From positions 42,296,789 through 42,360,788 of the forward strand of contig CM036768.1 in NCBI GenBank assembly GCA_020796225.1: 64,000 nucleotides of DNA, given 5' to 3'. Positions 1-64,000 of the stretch are shown here, piece after piece. The stretch comes from Arion vulgaris (lineage: Eukaryota; Mollusca; Gastropoda; Stylommatophora; Arionidae). Below the pieces are notes generated by a model, which was given only the letters and a program-made list of their open reading frames with translations, had not been told where the DNA came from and did not search any database. A program made the translations under genes and the position numbers. How positions within the stretch are numbered: the stretch's first letter is position 1; each line of letters begins with the position of its first letter.

Positions 1-182
1 AATTTCACGAAATGTAGAGAATATCGCTACTGTGTACACAGGAAAATGTGTAAAAACTAAGAAAAAGTATGTGCTATATCATCGAGCCACAGTTTAAAGA
101 CTCACAAATTTCCGGAAAACAAGCTGTACCCACGAATATTGCCATCAAGCAGTTAGTGGAAAGAAATATTGAAATTATGCCC

Positions 183-566
183 TTTAATAGTTATGGAGAG
201 ACTGTTGAATTTAGCCCTTTAAAGTTAGTGGAGAGACTGTTGAATTAGCCTTTAATAGTTAGTGGAGAGACTGTTGAATTGCCCTTTAAAGTTAGTGGAA
301 AGAACTAGTTGAATTACTCCTACACATTCGCAAGTGGAGAGGACTCTGAATTAGCCCTGTAATAAAGTTAGTGGTAAATACTGTTAATACCCTTAATAGT
401 TAGTGGAAAGAACTGTTGAATTAGCCTTTAATAGTTCAGTAGGAAGACTGTTGAATTAGCCCTTTAATAGTTAGTGGAGATGACTGTTGAATTAGCCCTT
501 TAATAGTTAGTGGAGATGACTGTTGAATTAGTCCTTTAATAGTTAGTGGAAATGACTGTTGAATCT
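183..566. repeat. Minisatellite, about 35-bp unit
   Basis: About ten imperfect copies of a roughly 35-bp unit containing TTTAATAGTTAGTGGAGA and CTGTTGAATTAGCCC follow one another. Copies vary by small indels, and one stretch near 310-345 is diverged. No coding potential is seen. It directly precedes a degraded reverse transcriptase fragment. Bases 1-182 hold nothing I recognise. Confidence 0.8.
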
Positions 567-626
567 GATACAAACCTACACATTTCGCACGTGGGTCAGA
601 ACCGAGTTCTGCCGCCTAGATAATAA

Positions 627-1110
627 AAGGTTATTAAAATGTGGTTTAAACTATGGAGTTAATGACCACTTAATTAAACGATGTAAGAGTCTCTATAGAA
701 ACATCTAGTGTACAGTTAGAAGAAACACTGGTCTAGCAGAAATGTTCCACGTTAGCTCTGGAGTAAGACATTGATGCGTAATGTAACTATTTCTGTATAC
801 CACATATGTCGACTAAAACTGTAAAATAGCTAACACCAGTGATGACAAGAAACAACTATAGGGCACTCTAAGACGATTCTCTTTTTTCCGACGATAAGTC
901 AGTCATATACACAACAGGTGAACAGCTATAACAAAACATTAACATGCTCCAATTAACATGCAATGAATACAACATGAGAATAAACATTGACAAAGAATGT
1001 GTAATGACACTCAGTAGAGAGAAAAACATTCCACTATCTCTATCTACAAACAAAATTAAAACAAGTTAAAAACGTTTACTTGTCTAGGAGAATTTCATTC
1101 AGCAAATGAA
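627..1110 (+). pseudogene. Non-LTR retrotransposon RT fragment
   Basis: Translated with frameshifts, this reads as the middle of a non-LTR reverse transcriptase. It has a helix resembling YGVNDHLIKRCKSLYRN, then [16 protein letters not shown], which is the turn before the QGC/LSP motif. Near 960-1060 it reads YNMRINIDKECVMTLSRE, the region after the catalytic aspartates. Several in-frame stops are present, and endonuclease and 3' end are missing. It resembles the + strand element at 52855-54956, which reads NTGLSENFYVGSGLRQG at the same place, so both are probably one family. It is a dead fragment. Confidence 0.7.
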
Positions 1111-1140
1111 ACAATAACTTCTCTCGCGATCCCGGCCTAG

Positions 1141-1690
1141 ACTGATGAATCAACTTTTATCATGAATTTTACCGTGTTTTTAAGGGACACCGTTACTCCG
1201 TACAGCTTCTTGCGAAGCTCTGTGTTTTGATGCAAGGTTTCTTTTCTTATGCCTGCTATCAGTTGACAATCTTGCATAAGGTGCTCTGCCGTCATGTCCG
1301 CCTTTTGCAGGGGCACAGGCTAGTTGTGCCAATTTTAAATTTGTGAAACATGTGGGCGCGGGACTTGCTGTGGCCGGTACGGAGGCGAAGTATGGCAACT
1401 TGTTCACTACGATATAGACCATAGTACCCGTCGCTGTTGTTGTGCTGAGGATGGTCTTTTGTCCATTTGTCTCTGTAGTGCCAGCCGATGGTTGTTCTGG
1501 CTACCTCATAACTGATCTCGAGATCAGTCTGAGGTAGTCGCCCTTCTTCTTTAGCTATCTTGTCGGCGTGTTAATTAATTTTCGCTTATATTGCAGTGTG
1601 ATGGGATCAGTCTGATTGACGGTGCGTTTGAGTATGTACACTAATGCATCAAGGGTCGCTTCGAGCTTATTTAGCTCTGTTTGGGTTCAT
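1141..1690 (-). pseudogene. 3' end of non-LTR element (family A), third copy
   Basis: On the minus strand this is the 3' terminal part of the element that is nearly complete at 1690-6775. It shares the palindromic CTGATCTCGAGATCAG stretch, the segment for the cysteine-rich tail (CPC, then T-A/G-E/A-H) and the terminal ATGATAAAAGTTG close to the 3' end. Frameshifts break the frame. It lies back to back with the 5' end of the + copy that starts near 1690, so three copies of one family abut in 10 kb. Confidence 0.7.
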
Positions 1691-3200
1691 AGGCTCATGG
1701 CGGCAATATGTGCCAGGATTAGCGAATGGGCGCGCTAACCAAGACCCTGTCCCCACCTCCAAGTGGTAACCCTGAAACAAACTCAGGTTCCGGTCTGGCT
1801 AAGGAGGGCAGGGATCAGGAGACCTACAGGTAGTGGTAGTAGTGCAAAAACGGAAAAGCAATTACAGGGACCTAAAATCCCTGAACAAGCACGCATCTCC
1901 TGGCCGATGTCCGATAAAATATGCCCAAGATCAAAAGTACGAGTCAGCAGCGTACGAGCGTCCGCGAACAAGACAGTGGTGGAATTGCAAACACAGAAAA
2001 GTAAAGCAGCAGGGTCCGGAAATCCCTGAACAACGCACACATTTCCAGGCCGAAGTCCACTAAAATATGCCCCCAAAAGCCGAGACATGAAGTTACACTC
2101 GACGCCATGTCCACATGAATATCGTGGTCGTACCAGCTTCCCAGCAGATGGGAAAGGCTGTATGCGAAGGAATGAGAGGTGCATTCTGAGCTGCGAAACT
2201 CGGAGCCATGAGCACAAAATGAGCATATGTCGTGGCACTCTCGATGCACGGCAAATGTGGTACATCAGGCGACGGTGGCACAAGGGAAGATTACGATAAA
2301 ACTCCGTATATGAGGTCGAGAGCGGATTAAGATACTGAATAAAGTTGTCCGATCGAAAAACCTAAAGTTACGGTCTAGCGCCTTACGAAACTGCACTACC
2401 TGAGACAGCCGGGCAGTGTACGATTGTTCAACATCCCCGGAAATATCAGGGCGGGTAATGAACGGCGAGTGCAAAATCTAAAGTTGCGCTGAAAGCACCG
2501 GATGAAACGACCCATACATTATAATGTGAGGCGCCCCAGCCCAGGGTTTCCCGGACCAAATGACAGAGCCAATGCAAATTGTTTAGTGCCGACCCGAACG
2601 TCCATAAAGCGTCCCAGGACTCTGTTTTCTTCGCAGAGATCCACTGATGCCTTGTAGTTTTGGTTGGGGACAACCAAAGGTTAGCGGAGAAAACCGTAAA
2701 CAAAACTAGACGGTAGGCGAACCAAGCAGTCCATTAACAAAACATGTAAAGCTGGGTGGATGGCGCTCATCAGCCTGGGAGGGCAGGTCGTCTAATGGTC
2801 GCTGTCCTGAAAGAAAATAGCAACCCTCTGCCTTGTGGATTCTGGCTGGGGACAGTCAAAGGCTAACGGAGAGCGAACCCAGTAAACGTTGGTTGAAATC
2901 GGACACACGGCCGAAAGACAAGCAACTGAGCTCCAATTGGCACTGAAAGTTGGGAAGTAGCTACCCATGCTAAGGCTGCTTGGCCAAATTTTATCATGAA
3001 TATATTTAATATAGAATCTCGATTTGGTGCTACGCATGCGGAGATCAGTCGGACAGGACGAGTGCCGGGCCCCATACCTCGAAGGTGTCCGTTTTTTGCT
3101 ACCGACAGTCCTCATCCTCCAACTCGGCAAAGCAGCGAGCGAGGCCCACAGGAAAAAGCTACTGGCCCGACACGGTCGAGAACTGGCCAGAGACGATTAA
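1690..3200 (+). other. Untranslated leader of element A (recurrent family)
   Basis: This GC-richer stretch precedes the endonuclease and has no convincing long frame. Its beginning (CCAGGATTAGCGA, then GCTAACCAAGACC and CACCTCCAAGTGGTAACCC) recurs near 11100 (-), 16612 (-), 40228 (+) and 56560 (+). It is therefore a defined 5' module shared by several insertions. It may contain an internal promoter, as in many non-LTR elements, but no promoter motif was identified. Confidence 0.65.
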
Positions 3201-3202
3201 AC

Positions 3203-3830
3203 ATTTGGCCATGGAATGCCGAAGGTATTCATCACAAAAGCAAGCACTCGCAATAAGACTTGCAGAAGACAAAATTGATGTTGCGTGCATACAAGAGACC
3301 CATATAAATGCACAACATAGATTCGGGATTAGAGGTTACCACACCTTTAGACTAGACCGAGAAGGGCACAAGGGTGGAGTCCTCACCCTAATACGGAACG
3401 GCATTCCAGCAAATCAAGTGGATGTAACCACAAGAAGCGCCGGCGCAGTAGATATCGTAGGCGTACTAATTACATGTGAAGAAATGCAGATTATCCTGTA
3501 TAACTTATACTGCCAAGTGATATCTCGCTGTCACTCGATGCAATGAGTATCAATGATACAGCATGCATGGTGGTAGATTATTTCAACAGCAACTCAGAAA
3601 GGTGGGGCTACGTCGAAACGAACAGCAGAGGCGTAGAAGTGGAAGACTGGGAGATAGAAAACAACCTGTTCCTCATCAATGCCTAAGACGACCGCCAACC
3701 TTCTACTCGAGAAGGTGGCATACGACTAGCACTCCAAATCTGGCTTTCGCAACAAGTGACCTCTCCACAAAACATTACGCACGATCACAATGCAACTCGT
3801 GATAGTGACCATAGCCCATCAAACTCTAAG
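3203..3830 (+). pseudogene. APE-type endonuclease domain of element A
   Basis: The first part reads LAEDKIDVACIQETHIN, where QETH carries the metal-binding glutamate of exonuclease-endonuclease-phosphatase nucleases. It continues with GIRGYHTFRLDREGHKGGV and an ILYNLYC strand. After a frameshift it reads MVVDYFNSNSERWGY at the place of the usual GDFN motif, then a degraded SDH near 3800. In the family this domain nicks target DNA. Here frameshifts and the changed GDFN motif argue that it is inactive. Confidence 0.75.
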
Positions 3831-4439
3831 TAGACCTAAAATTGGTACCTGAGCCCACGGTGGAACTACAAGAAAAGCAAATTGGAAAAAGTACGGGCAC
3901 TGACAGATGCCAATGTTGACAGCATCAACATGCATGAAAAGAAACACATGCCATCCGTGGCAAGGAAACTCTCACAATCAATCATGAAAGCGGCACGGAA
4001 ACCATTCCTAGAGGCGCACGGAAGGATTACAAGCTATACTGGACAGAAGAGGTTCAGAAGCTTGAAAACGACATTGAATTTGCAAGGAGTGAGGCAGAAC
4101 AGGCATAGTCAGTAACGACCAATACTGCTTACAAGGCGGCAGCAGCTAAATACAACTGAGAAGTCAAACGATCAGCACGATAGAGTTGGGTTGATAAGAC
4201 CGAATCCCTGAACCTTGATAGGGACAGCCATAAATTGTGGAAGTTTGCAAAAGCGCTGAGTGACGAAAACACCATCCTATCTCCAATAGTCCTCGAACAA
4301 GACAAAAAGATGTCGTCGGGAAGGAAAACCGCAAACATTGTAATGTAAAAATATGCCGAAGTCAACAGAGTAAGAATAGCAAACGAGAAAGTCGAGGACA
4401 CTAAGAGAACACTAGCGAGAGCCCTGCAAGGCGAGACAA

Positions 4440-5300
4440 GAAAAGCTGATAATCACCTAACGGATACATTCACCAGTAATGAGTTAGAAGAGTCATTAAG
4501 GGAGCTGAAGCTCAGAAAGTTGCCCGGAAAGGACGAGATAACAAATGAGATGCTTAAGAACTTGGGTACTAGAGCAAAAGCAGCTCTACTGGCCGTCCTA
4601 AATATGTCGTGATGAACAGGCATAGTACCACGAGAACGGAAGGAAACGATCATAATAGCCATCCTTAAACCAGGCAAAAATTTACTCGACCCGGCGAGTT
4701 ACAAACCAATCTGCCTCGTAAGCTACACGGGCGAACTCATGGAACGCATGGTGAACAAATGGCTATCTTGGCACTCGGAAAGCAAAGGGCTTCTCATCGT
4801 ACAACAGGGAGGCTTTCGGAAGCACCAATCTACAGAAGATCAAGTAACCTATATCGCCCAGGAAATCGAGGATGCTGTACGAGAAAAGACACTGGCAGAT
4901 TTGATAGATATGGAGAAGGCGTCTGACACGGTCTGGAAAGATGGACTAAAACTGAAACTCCTCACCCTCGGAAAAAAAGGAAGAATGTACAAATGGCTTG
5001 ATCGATCCCTAGAGAACAGAACAGAAAGGGGTTTTAAGTTCAGGGTACACTAGCAAGAAGGCCACATTAGAGCAAATTTCCCAAAGCGGGGTGCTCTCGC
5101 CAAATTCTTTCTAATCTATGTCAATGATATAGCTACAGGCCTACCAAAGCGAGTCCCTCTGTCATTATGCCAGCGACCTGGAAATATGGGCTAGGAAGAG
5201 TCAATGCCCATAGCAACAAATCGACTGCAAGTTACGTTAAATAACCTGGAAGTTTGGTAAAAAAAGTGGAATATGAGCAACACCTTCTAAAACTACTTCA
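4440..5300 (+). pseudogene. Reverse transcriptase domain of element A
   Basis: Readable blocks are VPRERKETIIIAILKPGK with ASYKPICLVS (fingers), then QGGFRKHQSTEDQVTYIAQEI, and LADLIDMEKASDTVWKDGL where the first catalytic aspartate region lies. Near 5105-5145 comes FLIYVNDIATGLP. At 5166-5177 the catalytic box reads Tyr-Ala-Ser-Asp instead of Tyr-Ala-Asp-Asp. Loss of that aspartate removes a metal ligand of polymerase chemistry, so this copy is inferred to be dead even apart from its frameshifts. Confidence 0.75.
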
Positions 5301-5999
5301 CTGTGTTCTCCCAGAAACAAAAAGAATCAACAAATTAAGCTTAAAGTCAAGGCAAGATCTTCCAAAGAAAAGATCCCATGCCTTAGTCACACTCGACGAA
5401 AACTGACTTGGTGACCAACGAAAATGCTACGGCAAAATCGAACACAGGTTCACGATAATGAGCAAACTTGCAGGCTCCACTTGAGAAGCACACTCAGAGT
5501 CCTCAAAACATTTCTCTGGAAGGTGCGATCGGACCTGGATTACGACATTGCAGCGGGGAGTGATGCATCCTACAAGCAATTCGCCAAAGTGAAATAGTCA
5601 GAATCGTGCAATGCGCTTTTCCAGGAGCCATGAAGTCTACGCCTATCAAGGCAATGGAAACAATCACAGGCACCCAACCAATGGCAGATCGAGGGACGAA
5701 AAATCTTGGTGTTGGTGAAAAACTTCCTAAATTCCCACCCTATGTAGAAATAATGAACGGATTCGGAAGGGAAGGGTACAGAGGACTAGCTTCGCAAAAA
5801 AATGCTAAGCACTGACGCAGAGCTCCGGCCCTACAAACTGCAAAGTCAAATCAATCCCGGCAACCGATAAGTGCCCGCCGTGGAAAACCAATATGCGGAA
5901 CAAGGAATCAATCCCAGGCATACTAAAAAAAAAGGCCAGCAAAAAATCTGCGAAAGAAAAGTAGCAACAGAACAGCACATAACAACCAGTACCCTGAAA

Positions 6000-6740
6000 G
6001 TGGTGGATCCACTGTATACTGATGGAGCGGCAAAGAACGCAATCAGCGATGGCGGATGGAATGGTGTTTGAACTCTCAAAGAAAGAAATGGACACAAAAG
6101 GGGATTGCCACAGGAAAATATCAAATAACTCCCGGGGCAGAGGCAGGGGCAATAAGAACAGCGGCCGAAATGATCCTGGGAAGAGGCACATCCCGCAACA
6201 AAGTCGTAATATTCACCGATGCTCTATCGGTCATCACGACACTAAAAAGTGTCGACAAAACAGAGCTGAATGAGCTCAAAACGGACCTCGATGAACTAGG
6301 GCACTCACTCAAACGCACCGTCATTCAGTGGATCCATCACATTGTAATGTAAGCGGAAACGAAACGCAGGCAAACTGGCTAAAGAGGCGGAGACTACCTC
6401 AGACTGATCTCGAGATCAGTTATGAGGAACCCCAGAACAAATCGGCTGGCACTATACAGACAAATGGTCAAAGACCATCCTCAGTATAACAACTGCGACG
6501 GGTACTGGCCTGTCACGCGGGGAACAAGTTGCCATCCTCCACCTCTGTTCTGGCCTAAGCTCCGCGCCCACATGTTTCACAAATTTAAAATAGGCACAAC
6601 TAGCTTGTGCCCATGTAAAAAGGTGGACATGACGGCAGAACACGTTCTGCAAGATTGTCAACTGATAGCAGGTATAAGAAAAGAAACAGGCCCCCTTAAC
6701 ACAGAGCTTCGCGAGAAGCTTTACGGAGGAACGGGTCACT
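6000..6740 (+). pseudogene. RNase H domain and cysteine-rich tail of element A
   Basis: RNase H begins with PLYTDGAAKNAISDGG (catalytic aspartate in YTDG). It continues with AEAGAIRTAAEMILGRG (glutamate helix), VVIFTDALSVITTLKS (second aspartate) and ends with IQWIHHIV then SGNETQANWLKR. The tail reads FKIGTTSLCPCKKVDMTAEHVLQDC, a Cys-Cys-His-Cys-like zinc knuckle common at the C terminus of such elements. RNase H removes RNA from the hybrid during second-strand synthesis. The open frame from 6422 runs on past 6776 into the inverted neighbour and is chimeric there. Confidence 0.75.
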
Positions 6741-6775
6741 TAAAGCATGATAAAATTCATGATAAAAGTTGGTTT

Positions 6776-9700
6776 ATCAGTCCAGAAGAGAGAGCTCTGT
6801 TTTGCCTCCCTTTTGAGTGCCGTGATGACCGAAAGAGCATCGGTGAATATGGACGACTTTGTTGCAAAGGGGTGCCTCTTCTCTCTAGGATCATTTCGGT
6901 CTCGTTTCTTATTGCCTCTGCCTCTGTCCGGTATTATTTGGTATTTACCTGTGGCAATCGCTTTGTGACCGTCACTTTCTTTTGGGATTTTAAGCCTATT
7001 CCTTCTCCGCCGTCGCTGACTGCGCCTTGCCGCCCGTCAGACACTATCACTTACAGGGTATTTTCCTATGTATTTTTCTGTGGCCGATCTTCTTTCAAAT
7101 TTTCTTGCTGCCCTTTTTTAGTATGCCTGGGATTTTTTTCCCTTTAGTTCCGGCATTTTTTTCCAGGGCGAGCACTTATCGGTTGACGGATGATTTACTT
7201 CAGTTTTAGGACCGATGCTCTGCGTCAGTCTTTGCGTTTATGGCGAATCTGGTCCTCTGTATTCTGCACCTTCAGAATTTTTCATTCTTTCGTACAGGGT
7301 GGAATCAGCCGTTTAAGTTTTTCCCAGCTAGCCCCAAAGACCTTTCTGTCCTTCGTCAGCCATTTGGATGTCTGTGATTGTTTCCATCGCCTAATGGGCG
7401 GGGACTGGCTCTGTATAATGCGTATTGCGGTTCTGATTACTGCTCACTTTGGCAAATGCTTTTTGGGAATGCACTCTTCACGCTGCAATCCCTGCTCGGG
7501 AACCGGTCGTCTTTCAGGTAAGTTTTTTGAGGATCTGATGTTTGCTCCCCGGGATTCTGCGGTTGCGCATCATCGTGGCCTGTTCTTGCTTTTTCAGCAT
7601 TTTCAATTGAGGCACGAAATTCGTCAGTATGACTAAAAGCCCCGTTGGGACTTGCCTATGGAAGATCTTCTCATTCATTTTAAGCAATTTTTGTGATTCT
7701 GGTGTTCTGAGAAAAACCCTGTGTAGGTTCTTAGAACGGTTTATGTTATAATTCCTTTGTTCCATACTTCAGGTTATTGATCGATTTGCTGCTATGGCAT
7801 TGACTCTTCCTCGCCCATTTGCCGGGTCGTGCATCTGGAAATGTCTGTTTGATGGGAATATTGCTACGTCAATGACAAAGATTAGAAAGAAGTTGATGTT
7901 AGCACTCCTCCTTGGGACCCTCCTCTAATTCGCTTTCATGCTGGTGCTCCTGAACTTAAACCCCTTTTCTGTTCTGTTCCCTAATCGATCAAGCCATTTG
8001 TACATTCTTCCTTTATTCCGAGGGTGAGATTTCATTTTAGCCCATCTTTTCAGACCGTGTCAGACGCCTTCTCCATATCTATCAAAACTGCCAGTGTCTG
8101 TTTCTTTTCTTGAAACCATCCTCGATTTCCTGGTATAAGTTACTTGAGTTTCAATCATTCTTCAAAGCCCCTGCTGTCTATGAAAGCCGCTTTCAAGTGC
8201 CAAGATACAGTTTGTTCACCATGCGTTCATGAGTTTGCCGTAGTTTTACGAGGCTTTTTGGGTCTGTAACTCGCCGGTGCGATTTATTTCCTGGTTTAAG
8301 GATGTACCATTACCCTTCCCTTTCCATTCTCGTGGTACTATGCCTGCCCTCCACGACATTTTTAGGACAGCCATGGCTGCCTTTGTTCTAGTCCAGTTAA
8401 CACCCTTTTTGTGACCCCGTCCTTCGGGCATTTTTCTGAACTTCAGCTCTCTTTGTGCCCTCTTCCTCTTACTGGTGAATGTATCCTTTAGTGACTATCA
8501 AATGTATCTTGGCACGCCGGGGAAGGCTCCCCTTTTTCTCTTTGTCTCCCTTTTCTTTTGTTATGCTTACTCTGCTGATTTAATCATATTTTTCTTTGGG
8601 AACTTTTGCAGTTTCCTTCAAGAGCACATCATTTATCTTGTTCCCGTCTGTTGGTGTCGTCTCTGTGTTTCATCACTCCGCGCTTTTGCCAGCTCCAATT
8701 TATGTCCGTCCTCTCAAGTTAGGGATCGGTCTATCAACCCAGCTCTTTCGTGCTGATCTTTACCTTGTTCTTGCCGCTGCCGCCATGTAAGTAGTATTGG
8801 TCGTTACTGTCTGTGTCTGTTCTGCGTCCCCCCTGCCAACTCAATATCGTTTTCAAGCTTCTGACCTCTGTGTCCAGTACTTGTAATCCTTTCGTGCGCC
8901 TCTAGAAATGGTTTCCGGTCGCTCTTGGATTGCCTCTTAAGTTTTTTTTGCCACGGATCACTTTTTGTTTTTTTCATGCATTTTGGGAAGTGCTCAACAT
9001 TGGCATCTATCAGTGCCGGTGCTGTTTAAAATTGGCTTTTTTAGTTCCACCATAACCACATTTTGGGATCAGGAAAATCTTAGCTCTTTTGCATCTTAAC
9101 GTGCCTATGGTCACTATCTCGGCTGCTTTGTGACCGTCGTACTGTTTTGGAGCTTCATTTGCGAAAGTAAAATTTGGGATGCTAGTCGTATGCCACCTTC
9201 TCGAGTAGAATTGGGGGATCGTCTGGACTTGATGAGGAACAGGTTGTTCCTATCCCCGTCTTCCACTTCTACGCCTCTGCTGTCGATTCGGTAGTCCATC
9301 TTTCTGAGTGGCTGTTCAAATCACCGACCACCATGCATCTGTCACTATAATCATTTCCTGGTGACAGCGAGATGTCACTTGCAGTATAAGTTATACAGAA
9401 GAATCTGCTTTTCGTCACAGTAATGAGGACCCTACGATCTCTGCCGCCGGCGCCTCACTGATTACTTTCTTTTTTCTTTGCTCGAATGCCGTTTCGTACT
9501 TGGGTGGACTCCAACTTTGTTGCCCTCCCCGTCAATCTGAAGGTTTGGTAACCTCTGACCCCGAATCTATTTTGGGGCATTTAGATGGGCCTCTTGTATG
9601 CACGCAAATCAATTTAGTCTTCAGCAATCTTTTGCGAGTGCCTCTTTTGTGATGAATACCTTCGGCATTTTTTTACAATGTTTTCGTTTCTGGCCAGTTC

Positions 9701-11105
9701 TCGACCGTGTCGGGCCAGTAGCTCTTTCCCGTGGGCCTCGCTCGCTGCTTTCCCGAGTTGGAGGATGGGGACCGTCGGTAGCAAAAAATGGGTCACTTTG
9801 AGGCATGGGGCCCGGCACTCTCATGGCCGACAATCGCCACAGGCTGCAACATATCGAGATTCTATACTAAACATATTCATGATAAAAGTTGGTCAAAGCA
9901 GCCTGCAGGGCTCTTCGCACTTCAGTGCCAATTGAGCTCAATTGCTTTCTTTCGGCCTGTGCCCGATTTCAACCAACGTTTACTGGGTTTGCTCTCCGTT
10001 ACCCTGACGTCCCAGCCAAATCCACAAGCAGAATGTTGCTATTTTCTTTCAGGAGGGGACCAGACGACTCCTCCCGCTGATGAGCGTATCTACCCAGCAT
10101 TACCTGTTTTGTTAATGGACTGCTTTCGCCTACCGTCCAGTTTGTTTGTTTACGCTAGTCTTTGATTGTCCCCAACCAAAGGTAAGGCAGCAGTGTTCCT
10201 ACAAAGTGAACGTGTCCGGGACCTTTATGGACGTTCGGTCGGCACTAGGCATATTGCATTTGCTCATCGTTCCCTTTGATCCGGAAACGTGGGCTGGGTA
10301 CCGCACGTCGTAATATATGGGTTGTTTCATTCGGGGCTATCAGCGAAACTTTAGATTTTGCCTCCTGGTCATCACCCCGTCCTGTATTTCCAGATGTTAA
10401 TTGCGTGGACAATATCCCTCCCGGCTGTCTCAGAGGTTTCGTTGGCCTAGAACTCTTTGGTTTCCTCTGCAATTTCCAGTATTAGTCTCCTGGCCTCAAT
10501 ACAATTTTATCGCAATTTCCTTTGTGCCACCTCACCTGATGTCCACGTTACCGTGCATCGGAGTGCCACGGCACGCTGCAACTTGCGCTTTGGCTCGAGT
10601 TTCGCCCCGTTCATGATGCATTCTGATCCTTCGCATACGCCTTCCACTGCGGGAAGCTGATACCAATATTCACGTGAATGTGGCTCGAGTTTCACCAAGT
10701 CCGGCTTCGGGGATACACCCCTTTTCCCCATGAAGGGTCCCTCGGGGGAATTTTTTGTCGTCGCTCGTGCTCTGCGTTTCGTACTTTTTCTGGAACCTGG
10801 ACATATTTTTCGGACTTCGGCCAGGAAATGGCGTTTTGAATTTCCCCTCTTTGTTTTTAAAAATTCCCTTCCACCTTGGTTTTTTTTTTCCCGGGACGCC
10901 GTTCGCTGCTGATTCGTCTTTTGAACATGGGCATATTTTATCAGACATCGAGGAGTGCGTGCTTGTTCAAGGATTTTTGCCCCTGCATTGTTTTTTGCCT
11001 TCACTAATACTTCTGGTATTCCCCCGATCCCTCCCCTTTAGCCAGCCCCAACGGTGTCGTTTCAAGGTCACCACTTGGAGGGGGGTGGGAGGGTCTTGTT
11101 AGCCC
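6776..11105 (-). mobile_element. Non-LTR retrotransposon B, inverted copy lacking its 3' end
   Basis: On the minus strand this is the same family as element A: RNase H (6790-7050), RT (about 7900-8450), endonuclease (about 9100-9800) and leader (9830-11105, ending at its 5' end with the CCTCCAAGTGGTGACC module). The cysteine-rich tail and 3' end are missing, so it joins element A tail to tail inside its RNase H. Frameshifts are frequent. Together A and B make an imperfect inverted repeat with arms of more than 4 kb. Origin by inversion, by a second insertion or by assembly error cannot be separated by eye. Confidence 0.75.
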
Positions 11106-11344
11106 CTTCCAACCCGGCACATGTTCCCCCAAGCCTTTGACCTCTAAGAATAACTAATGCACTCCAAAAAAAGACACAATAAAGCAAATCATATCATATT
11201 ACAAATGGCAGCAATTTTAAAATGCAAATATGTCACCATGAAAGCTAATTAAAAAAAAAAAAATACAAAATAAAATTTTTACAATATAATTCTGCGGACT
11301 TTATTCTATCAAAGCAGTACTGATCCCGTCTCAACATTAACCCA
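11106..11344. other. AT-rich spacer, no gene
   Basis: A short A- and T-rich stretch between the 5' end of element B and the next non-LTR fragment. It includes a run of As near 11250. I see no gene, repeat unit or RNA structure in it. Confidence 0.5.
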
Positions 11345-12010
11345 GCGTCTCCTGTCAGCGACAAATTTGCATATCTTGGCAGCCTCCTATCCAGATCAGC
11401 AAACATAGACTGATGTCAACAATAGGATATCCAAAGTCAGTACTGCGTTCGGAAGGCTGCGTGTCACTGTGTGGAGCAAGGAATAAGCGTAGCCACAAAG
11501 CTGAAAGTTTACCAGGCCATGTGTTACCATCCTGCTGTACCGCGAAACATGGACAGTGTATAGCAGACAGCAAAAAAACTAAACCACTTCCACACAAGCT
11601 GTCTACCAGAATATAAACATAAGCTGCCAGGACAAAATTACAGAAACCGAAGTCCTCACAAGAGCAAAGATCCCAAGCGACAACACCCTGTTGCAGAAGG
11701 CCCAAGAATGATGGACCGTCACGCTGCTGGATGCCTGATAAGCTCATCCCCAAACAGTTGATGTATGGCGAACTTGAAGGGGGGAGACGTTCAGCTGGTG
11801 GACAAAAAACGCTTAAAGACACTCTTAAATTGTCTCTGAAATGCTTCGATATTAGACAACACTGCTGGAATCCTTGCTCAACATCGCCAAATGTGACGCT
11901 GTAACAATAAAAGTAGAACCCGAATAGCTGAGAGTCATCGCGTTTTTGAGGCACAAAGAAAACTAGCTGCGCAAAAAGACCAGAACCACACCACACAACA
12001 TTTCTTGCTT
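11345..12010 (+). pseudogene. 3' region of a non-LTR retrotransposon
   Basis: Across frameshifts the plus strand gives YLGSLLSRSANID, VNNRISKVSTAFGRLRVTVW, then ITETEVLTRAKIPS, a GH-RMPD-L-PKQLMYGEL block, and KKRLKDTLKLSLKCFDI. These match in order the segment between the RT thumb and the C terminus found in many animal non-LTR elements. The 249-residue open frame on the opposite strand (11355-12104) is antisense to it and is not considered a gene. RT catalytic residues and endonuclease are absent. Confidence 0.75.
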
Positions 12011-12179
12011 TTATCATGTATGCTCCCAACAATGGTAGGGAATTATGTTCTATGAATGAGCCTACAGTCATCTCTGCACATACCCCGAAAAGTGAAGCAG
12101 ACACGTCTGAAAATGTTTCATATGGCTTGCGATGTACAACTATTATTATTATTATTATTCCATCAAAAAGATAATAATA

Positions 12180-12590
12180 GTAAGAGCATCATATTCCCAG
12201 TGGCAACATATGGATGTAGCATGGGTATTTTAAGAAGTAGAAAACATATAAATGTGCCTTTTGAATATAAGTGTTACAGAGGAGTATTTTGTATATGTGG
12301 GAAAAGATCAAATAGATCTTTCAGAAATAACTTAAAATCCAAGAAAAAACTTGATGTTACAAATAAGAAAGAAATTGAGATATTTTGGACACAACAAAAA
12401 AGACAAGAATGGCTGGAGAGGACCATCTGAAAGGGTCATGGAAAAGAAGAGAGAAACCCACGGTAGAATCAAGATGTAACTGATGACTTAACTTGACGCT
12501 GCAGGGGCCTATGAGAGAAGAGAAATTCCGGAGGACTGTTTGGGGTGGCAAATGTCTACTCAAGACAAGCTTTTGTGATGATTATTCATC
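12180..12590 (+). pseudogene. 3' region of another non-LTR retrotransposon
   Basis: The plus strand reads PVATYGCSMGILRSRKHIN (the YGCETW-like turn after the RT) and FEYKCYRGVFCI. A degraded linker follows, then a C-terminal block resembling W-DD-AL-LTLQGA-RE--FRR-VW, typical of the last residues of RTE-like elements. It is short, truncated at both ends and frameshifted. Confidence 0.65.
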
Positions 12591-13698
12591 AATGTCAAAT
12601 CTTGACCTGACATCAAAGAACAGAAGAAAACCAGTCGACGGGAATGAAGTGTCTACGCAGAATGTTATGAGTATAAAGAAGAGACTGGTTTAGAAATGGG
12701 ACATTATGAAAATAGGGAGGAACAAACAACATCAATACTGAATTAAATCAAGAAATAACAAGTTAAATGTTTCGGACACATAAGCAGATTATCAACAATG
12801 TGTCTTAAATTACAATCTTCTTCGATACAGTTGAATACTAAGCAATAGGTCTCCCCAAAAAGATGGACCACATAAATAACTGATAACTATTTATTAGGCA
12901 CACAAAATACTGTTTTAAATTTCGTCTTATCCTGACGCTGTTGGAAAACATAATTTAAAGGGAAAAGAAAACAGAGATGCTTGTCTGAAATAAGAATGTC
13001 ATTTATAGCATTGCTTTTTGTTCAATTGGCAAGATAAACAAAAACACAGATTGTCGGAGTGTTAAAGATGGATATGGGATATTTCCTACGGCTCATAAGC
13101 GACGACCTGTTCGTTGAAGACACAATCAGTGATGGGACATCTATACATTGTTTTAGTGAGGGTTTTATATCATTTGATATTTGAACATGGCTGAGGTGAA
13201 GAAATGAGAAGTGTGTGTTAACCAATGAGTTACAGGAAACATCAGCATCCATACTATTCGACACAGCTGAGGGGAGTAAAACACAAATGGGAAAATATTT
13301 TCTGGGCTTTAATTGTGATTCAATAATCAATAATGAATAAATAAATAAAACAGTGACAGGAGTAAGTGTAGCATGGCAACATTCATTCAGCTTGTAAACA
13401 AGAATAACAACAGAAAATTCAACTTGTAAAACAAAATAACAACAGAAACATTCAACTTGTAAACAAGAATAACAACAGTAACATTATCAATTAAAAAAAT
13501 GTATTTAATAAATGTGTTTTATTATATTTGATTAAGAAATGAATATTAGAAAGACATTTACTTTTCATGTACAATAGAAATACAGAAATGCAATAAAATA
13601 TTTGATACCAAGAAGTGACTAATGACGACGTGATGATGACGTGGTGAATCGAGTAATGGAAGAGTTATAATGATGAGTATGATTCTGTTAATCTTTAG
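12591..13698. other. Intron or flank, AT-rich, with a 33-bp triplication
   Basis: No further gene is recognised upstream of the first M13 exon. At about 13393-13490 a roughly 33-bp unit containing CTTGTAAACAAGAATAACAA and ACATTCAA is present three times in tandem. The stretch 13618-13645 is a short purine-rich GATGA-like repeat. The preceding M13 exon was searched for by eye and not found here. Confidence 0.45.
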
Positions 13699-13797
13699 GT
13701 AAAAGAGTTTATGAAGAATGTACATGCAGAATTTGATGCAATGCTTGATGAGCAGAACTGGCTGGATAACGAGACAAAAGCAACAATCAAAGAGAAG
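13699..13797 (+). CDS. Internal exon of M13-family metallopeptidase (neprilysin/ECE-like)
   Basis: This 99-bp exon starts after ATCTTTAG and ends before GTAAGA, phase 0 at both sides. It encodes 33 residues including VKEFMKNVHAEFDAML and EQNWLDNETKATIKEK. M13 peptidases have at this place an amphipathic helix with the pattern F...L....W.D..T...A..K, just before the catalytic half. The family cleaves peptides at the cell surface as type II membrane zinc enzymes. The reading frame joins perfectly to the exon at 28099. The gene assignment rests on the order and fit of all four exons; taken alone this exon would be weaker. Confidence 0.85.
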
Positions 13798-15079
13798 GTA
13801 AGAAGATGATGTTACTTTGTGAATGAAGACATTCTTATTAAGCTTTATGGGAAAAGTAAAACAACAACATGACCTAGGAAATGAAAAGACAACGGTGTCA
13901 CCTATGATGTTTTGGTGTATTATTAGGATAAGGATTGAGTTCAGGATGTTGGAGAACTTCAGCAGAACTCGACATCATAAGTGGGAATGTAGAAAAGCGG
14001 GGCAAATGATCAATTTGATAAAGTCATTAGTGTCTCCCACTTTGTTGCCTTTATTGCAAATAAATATACTTTGGTATTACGACAATTAGTGATCCTTGTT
14101 CGTGCATAATCCTGATCGAGAAACGCAAAACATGGGGACACAGAGAATGCAAGTCCAGCTTTGCAGTATGCTACATGTGTGTGACGCTATCAGCAAGATT
14201 ATTGCAGTAAAAGGAGAATCCTTGCAATAAACAGAAGAACTTCCCCAGCCCTTTATGGTGGAATTAAAAAGGGCACTGATGACTTTGGGTGACAGAGCAG
14301 CTAGTAAATTGTGACAGAAGACCAGAACGGTCACTAGCACAACAACCTGAATATAACAAGGAACTAAACAAGGACATGGGCAGAAAACTGTGTCAAAGGC
14401 ATGAGGCATCTTCTAAGAGCGCTACATGAGACAAATTCTCAGCAGGTCGTACGCTGAAAAACTCCTGTCAACTTCTGAGATTTCACAATCGCATGAATGG
14501 TACTACCGACTAGATGTATCGGGATTTCAGAGCATAGCTTAACCTGGCATAAATCAATTGAGAATAAGTGTAAAGTTTTTCTCAGACCCTATATGCAGCA
14601 GACAAAGGAAAATGACGAGACCGAAGACATGACATTGAGGACCATTACAGAGCGTGCAGAAATTTCAGTCTTAGATGAGGAATTGTGTGCCACTGCTGGG
14701 AAATTGTCAGGGGAAACTGGAAAATTTCGAACATTTGCTGCAGGTAAATTTTGTCAATCGATATAAATATATTAACGAATTATCGAATGATGACATGTAG
14801 GACCTGGTCAAAGAAATCAGTGTCAGCATTCAGGACAGTGAGATCAAGGAGGCCTAGCTCCACATATACCTATTACCATTGCCGAAACCTAAAAAAAGAT
14901 CACTTCCAGAAAACTTACCAAGTAATTATTGCAATGCAAAATACGATATGCAAACTTCTGGAAAAAAACGCAGCACTAAACTGTCTTGGACCTCGAACGT
15001 CGCCATATCTCTCCCAATCTTGGAGGGTTTCAGATCTGGTAAGGAAACATGGTGTAACGCTGCGGTCTTCGCCCATGGT
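13798..15079. other. Start of 14.3-kb intron, mostly unassigned
   Basis: Most of this is unrecognised. Around 14150-14480 the plus strand reads LCSMLHVCDAISKIIA, PFMVELKRALMTLGDRAASKL and, after a frameshift, EYNKELNKDMGRKL. This faintly resembles a retroelement gag-like segment, but the match is too weak to name. An open stretch at 14497-14766 (89 residues) has no recognised domain. Between 14800 and 15060 there is KEISVSIQDSEIKEA on the plus strand, also unassigned. Confidence 0.3.
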
Positions 15080-16612
15080 GTCTTTTTTCTTTCTTCTTCT
15101 TCTCTCGTTCGTTCTTGACGGCCAATTTTATCATTCTATTTGTGATATATAATTGAACCCTGACAAGAACGTTTATTTTCCATTGTGCGATTATGCGTCT
15201 ATAGTGACTAGGCCCGCCCACCCGATTTCAGTCAGCTGTTTATTTACTAGGGTAGCTACCCCAGGAAACGATCCATTATGCTGTATATTTTGGCTTGGAT
15301 CTACGCTTTTACGATCATCTTTTTGCGCAGCCCTTTTTATGATCTGATCGATGGTATTTGGACGTCATCTTCTCCCTGTAGGATGATCGGTGTCCAAAAA
15401 TATCGCCTAAACCAATGTTTGGGCTTGTACCAGTCCCGCCTTTGCATTACCGGGCCCTTTCTTTTTTATCCACGTAAGTTTTTTCCGGGTAGGAGTATTC
15501 TCAACCGTTTTGGGGCGCATGTCAGCACTTGGCACTTTACAGGTTTACTCTGCATTTTCTCTGTCCCCGAAAACACTAGACTGGGGCATCAGCTATTTTA
15601 GACAGTCGTTTCAATCGACCTAGCAACGCGGCTGAAATTTGCACTCGTCACATCACCCACCTCATGTCTTCCGGGAATGTTTGTTAAATGCAACAGTACC
15701 TTACCCGGATGTCCCAGGGGAAAGGGAAACACGTTAGGTATCACCCCACCAAGTTCTTCCTGGGATGTTAGTTGTTTATAACAGTACCCCCGGTTGTCCC
15801 TGGGAGGGCAGTTTCGTTAGGCACTAAAACGCAACTATAGGATTTGCGCTCGGCCAACTTTAGTCAATAGGTTTATCTGAGCTTGGCTTCTTGTACATGA
15901 TTTACCGCAATCTTCTCATGTATCGTCACGATGCGTTACAATGTTTTCAGAGATACTTGCCGAGACCTTTGATTTGTACTGAATGCAAGCCTCTGCTGGG
16001 CTTTCCAGTTTCTGATCATCTGGGTGGTCAGCTCACCCCTACGTTTTCCCCCGCCTTCACTTCGCTCTATTACAAGCATCTTGCGTGTCTGCCCCGCCTT
16101 TGGGCACACCTGTGTATCGTCTGTATGCATGTTTGCTCCACTTGGTGCCCTGCACCACCACGTTAGTTGGGTTTCTAGACCGTGATCACATTTACCATGA
16201 CTCGAGATTGTCTGACCCGCAGTTCGAATCGGACTCCGATTTTCACCCCCCGTGGGTCCACGTATTTTAATCTGGATCACCTCTCATCCCTTCAATTTTG
16301 GTTTATCATTTACTCCGGGAATTAACATTCGTTCGCTGACGACTCGTATGCTGCTGTTTTTTTACGCCTCTGCTATTATTAGATAAAATTTTCATGGGAC
16401 ATCGGCCAGGAGATGCGTGCATTTTGTTTATTGATTTTTGGGCCTGCATTGCTTTTCCATGCTTGCACAACTACGACTGCATGTAGCTCTCCCTTGATCC
16501 CTACCTGTTTAGCCAGACCGGAACCAATATCTGTAACCAGGTCACCACGGAGGTGGGTAGGGTCTTGATTAGTGCAGCTCACTAATCTGGGGGCGTTGTC
16601 CCCATAGTTTTA
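15080..16612 (-). mobile_element. Composite repeat R, longest copy
   Basis: Read on the minus strand, this begins at about 16612 with CAGATTAGTGAGCTGC, CACCTCCGTGGTGACC and the GGTCTGGCTAAACAGG module shared with the leader of element A. It then diverges from element A into a different about 600-bp 3' part that includes CCAAATATAC-GC, TAGATCC and a terminal GAAGAAGAAGAAAG tail. The same 3' part recurs at 52279-52730 and 56990-57840. No long frame or RT motif is seen, so it looks non-autonomous. Its A-rich tail suggests mobilisation by a non-LTR element. Confidence 0.6.
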
Positions 16613-16635
16613 TCCTGATGACTTTCAGTTTCCAT

Positions 16636-16786
16636 TCAGGTATAGAACATTACAACGATGTAGAACTTAGTAAGAAACATTACAACGATGTAGAACATTT
16701 ATAGAAACATGTACAACGATGTAGAACATTCAGGTATGAAACATGACAACGTGTAGAAATTCAGGTATAAAACATGTACAACGATG
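16636..16786. repeat. Minisatellite, about 32-35-bp unit
   Basis: About five degenerate copies of a unit containing AAACATTACAACGATGTAGAA and TTCAGGTAT lie just beyond the 5' end of repeat R. Unit length varies through small indels. No coding role is apparent. Confidence 0.75.
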
Positions 16787-17229
16787 GTGACTTTCAAACT
16801 TGATTTAAGAACATTTTGGAAGTGGTCACCTCTGTCAGAACACATTTCAAGCAATTATTTTTCAAATGAGTGATCTTGGAGCTTCAGTTCTATGTGAGCT
16901 AAATTTAAACTGTTGGTATCAAAAGGTGCAGAATTAAACTCTGAACAATCTGATAATAAATAGTTATACCAGTTTATATGTAAATTAGTATTTATTTAGT
17001 AAATTATTTTAGCATTTCATGTTATTGAAAACAAATCAAATAAAAAGGCATGCACAATTCAACCTACCGCCATGAAAATCCATATAGTTCATACAATCTG
17101 AAAAGAATTGATCCAGATATTTACTTATTCACATTTCAGTTTTGTAGTTACTGCTCCGAATTTAAAATGATATCTCCACTATTGCTCTCAAAAGCATTGT
17201 ATACACTACCACTAAAAAAAATATTCATT
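16787..17229. other. AT-rich intron sequence, nothing recognised
   Basis: This stretch within the first large intron contains no domain, RNA gene or repeat array that I can support. Confidence 0.4.
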
Positions 17230-17615
17230 CTTATAAATTGCATTCATGTAACATATTTATTATTTGACAAAAGTAAAACCTATATACACTTCCTTATAAA
17301 TTGCATTCATGTAACATATTTATTATTTGACAAAAGTAAAACCTATATACACTTCCTTATAAATTGCATTCATGTAACATATTTATTATTTGACACAAGA
17401 AAACCCTATGTAATAATAATAATAATTCATCTCGTACCGTTATACGTTACATAGGGCCTGCAAGTAGTTTCTCCATACCGCTCTAACCTGGGCAACTCGC
17501 TCAATCTCCTCCATGGAACTGAGACCGATATAAAACCTATATACACATTCTTATAAATTGCATTCATGTAACATATTTATTATTTGACAAAAGTAAAACC
17601 TATATACACTTCCTT
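17230..17615. repeat. 63-bp tandem repeat interrupted by a non-LTR tail
   Basis: Three near-identical 63-bp units start at 17230, 17293 and 17356 with CTTATAAATTGCATTCATG, and a fourth starts at about 17549. Because 63 is divisible by three, an apparent repeated peptide frame runs through it (17050-17454); this is a repeat artefact. The array is split at 17408-17530 by a short retrotransposon 3' end. Confidence 0.85.
17408..17530 (-). mobile_element. Very short non-LTR 3' end inside the satellite
   Basis: On the minus strand this 120-bp piece reads LSSMEEIERVAQVRAVWRNYLQALCNV and stops. A spacer and an ATTATTATTATT tail follow. The same terminus is found on the plus strand at 43855-43975. 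It is flanked by AAAACCCTAT (left, near 17399) and AAAACCTAT (right, near 17533), a plausible degraded target duplication. This fits an extremely 5'-truncated insertion. Confidence 0.7.
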
Positions 17616-17796
17616 ATGACACTATTTTAACCTAAGATTGCAATTTTACTTTCTGATAATCAAAAAAAGTAAATCTTCGAGTGAGGATATTCGAAAAAGG
17701 GTGGAGACAGCAGTAAAACTTGGAAAAATAGCTAAACACGTAAAAAGAAAGTACTATAGTTTTACAAAATACAGAAACAGTGACGATATACAGGAA

Positions 17797-17822
17797 CGTT
17801 TCGACCAAAAGCCTTTATCAAG
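17797..17822 (-). ncRNA. Hammerhead-like core, Penelope locus 1, minus arm
   Basis: The minus strand reads CTTGATAAAGG, a loop, then GGTCGAAACG. It matches the layout CUGAUGA-stem II-GAAA with U at position 3 and A at position 8. Stem II can pair GGC with GUC only partly in this copy. Activity is not shown. Confidence 0.4.
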
Positions 17823-19657
17823 CAAACAATACAACAAGAATGACGAATTTCGAGGAGCACTACAAATGGACGATTACATGTAGAAACATTCAAACCTATT
17901 AAAAATCTGGGAATAAAATCGAATAACGAAATGAGTGCAACACAAAACCGGAAGTGGAAAAAAAGAGAAACAATAAACAATATAGTGGATAAATAACATA
18001 TATATGGAGCAAATGCACATATATATTACAAGGCATCATATAAGACAGTACTAAGAAGCATATGAATGTAATGCGTTGAGTCCAAGAGGTCGCAAGGTGC
18101 CATAGAATGAAATAAAACGGTTCTCCAGGGCGAATCGACTGCGATCATCGGAGGAACATGATCGGATGACTGTGACCTGGACAGCTCCTGAATGGCCAGT
18201 ATCATTGAAATGAGTGGCCACAGGGGTCACAGAGCATTGACGTATATCGCGCAAGCGTTGTGCTAATCGGTCACTGAGCCTCTTACCGGTTTCACCAATA
18301 TAGGCCTTGTTGCATCGTTTGCAGGTGATGGCATAGATGATATTGCGGGACTCACACGTGAAACTGTCTTGAATGACATACGTAGCTTTTGGAAAAGAGA
18401 CAGTGCGGGTCTGTATTACACATACACATGTATTACAGCGCCGACGGCCACACTGGATGGTGCCAAAGTGACTCTAGATATTAGGCTTGAGGCGACTGTG
18501 TGCCAACAAATCCTTGAGGCTTCTGTCCCGTCTGTACGCCACCAAAGGATAGTGTTGGAAGACTGAACGTGTCTCAGGATCAGGCTGAAGAATATGGAGA
18601 TAATGGAATAAGACCTTTTTCACCAGGGAACAATGAGGGTGGAAATTTAAGATAAGTTTAACCCTGTCAGATTTGGAGGTTCTATGTTGGTTGGAAAGGG
18701 CCTACTGGCATGCAATTAGCTGAACCAGATGCATGGCAGATGTAAGCACATTCTCCGGGTATAGGCTCTTGCGGAAGAAATCAAACATCTCGTGAGCTCT
18801 ATCGAAAAAATCGTCGTCTTCGCTACAAAGGCGACGAAGGCGTAAGAGTTGAGAGAAAGGTAAAGAGTCACAACAAGCCTGGGGATGGGAAGAGGTGTAC
18901 AGAAGAAAGCTATGTGTATCAGTAGGCTTGTAGTATACTGATGTAGTGATAGTAGATAGGCTGATGGTGATAGTGATGTCAAGAAAATTGACACAAGAGG
19001 TAGAGATGTGAGAGGTGAACCGAATAGCAGGATTGAAGACATTAATGAAGTTAATGAAGCGTGACAAATCGGCTTCAGACATATCGGTGATTCCAATACC
19101 TTCATTCTTGAAAGATACTAACCACACTTTGTCTGTTTTTTCTTCTATTAAGTTATTGCCTGGCAGGACTTATCGTCTCTTCCTCCTTGATGTATGTTCA
19201 CTGTATACCTCTATACCTCATTCTGACGGACTTCAAGCTCTCCAGTTTTTTCTCGACATGAGAACTAACCCTCTTGTCTCCACCTCGACTCTCCTTCGTC
19301 TTGCAGAACTAGTTCTCACTCTCAACTCCTTTCAGTTTAATAACCAGTTCTTTGAACAGATCAGTGGGTGGCCATGGGTACTAAAATGGGACACAGTTAT
19401 GCTTGTCTATTCATGGGTCATCTTGATCACTTCGTATGGAATACCTATGATGTCTCCCTTCCGTCCGTGTATCATAGATACATCGATGATTGTATTGGAA
19501 TCACCGATATGCCTGAAGCCGATTTGTCACGGTTTTGTGTTGCACTCATTTCGTTATTCGTTTTTATTCTCAGATTTTCATTAGGTTTGAATGTTTCTAC
19601 ATGTAATCGTCCATTTGTAGTGCTCCTCGAAATTCGTCATTCTTGTTGTATTGTTTG

Positions 19658-19684
19658 CTTGATAACGGCCTTTTGGTCGAAACG
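19658..19684 (+). ncRNA. Hammerhead-like core, Penelope locus 1, plus arm
   Basis: It reads CTTGATAACGGCC, TTTT, GGTCGAAACG. Stem II is GGCC/GGUC closed by a UUUU loop and followed by GAAA. Core positions 3 and 8 are U and A. Confidence 0.45.
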
Positions 19685-19754
19685 TTGCTGTTTATCGTCA
19701 CTGTTTCTGTATTTTGTCAAACTATAGTACTTTGTTTTTACGGGTGAAGATATT

Positions 19755-20924
19755 GACGGCCAGTATACCTCGAACAGATAACATTTGATTGAATCAATTT
19801 AAAAACCAGACAGTTTCTGTTTTTGTTGTGTACTCAACTATATGCATGTCACTTTCTGAGTACATATTACATTTCAGTGGATCAGAGATAGTGATTACCA
19901 TTCTGTGCTGGCAGTGTTTTCTAATAGCTTCTGAACAAGCAAGAAATTGAAATCCCTCAGCCCAAATATTTTGTTCACTGAGAAGCGAAAGATTGTATAA
20001 TATAAAAGAATTATACTGAGCGATTTCGAACAACAAGAAGTTCATTTTCTTCTACCATTTTCTGCAACAACATTCAAAGTTACAATATTTACAAATAAAT
20101 ATAAAGTTACAATATAAAGTTACAATAATAGGTAATGACGTGGTCCGCCTTGTCACAGATATTCAATATAACTGTCAATATCAAGCGGTTTGTTCTTGCC
20201 AAAAACACTCTCTGTCGAATCTAGAGGATATGCAAGTATGCAAATCTCTTTTTTGTGTGCTTTTGGTCTCTCCTAGTCACACACATAACTCTCTTTGATC
20301 TCTCCTAGTCACACATAACTCTCTTTGATTCATCAAGAAGCCATTTAGATTTGTGTCAACTTTGAGACCTTGCAGTAGCTTATTTTTCTATTGTACATGA
20401 CAGTTCCAGTAACATAAATATATTTTTCAATGAGATAAATGATAACTGGAAGAGGCCTGTAACACATATCAGCAAAGATGGGTGTGACCTTTTTCCATAT
20501 TTATTTAGCAAAGTCTGAAAAACTTAACTGTCTTCATCCACTCATTATCAGCCTAAATCCTAGGTTTCCTATTTAGACCAACAACAATTTGCAAGGTAAA
20601 AAATCTGTTCATTTTTTCACTGGTTATAGTTACCCATGATGCATACACAAACTGTTTCTTGATAACCCTGCAGCAAAGTTTCTCATTTATTCTCAACACT
20701 GCATAATCATTGAATAGAAATAATGAGATTGTCATTAATGTTAATAAATGCATTTGTTATGATGGTCTGAACACAGTTAAAAGCTGATGATGCATCATCT
20801 AAAGAGCAGAAATTCCTGGTGGGTGAAAAGTGTTGACCCTAAATGAATTTTCAGTGTTGTTATGTGGGAGAGTCAACTTCTATTTCATGTCTAGTCTTAG
20901 AGTTTACAGTTCTACTAGTACCAG

Positions 20925-20965
<41 letters not shown>

Positions 20966-21660
20966 ATACTAAAATGTAAGCATGTGTACATATAAATCTA
21001 ATAGACTAAGAAAGTTTTACTCGTTTTGAAGGTCTAGAGGTAGAAGAAGTAGATCTACTAACGGTCAAAATCGATGGACACACCCCCTCAGTCTTAGAGT
21101 ATATACCACGTCTTTCAAGATTGGTTCCAATGTTTAGCCATTGCTAAATTCTCCACCATTGTTGGTGAAATCATAAACATGAAACACTGTGTTTAATTGA
21201 ACTTTGGAACAAACCCATGGCTTGTTCGTCACTTAAACGACGTGGAGGACGAAACAACATCTTGTAACTAAATTGTTCACACGAAAGTTCACTTTTTTTC
21301 ACAACAAGAAAAATATATTTGCGAATAAAAATATTTTTCAAAATAATGAACACAAAACGACGATCGATTCCTTATACTATAGGAATGAAATGAGAGTTAT
21401 CTGTCCATTGAATTGTGTAAACAAAAATGCTTCCTGACTTATAATAGCTGAACAGTGAAACAAAACGGACATGGACCCAAAATGAACATTGTCACGTATT
21501 TGGCAGAATGAGAGAACTGTTCCATACGTTGGGAGCGTTGCTTGGATATAATGAAGAGAGTGTCTTATCATTATCGTATGCACCAGCGTATCAAACTCGA
21601 CGTGCACTCTCCATGAAATGAACAGCTGCTTCACTGTTCAAAAAAAAGGTTGTACTGTGA
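19755..21660. other. Intron sequence without recognised gene
   Basis: No family was recognised in this 1.9-kb stretch. It contains a short duplicated segment with CTCTCCTAGTCACAC and ACATAACTCTCTTTG (20255-20335), small TAAAGTTACAATA duplications (20100-20140) and a trinucleotide microsatellite. Minus strand open stretches at 21171-21353 and 21377-21634 have no domain I can name. Confidence 0.4.
20926..20966. repeat. (ACT)n microsatellite
   Basis: About thirteen ACT trinucleotides stand in a row, with one imperfect TAAT at the 3' side. Confidence 0.9.
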
Positions 21661-22088
21661 TGTGGTGGTTGGTTGTCTGAGCCGGTGACTGTATATTTGG
21701 GCTGGCCACAAGGCTCTCATCTTTCACCAGTTTTATTCAACATATACAAGGTTACAAATCAGAGAACAGTAAATCGATGAAAAAAGTAGAACATTGCTAT
21801 TTGCTGATGTCATTCTAGTGTAGGACTATAGATATGGGAAATACATAAATGAGATTTACGGTGAGATACAGAGCGAACCTAATCGCATCACAGACTGGTG
21901 AGATGTCTCTGGTGCACTAGTTAATGCTACAAAGCAGCAGTAACATGGTGGTCCCTTAATAAACTCACTGTTAACGCATGTAATCACAATATAGATGAGA
22001 CTGCAGTAAAACTATTTGATTGGCAAAACACGTAATCACAGAGTACTGTAATTTTACAAATTACAAAAACAATGACAAAATACAGCAA

Positions 22089-22116
22089 CGTTTCGACCAA
22101 CAAGGCCTTTATCAAG
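22089..22116 (-). ncRNA. Hammerhead-like core, Penelope locus 2, minus arm
   Basis: The minus strand reads CTTGATAAAGGCC, TTGTT, GGTCGAAACG. Stem II is intact (GGCC/GGUC) and GAAA is present. Positions 3 and 8 are U and A. Confidence 0.45.
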
Positions 22117-24645
22117 CAAACGAACAACATGAATGACGAATTTAAAAAAAAAAAAAAACTTATGGATGACTACACACAAACTTTTCTAATGAAAATCTGG
22201 TAATACAAACGAATAACGAAATAAATTTAACACAGAAAGCACATAAAAACTAGAAATAGAAAAGAAGAGAAACAATAAAAAATGAAGTGAATTTATAACT
22301 TGAATGCGTGCAACATATGAACATGTAGATAACAAGGCATGAGAAAAGAAAGTACTAAGAAGCATAGGAATGTAATACGTTGAGCCCACGTGGTCACAAG
22401 GTACCATACACAGAAATCAACCGATTCTCCAGAGCAAATCGACTGCTATCATCCGAGGAACATGTTCGAATGCTGTGACCTGGACATCGTGAGCTCTAAA
22501 TGGCCAGTATCATTGAAATGGTAGCTACAGGGTCCAGAGCATTGATGTATTTAGCGCAAGTGTTCAGAGAATCGGTCACTGAGCCTCTTACCTGTCTCAC
22601 CGATATAAGCATTGTTAAACCGCTTACAGATAATGGCATAGATAAGATTACGGACTCGCATGTGAAACCATCTTCAATAACAAACGTTGCTAAAGGAAAA
22701 GATACAGTGCGTGTCTGTATCACGTAAGCCACGTATTGCAACTGCCGACGGCCACACTGGACAGTGCCAAAATGACTGGATATTGAACTATAAGGCGACT
22801 ATGTACCAACATATCCTTAAGACTTCTGTCCCGTCTCTAAGCCACCAAAGGATAGTTGGGAGAGACTGAACAGGTCTCAGGATCTGACTTAAGGATAGAC
22901 AGATGACGGAATAAAACATTTTCACCACACACTCTTCATTTTATTCCTTGACAGTATCCTTAATCCCATAGTCACCACACTCCCTTCATTTTTAAAAATA
23001 CGAACCCCCTTTGTCTGTTTTGTCTTCCATTGAGTTGCTACCCGAGAGAACCTACAGTCTCTTCCTCCTTGATGTGTAGTCATTGTACACCTCTATACCT
23101 CATCCTGACGGACTTAAAGCTCTCTAGTTCTTTCTCAATAGGAGAACTAATCCACTTGTGTCAACCTCTGCTCTCCTTTGTCTTGTGGAACTAGTTCTCA
23201 CTTTCAACTCTTTTCATATCAATGACCAATTCTTTTAGCAGATCAGTGACTTGCCATTGGCACTAAAATGGGACCTAGTTATGCTTGTCTGTTCATGGGT
23301 TATCTTGAACATCTCGTATGGACTACATATGATGGCACCCTTCCGTCTGTCTATCACAGATACATTGATGACTGTATTGGCATTACTTATATGCCTGAAG
23401 CCGATTTGTCTCGCTTCATAAATTGCATTAATGTTTTCAACTCTTCTATTCGTTTTACTTCTCACATCTCCACTTCTTGTGTCAACTTTCTTGACATTAC
23501 TATCACCATATATCTATCCACTATCACTACATCAGTATATTACAAGCCTACTGATGCACATAGTTTTCTCCTTTATACTTCTTGCACCCCCAGGCTTATC
23601 GTGACTCTTTGCCATTCTCGCATCTCTTTCGTCTTCGTCGCCTTTGTAGCGAGGACGATGATTTTCTTGATATAGCTCGCGAGAAGGCAATTTCTTCCGC
23701 AGGCGCCTATATCCGGAGAAGGTGCTTGTATCTGCTATGCATCGAGTTCAGAAAATCACTCGCCAGCATGCCCTTACCAGCCAGCATAGAACTACTAACT
23801 ATGACAGAGTAAAACGTATCTTAACTTTCCACCCCATAGTTCACTGGTGAAAAATGTTTTATTCAGTCATCTGTCTATCCTTAAGTCAGATCCTGAGACC
23901 GTTCAGTCTTCCCCAACTATCCTTAAGTGCTTACAGACGGGACATAAGTCTTAAGGATATGTTGGTAAACTTCAGTAAGTTCAATATCAGAGTCATTTTG
24001 GCACTGTCCAGTGTGCCGCCGCGTTGCAACACCTGTGCTTACGTGATACAAACGCGCATTTTATATTTTTCTTTAGCCACATTTGTTATTGAAGATGCGA
24101 GGTCCATAATCTTTCTATTCCATTATCTGTAAGCGGTGTAACAAGGCTTATTTCGTCGGGATAGGCAAGAGGCTCAGTGACCGATTCGCTTAACACTTGC
24201 GCGACATACGTCAATGCTCTGTGACCCCTGTAGCTACCCATCTAATTGATACTGGCCATTTAGGAGCTCACGATGTCAGGTCACAGCAATCGATCATGTT
24301 CCTCGGATGATCGCAATCGATTTGCTCTGGAGAATCGGTTGATTTCGTTTTATGGTACTTTGTGACCACGTAGGCTCAACGTATTACATTCCTATGCTTC
24401 TTAGTACTTTCTCTTCTCATGCTTTGTTATCTATATGTGCATATGTTGCATGTATTCAAATTATATATTCACTTCATTTTTGATTATTTCTCTTCTTTTC
24501 TATTTCTAGTTTTTATGTGATCTTTTTGTGTTACATTTATTTCGTTATTCGTTTTTATTCCCAGATTTTTATTAGAAGCTTTTGTATGTAGTCGTCCATA
24601 AGTTGTTTAATTTTTTTTTTATTATTCACACCTGTTGTTCGTTTG

Positions 24646-24673
24646 CTTGATAAAAAACTTGTTGGTTAAAACG
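24646..24673 (+). ncRNA. Degraded hammerhead-like core, Penelope locus 2, plus arm
   Basis: It reads CTTGATAAAAAAC, TTGTTGGTT, AAAACG. The conserved G of GAAA is lost and stem II is broken, so this copy should be inactive. The 5' part of the core is unchanged. Confidence 0.35.
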
Positions 24674-26368
24674 TTGCTGTATTTTGTCATGGATTGACCG
24701 AGCATGGAGTATAAACTCAAGATAGTTAGAGCACATGTGTATATCAAATAAGCATAAGTCAAGTAGAGGATCATCATTGCAAGGGCTGCTCGGCAGCAGT
24801 AGTAGAAATCGATAAAAGTGATGCATGTCGTAGGTATGGCCGTGTTGCAGACACTGTTCAGATGGTATGCGGGCTCATAAATTTCGACCATGAGTAAGAA
24901 TGATACCTGTGACTTCAGCATAACTTCATTACACAGGAACACATTTCATATAATTATTAAATTCTACAAAGGTTGCAGAGAGAAGAATCTCGTGGCGTTG
25001 GATGCAGACGGCATGATTAATTAAACTGGCAATGAAGTTTACTTTACGCTTTACACGGATGGATTGTTAATTCTACACGAAAAGTCCACATGGCTTTCTC
25101 TGCAAGCTCGTGCGGCAGAATTATTAAGGAAGACAGTGCATTTAGTATGACAACAAATAGCATGACAATGGAATTACAGTCCGTGACTATGATACTAATT
25201 TGGCTATTCATTGAGAATGATGATCCATAAGGTGAAGGTTAGTTCAATGCGCAGGCAATAGACTAAATCACTACAAGCTTCAACAAGTTGCAGAATTAAA
25301 CGCATCTTGGTTTTAGGGCACATGGGTGTCGTTGGCAATGAGAAAGCAGACAGACTGGCTGGTTATGTCACCTTATCAGGGGATCACTCGTGGGAACAAC
25401 TCTAGCCATCTGAAATTGGATTCTATATTTGTCCGTTCTTGGGCCATCCATTATGTATATTGGCCGAATAGGGACCGTGTCTCTTCGGCTGTACATTTGT
25501 TGAGTTCCACCCCACAGGTATGTTGCTTAGCAACGATCTGGTGCCTCGTCTTCTCTCGTCGATACTCAGCCATTCTTATCATCCTGTTCCCACTTCATCC
25601 TCTGCAATACTTATGGGGCAGATAAGTTGTTTTTTGAGGGTGTGCGCTGTGATTCGAGATGGCACGGCATTAATACTTCCCTCTTACTGCTTCACATTTA
25701 GTAGAGTTGCCTCCCCAGTTATTTCATCTTCACCCGTCATACAACTGCTCTACCATCTATCCATGTCGGAATCAGACAGAAACATCCGCTTCCTGATGTG
25801 TAGACGTCTTCTTGTTAGACAGGTGGGTATGAGATCCTTCATATCTGTCGTCATTCATCCTCTTTAGAGAAATGAATTAGTTCATTTAGGATTTATTGTG
25901 TGTGATTGTATGTTCCTGAAGAGACTTATAGTCAATACGTTGAATTTGTGTTAGTTTTACGATCTTTGTATACATTTTTACTTGCTTCTGTGATACCATA
26001 GCATTCGTTCTTAGTCCAGAAACGCCAATGTGTGCAGATCACCGCAGCCACCCTCGTTTTCTCCAGATCTAATCTGATCCGCTCTGACCACCTCAGATTT
26101 CAGATTTCCGTACATCGCAGCCAATAACGATAACTTTCTGAACGCCCTCATAGAGTGTAGTCGCAAATAGGATTTTCAATTAAATCAATCCACGTCAACT
26201 GCTAGATTGCAAAAACTGGATTTGAAAATTGAACAGCACTGCAGGTATATGACTAAGCTGATCATTCAACATCGGACTGGTTCGGTTAGTTGATAGACTC
26301 TGGTAGAGATATTACAAGGAGATAGGAGAACCTACTATCATATCCAGACTGAAAAGTAGATACTCTAC

Positions 26369-26420
26369 ACTGAAACTGAACTGAAACTGAACTGAAACTG
26401 AACTGAAACTAAACTGAAAC
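26369..26420. repeat. Short tandem repeat, 12-bp unit
   Basis: About four copies of an ACTGAACTGAAA unit. It precedes the degraded non-LTR tail at 26440-26680. Bases 25871-26368 hold nothing recognised. Confidence 0.8.
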
Positions 26421-26439
26421 TTTTAGAAAAAGAAGATGT

Positions 26440-26680
26440 CGGTGGATGAGTCATATATGACGTATGTTGGTGGATATATCCTATAACAGTAGGAACACTG
26501 GCTAGGAAAGCTATACGAGTGTAATCCGACAGGAAAAGAATACATGGAAGTCCAAAAGAAAAATAGTGAAGATCTTTGGAAAGAGAGTTGAAAGAATGTG
26601 ACCTTACATGGTAAACAATTAGTAGAAAGACAATAGAACGGCAACAATATGAAAGATATTTTGTAAACTTTATGTGATCA
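26440..26680 (+). pseudogene. Probable non-LTR 3' remnant
   Basis: In one frame the plus strand gives RTLARKAIRV and SDRKRIHGSPKEK, then KRVERM, recalling the arginine-rich GRPK block near the C terminus of non-LTR elements. The match is short and interrupted by stops, so it is a weak call. Confidence 0.35.
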
Positions 26681-26844
26681 AGCGAGACACTAAGATGATT
26701 TAGATAGAATAGTAATTTGTGAGATAGTAAAACTAACATGTCATTTGTAGAAGAGTCAAACTCAGTGTCTAGTACCACTGAATTGCAAAATTATTTCTAT
26801 GAGAATGTTAAGGCTATGATGATATTATTTTGACCATAAATTAT

Positions 26845-27955
26845 AATCTGTGAGAATGTAAGACACAATTGTAATCTGTGTGAGAATGTAAGACTAGTGT
26901 GTAATCTGTGTGAACGTAAGACTAGTGTGTAATCTGTGTGAATGTAAGACTAGTTTGTAATATGTGTGAATGTAAGACTTGTTTGTAATCTGTGTGAATG
27001 TAAGACTAGTTTGTAATATGTGTGAATGTAAGACTAGTTTGTAATCTGTGTGAATGTAAGACTAGTTTGTAATCTGTGTGAATGTAAGACTAGTTTGTAA
27101 TCTGTGTGAATGTAAGACTAAATGATGTATGTGAGAATGTAAGACTAGATTGTTATCTGTGAGATTGTAAGACTAAATGATGTATGCGAGAATGTAAGAC
27201 TAAATGATGTATGTGAGAATGTAAGACTAAATGATGTATGTGATAATGTGAAACTAAATGATGTATGTGAGAATGTAAGACTAAATGATGTATGTGAGAA
27301 TGTAAGACTAAATGATGTATGTGAGATTGTAAGACTAAATGATGTATGCGAGAATGTAAGACTAAATGATGTATGTGAGAATGTAAGACTAAATGATGTA
27401 TGTGAGAATGTAAGACTAAATGATGTATGCGAGAATGTAAGACTAAATGATGCATGTGAGAATGTAAGACTAAATGATGTATGTTAGAATGTAAGATTAA
27501 ATTATGTATGTGAGAATGTAAAACTAAATGATGTATGAGAATGTAAGACTAAATGATGTATGTGAGAATGTAAGACTAAATGATGTATGTGAGAATGCAA
27601 GACTAAATGATGTATGTGAGAATGTAAGACTAAATGATGTATGTGAGAATGTAAGACTAAATGATGTATGTGAGAATGCAAGACTAAATGATGTATGTGA
27701 GAATGTAAGACTAAATGATGTATGTGAGAATGTAAGACTAAATGATGTATATGAGAATGTAAGACTAAATGATGTATGTGAGAATGTAAGACTAAATGAT
27801 GTATGTGAGAATGTAAGACTAAATGATGTATGTTAGAATGTAAGATTAAATTATGTATGTGAGAATGTAAGACTAAATGATGTATGTGAGAATGTAAGAC
27901 TAAATGATGTATGTGAGAATGTAAGACTAAATGATGTATGTTAGAAGGTTAAACT
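26845..27955. repeat. 27/28-bp minisatellite, about 40 units
   Basis: A 1.1-kb array has two unit types. The left third has a 28-bp unit with GAATGTAAGACTAGTTTGTA. The rest has a 27-bp unit with GAATGTAAGACTAAATGATG and TATGTGA. Since 27 is a multiple of three, open frames appear on both strands (repeated ENVRLNDVC on plus, HHLVLHSHI on minus). They have no other gene feature and are repeat artefacts. The array lies about 140 bp upstream of the second M13 exon. Confidence 0.92.
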
Positions 27956-28098
27956 GTAATGTAACATATGAGGATTGGTATGGTTTTGTTCTGATCGAGT
28001 GACCTGCACGTCATAAATGTAGTCAATATAAATTGTTTATGATAACGTTTGAATGATAGACAACATAAAATACTTGACTAAATAACTTTATATTTCAG

Positions 28099-28176
28099 AA
28101 TGCAGCTATAACCTACAATGTTATGTATGTCGATCGTGCCATGAACGACACATTTTTGAAGAACTTCTATAAAAAC
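28099..28176 (+). CDS. Internal exon of M13-family metallopeptidase
   Basis: This 78-bp exon lies between TATTTCAG and GTATGC, phase 0 at both ends. It encodes 26 residues: NAAITYNVMYVDRAMNDT followed by FLKNFYKN. It joins the first exon in frame, so the helix ending in IKEK continues directly, as in M13 enzymes, where a short segment with a conserved (I/V)xYxD-like turn follows. No residue is missing at either junction compared with the family layout. The preceding intron of about 14.3 kb contains Penelope loci 1 and 2 and the minisatellite ending at 27955. Confidence 0.85.
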
Positions 28177-28479
28177 GTATGCAATTATTAATCAATTGTG
28201 ATTTGTTTTACAAAGTGCTATCTCCTTACCTTGCTTTTATTGTCTGTATATTTCATTTATTATAATTTGTGATTTTCTTTGTTCACATCATCGACATATT
28301 TAACTGTCTTCTCCAGTGTTTAGTCATCTCGTTCATTATCTGATTCTACAGAATTTAACGATACAGCAATTATATGTGTCTACAAACTTTGAATTCTATA
28401 GCAATTCTGCTCTCAGAAAACGATAGCTGACCAGAACCCATTGTAGTCGAATGTAACAAATTGTTAAGTATGCGTAAAG

Positions 28480-28485
<6 letters not shown>

Positions 28486-28517
<32 letters not shown>
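28486..28517. repeat. (AT)n microsatellite at Helitron 3' side
   Basis: Sixteen AT dinucleotides in a row. It directly abuts the inferred 3' end of the Helitron; a second AT run abuts the other end at 36242. Confidence 0.9.
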
Positions 28518-28660
28518 CTGTACTCGATGCTACCTCCAAAAAAATTGAATTTAAAGGAAACTCGGTATAACAATATTTAATAATTATTTTGGATAATTGT
28601 CCTTTTGTTCATTTTCTTGGAGAAAAAAACTTACAATTTAACGTTTCATTTTAATTCTGT

Positions 28661-29301
28661 TTATTGAAGTGCTCTTTGATATACAATATTCTTTGTTTTT
28701 CCGTCTGGTGCGTACACGAATAAATCAGAAGGTTTTCCCACGCGTAAACAGGCCACATATATCTGTCCATGTGAAAAGCATGGATTTCCCAAATGTAGTC
28801 CACACACTTGTAGCGATTGTCCTTGTGATTTGTTGATGGTCATTGCAAAGGAGGTCGCCCGGAAACTACAAGCGTTTGAATTCGAATGGCATGTCTGTTG
28901 GAATCATTGGGATGCGTGGCAATAGTATATCTTCTATTTTAAATTTTCCATTTAAAATTGTACCTTCCATGATATTGTTCATCATATTTTTCACTAAAAG
29001 CCTGGTACCGTTGCAAAGTTGTGGTGGATTGATGTTTCGGAGAAGAATGATAGGCACGTCAATTTTCAAGTTAAAACATGTGGTGGCATGTCTGGCAAAT
29101 CAAGTGAATTCAAGAATTCAGGTGGATAATTGACAACTTCGTCTTGATTCATTACAGTATCGATGGACTTATACGTTGTCACATCGCCTGGTAATTTGTT
29201 TTAAATGCTCAAATTCATGGCATATACATCCTTGTTTTTTTGTTGCTAATATTGGACGTGCACTGAGCCACTGATGATTTTTGTAATTATGTACAATATT
29301 T
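28661..29301 (-). pseudogene. Helitron helicase, C-terminal part
   Basis: The minus strand reads [19 protein letters not shown], then KIDVPIILLRNINPPQLCNG and GTRLLVKNMMNNIMEG. After one frameshift it reads MTINKSQGQSLQVCG and GQIYVACLRVGKPSDLFVY. These are the late motifs of PIF1-type helicases: TINKSQGQ is the Q-G-S/T-L region and YVA-SRV is the arginine-finger block, here ACLRV with S to L. It stops at 28661. The 5' side continues across Penelope locus 3. Confidence 0.85.
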
Positions 29302-29415
29302 GGCGACGAATATCGAAATAGGGAAGACTGCAGTAAAACTTGGTAAATAGTGAAACACGTACAAACAAAGTATTATAGTTTTACAAAATACATAAACAGT
29401 GACGATAAACAGCAA

Positions 29416-29443
29416 CGTTTCGACCAACAAGGCCTTTATCAAG
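29416..29443 (-). ncRNA. Hammerhead-like core, Penelope locus 3, minus arm
   Basis: The minus strand reads CTTGATAAAGGCC, TTGTT, GGTCGAAACG, identical to the locus 2 minus arm copy. Stem II and GAAA are intact, with U3 and A8. Confidence 0.45.
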
Positions 29444-31045
29444 CAAACGAACAAACAGGAGTGACAAATTAAAATGAAACACAAATGGACGACCAAATAC
29501 CAACGTATCTAAGGAAAATCTGGAATAAAAACGAATAACGAAATAAATGTAACACAAAAACACACATAAAAACTAGAAATAGAAAAGAAACAATGAAACA
29601 TCTAGTAAATATATAACTTGAATACATGCAACATATACCCATATAGATTATAAAGCATGGGAAGAGAAAGTACTAAGAAGCATAAGAATGTAATACATGC
29701 AACATATACCCATGAGATTACAAAGCATGGGAAGAGAAAGTACTAAGAAGCATAAGAATGTAATACGTTGATTCCGCGTGGTCGCAAGGTACCATACAAA
29801 GAAATCAACCGATTCTCCAGAGCAAATCGACTACGATCATCAGAGGAACATGATCGGATGGCTGTGACCTGGACATCGCAAGCTCCTGAATGGCCAGTAT
29901 CATTGAAATGGGTAGCTACAGGGTCACAGAGCATTGGCGTATATCGCGCAAGTGTTGGGCGAATCGGTCACTGAGTCTCCTGCCGGTTTCCCAATATAGG
30001 CCTTGTTGCACCGCTTGCAGATAATGGCATAGATAATATTACAGGACTCGCACGTGAAACTGTCTTCAACAACGAACGTGGCTTTGGAAAAGACACCGTG
30101 CGGGTCTGTATTACATTAGCACAAGTGTTGCAGCGCCGACGGCCACACTGGATGGTGCCAAAATGACTCTGGATGTTAGGCTTGAGGCGACTGTGAACCA
30201 ACATATCCTTAAGGCTTCTGTCCCGTCTGTACGCCACCAAAGGATAGTGTTGGAAGATGGAACGTGTATCAGGATCAGACTGAAGAATGGAGAGATGACG
30301 GAATAAGACTTTCTTCACAAGGGAACTATGAGGGTGGAAACTTGTCTTAACTTCCACCTCATGGTTCCTGTGAAAAGTCATTCCGTCATCTCATTCTTCG
30401 ATCTGATCACGTTCATCTTCAACAATCCTTTGTCGCAGGACAAGCAGAGTTGTTCTGTCGCTCAACTCATCAGACGACCATCCATGTGCCGTCGCTGCAA
30501 CCTTGCTTATGAATACAGACCCGCACGGTGTCTTTCAAAGCCGTTCATGTGACAGTTCCGTGCTATATATGCCATTAGCTGCAATCGATACGGCTATGAA
30601 CGGCAAACTCGTGACCGTTGCCAACACGCGATATGCCAATGCTCTGGACACTGTAATACCATTCAATGATACTGCATTCGAAACTGCTGTCATGCACCAT
30701 CGATCATGTCTTCTGATGATCGTAGATCATTGCGAAATCGATTTCTTGTATGTTACCTACTGGGATCAACGATGTACATTGATATAGCTCTGCTTTCTCT
30801 TCCCATGCTTGTATCTCTTGGTTATGTGCATGTACATTCTTATGCTTCTTGTACTTCTCTTCATGCTTATCTATGGATATGTTCATGTATTCAAGTTGTA
30901 TATTTACTAGATGTTTCATTGTTTCTTTTCTATTTCTGATTTTTATGTGTTTTGTGTTACATTTCGTTATTCGTTTTATTCAATTTTCCTTAGTACGTGT
31001 ATTTGATATCATTGTGTTCATTTAATTTGTACTCCTGTTTCGTTG

Positions 31046-31069
31046 CTTGATAATGACTTGGTCGAAACG
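31046..31069 (+). ncRNA. Shortened hammerhead-like core, Penelope locus 3, plus arm
   Basis: It reads CTTGATAATGAC, TTG, GTCGAAACG. Four bases of stem II are missing, but GAC/GTC can still pair. GAAA is kept, and positions 3 and 8 are U and A. Confidence 0.4.
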
Positions 31070-31133
31070 TTATTTTATCGTACTTGTGTATTTTGAAAAC
31101 TAAGTACTGTTTGTACGTGTTCCTACAATATTT

Positions 31134-32788
31134 AGGACAACTTTATGAATCAATTCGTCTGTGGTCGCTATGATGTTACAGAAGTTTGTTGGCAATGTGA
31201 TACATCATGTGGAATCATCGATTGGCATTTTCCCATTCCCAATATCCAACAATTGTTTTGCCAAACGTTCAGCGGTTTCATCATGTTGTAGTTGTATACG
31301 CATATTGGTCTTCAAAGTCAATTCATGTATGTGTTGCTATAAAACTAATGATTTCAGGTATGCATTAAGTTCATCAGCGGGTATTGATCTTGGTATAACT
31401 GGTAGAGTTTTCCGGAAATCGCCAGACAATAAATGAGTGCGCCACCGAAGAGCTGGTCATTTCCTCTCAAATCTTTTAGTGTACGATGAAGCGCTTCTAA
31501 TGCTTTTTGTGCGCCATAGTACATTCATCCCATATAATGAGTTGACATAATTGGAGTACTTTACCCATTGCAGAATTTGTGTTGATATTGCATGTTGGTG
31601 TCTCAGTGATTTCCATATTCAACGGCAATTTCAGCGCTAAATGCGCTGTTCGGCCACCATCTAAAAGAGTTGCCGCAATTCCAGAAGATGCGATTGCCAG
31701 TGTAATATTATTTTGTGATCGTATGGTTGCCATTCCCAATTGTACCAGTGCTTTATTAGTGATTATATATCCCCAAACATATGTCCTCAATCGAAACCAA
31801 TGCCTCATTATATACGTTTGGTATGAATTGAATGTCAGGATTTTGATTCGTCGTACGCAAGCGATGTAGGGTGTCTTCACCCATGTAGTCTTTGTATTTT
31901 TCCCAAAGTTCTTTTGGATTGGATGGGAAGCACGTTGTTAATATTACTGGCAAATAATGTGCGTATTTTCTGTGGTCGTGCAGTATTGGATGCATCAGCC
32001 AGTGAAGTGTCCCAATGTGCATCGTTTTCAAGAAGATTTAATTCTTGGCAAGCTTCACGATAAGTAGCACATACTTGACCGTTAACTGTTCTCAATTCTT
32101 GGAAGGATGTTGGTCCACGTTCGTTGATTAACAGTAATCGCAAGTAAAGCATTCTGCATTGTTTGGATGAACAGTGTACAAACGGCCTAACGCGTTGGTC
32201 GAATATAAATTGGAATATCCTTCAACTGCTTTACCTTGTTTGCGACGTTGAAACTTTTTCGCTGCTGCATTCCATGTGTAGTATGTTGGCAGTACAGAGT
32301 AAAGTAGCGTCTTTGCAAATATATCATCTCTACACAATGAGAAAAATGCAGTTAACGTTGTTGGCGATGGTGACAATGATCGTGCATGTGCATTTTCTGT
32401 TGTGAAGTACACGCGCTGTCCATTTTCAAGGTGCACTGCCAAATGAATAACTGTTGGATGTCGTTCACGGATTGGAAATAATAAAATGCGCCATAATGCT
32501 TCATTGCTACTAGTGTAGATTCCCAGTTGATAATGCTCGATTTCATTGATGGATGCAGTTATATTTGCCACTTGAAAAACTGCCATATCGCTTCCTTTGT
32601 TGACATATTTGCAAATGTTCTTGATCGATTTCACCGTATTGCAATACTCGATCGAATGTACTTGATCGAGACAAACAGATGATGAACAACAAATATCAGG
32701 ATTTTGATTAAAACTGTAGCAATACACGCATAATCTATCCATTTTTCCAATAACCACATTTGGATGAAGACTGTGAACATAATACTCG
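31134..32788 (-). pseudogene. Helitron Rep-helicase protein, central part
   Basis: The minus strand reads HPNVVIGKMDRLCVYC (cysteine-rich motif), then after a deletion VKSIKNICKYVNKGSDMAVF, RILLFPIRERHPTVIHLAVH and TLLYSVLPTYYTWN. Next come a GRLYTVHPNNAECFT block, RGPTSFQELRTVNGQVCATY, LGMATIRSQNN, IASSGIAATLLDGGRTAH and LCQLIIWDECTMAHKK (Walker B-like DE). The Walker A P-loop expected between LVQLGM and ATIRSQNN is deleted at about 31735. Several frameshifts are present. It is therefore a non-functional remnant. Confidence 0.85.
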
Positions 32789-32790
32789 TA

Positions 32791-34984
32791 TAGTCTGTCC
32801 ATTAATTCGTGAGCACGTTAGAAATTGATTTTCTCGAAAACTACCTGTTGGATCTCAGTGATTTTTGCATGCAGCCTTAGAATATCCATGACGCTAAAAT
32901 AAAGCTAACCAGTAGTTCATAGATGCTACGGATTTTGCACATCGGCGAATTCCTTTGATCTTTTATGACAATTTCAAATACGGGTGCTCAAATTTTAGAT
33001 TTTACAGTAATCCCTAGAATTTGTCCATGTCAATTATATTCATAGGTGTATCTCCATATTAACTTTATAGGTCAAGTAATTAATTGTGTTGCCCTTTATG
33101 TGCAATCGTGAACTTGGATACAATATGCAACAACAGTTAGTCCTCCCTTCGGTCACCATTAGACCCCAGGGTGTCTTAACTTCACCACAAATTGTATGAT
33201 GGTAGACGCATTTGGATATGGAAATGTATACGTTGCTATTTCTCAGTCTGTAATCAAAATATGATTTGTATCATCCCGAATCTGACGATTCCATGAGGTT
33301 GATAATTGTTACTGGCTGGACAAATTGTAATCCATCTCGGTGCCAGTACTCGTCTTCCTCTCGGAGCACATGTTCAACACACTTCTTCCAGAACTGCATG
33401 TCTATCATTGAGAGGACTCACGTGTCAGAACTTCAACATCACACATTTTAAACGTCCTGTTCTGTTCGGCAACTTGCCCTTTTACTTTAGCCCAGACAAG
33501 CTCTATCGGATTGAGGTGAGCATGATATGGAGGTAGTCGCAAAGACGTGTGGCCGTATTCCGCAATGATTTTGTCAATATGAAACACCTTTGTCTTATTT
33601 GTCATCCTCACCAGGTGCAACAACTCGGGTTTCAAATATGTATCATCGAAGCTGACATTTTCCTTAGCAAGCCAAGTCCTAATTTGATCTTTTGTATTTG
33701 ATGCAGTTGGTACTTTGTCTTCCGCTGATACTGCGTTGTGATAGGATGCATTATCCATTACCAAGCATGATGGTCTGTTTAGAATTGGAAGTAGATCTTT
33801 CTCCATCCAGTGCCTGAAAATATGTCCATTCATTTCTGTGTGGTAGTCCCTACCGTCGGTACTTTTTGATTGCAAAAAAAAGTCCAGCGTCATGGACATG
33901 ACCTTCTTCACTGCTTCCTGCATGTGTTAGTATAATACGCTACCCTTTGCTGCTTGGTATTTTTCTTTTCTGTTCACCGTCTACTGATTGCCATTCTTTA
34001 GCATTGGTGTGGTGAGCATTGACCAAGGATTCGTCCAAATATACAATATCATAGCCTTGCCTCCGCCGCTCACGGATCTGCCTCAGGTATTTACTTCGCG
34101 CAGCAATTAAATATGGTTTTTCACAAATAATATTCCTGCCGCCTATAGTTTTTCTGAAGGTGAAGCCGGCGGCTCTTACAATTTTCCATAGAGTACTTTT
34201 AGAAATGTATATGCTGCAATCTGATTGCAGTTTTAATTTCAGTTTCCTGAGAGTAACAAGTTGATTTGTCGCAAACATTTTCAAGAGCTCCCGTCTTATG
34301 ACATCTATGTCAAAGTCGTCAATTGTTCTTTTCCTTCCTTGCTTGACATTAGTGCACTTTGTGTCCTGTTTAATCCATCGGGAAAAGGATTCTCTATTCA
34401 GACCAAGCGCCAGTTGCGTTCGTTTCTTAGGGTTATGAATATCGCAATATAGATGACCTCTCTTAGATTCCCTACGGAAGTGTTGGTATAGTAAAACTGT
34501 AACCTTCTGCATTGTTATAAATGTGCACTTCAGACTCATTATGAATGTGATATCAATGTCAGTTTTGATAAGCCAACAAATATGATACAATAGCTTCATA
34601 CAAATAGCGAGATACACCTATAACTATACAACGGTATCTCAATTATAACGTCATATGCTTTCCGCTTTCAAAGTCGACTGGGTTAGGTGCACGGAATTCC
34701 CGTGAAATTGTTGTTTACTCACGATATTTTAATTTTACCATAATGTATTTTTAGAACAACGCGTCTGTGTACCGTAGATCTGTTACTATTGTGTACAATC
34801 CGGTGAGATTGATTTTAATATAACCTGAAGAAGAAATATTTCCAACTACATCAAATTTTCTTGGAAAAAATATTTCTCTAGCGTCATGGATATTCTAAGG
34901 CTGCTTGCAAAAATCACTGAGATCCAACAGGTAGTTTTCGAGAAAATCAATTTCAAACGTGTTCACGAATTAATGGACAGACTA
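32791..34984 (-). mobile_element. IS630-Tc1-mariner superfamily transposon with 105-bp inverted repeats
   Basis: The ends are near-perfect inverted repeats of about 105 bp beginning TAGTCTGTCCATTAATTCGT. They lie at 32791-32892 and 34878-34984 and are flanked by TA on each side (32789-32790, 34985-34986), the target duplication of this superfamily. The flanking Helitron frame (FNLGAFHYNT on one side, YYVHSLHPNVVIGKM on the other) is rejoined if the element is removed. The transposase gene inside runs on the minus strand. Confidence 0.88.
33405..34617 (-). pseudogene. DDE transposase, frameshifted
   Basis: The N-terminal half (34617-33940) has a helix-turn-helix region (TQLALGLNRESFSRWIKQD, LVTLRKLKLKLQSDC, ISKSTLWKIVRAAGFTFRK) and the first aspartate in YDIVYLDESLVNAHHT. 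A frameshift follows at KG, where RIILTHAGS continues in another frame. The second half has DYHTEMNGHIF, the second aspartate in LVMDNASYHN and the glutamate in LRLPPYHAHLNPIELVWAKV. The second D and the E are separated by 83 residues, much longer than in Tc1 or mariner. It catalyses cut-and-paste transposition in the family; this copy is broken. Confidence 0.88.
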
Positions 34985-34986
34985 TA

Positions 34987-35312
34987 GTATTGTAATGGAA
35001 TGCACCTAGATTGAAATCAGCGTGCAGTGTTCGTCTGGATAGAGTAGTGCGTATCCGAACGGTTTGCAGACTTGCTTCCCGTTGCTCGATTGTTTCAGCT
35101 GAACGGACTTGAGCAGTGCGTACTCGATTTGTTCCTAGTCTTGCTTCACGTTGCTCGTCTGTTTTAGGACGAACGGGCTTCAGCGGTGCATACTCGAACA
35201 GTTTGCAGTCTTGCTTCCCGTTTGCTCATCTGTTTCTGAAGCTAGTATGCCTTTCTCTTTCGTGCTCTAGGTGTAGAAGGGCCAATAGCTTTTCGTTTGG
35301 GAAGCATAATTG
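34987..35312 (-). pseudogene. Helitron protein, N-terminal part
   Basis: The minus strand starts with MLPKRKAIGPSTPRARKRK. It continues through stops and frameshifts with KREARLQTVRVCTAEARS, KTDEQREARLGTNRVRTAQ and EQREASLQTVRIRT, a basic heptad-like repeat of E-QREARL-R-R. It ends with LHADFNLGAFHYNT, where the DDE transposon interrupts it. Such QREARL repeats are common at the N terminus of Helitron proteins. Confidence 0.7.
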
Positions 35313-36241
35313 CAAATGTGTGGAAAATTCGTGAAGAAATGTGGAAAATGCGTGTGGAAATAACTGGAGCTTGTTCGTCTTCACACACGGAATTGTATAT
35401 CACTGTTGATGTTTCGCTGGAATAAATTAAAAAAATTAGCATTTGATTAAATTATGTTAGGAAATGCATAGAAACTGAGCGTAAAATGTTTTGAAAAATC
35501 AGGTAAACTGTATGAATCATTTGTCGAAACTACTCACTACTCGCGCGACACCTATTGCGAAATGGTTGTACTAATTTATAATTGCACGCCGCTATAGCGG
35601 TCAATGGTATGGATTGATTTACAAAATAATAAATGGTCAACCCGTTTCTGTCATGTAATCTAATATTGGGTAATATTCATGCATATAACGTGTACCTCAG
35701 GTAAACGTTGATGACAAAATAACCATCTTGCCATAGTTGTCTGCCTTGCCATCTATAGCAATACCAATAGCTTCCCTCAAATGAACGTATATCTCTGATC
35801 GAAGTTTTGTTTGGTTTAATCGAATATAGAGCAATTTTTGTCAACATAGCTAACAAACATTGATGGAATAGTTGGCGATAACTTAAAATATGATTTGCAG
35901 TATCTATGATCATGATTAGAAATGAGTAGAAACAAACCTGGATTGCGTATTTTAAATTCAGCATGTTTGAAAAATTGACTTGAATCATACGTCATCGATT
36001 CTGTGTATATATAGTAGATGCGCATACCGTAGACTTCCGGAAGAAACCTCGATGAAATTTGCGTGTTTTTCGATTTTTGGGGATTTTTCTAAAATTGTCA
36101 GCGCTACCTATTTTAAACTATGACAGGTAGCATCCCGACATTAAAACAAACATAAACAAACATATCCTGCAAATTTCAGCTAAATCTGTTCAGTAAATTC
36201 CGAGTCTATAGGTAACAAACATACAAACACTCGTTTTTATA
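35313..36241 (-). other. Helitron 5' region, non-coding
   Basis: No gene is seen. The last 250 bases (35990-36249) hold the terminal type of sequence, with GGTAGCATCCCGACATTAAA and AATTTCAGCTAAATCTG close to the TC end. These are typical of the conserved 5' terminus of Helentron-like elements. Bases 35400-35990 are AT-rich and unassigned. Confidence 0.5.
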
Positions 36242-36250
36242 TATATAGAT

Positions 36251-36316
<66 letters not shown>
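36242..36316. repeat. (AT)n(AG)n microsatellite at Helitron 5' side
   Basis: Two GATA units are followed by about twenty AT and about thirteen AG dinucleotides. It begins inside the Helitron terminal ATATATA. Confidence 0.9.
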
Positions 36317-36317
<1 letters not shown>

Positions 36318-36430
36318 TATGGCCTTTTTGTCTTTACATACGGTCAATTGGCAAGTGTTTTACTGTGACATCTTCTGAGCTTTTACTTTTCCCTCTTGTC
36401 TGTCAGCTCATTCATGTCTCTTATCAAAAG

Positions 36431-36641
36431 ACTGGCCCGCCTGCCCAGCGTCTTCATAGTACGTTGGACTGCGAGTGACCAGCCCTCTGTGTGTGCGGGT
36501 TCAATTCCGCGGGCTGGCAGAAAAGCCATATGTTCCCCAGATTCACGGTGTTCGTTGCACAGAACCGAAGGGTTACGATGTCCATGGCATCGAGCCGAAG
36601 AGCTGAAAGCTAAAGCGCTTCTGGATCGAAAAAGAAATAAA
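36431..36641 (+). mobile_element. tRNA-derived SINE, family 1, copy 1
   Basis: This about 211-bp element is flanked by the exact direct repeat TTATCAAAAG (36421-36430 and 36642-36651). The head is tRNA-like, with a B-box-like GGTTCAATTCC near 36509. The body has GAACCGAAGGGTTACGATG, TCCATGGCATCGAGCCGAAG and an end CTTCTGGATCG plus As. The same sequence recurs at 41843-42050 (-) and 45510-45712 (+). RNA polymerase III transcription is the family rule; no protein is encoded, and the open frames on both strands here are spurious. Confidence 0.85.
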
Positions 36642-36651
36642 TTATCAAAAG

Positions 36652-37329
36652 CCTGCGCGCCATTGCGCAATATCGCTTTCCACACAATTCTGTCATCAGC
36701 TATAGTTCGTTCCAAAAATCGTCATCATCTTTACCGACCGATATAAAATCATCCACTTGACATAAATTCTTGATGTTTACATTTGTATATAGATATTATT
36801 ATATGTTACTACTAAAATAAATGCGTTGCTGATTTGGTATACTTGTCGACATTTTACAGTACGATTGTTAAGTTTGTCTATAACTAAGCATTTCCGTGTT
36901 CCACATGCAATTCAATGCAAGTCAAAATCGGGAATCCCGTGGAATCAATCAGTTCACAATGTATCCTAATGACTGTCATTGGCGTATGTACACAACACTT
37001 ATTTTTATTTATAGACGTGGGAGGTATAATTTGTTCACAATGACACCTTTCCTTTTATAATATGCAATAGGGATACGCCTTTGCAAACATTCGCACCCAG
37101 TTGTGTGTATTACTGTAAATTCTAAACTGTGGTTATCATTTTGTTGTGCTTATGCAAAGTTATATAACAAAAACGTTTTTTCCACAACTTAGCTACCTAG
37201 CAATTAGTTAAACATGAATTCGTAAGGTCGTGAGGTATTTAAGACTGCATGCAAAATATTACTTTTATTCATCAGATAAATGACGTACAAATTAAACCTT
37301 AGTGTCATCACGAATTTTGGTACGAACTA
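36652..37329. other. AT-rich intron sequence, nothing recognised
   Basis: This stretch lies inside the 9.9-kb intron, and I see no gene, array or element boundary in it. Confidence 0.4.
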
Positions 37330-37880
37330 TAGTCTTCCCATGTGCTGGCGCCTATAGAAACAGTTTTTCATTGGAGGGTTTGCAGCTATTGTTATCCCTG
37401 CGAAGTGATCTGCCCCGGTGCCTCTTCCCCTACGAATAACATTTGTTTTGGTATTTGACAAGTTTCCATTCTTCTCACATGTCTCAACCATCTTAGTCGT
37501 CCACTGCTGAGCATGTCCATTATGAGAGGCAGATTTGCCTGTTACAGTAATTCAGAGTTGGTTATCTTGTCGTACCACCTGATGTTCTTAATTTTGCGGA
37601 GACATCAAAGGTGAAAGATGTTAAGTCTCATCTCATGTTTTGAGTAGGCTGTCCATGTCTCTGAGCCATATAGTAAAGAACTAAGTGCAGTGGCTCGATA
37701 TATTTGAATCTTCGTCTGCATTGTTAGTTTTGTGTTGTCCTACACTCGATGTGATAGTTTGCCGAATGTAGTAGCCGCACTACCTATATGAAAGTTGATT
37801 TATTCATCAAGAGAAATGCTGGCAGTGACCGTGGACCCAAGATAGCAACATTTTTGAACTGGTGTTAGATGGTTACCATT
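37330..37880 (-). pseudogene. 3' region of a non-LTR retrotransposon
   Basis: The minus strand reads YLGSTVTASISLDE, SAATTFGKLSHRVXDNTKLT, YRATALSSLLYGSETW, KHEMRLNIFHL, then RLRWLRHVRRMETCQIPKQM and GEEAPG. This is the standard order YLGS - LLYGSETW - LRWLGHV-RM at the end of animal non-LTR proteins. The RT core and nuclease are missing, and a few stops interrupt it. It resembles the fragment at 11345-12010 in layout. Confidence 0.75.
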
Positions 37881-38113
37881 TAAAGTGATATTTGTTGTTA
37901 TACCTCCCTGACATAAAACAAATAATAACAATATAAAGATATAGACATACATATGTGCTGGTCCGTGTATGCATGGATGTGCATGTGTGTCCGTTTATTT
38001 ATGTATGTGCAGATAATATTTGCAGATGTATGTACGTGCTTGTTAGCTTATAAATATGCATATATCACATTTGTCACTCATCGTTTTTCCTTTTTTTTTA
38101 TTTTGACTCTCAG

Positions 38114-38208
38114 TTCACGGTCAAAAAGGACAATTTCATAAAGAATGTTCTCGCGGTAAAAGAGGAGACTTTTTTCAAAAACATGAGACTTCTGAGAGAA
38201 CCTTATGA
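38114..38208 (+). CDS. Internal exon of M13-family metallopeptidase
   Basis: The 95-bp exon lies between TTTTGACTCTCAG and GTAAGT. It enters in phase 0 and leaves after two bases of a codon. It encodes FTVKKDNFIKNVLAVKEE and TFFKNMRLLREPY, then GA of a split codon. The pattern D.(Y/F)..N.L......F.... L..P (with KLREP-like RLLREP) is the one found in M13 peptidases before the substrate-binding strand. It follows the exon at 28099 without gap. The intron before it (28177-38113) contains the Helitron nest, SINE copy 1 and a non-LTR fragment. Confidence 0.88.
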
Positions 38209-38689
38209 GTAAGTCTGTTATTATGGTTTTTTTTATGTTCTCGATAACAGTTTAAGTCAATCAACCGTCAGCATTAATGGCTGACTGCATTGGTTATGAC
38301 TGGCAGCAAATTATGTGCCATTCCCTTAACCTTTGCCATAATATTGTATGATGACATCCGGATGTTTTCTTCCAATTTGTACCTCTGTTTTTACTTTGAT
38401 CTCCTGTTTCTCACACTGTCTTTTACGAATGTTTTCTTTAAGAGTTTTATATTTCTTAACCCTTTTGAAACGTGGCTACCTGTACTCTAAAAACATCTAA
38501 ATGATCACTTCACTAACTTTCAATATCTTTGTCAGAATAACGACAGTGTCTAATTCCTAATGTCAATATTTTCTTAAGGTACGGTTGTCTTTGTCTTTAA
38601 TTACTTTATCTTTCAGTATTCACCACTTCATTTCTTTGCAATTACCAGTACATGGTGATATTTAATTGTCTATTCCCAGGTGGAAGATG

Positions 38690-39160
38690 GAGCTAGTTGT
38701 CCACTCTTGTCGTTAAGCGTAGGGATGGGAGCTTTAATTTGCGTTCTAGGGTCAGATGAGTCGTCCTTGTTGTGTTATATCCGTGTTCATGTAGTGTGGT
38801 CTTGATATTGTTTATCCATCTTTTTCGTAGTCTTCTCTTTGCTCTAGTACCTGCTATCTTTTTATTGTATGCTGTTATTTGTGGTTAATTGTATTTCATT
38901 CTCATTAAATATTCAAACCACTGCATTTGTGGTCTTTCAATGTATTCGGTGCATGGAATTATGCCCACTCTGTCCTCATTTCGTATTATATCTTTCCTGA
39001 TGACCCCCAATGCATTCCCCATACATTTAATTTCACATGGGGTGAATTTTCTGTGATGTGTTGCTGTCAGAGACCAAGTTTGACATTGATAACAAAGTGT
39101 TGGTAGGACAATACTTTTTATCATCTGTCTTTTCACTTCCATCTTGATCTTTTGGTGTTG
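38690..39160 (-). pseudogene. 3' region of a non-LTR retrotransposon in the 1.5-kb intron
   Basis: The minus strand reads MEVKRQMIKSIVLPTLCYQC, QTWSLTATHHRKFTPCEIK, ALGVIRKDIIRNEDR, then MQWFEYLMRMKYN and, after a stop, GTRAKRRLRKRWINNIKT. This corresponds to the YGCETW, RI-DRIRN, WFGHL-RM and GRPR-RW blocks of RTE-like elements. It lies wholly within the intron between the third and fourth M13 exons. Confidence 0.75.
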
Positions 39161-39666
39161 TGATATTTAATATAACCAAGATATGTAACTTTCCCAAAGA
39201 ATAATAATATTCAGAAGTTAATCTTCTTCAATGTTCAAGTCTTGCAGGTTGTTTATGTTTTACCACATATGGCCCAGTATGTTCTATGTATGTATATATA
39301 TATATGTATATTTGTGTTTCTATCTTCTTGTGTGCGTAAGCTGTGCGTGTGTATGTATATAATTCAAACTGTCATTAGAACTGTTGTGTTGTTCAAGATC
39401 TCGGTCACACTGTTTATATTGCAACTAGAACATTCCGTCAGGTTGACGATCTGGTATTGGTTCCGTTTGTTTCACTTAACTGTCTGTGTTATTGTTTCGT
39501 AACTGTTTGTTTGTGTTATTAAAAGTACATATCCCTATCATTTGTTTGTATGATTTTCAAGAGTGATTGAACTTTTGCATTATATAATATTTTTTCTTGA
39601 TGTACGTGCTTAAGCTGTGCAGAATTGTTTCATAAAATATATTTTTGATCATTCAATAAATTTCAG
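39161..39666. other. Intron end, nothing recognised
   Basis: TA-rich intron sequence with a short TATATATATGTATA run near 39295. It ends in the acceptor AAATTTCAG at 39666. Confidence 0.4.
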
Positions 39667-39731
39667 ATTTGATTATGGAATAAAACCTCAACAATTCTTT
39701 GGTTACTACGATCTTCAAGAAAATGAAATTG
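39667..39731 (+). CDS. Internal exon of M13-family metallopeptidase
   Basis: The 65-bp exon lies between AATTTCAG and GTAAGT. It completes the split codon (GA+A) and ends after one base of the next. It encodes FDYGIKPQQFFGYYDLQENE and I. M13 enzymes have here W...P..VNAYY....N.I. The P, YY and N-I positions fit, but the conserved Asn-Ala (which contacts the substrate backbone in neprilysin) is Phe-Gly, and the Trp is Tyr. The following exon should hold the VFPAGIL strand and HExxH zinc motif, which I did not find before 64000. Confidence 0.85.
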
Positions 39732-40227
39732 GTAAGTAGATTCTTGTTAACAACACACTGTGCTGCTTGTCATATGTTTGCCTTTGTTGATGTATAAAAA
39801 GTTACAAAATACGAATGATTTGAGAAAAGGCATGTACAAATATAGCTTGATCACTCCATATAAATTTCACGCTTACCTGCGAAGACTAGTTTACAAAGCA
39901 TAAACTTCCTAACACCAGAAACAATCATAAGAGATCTTCAGAATAAAATATATATGTGAATCCAACAACGCTGTCTGGGTTTGACAAACTCACAACCTTC
40001 AGAACACAAGGTAAACTGCTTAACCACTTCACAACATACATCCCCCTACATTCTCACCGACTGTCTTCGTACATTCTACAGTAGTGTGTTTTGTACTGAT
40101 TTTTTTTTCTTTCTCTTTCTTTTCTCTAATTCTTTTTTGCCTCACAGCGTCAAGATAAGAAGAAATTTATAGAACGGGCTTTTGTGCGCATTTCATAAAC
40201 AACGAGGGATAAAAGGCGTATAATGAC
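39732..40227. other. Intron start, nothing recognised
   Basis: This follows the fourth exon. It is AT-rich with a pyrimidine-rich stretch near 40098-40140. No element was identified. Confidence 0.4.
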
Positions 40228-41200
40228 AACGTCGCGCCAGGATTAGTGAGCTGGAACAAACCAAGATCCTAACACACCTCCACGTGGTGACCCTGGATAC
40301 AGACAACAGTTCATGTCTGTCTAAACGGGTAAAGATCGGGAGAGAGCTACTCTGGTAGAAGTAGTGATGCAGACGTAGTGACGTTGAATGAGATCCGCTC
40401 GCAACATAGACGAACAGAATCTCAGAATGACTATTAATGCACGTCTCTCCCGGCCGGTGGAAAAAACTGAACAAATAAACTTCAATGGATGAGGGTGCAT
40501 CAAGAGAGAAAGATGTGGGACCACATGGGGCGAAACTCTGAGCCCTGAGGTGAGTCTCGAGTTGAGTTATGTGTCCTGACAGTCTCGATGCATAGTTAAT
40601 GTGAGCACCGTGAGAAACCTGATAAACACGGTGAGCAGGCGCCAAAGTAAAGCGAACACGCATACCGACGATACATAGGTGAGCCCACCGGTGGGCAGAC
40701 ATGCACGGTGCTAAAGATGGAGCGGCAAAAAGGCGTGGCAAAAGTAGGAGTGCGCGGACCACATAAATGTGCAAAGAAACTGGAAAATCCAGCAGAGGCT
40801 TGAATCCACTGCAAACGTTCCTACCGAATGATGATAAACTGTGCAAACGTTCCTACCGAATGATGATAAACTGTGCACAGTGAGATACAAATGGGTAAGG
40901 TGCCCAGTAGAACAATGTGAGTACAAATGACGATGAGAAAAGGGGTGGGCCCAGTCGGTTGACGGGGGCACAAGCAGAAATGGGCGAAGGAGCACCCAAA
41001 AGAAACGCGAGGTGGACAAAATGGTAGCGATCCTCGAAGACGGGATCTCTATTCAGAGAGCAATAATCGCGTTTCCTCTCGCAGAGAAATACTACTGCTT
41101 TGTAGTTAGATTGGGGACAATCAAAGGCTAGCGGAGTAAACCGTACACAAAACTGGACGGCAGGCAAACCAATAGTCCACCATTTGCGTTGACCGACTTT
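40228..41200 (+). mobile_element. Leader-type fragment of the element A family
   Basis: It starts with GCCAGGATTAGTGAGC, ACCAAGATCCTAACACACCT, CACGTGGTGACCCTGGA and GTCTGTCTAAACGGG, the same module as at 1690 and 56560. Near its end, TTAGATTGGGGACAATCAAA and GGCTAGCGGAGTAAACCGTA match 2655-2710 of the element A leader. It stops before the endonuclease. A 30-base duplication containing GAACGTTCCTACCGAATGAT-like sequence occurs near 40815-40870. A 217-residue minus strand open frame (40193-40846) looks like an antisense artefact. Confidence 0.65.
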
Positions 41201-41539
41201 TGCTTTGTATCCACTGTATTGGAGTAACAATCCTCTTTAAGGATAATCTTCGAATGTGGAAGAACAATTTACTTTGCTGTGGTTATCATTTTGTTGTTTC
41301 TTGATGAAGTTCAGTACCGATGATGTACTTACATTTTCCCTGATATTTTCATTTCCAAACCGGTCTCTTTTTGATGATCCTAGCATTATGTGTAGGAATT
41401 ACATCTCTGTGGTGAATAATTTCCTTTTATCATGTGATAGCATACTGTTGGAAGAAATATTGTGTTGAACCATTTAGTCTCATGGTGATATGTTTGCATT
41501 TCAAAATGGGTTCCATTTGTTCTATGATTTAATCTATGT
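41201..41539. other. Unassigned intron sequence
   Basis: I see no gene or repeat array between the leader fragment and the next non-LTR tail. Confidence 0.35.
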
Positions 41540-42130
41540 AATATTTCGCTGTATAATTTTCATTTCTTGACAAACGAACACAAAATAAAAATTACCTCCT
41601 GTGAAATGAGATGCTTGAGGAAAGCGGTAAATAAAACAAGAATAAACCATATAATAAATGAGGAAATTAGTAGAACAGTCGGAACAACACCTGCTATTAG
41701 TTTCATTGAAAAACAGAGACTCAAATGGTTTGGCCACTTGGTGAGAATGGACCCGAATACACCAGTTGCAAGGGCGTAAAACCTGAAAATGGATACATCA
41801 AGAGGAAGGTGCAGACCAAGAAAAAGATGGGTTGATGGTGTTTGTTTATGTTTTTTTCCGATCCAGAAGCACTTTAGCTTTTTAACTCTTCGGCATGGTG
41901 CCATGGACATCGTAACCCTTCGGTTCGGTGCCACGAACACCTTAAATCTGGAGAACATGTGACTTTTCTGCCATCCGCGAATTTGAACCCGCACTCACAG
42001 AGGGCTAGTCACCCGCAGTCCAACGCGCTGTGAACACGCTGGGCAGGCGGTGATGGTGTTATAGACATCTTAAAACTTCACAATACCCCAGCTTATCAAG
42101 CGACCGAGCGTGTCCTATCTCGGAAACCGA
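41540..42130 (+). pseudogene. Non-LTR 3' end interrupted by a SINE
   Basis: The left part reads TSCEMRCLRKAVNKTRINHI, EEISRTVGTTPAISFI, KQRLKWFGHLVRMDPNTPVA and, after a stop, GRCRPRKRWVDGV. The right part resumes at 42061 with IDILKLHNTPAYQATERVLS. The blocks WFGHLVRM and GR-RPRKRW-DGV mark the C terminus of an RTE-like element. The break coincides with SINE copy 2 and its target duplication. RT core and nuclease are missing. Confidence 0.8.
41843..42050 (-). mobile_element. tRNA-derived SINE, family 1, copy 2
   Basis: This 208-bp copy on the minus strand is flanked by exact direct repeats TGATGGTGTT (41833-41842 and 42051-42060). It has the same tRNA-like head (GCGGGTTCAAATTCGC as B box region) and the same body with CGAAGGGTTACGATGTCCAT as copy 1. 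The A-rich end lies at the left (TTTTTTTCC on plus). It cuts a non-LTR C-terminal frame exactly after RPRKRWVDGV, which dates it later than that element. Confidence 0.88.
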
Positions 42131-42164
42131 TCATCAGTTAAAGTGCTACGACTAACGGCAAAAA

Positions 42165-42476
42165 CACAGAGAATGACATAAGAAAAAAAACACAGAGAAA
42201 GAAATAAGAAAGAAAAAACACAGCGAAGGACGTCAGAAAGAAAAAACACAGAGAAGGACATAAGAAAGAAAAAAACACAGAGAAGGACATAAGAAAGAAA
42301 AAACACAGAGAACGACATAAGAAAGAAAAAACACAGAGAAGGACATAAGAAAGAAAAAACACAGAGAAGGACATAAGATATAAAAACACAGAGAAGGACA
42401 TAAGAAAGAAAAAAAAACACAGAGAAGGACATAAGAAAGAAAAAACACAGAGAAGGACATAAGAAAGAAAAAAAAC
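42165..42476. repeat. 28-bp minisatellite, about 11 units
   Basis: Units contain ACACAGAGAAGGACATAAGA and AAGAAAA, with slight length changes from the A runs. It begins 35 bp after the non-LTR end. Minus strand open frames rich in Phe-Leu-Ser-Val-Cys come from the repeat and are not genes. Confidence 0.9.
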
Positions 42477-42714
42477 AATATTCCGCTAGTTATTATCTTA
42501 CTTTTATAATTACAACAAAGTGTTGTACATTTTACTAAGAACTATGGACATGGATGACAAAAACAACGTTGGACATATTTAAGTCAAATTGGTGGAGATA
42601 CTTCACATTAAATAGGAGAATTTGATAGTGCATATCTCAAATAAACTTGTGAGTGCATGTTTGTCGGTGATTCTTATGTTTTTTAATCGAGATATGTTGT
42701 TAGTGCGTTGTCCA

Positions 42715-42815
42715 GTAATGTCGGCAGGGAGAACACTTCTCTTTCGAGACAGACTAAATTATATAGGGGAACACCGTGCAGTGAAGTCAATCCTTTGGTC
42801 TATACATACATTTTA
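42715..42815 (+). mobile_element. Possible SINE family 2 tail fragment
   Basis: The segment ends with GTGCAGTGAAGTCAATCCTT and TGGTCTA, closely matching the tail of the SINE at 49915-50151 (GTGCAATGAAGTCAATCCTT, TGGACC). The tRNA-like head is not recognisable here. Confidence 0.4.
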
Positions 42816-42849
42816 ATACGAGTATAATACACAAGCTGCTTAGATCAAA

Positions 42850-43975
42850 TAATTACCCTACGACTAATTTTGGAGGAACATATTGAGAAGAAACAAACAC
42901 TCATACTAAATTTCATCGATTTTAAAAATGCCCTTGATAGTTTACACAGACTCTCTCTGTGGAATATTCTGAGATGCTATGGAATACCAGACAAAATAAT
43001 AAACATTATTAAAAGCCTCTATGATGGTTCACAGTGTGCAGTTTGCACTGATGGTGGACACAGCGACTGGTTTATGGTTGAAACCGGAGTACAGCAAGGC
43101 TGCATTCTATCTCCGCTATTGTTTGGAGTGGCCATTCACTGGGTGGTGCGAAAATGTTGCAGGGTCTAAACTGGCATCGATTGGGTAGAAAATAATCAAC
43201 TAGAAGATTTGGATTTTGTAGATGATATTGCCTTGTTAAGTAGAAACAACCAAAATATGCAATATAGCTATGACTGCAGATAAGCTATGAAAAATAAATA
43301 TAATGAAGATACCTATGGCAAGTAATGCAGATATCACACTGGAATCTAAAATGATAAAAAACAGAGCAGTTCACCTATTTAGGTAGCAATTTTGATTGCA
43401 CAGGAAATGTAAAAAAATTATAATACGAATTGGCAAAGCAACATCAGCTTTTAAAAGTCTAAATAAAATATGGAACTGCAAGTTATATAGTATTAAAACT
43501 AAATTACGAATTTTCAATTCAAATGTTGTATCAATTCTAACATATGCTAGCGAGAGTTGGAAAATGACTAAAGATATAGAAAGCAAGTTGAATGCATTTG
43601 AAAATAGATGTCTGCAAAAATAATGAATATAAAATAGAACGAATTCAGGAGAAGTGATGAAATCAGATACATGTCTGGTCAACCACTAGTGACAACTGTT
43701 ATAAGAAAGAGAAGATGGAGATATGTTGGACATACCTTAAGGATAAATGATCAATGAATATCAAAGCAGGCATTGAAGTGGGATGCAAAGGGTTCAATAA
43801 AGAGAGGTCGACCTAAGGAGACCCTGAAACGAACTTTGCTGAGAGAAGCATGAAATATCGGTCTCAGTTCCATGGAGGATATTGAGCGGGTTGCCCAGGA
43901 TAGAGCGGTATGGAGAAATTACTTGAAGGCCCTATGTAACGTATAACGTTACGAGTGGAATTATTACTATAATAA
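42850..43975 (+). pseudogene. Non-LTR reverse transcriptase to 3' end
   Basis: It reads LILNFIDFKNALDSLHRLSL (first catalytic aspartate), LRCYGIPDKIINIIKSLYDG, ETGVQQGCILSPLLFGVAI, then LEDLDFVDDIALLSRN, where the catalytic box is FVDD. It is more degraded further on, then RKRRWRYVGHTLRIND and KRGRPKETLKRTLLREA, and ends IGLSSMEDIERVAQDRAVWR, NYLKALCNV stop. An ATTATTACTATAAT tail follows. The endonuclease is missing (5' truncation), and stops and frameshifts are present. The same terminal 120 bp sit alone at 17408-17530. Confidence 0.82.
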
Positions 43976-44399
43976 TACACAAGCATAAACATGTGATACA
44001 ACAAATTATAACTAGATAGAAAGATAATGATAAAATGAATATTTCAATTAGGATAAAATAAACTGTTATACTTTTCATCTATTGCTACAATGATCAAGCG
44101 GCACTTGGGTTCATGTCCTTCTGTCTAATACTATGTAGTGATGTATGCATGTGTTTGTAAGATGATATTTTGTTCCGAATAACGTGTTTCATTCATTTGA
44201 CTTTGGAGAAAGCAGGATCGTCTTGACATCATACAGCACTTGGCTTCTGAGAAGGTAGTGATGAACGATTTCATGATGATTAGTCCTCAGTTCGCACTCT
44301 GGAGTACATTGGAGTAGAATTCTGTTCATTCGATTATTAAGTGGTATGTGCTGGGCTCTGGAGTCAAAATATTTTGCTTTTTCTCTCATTATAAGGTGC
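43976..44399. other. Unassigned sequence
   Basis: AT-rich sequence between two non-LTR elements. A minus strand open stretch (44189-44410) continues from the 3' end of the neighbouring element but has no domain. Confidence 0.35.
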
Positions 44400-45509
44400 T
44401 TTCCGGTCAAGCTAGCGAAGCACTCTCTGTCTTCCTTTAGCTGGATTGAGTATAGTCCTCAACCAACTCAAGCCAAATCTCTACCTATTTTCTGCAGCTC
44501 CCTCCATTTTTCTTTATATTGTTGATCACTGCCTCAAAACTGTCTCCATGTATGTCTCGGCTTCCTTCTTTCCTTTCCTGTGGATTCCAGGAAAAGATCC
44601 TTTTTGTTATATTCCTTTCAGGTTTTCGCAAATTGTCCTATCCAGCGCCAGCTTCTTTTTTTAACCTCTTGGTCCACTGGAATATGTCTTGTTCTCTCCA
44701 TACGTTACTTATTTGTAAACATATCATACCATCTTAGTCTCTCTATTCTGCGCAGACACCAGTTGATTAATGATTGCAGTTTATGCGTTATTATTTTAGT
44801 AGTTCATGTTTCTGACCCATACAGCAGAACTGCTTTAACATTACAGTTATATATCCTAATTTGTGTTCTAGATTTGATTTCTTGATACTTCCATATTTTT
44901 CTCAGTACAATGAAAGCTTCTCTTGCCTTCTGTATTCTTTTGACATCTCTATCTGTTCCATCCTCTTTGTCTACATTGCTGCCCAAATATGTGTATGATT
45001 CTACCTCTTGAATTGGGATTTAACCGAGGGAGATCGAATTGTAATTTGCTTGGTTAATTCATATTATCTTTGTCTTTCCCTAATGAATGTTTAGCTTTAT
45101 TTGCTGTGACGTTTGATACAATGTGTTTAGCTTATCCTGCATCTGATTTCATGTATGTGACAGAAGGACTATGTCATCAGCGAAGTCCAGATCTTCTAGT
45201 TGCTCTATCAGAGTACATTGGATTCCATTTCTGGTGTTAGTTACTGCTGTCTTCATAATTCAGTCTATTGTCAGTAAGAACAACAAAGCTGATAGAAGAC
45301 ATCCCTGACGCACTCCTGTTTCTATTCCAAAAGTGTCTGTTAGTTTCATATCTGTATATGTTGCTCTTATTAGGTTAATAATTTTCCCATAATGTCTCAT
45401 CAATTTCTCAAGGGTTTCCCTATCAATAGTGTCAAAAGCTTTCTCATAATCCAGAAATCCGATATAAAGTGGGATTTCGTTCAATACTTTGGTCTATTAT
45501 TGTACGTTG

Positions 45510-45712
45510 TATCCCGCCTGCCCAGCGTGTTAGTAGCGCGTTGGACGACGGGTGACAAGCTCCTGAGTGCGGTTTCAATCTCGGCTGGTAGAACAGTCAC
45601 AAGTTCTCCAGATTTAAGGTGTTCGTGACACCGAACCGAATGGTTACGATGTCCATGGCACCGATCCGAAGAGCTGAAAGTTCAAGTGCTTCTGGATCGG
45701 GATAAAAAATTA
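45510..45712 (+). mobile_element. tRNA-derived SINE, family 1, copy 3
   Basis: It contains CCGCCTGCCCAGCGTGTTAG, ACCGAACCGAATGGTTACGA, TGTCCATGGCACCGATCCGA and ends CTTCTGGATCGGGAT plus As, as in copies 1 and 2. It separates the RT blocks CTGQIATLRI and IEWNEIPLYIGFLDYEKAF of the RTE-like element. The flanks (TATTGTACGTTGTA and ATTATGCGTAATGT) could be an eroded target duplication but are not clean. Confidence 0.8.
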
Positions 45713-46502
45713 TGCGTAATGTGGCTATCTGACCAGTACAGGATCTATTTGGTCGGAAGCCTGTCTGTTCATCTCTTAGTTTTATATCCATGGCATCTCT
45801 CAGTCTCTTCAGGATAATTCTGCTTAGTAATTTCTCAGGTACTGACAACACCATTATTCCTCTATAGCAGCGTTTCCCAAAGTGGTAGACGCCTCCGTGG
45901 GCGCTGAAGCGTTCTAGGGGCGGTAGCGGATCGGAAATATGTGGGGTGCGTTCAGTCTATCTAGGGGGTCGGTGGCTCCTTATAGAAAAAAATTAATATA
46001 TACATATTTAAAAATTAATTATTTTAGTTTTTTTTTGCGATTGAATAATCATTTACACGTTTAATTCTGAATTTTAATTCATCCTATGCCCGTTTTACAC
46101 GATCCATTTTTCCAGTGCCAAAATTTATATATATACAGTAATCGCCCTCCAGCTAAATACAATCACATCAGCGATACTGTCTGTCTTTGATCAAATTACA
46201 GTAGCAATGTGTTGCATGGTGTTATTAAAATAACAATCTGTATAAACATGTTACTACATTTACAAGAAGTGCTCAACGTGATTTCCATTAGCCTCTAAAT
46301 CCGGCAGGAGTTTTACCCGTCTCTGAACTTATAATAACAAACACTGTATTTTGCCAGAATTTAGGACACATACTCTTTTTATAAATCGGATACACACAAT
46401 GACCGATATACACATCGCATATACACAGACACAGAACAGAAATCGTTTACTTTTTGACAAAATGCAGCGATTATGACGACGGAGTCTTGTGTTGAAAGAG
46501 TA

Positions 46503-46727
46503 TTATCAATATAAGGGAATACTATGGTAAAACTATATCAATATAAGGGAATACTATGGTAAAACTATATCAATATAAGGGAATACTATGGTAAAACTAT
46601 ATCAATATAAGGGAATACTATGGTAAAACTATATCAATATAAGGGAATACTATGGTAAAACTATATCAGTATAAGGGAATACTATGGTAAAACTATATCA
46701 ATATAAGGGAATACTATGGTAAAACTA
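46503..46727. repeat. 32-bp tandem repeat, seven units
   Basis: Seven nearly identical units contain TATCAATATAAGGGAATACT and ATGGTAAAACTA; one copy has CAGT for CAAT. High identity suggests recent expansion. It runs straight into the Penelope-like end at 46725. Bases 45950-46500 of the hAT element hold nothing recognised. Confidence 0.92.
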
Positions 46728-46800
46728 TGTAACAATGACGAAACACGTTAAAAAAAGTATTGTAGTTTTATAAAAACAATAACAATATGTGTTATTACGT
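46725..46800 (-). mobile_element. Short Penelope-like 3' end
   Basis: GTAAAACTATG, then GAAACACGTTAAAAAAAGTA and TTGTAGTTTTATAAAA closely follow the termini of Penelope loci 1-4 (GTAAAACTTGG, AAACACGTA, AAAGTACTATAGTTTTAC). No hammerhead-like core or coding part is attached. Confidence 0.5.
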
Positions 46801-47239
46801 GTTTCACCTGTGTTGAAAGAGAGTATATAGGAAAATTCAGAAAAGTCAAATACTTGATTTTTGATATCTTTTGAGGTCTAGTTAACATAAATTTTAGTTC
46901 TGGGGATGATTGCAGTTGGTCAGATAGCGGATTTTAGTGTGAATGAAATGCAAGGGACAGCAAATATATATATATGAAATATTTTTACAACGAAGAGTGG
47001 AGTCGTTGAACTTTCATAGGTTAATGACCGATTTGGGAACAAAGAATTTTGGTTTTGTCACGCAATGATTACAGAGAGAAGTAGCATTATAGGACATCTT
47101 TACCCAATACCGCTACTGGCATATTACGGCGGGATGTCAAATCTATAAATACCAGTAGTTTTGTTTTATAATGAAGCTTAATATAGTAATAAGCTTCATT
47201 ACATTTTGTGTGCTTTGTCAACAATTATCAGTTGAGACA

Positions 47240-47800
47240 GTGTAATATATAGTGAGTCATACAAAGTGTAATATATAAGAGGAGTCATACAAAATGTAAT
47301 ATATAAGTGGAGTCATACAAAGTGTAATATATAAGTGAGTCATACAAAGTGTAATATATAAGTGGAGTCATACAAAGTGTAATATATAAGTGGAGTCATA
47401 CAACGTGTAATATATACGTGGAGTCATACAAAATGTAATATATAAAGTGAAGTCATTCAAAGTGTAATATATAAGTGGAGTCATACAACGTGTAATATAT
47501 AAGTGGAATAATACAAAATGTAATATATAAAGTGAAGTCATTCAAAGTAAAATATATAAGTGGAGTCATACGACGTGTAATATATAAGTGAGTCTACAAA
47601 GTGTAATATATAAAGTGAAGTCATTCAAAGTGTAATATATAAGTGGAGTCATACAAAGTGTAATATATAAGTGGAATCATAGAAAGTGTAATATATAAGT
47701 GGAGTCATACAAAGTGTAATATATAAGTGGAGTAATACAAAATGTAATATATAAGTGGAGTTATACAACGTGTAATATATAAGTGGAGTCATACAAAGTG
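47240..47800. repeat. 28-bp tandem repeat, about 20 units
   Basis: Units contain GTAATATATAAGTGGAGTCA and TACAAAGT, with frequent single changes. It stops immediately before the hAT transposase frame and forms its upstream region; whether it affects expression is unknown. Bases 46801-47239 are AT-rich and unassigned. Confidence 0.92.
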
Positions 47801-47849
47801 TAAATGGCATTTTTTTATGAATACTGTTGCCAACTTCATGACTTCAATA

Positions 47850-49573
47850 TGTCTGAATCTAAGAAGAAATGTCGACAGTACAGTATTGTGTATTTGAAAT
47901 ACGGTTTTATTCAGTCTCCTACGAACAAATTATTACCTATGTGCTTGATTTGTCCAAACATATTTTCAAATGGAACAATGAAACCTTCTAGGCTACAAGA
48001 ACATTTCACTAAAATGCACGCTGTCAAAAAGGATAAAGATTTGTCCCATTTTCAAGTACTAAAAAAAATATTTGAAATGTCCAAATATATCAACACTTTT
48101 TTTGTTGCCCACTAAACAAGATAATGACGGATTACAAACTTTTTATAATATTTCATTATTAATCGCAAAAGCTGGAACACCAGACACAATTGGTGAGGAA
48201 TTAATCTTGCCGGCAGTAAAAGAAGTCATAAAACTATGCTTCATAAGCCAGCGTCCGATATCATTAGGAAAATTTCTTTGAGCAATAATTCAGTGTAAAG
48301 TAGAATATATGAAATGGTTGAAGACGTTGAAAATCATTATGCGATTATTTGAAGACAACTTTCCATTCAACTCGATGAATCAACTCTTCTAAATAATGAA
48401 ACACTACTCTTATCATACGTTCGATTCTTAAAAGAAGAAAAAGTGTGTCAAGAGTTATTATTTGCTAAAGATTTCGAAGCGGAAACAATATTTAATACCA
48501 TGAACAAGTTTTTTCAACAGAAAGCCATTCCTATTTGTAATATTTTGTCTGCTGCTACTGATGGTGCTCCAGCAATGATAGGACACCACAAGGGTTTCAT
48601 AGCGAATTTAATACAAGCAGGACTAAATGTACTTGCTATTCATTGCGTTATTCATCGTCAACATTTGGTTGCGAAGAATTTAAGTGAACGTCTGCATACG
48701 TCGCTCCATTACGCTATTAGACCAGTCAATAAGATTAGAAGCAATCCACTGAGCGTCATATTGTTTAGTCAACTTTGTAGGGAAAATGATGAAGATTTCA
48801 GTCGTTTCTTGCTTCACACAGAAGCTCGTTGCTTTCAAACGGTATTTGTCTGAATCGATTTTACAATTTATATGATTCAGTACTAGAGTTCCTAGAAAAC
48901 AAAGTCAACGGATTGTGATCCAATCCAAAAATGACATCACTTATTTGTCAGACCTCTATAAACTATTTAATGAAGTCAATCTACAATTATAAGGTGATTA
49001 TTTGAATTTAATTAAAATAAAAAACATTATTGCCGCTTTTGTGGGGAAACTTGATCTGTTCAAGTGGAATCTAGCCTGAGGGAAATATAGTTACTTTTCA
49101 AATTTATCAGCAGTATTTCTCAAAAAGAATGATTAACTTTCATACTGCCAACACTTGGAGGTTATCCATGCTGATTTCAATGAGCCATTCAAAGAGATTT
49201 TAAACATGAATATAACAAATTGAGTTATAGATCCATTCGCACATGTAAACACAGCAGAATCATCAAATTTAGAAGTGGAACTTATAGAACTCACACCAAA
49301 CGAAGAACTAACAATCAAATTCAAAAGTGGATACCAAGAGTTCTGGCTTCAAATATTAATACCGACACTGTACCCTGGATTATGGAAAATAGTGTAGAGA
49401 TTTTTAATTGCATTTCCATCTTCTAATTTGACTGAGCGTATGTTTAGTGCTGTAGTGAAGTTACTATCTAAGAATAGGAACAGATTGCATATACGATGCA
49501 TAAATGATTGTAGCGATTTATTACTGTTTTTGACGAAAATTGCACTCGATATTAACAAGCTTTTAAGAATGTA
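47850..49573 (+). pseudogene. hAT transposase (BED finger type), frameshifted
   Basis: The start chosen is the Met of MSESKKKCRQYSIVYLKYGF, although an upstream Met exists at 47804. A BED-type zinc finger follows: LPMCLICPNIFSNGTMKPSR, LQEHFTKMHAV (C-x2-C ... H-x4/5-H). Then come KAGTPDTIGEELILPAVKE, ILSAATDGAPAMIGHHKGF (a catalytic aspartate region), VLAIHCVIHRQHLVAKNLSE, CRENDEDFSRFLLHTEARCF, and a C-terminal dimerisation block TERMFSAVVKLLSKNRNRLH ending INKLLRM stop. At least three frameshifts separate these parts. It is like the ZBED5/SCAND3-related Charlie-Buster group. It cannot make an intact protein as it stands. Confidence 0.88.
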
Positions 49574-49914
49574 ACAGGCTCATCCTTCACATTAATTTGT
49601 AATATGTCTGTATTTTTACTTCGTAAATTCGAAAGCAGCAATTGTGTAATCAATTTGTTGGTGTTTTAATTATTACAATAATATTCTTACTAATGAAATG
49701 CAATCTCTTAATATGTATTTCGAATGTTCATAGTTAAACCATTGTATGAAACTGCATAATGTTATTCGAGCATTCACTTTATAATCGGTATATATGGGCT
49801 ACGTTTTATCAAAATCTGTATAGCAATAACTGTCTTGAAGATGAAGTACGTATTGGCCATCACTTTTCAAATAATTTTACAACATAAGCAGTCATGTGTC
49901 ATTAGTTGCTATTT

Positions 49915-50151
49915 GAGTGTCTTAATGGCGAGAAGTGGTTAAGTCGTTTGCCTCTCATACCGAAGGTTGTGGTTTTGAATCCGGACCGAGATACATGTGC
50001 AATTTGTTCATGAGATCCCTAGGATTGTTGCAGGAGCTACGGAGTTTGTGCTTTGTGCAATGCTCTTGGCAGATGGTATGTCATCTCTATCGACAGGTGT
50101 GGAACCATATTGGGAAAACTGGTGCAATGAAGTCAATCCTTGGACCCTAAT
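49915..50151 (+). mobile_element. tRNA-derived SINE, family 2
   Basis: It is flanked by the exact 13-bp repeat TTAGTTGCTATTT (49902-49914 and 50152-50164). The head has a perfect A box TGGTTAAGTCG and a near-consensus B box GTTTTGAATCC about 35 bp further on. The body ends CAATGAAGTCAATCCTTGGA and CCCTAAT, with no long A tail. It is unrelated to SINE family 1. It lies inside the hAT right end, so it is younger than the hAT. Confidence 0.85.
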
Positions 50152-52278
50152 TTAGTTGCTATTTACGTCGAAAATATCAAACGGCTTCAATGTAGACAAA
50201 TATTGTAATAGGGGAGCGTTACAAAATTTGTATCTTGCCAGGGGCGTGGGCCGAAAAAGTATGGGAATCTATGCTCTATAGTTTTCACACTTATGAAGGT
50301 CTCCTTTCTTTGGTAGCTTCACCAGGTATCCTTCTCTCCAGTTTGCTGGTATTTTTTCGATCTCCCAGATTCTGCTAAATAATTCATACAGTAATTTTGT
50401 AAATGTGCTTATGTTGGCTTTAACCGCCTCCAATGGAATACCATGTGGGCCGACCGATTTCCCATCTTTCAAAAGTTTGATGACTTTACTAATGTCCTCT
50501 TTGGATGGTTTCTCACAGTTGATGTCCAAGTCAATTTCTGCAGGTTGGATATCTAGGGGGTTTGTAGGTACTGGTCTGTTCAGGATTTCGTTGAAGTAGT
50601 TCATCCATCTTTCCATTTGGTCTCTGACATTAGTGCTAGTTTCCCCATTACTGTTTTTGATCAGCCCACTTGGTTGACTGTATTTTCTTGCTAGTTTTCT
50701 GGTAGTGTTGTAAAAATCCCTAAGGTTTCCTTTTGCTGCAGCTACCTCTGCTTCTCTTGCTAGATCTTCTATGTATTGTCTTTTAACTGATCTTATTAGT
50801 TTCTTCACTTTCTTGCTAGCTTCTGTGTATTTTCTTGGGCTCTGGCTTTGGTACTTCTAGTTTTGCTATTATTTAAATCTTCTTTTCTCTTTTTCCTTTC
50901 TTCTAGTATTTGAGAGTTTTTGGAGTTATCCATCCATGCTTTATGATTCCGCTTCAACTTTCCCAATACCTATGTGCACGTTTCATTCCAGACACCGTTT
51001 GCTTGCTGCCAGCATTTTTCCGCACTCACCTCATCTTCTAGATGTCCTAAAATCTCATACTTATTTGAGACGGTGACCATAAACTGTTCCTTTGTTTCTT
51101 GACTTCTGAGGTATGCTACAATATATTAGTGTCTATGTTCATGGGATGTTATGTATCGCTTGAGCTTCAGTTTCATTGGTGATCCGACTCTACATCTGCA
51201 CCCTTAGAACCCTTACATCTTGTAGAGATGACCTGAATTTCCTGTTTATGCGTATGTGGTCAATTGCATTTTCTGTTCTGTGATCTGGTGATACCCAGGC
51301 TGTTTTATATATACTTTTATGTGGAAAGACGTATTGATTCGCTGTACAGAAATTAGTGAATAGCTCTCCATCTTCGTTCATTACCCTTAGTCCATATTTC
51401 TCCATGATCTCCTCATAGTCTATGTTTTTCTCACCTATCTTGACATTGAGGTCATCCATTAGAATTGTGATGTTCCCATTTCTCTGATTACCTATAATAT
51501 TTTGAAGTTGTATGTGAAATTCCTCTTTAACTTTGTTTTCCTCTTTATCGTAGGAAGGTGCATAACACTTGGTCACATTCAAGAATACTTTCTTTTTAAT
51601 GGTTCTGAATGTTGATATGATAATCCTTGGACTCAATGCTTCCCACTTTATTACTGCATTTTCCGCTTCTTTAGATATCATTAAAGCCACACCTTCACTA
51701 TGGGGGAGCATTTCTTCTATGTGTCCTGAGAACAGCATTGTTTCCACTGTGTTTAGACGTTGTTTGCACGCACTATTCCACCTAGTTTCACATAGTCCCA
51801 AGATGCCAATGTCGTTGTATTTCATATCATTTACAACCTGCGCTATCTTTCCCATTTCATACATACTTCCCTTCTAACATTCCAGGTGCCAATTCTGTAG
51901 CTTTTCCTAGGTGACAGGAAGATAATCTGCAGATCCATTGCGGCTTTCTCTACATCGCTTTATACCTCGTCTAGAAGAGCTTCCTTTCCTCTTGGTTGGC
52001 ACAGTTATTGTTTTATTTTTATGTCTTTTTCATGGTTGCTTGAATTTTGTGGGTAAAATTTTCTATTGGATAAGGAAGCCAGTCCTACGCCAAACCCCAC
52101 CTTAGTGCATCCTTCGACATGCCTTGTAGGTCGCAAGCCGCCATTCTTTGCTAACCTTGCCAGCCCGGCACCACACGATCCGAAGCACTCTGGAGGTGTA
52201 TTACTGGTAGAATTCTACACAAAGTCGATTTTAAGTTTCTTTGGATGAAATTTGTGTATTAAACCTGAATTTGATAGA

Positions 52279-52730
52279 TTTTAGTGCATAACGAAACTGC
52301 CCTACCTGTGACATCCGGACAGGGTACTGTTGCACCAGTGTTTCCCGTGGACAGGGAACATACAGAGTAAACCCTTGCAAATTGCCAAGTGTCGACACGC
52401 GCCCCGAAACGGCTGAGAATACACCAACTCAGGAACAAACTCACAGTGGATAGAAAAGTAAGGTGATAATGAAAAGTCTTGACTGGTACAAAGCGAAACA
52501 TTGGTTAAGGGCAATACTTTTCGAACGCCCAAATATACGGCAAAAAGATGATCTTAAAGGCATAGATCCAAGCCAAAATATATGGCACAACGAATCGCTC
52601 CGTATATTCGCACAACGTAGAAAATCCGTTCTTGTCAAAGATCAATTATATCACAAAAAGAAAGATAAAATTGACCAAGAAGAAAGAACGAGAGAAGAAG
52701 ATAAAAATAAAAATGTAGAAAGTGAGAAAT
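52279..52730 (+). mobile_element. Composite repeat R, 3' part
   Basis: From TTTTAGTGCATAACGAAACT it follows the R copy at 57065-57840: GCAAATTGCCAAGTGTCGAC, CCAAATATACGGCAAA, GGCATAGATCCAAG and AAAATCCGTTCTTGTCAAAG. It finishes in a GAAGAAAGAACGAGAGAAGA tail. The R 5' module is missing, so this is a 5'-truncated copy, the form expected of retrotransposition. Confidence 0.65.
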
Positions 52731-52854
52731 TGATTTTCTGTTTAAATGCCCAATCAACAGTTTGTACTGCTCTTTGAAAGCGTTATTGAACTTAGATCTG
52801 AGATTGCATGACCTTTGCATTGTAGCTCAATATTTAACGTATGTAATGTGAATG

Positions 52855-54956
52855 TACAGAGGTACAAGAACGACAATTACAACGTGGTGAAATGAAGAAG
52901 TAAAATTAGCAGTTAAAGAGAAAAAAAACGTAGATACAACACATTAGCAAAACGCATACAGCAAAAAGACCTGACTGAGTATAGAACAGCTAGAAAACAA
53001 ACAACAAAATGACCTGAGTATAGAACAGTTAGAAAACAAACAACAAAATGACCTGACTGAGTATAGAACAGCTAGAAAACAAACAACAAAATGACCTGAG
53101 TATAGAACAGATAGAAAACAAAAAAACAAAATGACCTGACTAAGTATAGAACAGATAGAAAACAAACAACACAATGAACAGACTGAGTATAGAACGGATA
53201 GAAAACAAACAACAACATGACCTGACTGAGTATAGAACAGCTAGAAAACAAACAACAAAATGACCAGACTGAGTATAGAACAGATAGAAAACAAACAACA
53301 AAATGACCTGACAGAGTTTAGAACAACTAGAAAACAAACAACAAAATGATCTGACTGAGTATAGAACAGATAGAAAACAAACAACAAAATGACCTAACTA
53401 AGTATAGAACAGCTAGAAAACAAACAACAAAATGTCCTGACTAAGTATAGAACAGCTAGAAAACAAACAACAAAATGACCTGACTGAGTTTAGAACAACT
53501 AGAAAACAAACAACAAAATGACCTGACTGAGTATAGAACATCTAGAAAACAAACAGCAAAATGACCTAACTAAGTATAGAACAGCTAGAAAACAAACAAC
53601 AAAATGACCTGACTAAGTATAGAACAGCTAGAAAACAAACAACAAAATGACCTAACTGAGTATAGAACAGCTAGAAAACAAACAACAAAATGACTTGACT
53701 GAGTATAGAACAGCTAGAAAACAAACAACAAAATGACCTGACTGAGTATAGAACAGCTAGAAAACAAACAACAAAATGACCAGAGTATAGAACAGCTAGA
53801 AAACAAACAACAAAATGACCTGACTGAGTATAGAACAGCTAGAAAACAAACAACAAAATGACCTGACTAAGTATAGAACAGCTAGAAAACAAACAACAAA
53901 ATGACCAGAGTATAGAACAGCTAGAAAACAAGCAACAAAATGACCTTACTAAGTATAGAACAGCTAGAAAACAAACAACAAAACGACCTGACTGAGTATA
54001 GAACAGCTAGAAAACAAACAACACAATGACCAGACTGAGTTTAGAACAGCTAGAAAACAAACAACAAAATGACCTGACTGAGTAAAGAACAGCTAAAAAA
54101 CAAACAACAAAATGACCTGACTAAGTATAGAACAGTTAGAAAACAAACAACAAAATGACCTGACTGAGTATAGAACAGCTGGAAAACAAACATCAAAATG
54201 ACCTGACTGAGTTTAGAACAGCTAGAAAACAAGCCAAAGAGATTATAAAGAAATCTAAACTACAATATACATGACAAGATTATAGCGAAACATTAAATTC
54301 AGGTTACAAAAATTCAACAAGAAAATTCTCCAAGAAAATAAAAGCCATGTGGGAAAGACAAAAACAATATGACGCAATTGAAATTATAAATGGTGGTAAA
54401 AAAAATTCATACCAATTAAAATACAATTTTCATTATCATCAAAAAGTACATCAAGGACCAGTGCTACAGAGTTTATGCTCTGTTGCTGAGATCTTCATGT
54501 GTAAGAATTATATAGAAACACACATGGTTATTCACCAAAGTACAATGATGATTCTATCAATCAATTCAGAATTACCAAGAATCACCAGAAGACTGGAGGA
54601 ATGCAACAATAGTTCCCATCTGGAAGAAGACTCACACATGGCATTTCGGATGAACAGAAGCTGTACAGATGTGATATTCGCCTTCAGGCAGTTAGCGGAA
54701 AGGACTTTGAATCCGACAAACACCTGCGCGTTGCTTTTGTAGACCAGGAAAAAAAAGCGCTCGACCGTGTAGACAGACACAAGTTGTGGAAAGTATTATC
54801 AACTTATAGAGTTAGTGACTACCTAGTCAATCTATGCAAGAGCATTTACATAAACAACCAGTGTACAATTCAAACAAACACAGGACTATCAGAAAACTTT
54901 TACGTGGGGTCAGGATTAAGACAAGGATACGTACTATCTCCGCTGCTGTTCATCAC
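52855..54956 (+). pseudogene. Non-LTR element with internal 43-bp array, 3' truncated
   Basis: The left part reads WNEEVKLAVKEKKN, the linker between endonuclease and RT. The same frame region then expands into a 43-bp array. On the right the sequence continues KQAKEIIKKSKLQY, YSETLNSGYKNSTRKFSKKI. The RT follows: MAFRMNRSCTDVIFAFRQLA, LLFVDQEK-ALDRVDRHKLW, VSDYLVNLCKSIYINNQCTI, GLSENFYVGSGLRQGYVLSP, LLFI. There it meets the 3' end of a minus strand element and stops before the YADD box. Frameshifts and stops are present. It is the same family as 627-1110. Confidence 0.8.
52975..54235. repeat. 43-bp minisatellite derived from non-LTR coding sequence
   Basis: About 29-30 units contain GACCTGACTGAGTATAGAAC and AGCTAGAAAACAAACAACAA. 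Some lack the CTGA step (36-39 bp). The first and last units are continuous with the flanking element, where the single-copy sequence would encode DLTEYRTARKQAKEIIKK. Units are highly similar. As 43 is not a multiple of three, the array breaks the element's frame; open frames on the minus strand here are artefacts. Confidence 0.9.
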
Positions 54957-56535
54957 ATCATCATCAAGGTGCGTATCCTTTATAGGACGTTGCTCTCTTT
55001 GCAGCACATCTGAAATTCACTCTGTCTCTTGCCAGTTCACCCACTTTGTCGATGGTCATGTTCATGGTTTCTTTAATATCTTGTAGCCATCTTCTTCTTG
55101 GTCTGCCTCTGCCTTTGCGTCCTGGGACCCTGCCCTCCAGTATTGTTCTTTACAGGCCATCGTGACGCTTGATGTGATTAAAGTATGTAATTTTTATGTA
55201 CAGTATGTTGTTTATCAGCCAATTTTCTTTAACGTTTAGTTCGTTCCGGACATCAGTGTTCTTTCTTTTTTCTGTCCATGGTATTCGTAGGACCTTTCTG
55301 TAGCATTTAGTTTCGAAGGACTGGATTTTCGTTCTTAATTTTTGTGTAATTGTCCATGATTCACAACCATAATTAGCCACTGGGAAAATGCATGCTCTCA
55401 ATATTTTTAATTTTAGTATTTTGCCGGTGCTTTGCCACATGTTCTTCATTGTGTTTAACTTCTTGATTTCTATTGCCAATCTTTTTGAGATCTCTTTGGA
55501 ACAGTCACGTTATTGTTAATTATTGCGCCCAGATATTCGTAGCTCTCTACTCATTGGAGTTCTTCATTGTTTACTGGGATGTTAGGTGAGCCTTTTGCTT
55601 TGTCAGTTGACATGATTTTTGTTTTTGTATATTCAAATATAGATGTTGGTCTTCACTATGTTTCTTGGTCGTCATGATTAGGTTTTCCAAACTTTCTTTG
55701 CTGGTGGATAATAATACTGTATCGTCTGCGCATCTAAGCTCTGGTATGCATTTGTCGCCTATAGTGAGAGGGTCGTAATTCACATAGTTGGCATCATCTT
55801 TTACATTCCTCATGATGTTCTCCGCATATATGTTGAATAAGTATGGTGACAAAATACATCCCTGTCATACCCCCTTTTGAATCTCGAACCATTCAGCTAT
55901 TTCACTTCCTATTTTAATGGTTGCCTGTTGTTCGTGGTATAGAGATTCTATGAGTTGTATTATGTGTGTTGGAAAGTGCATGTCATTCATGATGTTCCAC
56001 ATTTTCTGGTGTTGTATATGGTCGAAAGCCTTGCTATAGTCTATGAAACATGCATGCGGGTTTATGTTGTATTCTCTGCATTTCTCGATAATGAGTCTCA
56101 TGCTACACATATGGTCTCTAGTGCCTCTACCTCTTCTGAAACCTGCTTGTGTTTCGTGTATTTCATCTTCTCATTTTTGTTTCATCCTCTTCATTATGAT
56201 TTTTAGTAGGATTTTGCTGGGGTGACTTATAAGGGCAATAGTTCTGTAATTGGTGCATAGTTTCATGTTTCCCTTCTTTGGAATAGGTATAAATACTTAT
56301 CTCTTCCATTCCTTTGGCCAGGAGGAGCTATTCCATATCTTTGTGCACAATTTATGATATACCCGAACACTGTCCTCCCCACCTGCTTGAATCAATTCCG
56401 CTGGTATATCATCACGCCCTGGTGACTTCCCTCTCTTCAGGGTTTTGATGGCCAGGCGCACTTCATCCAACATGGGCTCTGTTTCTGTCTCTTCGCTTTC
56501 TGTTATTATCTGATGTGGATTTTTAGATGTATCTC
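54957..56535 (-). pseudogene. Non-LTR reverse transcriptase, 5' truncated, recent-looking
   Basis: On minus it reads EVRLAIKTLKRGKSPGRDDI, PAELIQAGGEDS, FIPIPKKGNMKLCTNYRTIA, QAGFRRGRGTRDHMCSMRLI, HACFIDYSKAFDHIQHQKMW, QGCILSPYLFNIYAENIMRN and PELRCADDTVLLSTSKESL. The tail follows (VANYGCESWTITQKL, RKVLRIPWTEKRKN, GRGRPRRRWLQDIKETMNMT). The catalytic box is CADD instead of YADD. The codon before QGC is TGA where CGA (Arg) is expected, a CpG-type change. Few other lesions are present. The 3' end has CAT/ATG triplets at 54957. Confidence 0.85.
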
Positions 56536-56546
56536 CGAGGTCAAAG

Positions 56547-57840
56547 GCTCATGAGGTTATGGTGGTAACATGAGCCAGGATTAGCGAGGGGCGAGCTAAC
56601 CAAGACCTGCCCCGACCTCCACGCGATGACCCTGGAAACAGACTCTTGTTCCGGTCTGACTAAGAAGGGCAAGGATCGGGGAGAACTACTGGTAGTGGTA
56701 GCAGTGCAAGTACGGAAATGCAAAACAGATCCATACTAACAAAATGCACAAATCTCCTGACCGATGTCCAACAAGATATTGCCCAAGTTCTTAAACGTAA
56801 CGAAACAGCAACGAAAAGTCTCGGACATGGATGAGAGGTGCATCCAGTGACGAAACGTGTGCCCACGAAGGGAGAAGTTCGAAGCCCTGAGGAGTGGGCA
56901 AACATTGCCAGCCCGTAGGCAAGAATAAATAAAACAGGACCGTAACGAATAAAAGTCTACCCTCGTGTCGTTACGAGAGAAGATTGCAGCTGACTCCGCA
57001 TCGGTGGCCTAGTGCAGATACATGTACTGGGCAAGGTTTGCCGAGCGCAAAAGAACAAGTTGCGTTTTAGTGCATAACTAAACTACCCGTCCTGGGAAAA
57101 CCGTGCAAAGGTACTGTGCGATTAAAAATTAACATTCCCGGAAGAACTGAGGTTGGTGATACCTAAAGGAACTGCCAGCCTTGGGGCAACCGGGCAAGGT
57201 TCGAGTGCAGTCGTAACTAACATCCTCGGAATAACTGGAGCGGGTGACGATGGCGGGCGAAAAATCCTCAGTTGCGTTGATAGCGCCTACTGAAACGACC
57301 CTCTACATTGTTTGTACTAGGCCCCATGCCGGTGCCTATCGAGGTTAATTGCAAATTGCCGCGTACCAACGCGCGTCTAGAAAAGGTTTAGAATGTTCTT
57401 CTCCGGATCAAATTCAAAATGACGGTAAAGCAAGGCCGACAATGTACGGATCAGACATGAAGTTCGGGTCCTGAACATTGGCGAAGGCCGATACTCACAC
57501 GGTGTTTTATACGAGTTAGACGCCGTTCGAGGATAAGCTGACAAGCCAGGAGAAATATTTCTCAGTCAGAAGGTGCAAAACAGCGTAACTCACTCTCTTG
57601 GCGTAGATCACAAAGCCCAAATATACGGCAAAGTTGATCGTAAAGGCGTAGATCCGAAAGGATCGTTCTAGGGAAAGTTCACCCTAGAAAATCAAAAGCT
57701 GGCTGAAAACGGACGGGCGGGCCTAGTCACCATGGGCACACAATCGTCCCGACGTAGATCACTCCGTTCTTGCCAGTCGACCAATTATACATCACAATAA
57801 GAATGACCAAAATTGGCTGTGAAGAACGATCGCAGAAGAA
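56547..57840 (+). mobile_element. Composite repeat R, full-length-looking copy
   Basis: It begins GGCTCATGAGGTTATGGTGG, GAGCCAGGATTAGCGAGG, then CACGCGATGACCCTGGAAAC and CCGGTCTGACTAAGAAGGGC, the 5' module of element A. From about 57060 (TTTTAGTGCATAACTAAACT) it carries the R-specific 3' part and ends with GATCGCAGAAGAAGAAG. GC content is well above that of its surroundings, with many CpG. No RT or nuclease is encoded. It abuts the interrupted non-LTR element at 57841. Confidence 0.65.
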
Positions 57841-57954
57841 GAAGATGTGTCTCCATACATGTTTCTGCAGTACTCACGCCATCTTTCTAGTTAAACACGT
57901 AAAACAAAGTACTACAGTTTTACAAAATACATAAACAGTGACGATAAACAGCAA

Positions 57955-57980
57955 CGTTTCGCCCAAAAGGCCTTTATCAA
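57955..57980 (-). ncRNA. Hammerhead-like core, Penelope locus 4, minus arm
   Basis: The minus strand reads TTTGATAAAGGCC, TTTT, GGGCGAAACG. Stem II is GCC/GGC with GAAA intact. U3 and A8 are kept; the base before the core is T instead of C. Confidence 0.45.
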
Positions 57981-60640
57981 ACAAACAATACAACAAGAAT
58001 GACGAATTTCGAGGAACACTACAAATGGACGATTACATGGAAACATAAACCTATCTGATGAAAATCTGGGAATAAAACGAACAACGAAATGAGTGCAACA
58101 CAAAAACCGAAAGGGGAAAAAGGAGAGCAACAATAAACAATATAGGGATAAATGACACATATATGGAGAAACACAATTTTAAGATAAAGGCAGAGATAAG
58201 ACAGTACTAGAAGCATAGGAATGTAATGCTTGAGTCCAAGAGGTCGAAGTGCTAGAATGAAAATAAAGGTTCTCAGGGTGAATCGACTGCGATATGAGGA
58301 ATATGTTTGGATGGTGATTGACATGCAACTCCTGAATGGCCAGTATAGAAATGAGGGGCCACAGGAGTGACAGAGCATTGGCGAATATCGCGAAGCGGGG
58401 CGAATCGGTCACTGAGCTCTTACTGGTGTCACCATATAGGCCTTATGGATCGTTTGAGGTGATAGATAGATGTAGCGGGATCTCAGGAAATGTCTTGAAT
58501 GGTAGGAGTTGGAAAGAGACAGCAGGGCCCCGAATAATATGCATGTATTACAGCGCGACGGCAAATTGAGGGCCCCAAATGACCGGGATTTTTACTTGAG
58601 GGATTGTAAATAACAAATTTTTGGGGCTTCTGCCCGTCTGTACCCCACCAAAGGATAATGGAAGACTGAAGGTCCAGGATCAGACAAGAATAGGAGATGA
58701 TAATAAAGACCTTTTCACCGGGGAAACTATGATGGAAAGTTAAAAAAGTTTAACCCGTCAGAATGGGGTTCTAAAGTGAGAGGGCCTCAAATTAGCTAAA
58801 CCCGATGCATGGCAGATGTAAGCAATTCACCGGTATAGGGCTGGAGGGAATCAAGATTCATGAGTCTATCAAGAAAATCGTCGTTCTCGCTGCAGAGGCG
58901 ACGAAGGCGTAAGAGTTGAGAGAAAGGTAAAGAGTCACGACAAGCCTTGGGATGGGAAGAGGTATACAGAAGAAAGCTATGTGTATCAGTAGGCTTGTAG
59001 TATACTGATGTAGTGATAGTGGATAGGCTGATGGTGATAGTGATGTCAAGAAAATTGACACATTAGGTAGAGATGTGAGAGGTAAACCCGAATTGCAGGA
59101 TTGAAAAACATTAATGAAGTTAATGAAGCGTGACAAATCGGCTTCAGACATATCGGTAACTCCAATATAATCATCGATGTATCTATGATACACGGACGGA
59201 AGAAAGCCATCATAGGTGTTCCATACTAAGTGTTCAAGATGACCCATGAATAGACAAGCATAACTGGGTCCCATTTTAGTACCCATGGCGACCCCACTAA
59301 TCTGTTCGAAGAACTGGTCATTGAACTGAAAGGAGTTGAGAGTGAGAACTAGTTCTGCAAGACGAAGGAGAGTCGAGGTGGAGACAAGAGGGTTAGTTCT
59401 CCTGTCGAGAAAAAACGGGAGAGCTTGAAGTCCGTCAGAATGAGGTATAGAGGTATACAGTGAGCAGACATCAAGGAGGAAGAGGCGAAAGTCCTGCCAG
59501 GCAACAACTTAATAGAAGAAAACAGAAAAAGTGTGTTTAGTATCTTTCAAGAATGAAGGTAGTGTGGTGACTATAGGGTTGAAGATACTATACTTAGGAT
59601 GTCAACCGTTTCCCACCGTGGCCTGCGACTCAATTTCCATTTTCACAACCAGGAGGACCTTAGAACATCACGACTGGGAGTTTTCCCAGTATTCCACTAG
59701 AAACGTGATTGACTCTAAACCGGGTGCCTCTAACCCCTTTGATCTCTCATAAGAATACTTCATACGACATTGACTTCTCCACCCTAAACCCTGGCGTTCT
59801 AACATGTCACCGTCGGAGTTTCGTGCTCTATCACACCTCGTCGACGTGATGACATTGTTATCAAACCCGCTGAAAAAGGGTGGGAAGCGTAGAAGTAAAG
59901 AACTATATCTTCAGGAAGGCCACAACCAACTACTCAACACCTATTCTACACAAATATTCCTTCTGATCCCACACTTATCCAACAATAGTAAGGTCCACAG
60001 TCAAAACCCTCTTGCCTCAAAGACCTTCCTCCCGGCCTCATCACTATTTTCATCGACAGTTTTTTGGGCAAACCCGCATTCTATATGCTCCCAAAATTCA
60101 TAAACTTCACAACCTGGTAGGCCTATTGTTTCTGCTTGCTCTGTCCTACGAAACATTTTCCCCGCATTACTTGACAGTATTTTCCCAACCCTATAGTCCC
60201 CTACACTACCTTCATTCTTGAAAGATACTAAACACATTTGTCTGTTTTTTTCTTCTATTAAGTTGTTGCCGGCGGACTTATCGCCTCTTCCTCCTTGATG
60301 TCTGCTCAGGGTATCCCTCTATACCTCATTCTGACGGACTTCAAGCTTCCATTTTTCTCGACAGGAGAACTAACCCTCTTGTCTCCACCTCGACTCTCCT
60401 TCGTCTTGCAGAACTAGTTCTCACTCTCAACTCCTTTCAGTTCACTGACCAGTTCTTCGAACAGATTAGTGGGGTCGCCATGGGTACTAAAATGGGACCC
60501 AGTTATGCTTGTCTATTCATGGGTCATCTTGAACACTTAGTATGGAACACCTATGATGGCCTTCTTCCGTCCGTGTATCATAGATACATCGATGATTAGG
60601 GAGTTCCCGATATGTCTGAAGCCGAGGTCACGCTTCATTC

Positions 60641-61020
60641 TTCTTTTTCTTTGCCACACTGCTCCCGGTGTTGCCCAGTGTCGGGGTTTTTCTTTTTTGT
60701 TTTGCGCTGTTCTGGTGGCTTGGGATTGTTACTTTGCTCTTTCACAGGATTCTGCTAATCTAACCATCTTTTCCGTGGTCTTCCTCTTGTTTCTTTCCTG
60801 ATGTTCTGTTGTAGAAGACTCTGTATACTGTGGAGTTTGGATGCATTTATTAAGTGGCCAAACCACTTCATTCTTTGTTTACCCTATATAATTAAACACG
60901 GTTTTGTGCCAACTTTTTTTTAAATGCTGATGTTGATTCTGTTTTTTTGTTTTTGGGTAATTTTTTTCAGGCAAAGTTTTTCCCATGTAGTTATTTTTGT
61001 GACTGCGCTTTGCCAATGCC
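60641..61020 (-). mobile_element. 5'-truncated non-LTR insertion inside Penelope locus 4
   Basis: CACGCTTCATTC occurs on both sides (60629-60640 and 61021-61032), an exact 12-bp target duplication. On minus the 380-bp insert reads MKWFGHLINASKLHSI and GKKQEEDHG or, shifted, RGRPRKRWLD, then ends in CAAAGAAAAAGAA. These are the WFGHL and GRPRKRW blocks and A-rich tail of a non-LTR 3' end. The Penelope RT resumes directly after the second repeat. Confidence 0.85.
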
Positions 61021-62197
61021 CACGCTTCATTCCCTTCATCAATGCCTTCAATCCGCAACGGTTCACCTCTCACATCTCTACTCTCTGTGTCAATTTTTTT
61101 GACATCATATCACCATCAGCCTATCCACTATCACTATCAGTATACTCAAGCCTACTGATACACATGCTTTCTTCTGTATACCTCTTCCCATCCCCAGGTT
61201 TGTGGGACTCTTTACCTTTCCCCAACTCTTACGCCTCGTCGCCTCTGCCAGGACACACATCTCCCATGCTTGACCCTTCCCCCGCTAACCCGGTGAAGTG
61301 CTACATCTGCCATGCAGGGGTTTCAGCTAATTGCTCTCCAGGAGGCCCTCTCTCACATACTTAGAACCCCCAATTCTGACAGGGTTAACTTATCTTAACT
61401 TTCCACCCTCATAGTTCCCTGGTGAAAAGGTCTTATTCCATCATCTCCCTATTCTTCAGTCTGATCCTGAGACACTTTCAGTCTTCCAACACTATCCTTT
61501 GGTGGCGTACAGACGGGACAGAAGCCTAAAGGATTTGTTGGTACACAGTCGCCTCAAGCCTAACATCCAGAGTCACTTTGGCCCCATCCAATGGGCTCCG
61601 TTGTAATACATGTGCATATGTAATACAGACCCACTGTTTTCTTTTCCAAAGCTACCTATACCATTCAAGACAGTTTCACGTGTGAGCCCCGCAATATCAT
61701 CTATGCTATCCCCTGCAAACGATGCCATAAGGCCTATATTGGTGAAACCAGTAAGAGGCTCAGTGACCGATTCGCCTAACACTTACCCCGATATTCGCCA
61801 ATGCTCTGTCACTTCTGGACTCATTTCAATGATACTGGCCATTCAGGAGTTGACGATGTCCAGGTCACAGCCATCCGATCATGTTCCCCCGATGATCGCA
61901 GTCGATTCACCCGGAAAACCCGTTTATTTCATTCTATGGCATTTTGCGCCCTTTTGACTCAACGCATACATTCCTATGCTTCTTAGTACTGTCTTATCTC
62001 GTGCCTTGTATTATATGTGTTTGCTCCATATATGGTTTTTTATCCACTATATTGTTTATTGTTCTTTTCCTTCACTTTCGGTTTTTGTGAACTATTTGTT
62101 GTTCGTTTTTATTCCGATTTTCATCAGATAGGTTATGTTTCCATGTAATCGTCCATTTGTAGTGTTCTCGAAATTGTCATTCTTGTTGTATTGTTTG

Positions 62198-62227
62198 CTT
62201 GAAAAAGGGCCCTTTTTGGTCGAAACG
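62198..62227 (+). ncRNA. Hammerhead-like core, Penelope locus 4, plus arm
   Basis: It reads CTTGAAAAAGGGCC, CTTTTT, GGTCGAAACG. Position 7 is A and one extra G lengthens stem II. GAAA and the U3/A8 combination are kept. Confidence 0.4.
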
Positions 62228-62342
62228 TTGCTTTTTATCGTCACGTTATGTATTTTGAAAACGCAGATCTGTCTACGTGTTTACCAAATTTTTCCAAGTT
62301 TTCCCGGCAGTCTCCACCCTTTTCGATAATCATCTTTCTAGT

Positions 62343-63640
62343 ACATCTTTTTTCGCTAATGTTTTGCCATTGTTATCGTTTATGACTTGTATTGATAGCT
62401 GAAATCACATGTCATTTTTATTAATTTCGTTGTGCATTTCTCTTCTCTTGTTTTCTTAATTCATCAATTTTATTGCATGAGAAGACTATGTGTTGTTTCT
62501 TGTCTTTTCGGATTTCTTTCTTGACTTCTCTTGAGCTGATTTTATATTCAGTGCTCTTTCTTTTAACCCGTCTGTTGCTTTCTTTTTCTTCAAATTAGCT
62601 GTTTTTTCAATATGAGACATGCTTGCATATTTCCTGGGGATGATGTTTTGTACGGTGAGAGAATTGTCTCTTGTCTGGTTAGTTAGTCCCAAATGTCATG
62701 TCCTCTTGAGCAGCCATACGTATGTCAAATTTGTTTTGTATTTCTATGTTGTATTCTAGTGGAATGGCATTTGTATCAAAACGTATAGGGCCAGCTGCTT
62801 TCTTTATTGTCTTCAGTCTTAATTTAAACTCTGCCACCAGCAGTTCATGGTCGGAGTCACAGTCTGCTCCGGGTAGGGTATTTACTGATATAATGCCTGT
62901 TATCCATCTTCTTTGGATCAAGATGTAATCTATTTGGTTTCTGGTGTTGCCATCTGGTGAGGTCCAGGTGTATAGTCTTCTTGGATGTTGCCTGTTAGGG
63001 TGTTCAAAAGAGAGATTTTTTTCTGACAGAACAATTAGTTTTGGCCCCTTTCCGCCGTCCATGCCCGAAAGGACCTTTATCTTCTTTTTCAGCTGTTTCC
63101 TTGCCCAACCTTGAGTTTAAACCCCATTAGATCATGATGTCTTTTTCAACTTTATCCATTGCTCCCTTTAAAATTTGTATAGAATTCGTCGATCTCTATC
63201 AGGGGCTGTGCGTTGGAGCGTGCGTATTTTTGAATCTTCTATTTTTTGTCTGTAATCCATCGATGAGTCGGTCATCGAAAGGGTTGTAACCAAGAGTGTT
63301 GGATATTTTCTTTACCAAAATAACCCGACTCCACTCTGTCCACTTTTGCCTTCCTGAATATATTATGTGTCACCTGTTGAGGTTTTAAAAAGCCTGGCCA
63401 GTCCATCGTGCTGGTTATTCCGATAGGTGTTTTTCTTTTCCATCTCATTGAATTGTGGAGTTGCATGGAAAAATTTAATTCCATGTTCCATTCTCACCCC
63501 CGAGTCCAAAGGCAGGTCTTTCCCCAGAAGGCAGTCTTTTGGCCGATCACATTTACTTGTACTTGATCTGCCATCTTTCTCTTCCCAGTTCAGGGAATTT
63601 GGGCTGACTGGCCTGGACACGCCATCAGATCTTTGGTTTT
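62343..63640 (-). pseudogene. Non-LTR element (endonuclease region), split by Penelope locus 4
   Basis: On minus, 63062-62679 reads LYTWTSPDGNTRNQIDYILI, QRRWITGIISVNTLPGADCD and SDHELLVAEFKLRLK, the C-terminal half of an APE endonuclease with the catalytic SDH. The N-terminal half (63640-63070) is frameshifted but keeps LGYNPFDDRLIDGLQ and LNSRLGKETAEKEDKGPFGH. Downstream a lysine-rich linker ends KTLAKKDVLER at 62343. It continues beyond the Penelope pair at 57879-57841 as WREYCRNMYGD, the usual W-EY-LY step before the RT. The RT itself is cut off by repeat R. Confidence 0.75.
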
Positions 63641-64000
63641 AATTAATTTCATGTTCTGCATCAAGTTCTTGTAAATACAATCAGTAGTTTGCCATTGCTT
63701 TTTGATTAGTTCTGCCACTTAACCATGCTGATCTCTGGTGTGTCCTGAGCCCGGTACCAGGCTGTTCCAGCTCCCGCTTTCCGGGCCCTTGTTGAATTGT
63801 TAATCTTCCGCCTTTCTCCCGGCAGCCTTGGTACTGTAGAATGGAGATTTACCGAGTTTTGTTCACAGTTTCGCCGGCTAGTCGAAGTCGTTGCCCGGGG
63901 TGGAGCTGCTGTGCACAAGCAGACTCGAGGAGCATACGCGAGCTGGGCAGGAGTAGGGAACCAAAAGGCTCCCGGCCACCTAAAAGGACGCTATGCCTTT
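63641..64000 (-). other. GC-rich 5' region of the last non-LTR element (probable)
   Basis: This stretch is markedly richer in G+C than the rest of the window. It lies upstream, on the minus strand, of the endonuclease just described. A minus strand open stretch (63918-63706) has no recognised domain. It is most likely the untranslated leader or upstream coding part of that element, cut by the window edge, but this is inference from position. Confidence 0.35.

Follow-up and report, generated by a model that had tools for sequence, protein, structure and literature searches.

Head-to-head copies of Penelope elements are already known, and Penelope of Drosophila virilis occurs as inverted and tandem partial copies; to our knowledge, there is no count of the tail states of its pairs. 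Our search of the literature found no published count of tail states in inverted Penelope pairs, and the origin of Penelope inverted structures appears unsettled there. In Penelope families of Adineta vaga (Pen2a_Av, Pen3_Av and others), as described in PMC3846280, an inverted pLTR stands at the element head and the commonest inverted arrangement is head-to-head, as it is here, with 8-10 nt target-site duplications (TSDs) at several inserts and an optional tail of ~31 nt on one inverted pLTR. There the inverted piece is mostly pLTR and self-priming is proposed, whereas in the family described below each arm is a truncated copy and the arm lengths vary. PAc, a Poseidon-type Penelope-like element (PLE) of the green anole, resembles our family in combining a reverse transcriptase (RT) with GIY-YIG and in having a tail that corresponds to the interval between two adjacent internal start sites (PMC11167929). 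Its purified protein cleaves and extends both target strands in vitro; no strand difference in start site is reported, and inverted pairs are not taken up in the main text (PMC11167929).

The window analyzed here is a stretch of 64,000 nucleotides from Arion vulgaris (GCA_020796225.1, contig CM036768.1). An earlier note on its sequence had described four Penelope-like loci as head-to-head inverted pairs whose arms meet at a different point each time, and self-comparison bore out both claims: in all four pairs (P1-P4), which belong to one Penelope-like family, the left arm is on the minus and the right arm on the plus strand, with the 3' ends outward, and the four meeting points are distinct. 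The features are as follows.

17681..17691, no strand: probable left TSD of P1, GTGAGGATATT
17692..19098, minus: P1 left arm (P1L), with its tailed 3' end at 17692 and its 5' end directly past the RT YIDD-box codons
17692..17727, minus: 3' tail of P1L
19094..19534, plus: 5' (RT) part of the P1 right arm (P1R), overlapping the left arm by 2-5 nt at the junction
19533..19743, plus: 3' part of P1R, beyond an internal deletion of ~1.4 kb at 19533/19534; tail-less end
19744..19754, no strand: probable right TSD of P1, GTGAAGATATT, 1 mismatch
21997..22927, minus: P2 left arm (P2L), tailed
22943..24690, plus: P2 right arm (P2R), with its 3' end, placed by eye, close to the proximal tail-less start site
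22914-22946: P2 junction region, with a shared stretch of 10 nt, AAACATTTTC
29292..29301, no strand: left TSD of P3, TACAATATTT
29302..30343, minus: P3 left arm (P3L), tailed, with a tandem duplication of ~76 bp that is also in the right arm
30338..31123, plus: P3 right arm (P3R), tail-less, with 112 gaps versus 5 in P3L
31124..31133, no strand: right TSD of P3, TACAATATTT
57880..57891, no strand: left TSD of P4, CATCTTTCTAGT
57892..59597, minus: P4 left arm (P4L), tail-less
59600..62330, plus: P4 right arm (P4R), tailed, the arm of the window that reaches furthest 5'; its start was positioned by eye, to within about 10 nt
60640..61020, no strand: secondary insertion of 381 bp in P4R with an 11-nt TSD of its own, CACGCTTCATT at 60629-60639 and 61021-61031
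62331..62342, no strand: right TSD of P4, CATCTTTCTAGT

Despite the distinct junctions, the 5' ends of single arms cluster in element coordinates: the starts of P1R, P2R and P4L lie no more than about 55 nt from one another, and those of P2L, P3L and P3R no more than about 35 nt. A search of the window with nhmmer yielded no further copy of the family, the one additional match having an E-value of 0.13.

The family carries a PLE-type RT, detected as RVT_1 in P4L (E 7.9e-6) and in the genomic copy L079 (E 1.5e-6), both under the Pfam cut-off. Relatives at E ≤ 0.001 numbered 497, with 120 of them listed, and the shared motifs include YIDD; such motifs are typical of PLEs. The earlier note had placed GIY-YIG at the outward 3' ends. 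The ends do face outward, while Pfam recognized GIY-YIG (PF01541) in related genomic copies, above the cut-off and downstream of the RT (L079, E 3.3e-7; L076, E 1.1e-5), and returned only sub-threshold RVT_1 from the window itself. The combination of TSDs and variable 5' truncation that marks endonuclease-bearing PLEs was found, as was the optional 3' tail, both classes of 3' end occurring among pairs and singles. A pLTR or partial tandem organization was seen in L075 and L081 and was absent from the rest of the sample within the stretches fetched. Rfam returned no gathering-score match in the window and no hammerhead family in 57860-62400 at E up to 5; a short GGCC..GGTCGAAACG stretch presumably resembles a hammerhead motif. 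No relative was found among viral contigs. A terminal-inverted-repeat or fold-back DNA transposon was considered and rejected, as arm lengths and junctions vary by locus.

The outer coordinates given earlier for loci 1, 3 and 4 match TSD-like repeats to the base. The duplication around the whole pair is clear in P3 (10 nt, exact) and P4 (12 nt, exact) and is graded as probable in P1 (11 nt, 1 mismatch), since the P1 score is 8 and the rate at which this arises by chance depends on zone width (0.9% in 25-nt, 13.5% in 80-nt and 29% in 60-nt zones). For random sequence, a score of 10 was attained in 0.05% of 25-nt and 1.75% of 80-nt zones, and a score of 12 in 0 of 2000 25-nt zones and 0.75% of 80-nt zones. 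Across the window and the genomic copies described below, a TSD with a score of at least 9 spans the two outer ends in 21 of the 27 pairs with both ends read, against a null rate of 0.15% (2.2% in wider zones). These comprise 12 of 14 genomic pairs (L071 having been removed), L084-L088, P3, P4, L024, whose TSD is 13 nt long, and the pair nested in L045; the TSD of L033 is situated within an AT repeat. Three further pairs (L012/L058, L074 and P1) score 8, which arises by chance in 29% of 60-nt zones, and none was found at L027, L065 or P2; the 9-nt repeat listed for P2 lies about 20 nt or more from the ends of that pair. The pair inserted inside L045 is flanked by a 14-nt TSD, and its empty site is known from uninterrupted copies. 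Among single copies, 12 of 26 tested score at least 9 (chance, 0.15%).

We sampled 61 copies outside the window in the same 1.52-Gb genome, and these divided into 21 head-to-head pairs, 34 single copies and 6 that were unclear or of other type. Inverted pairs are thus common in this genome, but they are not the rule. The proposal that the family normally inserts as an inverted dimer consequently divides: insertion as a dimer stands, given the TSDs around most pairs and the nested pair with its known empty site, whereas "normally" falls with the 34 singles, a majority of single copies being the outcome that the earlier note had itself named as refuting. Two genome searches each listed 41 matches (40 scored, of 4505 and of 2955), 30 of which were cut out and examined; the third listed 43 (40 scored, of 1963), from which 11 new places were examined in list order. 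Dropped before counting were L009 and L043 (window P1), L089 (a repeat of L049), L046, L053, L057, L063 and L068 (repeats of L010, L013, L012, L018 and L014) and L054, L062 and L058 (partner arms of L034, L033 and L012). L084-L088, picked because both arms were listed, and the nested pair were kept out of the frequency counts. L071 was rejected as a pair, its partner belonging to another subfamily, as was L045, a single copy holding an inserted pair of another subfamily; it is counted as single, and its nested pair is used solely in testing tails and TSDs. L080, an arm adjoining an older small pair, was set aside. L012/L058, with outer arm ends 7.6 kb apart and a TSD of 8 nt, is a probable pair, and the 3' end of the L017 partner was not in the further stretch fetched.

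Two truncated copies might also come to lie head to head by inserting independently next to each other, for example into the end of a resident copy, which is an attractive target. The PLE's own ORF-pLTR junction is indeed cleaved in vitro (PMC11167929), L071 and L080 look composite (different subfamilies or ages), and nesting of copies occurs, as in L045. Such an origin is nevertheless highly improbable for the pairs in general, as the TSDs described above span both outer ends. Moreover, where neighbouring matches in four listings were separated by under 10 kb, 13 arrangements were head-to-head (P1 included), none tail-to-tail and one same-strand, the last 6 kb apart, and the arms have rare variants in common or group by locus. 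We relied on rare variants because pairwise identity within pairs versus between loci was uninformative, the sampled copies being all closely, and about equally, alike. Summed over 13 pairs tested, 22 rare variants were common to both arms versus 2.06 expected. Six of the 13 share none, five with overlaps under 200 nt and L034 with 343 nt, one of the six being the composite L071, and in L020 and L024 an unrelated arm has as many rare variants in common; for these reasons a common source of both arms is shown only for the pairs taken together. Such sharing might also arise if one arm was converted by the other at a later time. In a tree, the window arms cluster by locus (P1 93/92, P2 100/100, P4 100/99, with P3 compatible), while a tree built from just the 3' region does not resolve P2, P3 and P4; both P3 arms carry the duplication private to that pair.

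The 3' ends of the family lie at a few discrete sites, one with a tail of ~37 nt and the rest without. On the 3' reference the tail-less ends occupy no fewer than three places, at about 23, about 43 and about 66-81, and the second start site is therefore not confined to a single position. Exactly one arm carries the tail in every one of the 27 pairs whose two outer ends could be read (L017, L026, L081 and L083, each with one outer end unread, are left out). This holds for pairs located via the tailed arm, which had a tail-less partner in 10 of 10 cases (L012/L058, L020, L021, L024, L027, L028, L029, L033, L034 and L036), and for those located via the tail-less arm, which had a tailed partner in 6 of 6 (L048, L049, L059, L060, L065 and L069). 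It also holds for L074, found through the RT, for the pair nested in L045, for a second subfamily (5/5; L084-L088) and for the window (4/4, the P2R end having been read by eye). Twenty of the discordant pairs are tail-blind finds, and were starts independent the probability would be at most 0.5^20. Singles in tail-neutral samples are mainly tail-less (19/23). In the Adineta vaga families, by comparison, the tail on one inverted pLTR is optional (PMC3846280). For PAc no strand difference in start site is reported (PMC11167929), so tail discordance would not be predicted from it, whereas here the two arms of one insertion end at different sites throughout.

Inverted 5' segments also arise by L1-type twin priming, in which one RNA is primed at its end and internally. 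Twin priming likewise employs both target strands, but L1-type inversions give complementary pieces of one element, and here the 3' end is present in both arms of all 27 pairs, making this origin very unlikely. The model that we propose below resembles twin priming in which the two primers both lie near the 3' end of the RNA.

We favour the reading, at a probability of roughly 0.73, that each pair results from one retrotransposition event by two-sided target-primed reverse transcription, started at different RNA sites and completed by joining of the two cDNAs. The PLE endonuclease would nick both strands about 9-16 nt apart, and both exposed 3' ends would act as primers for the copying of element RNA that comes from one source. 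Extension of one of them would begin at the distal site and keep the tail, that of the other about 37-90 nt further 5' on the RNA, leaving none. Both cDNAs would proceed toward the RNA 5' end, halting at different points, and the 5'-truncated ends would be linked in head-to-head orientation, using little or some microhomology, after which filling of the gaps would produce the TSD. Were one side only extended, its cDNA end could join the opposite target end to give a single truncated copy. Priming on both strands, its timing, the use of one RNA as opposed to sister RNAs, and the joining step are what we infer; the strand primed first is not readable from the DNA. Together, the one-tail rule, the TSDs, the empty site and the shared rare variants would form a genomic footprint of two-sided priming, testable in any Penelope-bearing genome and with the in vitro system already available. 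More tentatively, and at somewhat less than even odds, both arms may stem from one RNA held by a protein dimer, with the two target strands entering at two fixed RNA regions, each used once, making one tailed and one tail-less arm obligatory in every two-sided insertion. If so, the enigmatic tail would be the trace left by a reaction with two primers and one RNA, of which we know no description for any other retroelement.

Arm lengths bear on hairpin self-priming, in which a first cDNA or antisense RNA folds back from its free end and serves as its own template, yielding a head-to-head inverted copy. PMC3846280 prefers this for Adineta vaga Penelope, with an antisense template, citing palindromes at inverted junctions, and six of our pairs, in which the tailed arm is longer, are compatible with it (L020, L021, L027, L034, L036 and P4). 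In contrast to that account, 14 of the 27 pairs contradict snap-back, the tailed arm being shorter at its 5' end and the longer arm lacking the tail (L024, L028, L029, L033, L048, L049, L059, L060, L065, L069, L074, the pair nested in L045, P1 and P2; the difference in L029 is just 21 nt). As a snap-back copy cannot exceed its template, neither arm in these 14 can have been copied in full from its partner. P3 is too symmetric for the comparison, and L012/L058 and L084-L088 lie outside it. Self-priming is thus already disfavoured, and we regard it as unlikely. The axes of P3 and L083 are nearly symmetric, and hairpin priming could yield these too.

Fold-back reads or chimeras of whole-genome amplification could mimic inverted pairs, and P3R does have 112 gaps at 3.9% substitutions, with an excess of gaps in both P4 arms, a pattern that fits the nanopore misreading described for inverted duplicates, in which the arm read second is affected (PMC7229812). 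The P3R gaps are probably an assembly error. Such read damage is itself the expected outcome of reading through a genuine inverted duplicate, and the pairs occur at many places with different junctions. Assembly palindromes are unlikely to be the cause, as the two arms have different 3' ends and unlike flanks are linked by a common TSD, and an artefactual origin overall is extremely improbable. Arms of inverted pairs may still be misassembled, and arm divergence can then exaggerate insertion age. Nanopore damage was rejected as a general trait of the pairs, L020 and L028 being clean of gap damage.

Comparison of the four window loci (P1-P4) with one another, and of each against itself, upheld the reading that every one is a head-to-head pair: a left arm (suffix L) on the minus strand and a right arm (R) on the plus strand, with 3' ends facing out. 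The RT in P4L was recognised, below the Pfam cut-off, and a GIY-YIG domain lies downstream of the RT, above the cut-off, in the related copies L076 and L079 (L-numbers denote copies from elsewhere in the genome); the family is thus, by predicted domains, an endonuclease-bearing Penelope-like element (PLE). Among the matches listed, the closest protein relative is 89% identical, and the closest named ones, from the gastropods Elysia marginata and Littorina saxatilis, are both at 64%.

Whether the arms of a pair arrived as one insertion is addressed by repeats resembling target-site duplications (TSDs), immediately outside both arms:

P4: 12 nt
P3: 10 nt
P1: 11 nt with one mismatch

In random 25-nt zones of the window, a TSD score of 10 was reached in 0.05% and a score of 12 in 0 of 2000, the values for 80-nt zones being 1.75% and 0.75%; the P1 score of 8 is weak, with chance levels of 0.9% and 13.5%, respectively. 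No credible duplication was found at the ends of P2. In trees, arms cluster by locus (support 93/92 for P1, 100/100 for P2 and 100/99 for P4; P3 is compatible), and a tree of the 3' region alone resolved only P1. A tandem duplication of ~76 bp is common to P3L and P3R and absent from the other window arms. Elsewhere, L045 (with L092) is a single copy hosting a nested head-to-head pair of another subfamily, nearer P3 and P2. As the host sequence picks up again beyond this pair, following 14 duplicated nucleotides, TATGCTTCTTAGTA, and the site is seen unoccupied in three uninterrupted copies, both arms of the nested pair arrived together.

The assembly (1.52 Gb, 3227 contigs; window at 42296789-42360788) was searched with three queries: the 3' end with tail (an optional 3' extension of ~37 nt), the 3' end without it, and an RT piece. 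After duplicates and the window's own copy were dropped, these yielded 29, 21 and 11 insertions, respectively, a total of 61 taken from the top-scoring matches and therefore biased to copies resembling the P1 type.

Sampled insertions by arrangement
Head-to-head pairs (21): L012 with L058 (probable), L017, L020, L021, L024, L026, L027, L028, L029, L033, L034, L036, L048, L049, L059, L060, L065, L069, L074, L081, L083 (left arm heavily damaged, outer end not reached)
Single (34): L010, L011, L014, L015, L016, L018, L023, L025, L030, L031, L032, L035, L037, L038, L044, L045, L047, L050, L051, L052, L055, L056, L061, L064, L066, L067, L070, L072, L073, L076, L077, L078, L079, L082
Unclear or of another kind (6): L013, L019, L022, L071, L075, L080

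The earlier note had proposed that the family normally inserts as an inverted dimer; pairs do recur (21/61), but "normally" goes too far, as 34/61 are single and 12 of the 26 singles tested have a duplication score of at least 9, indicating that genuine single insertions exist. Since the partner arm is only about 40-50 nt in L021, L048, L059 and L065, some of the 34 singles may conceal an undetected, even shorter partner. At L081, the plus side of the pair runs into ~2.2-kb tandem units with a common internal deletion, and tandem and inverted arrangements thus coexist there. The longest element copy encountered is directly preceded on its 5' side by a tandem repeat of 75 nt (L040 1319-1611, upstream of L019), which perhaps belongs to the element's 5' region.

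In the copies and pairs read, 3' ends are confined to few sites, numbered here along a 110-111-nt reference for the 3' end:

About 103-111, sometimes extending beyond: tail class
66-81: middle class
22-24: proximal class (L027, L029, L036)
43: lone position, seen once (L074)

Arm 3' ends carry a short GATAAAGGCC-TTTT-GGTCGAAACG stretch that we take to resemble a hammerhead core; Rfam gave no match for it at the window arms. The proximal class sits a few bases past the expected cleavage point of this stretch.

Wherever both outer ends of a pair were readable, one arm was tailed and the other tail-less (27/27). These pairs comprise 10 found via the tailed arm, 6 via the tail-less arm, 1 via RT, 5 of a second subfamily (~17-18% divergence between P1 and P2 arms), 1 nested in L045 and the 4 window loci. 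The P2R end was judged by eye, and the L024 ends, which agree, were read only once the rule had been recognised. Twenty of the pairs were located irrespective of tail; independent site choice would make at most half of pairs discordant, and 20/20 would then arise by chance with a probability no higher than roughly one in a million. Tail-less copies outnumbered tailed ones 19 to 4 among singles of the tail-neutral samples, so under independence tail-less/tail-less pairs should be commonest; none occurs among the 27.

We compared rare variants, shared by both arms but found in no more than 10% of the remaining copies, across 13 presumed pairs. Arms had 22 in common, versus a mean of 2.06 when the same partner was set against arms of other copies. 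At least one was common in 7/13 (L017, L020, L024, L027, L028, L033, L036) and none in L029, L034, L049, L060, L069 and L071; in L020 and L024 the count is matched by one or two unrelated arms. On the whole, this sequence pattern supports derivation of both arms from one source RNA or source locus, although inter-arm conversion would produce an identical pattern.

Taken together, element RNA seems to serve as template for extension of both target 3' ends, starting at a different RNA site for each, with the two cDNAs subsequently joined; we infer that a single RNA with two points of entry underlies the tail discordance. At head-to-head joints the arms overlap by as much as ~16 nt or are separated by filler of at most 32 nt, of the sort expected from end joining, and the P2 junction lies at a 10-nt stretch common to both arms. 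Arm 5' ends vary in element position among pairs. Those in the window cluster near P4R 60150-60204 and 61388-61420, for which random truncation does not account.

An anole PLE protein extends both strands in vitro from two internal start sites that flank the tail (PMC11167929); those sites showed no strand difference, whereas arms here are discordant in 27/27 pairs, and inverted pairs are not treated in that main text. In Adineta, according to the available part of the paper (PMC3846280), inverted copies are most often arranged head to head, TSDs surround several such inserts and a tail is reported on one inverted pLTR; these features, shared with the window family, are already published. The same text favours self-priming on an antisense template, with which 6 of the 21 pairs with measured arm lengths are compatible. 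In 14/27 pairs, however, the tail is on the shorter arm and missing from the one that extends further 5', which contradicts self-priming there; the P3 arms are too symmetric to discriminate. Inverted pLTRs and short 3' extensions are mentioned as PLE peculiarities in the available part of a further source (PMC8969392). Titles and abstract openings of the Penelope papers listed, most subscription papers lying outside this scope, announce no count of tail states in pairs.

P3R has 112 gaps versus 5 in P3L, with 3.9% substitutions, and P4L and P4R both have extra gaps. P3R (30338-31123) contains many small deletions without matching substitutions, as do, to a lesser degree, the P4 arms (57892-62330). 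According to the accessible part of PMC7229812, the second arm of an inverted duplicate loses bases in nanopore reads, which would account for these gaps; the deletions are probably read error retained in the assembly, making arm divergence unsuitable for dating P3 and P4. Damage in L083 resembles that of P3R, and L020 and L028 are free of it. L083 1120-1420 forms a near-perfect palindrome on the 5' side of the element, with a few-base loop, one clean arm and one damaged.

Other features of the window were as follows:

60640-61020: insertion of 381 bp within P4R, bordered by an 11-nt duplication, CACGCTTCATT
32778-34997: Tc1/mariner-like transposon with 119-nt inverted repeats, 93% alike, enclosing DDE_3 and HTH_Tnp_Tc3_2 pieces, the latter below cut-off
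26823-28069: minisatellite array, unit 27-28 nt
42132-42499: minisatellite array, unit 28 nt
46440-46791: minisatellite array, unit 32 nt
47188-47838: minisatellite array, unit 28 nt
52970-54379: minisatellite array, unit 43 nt
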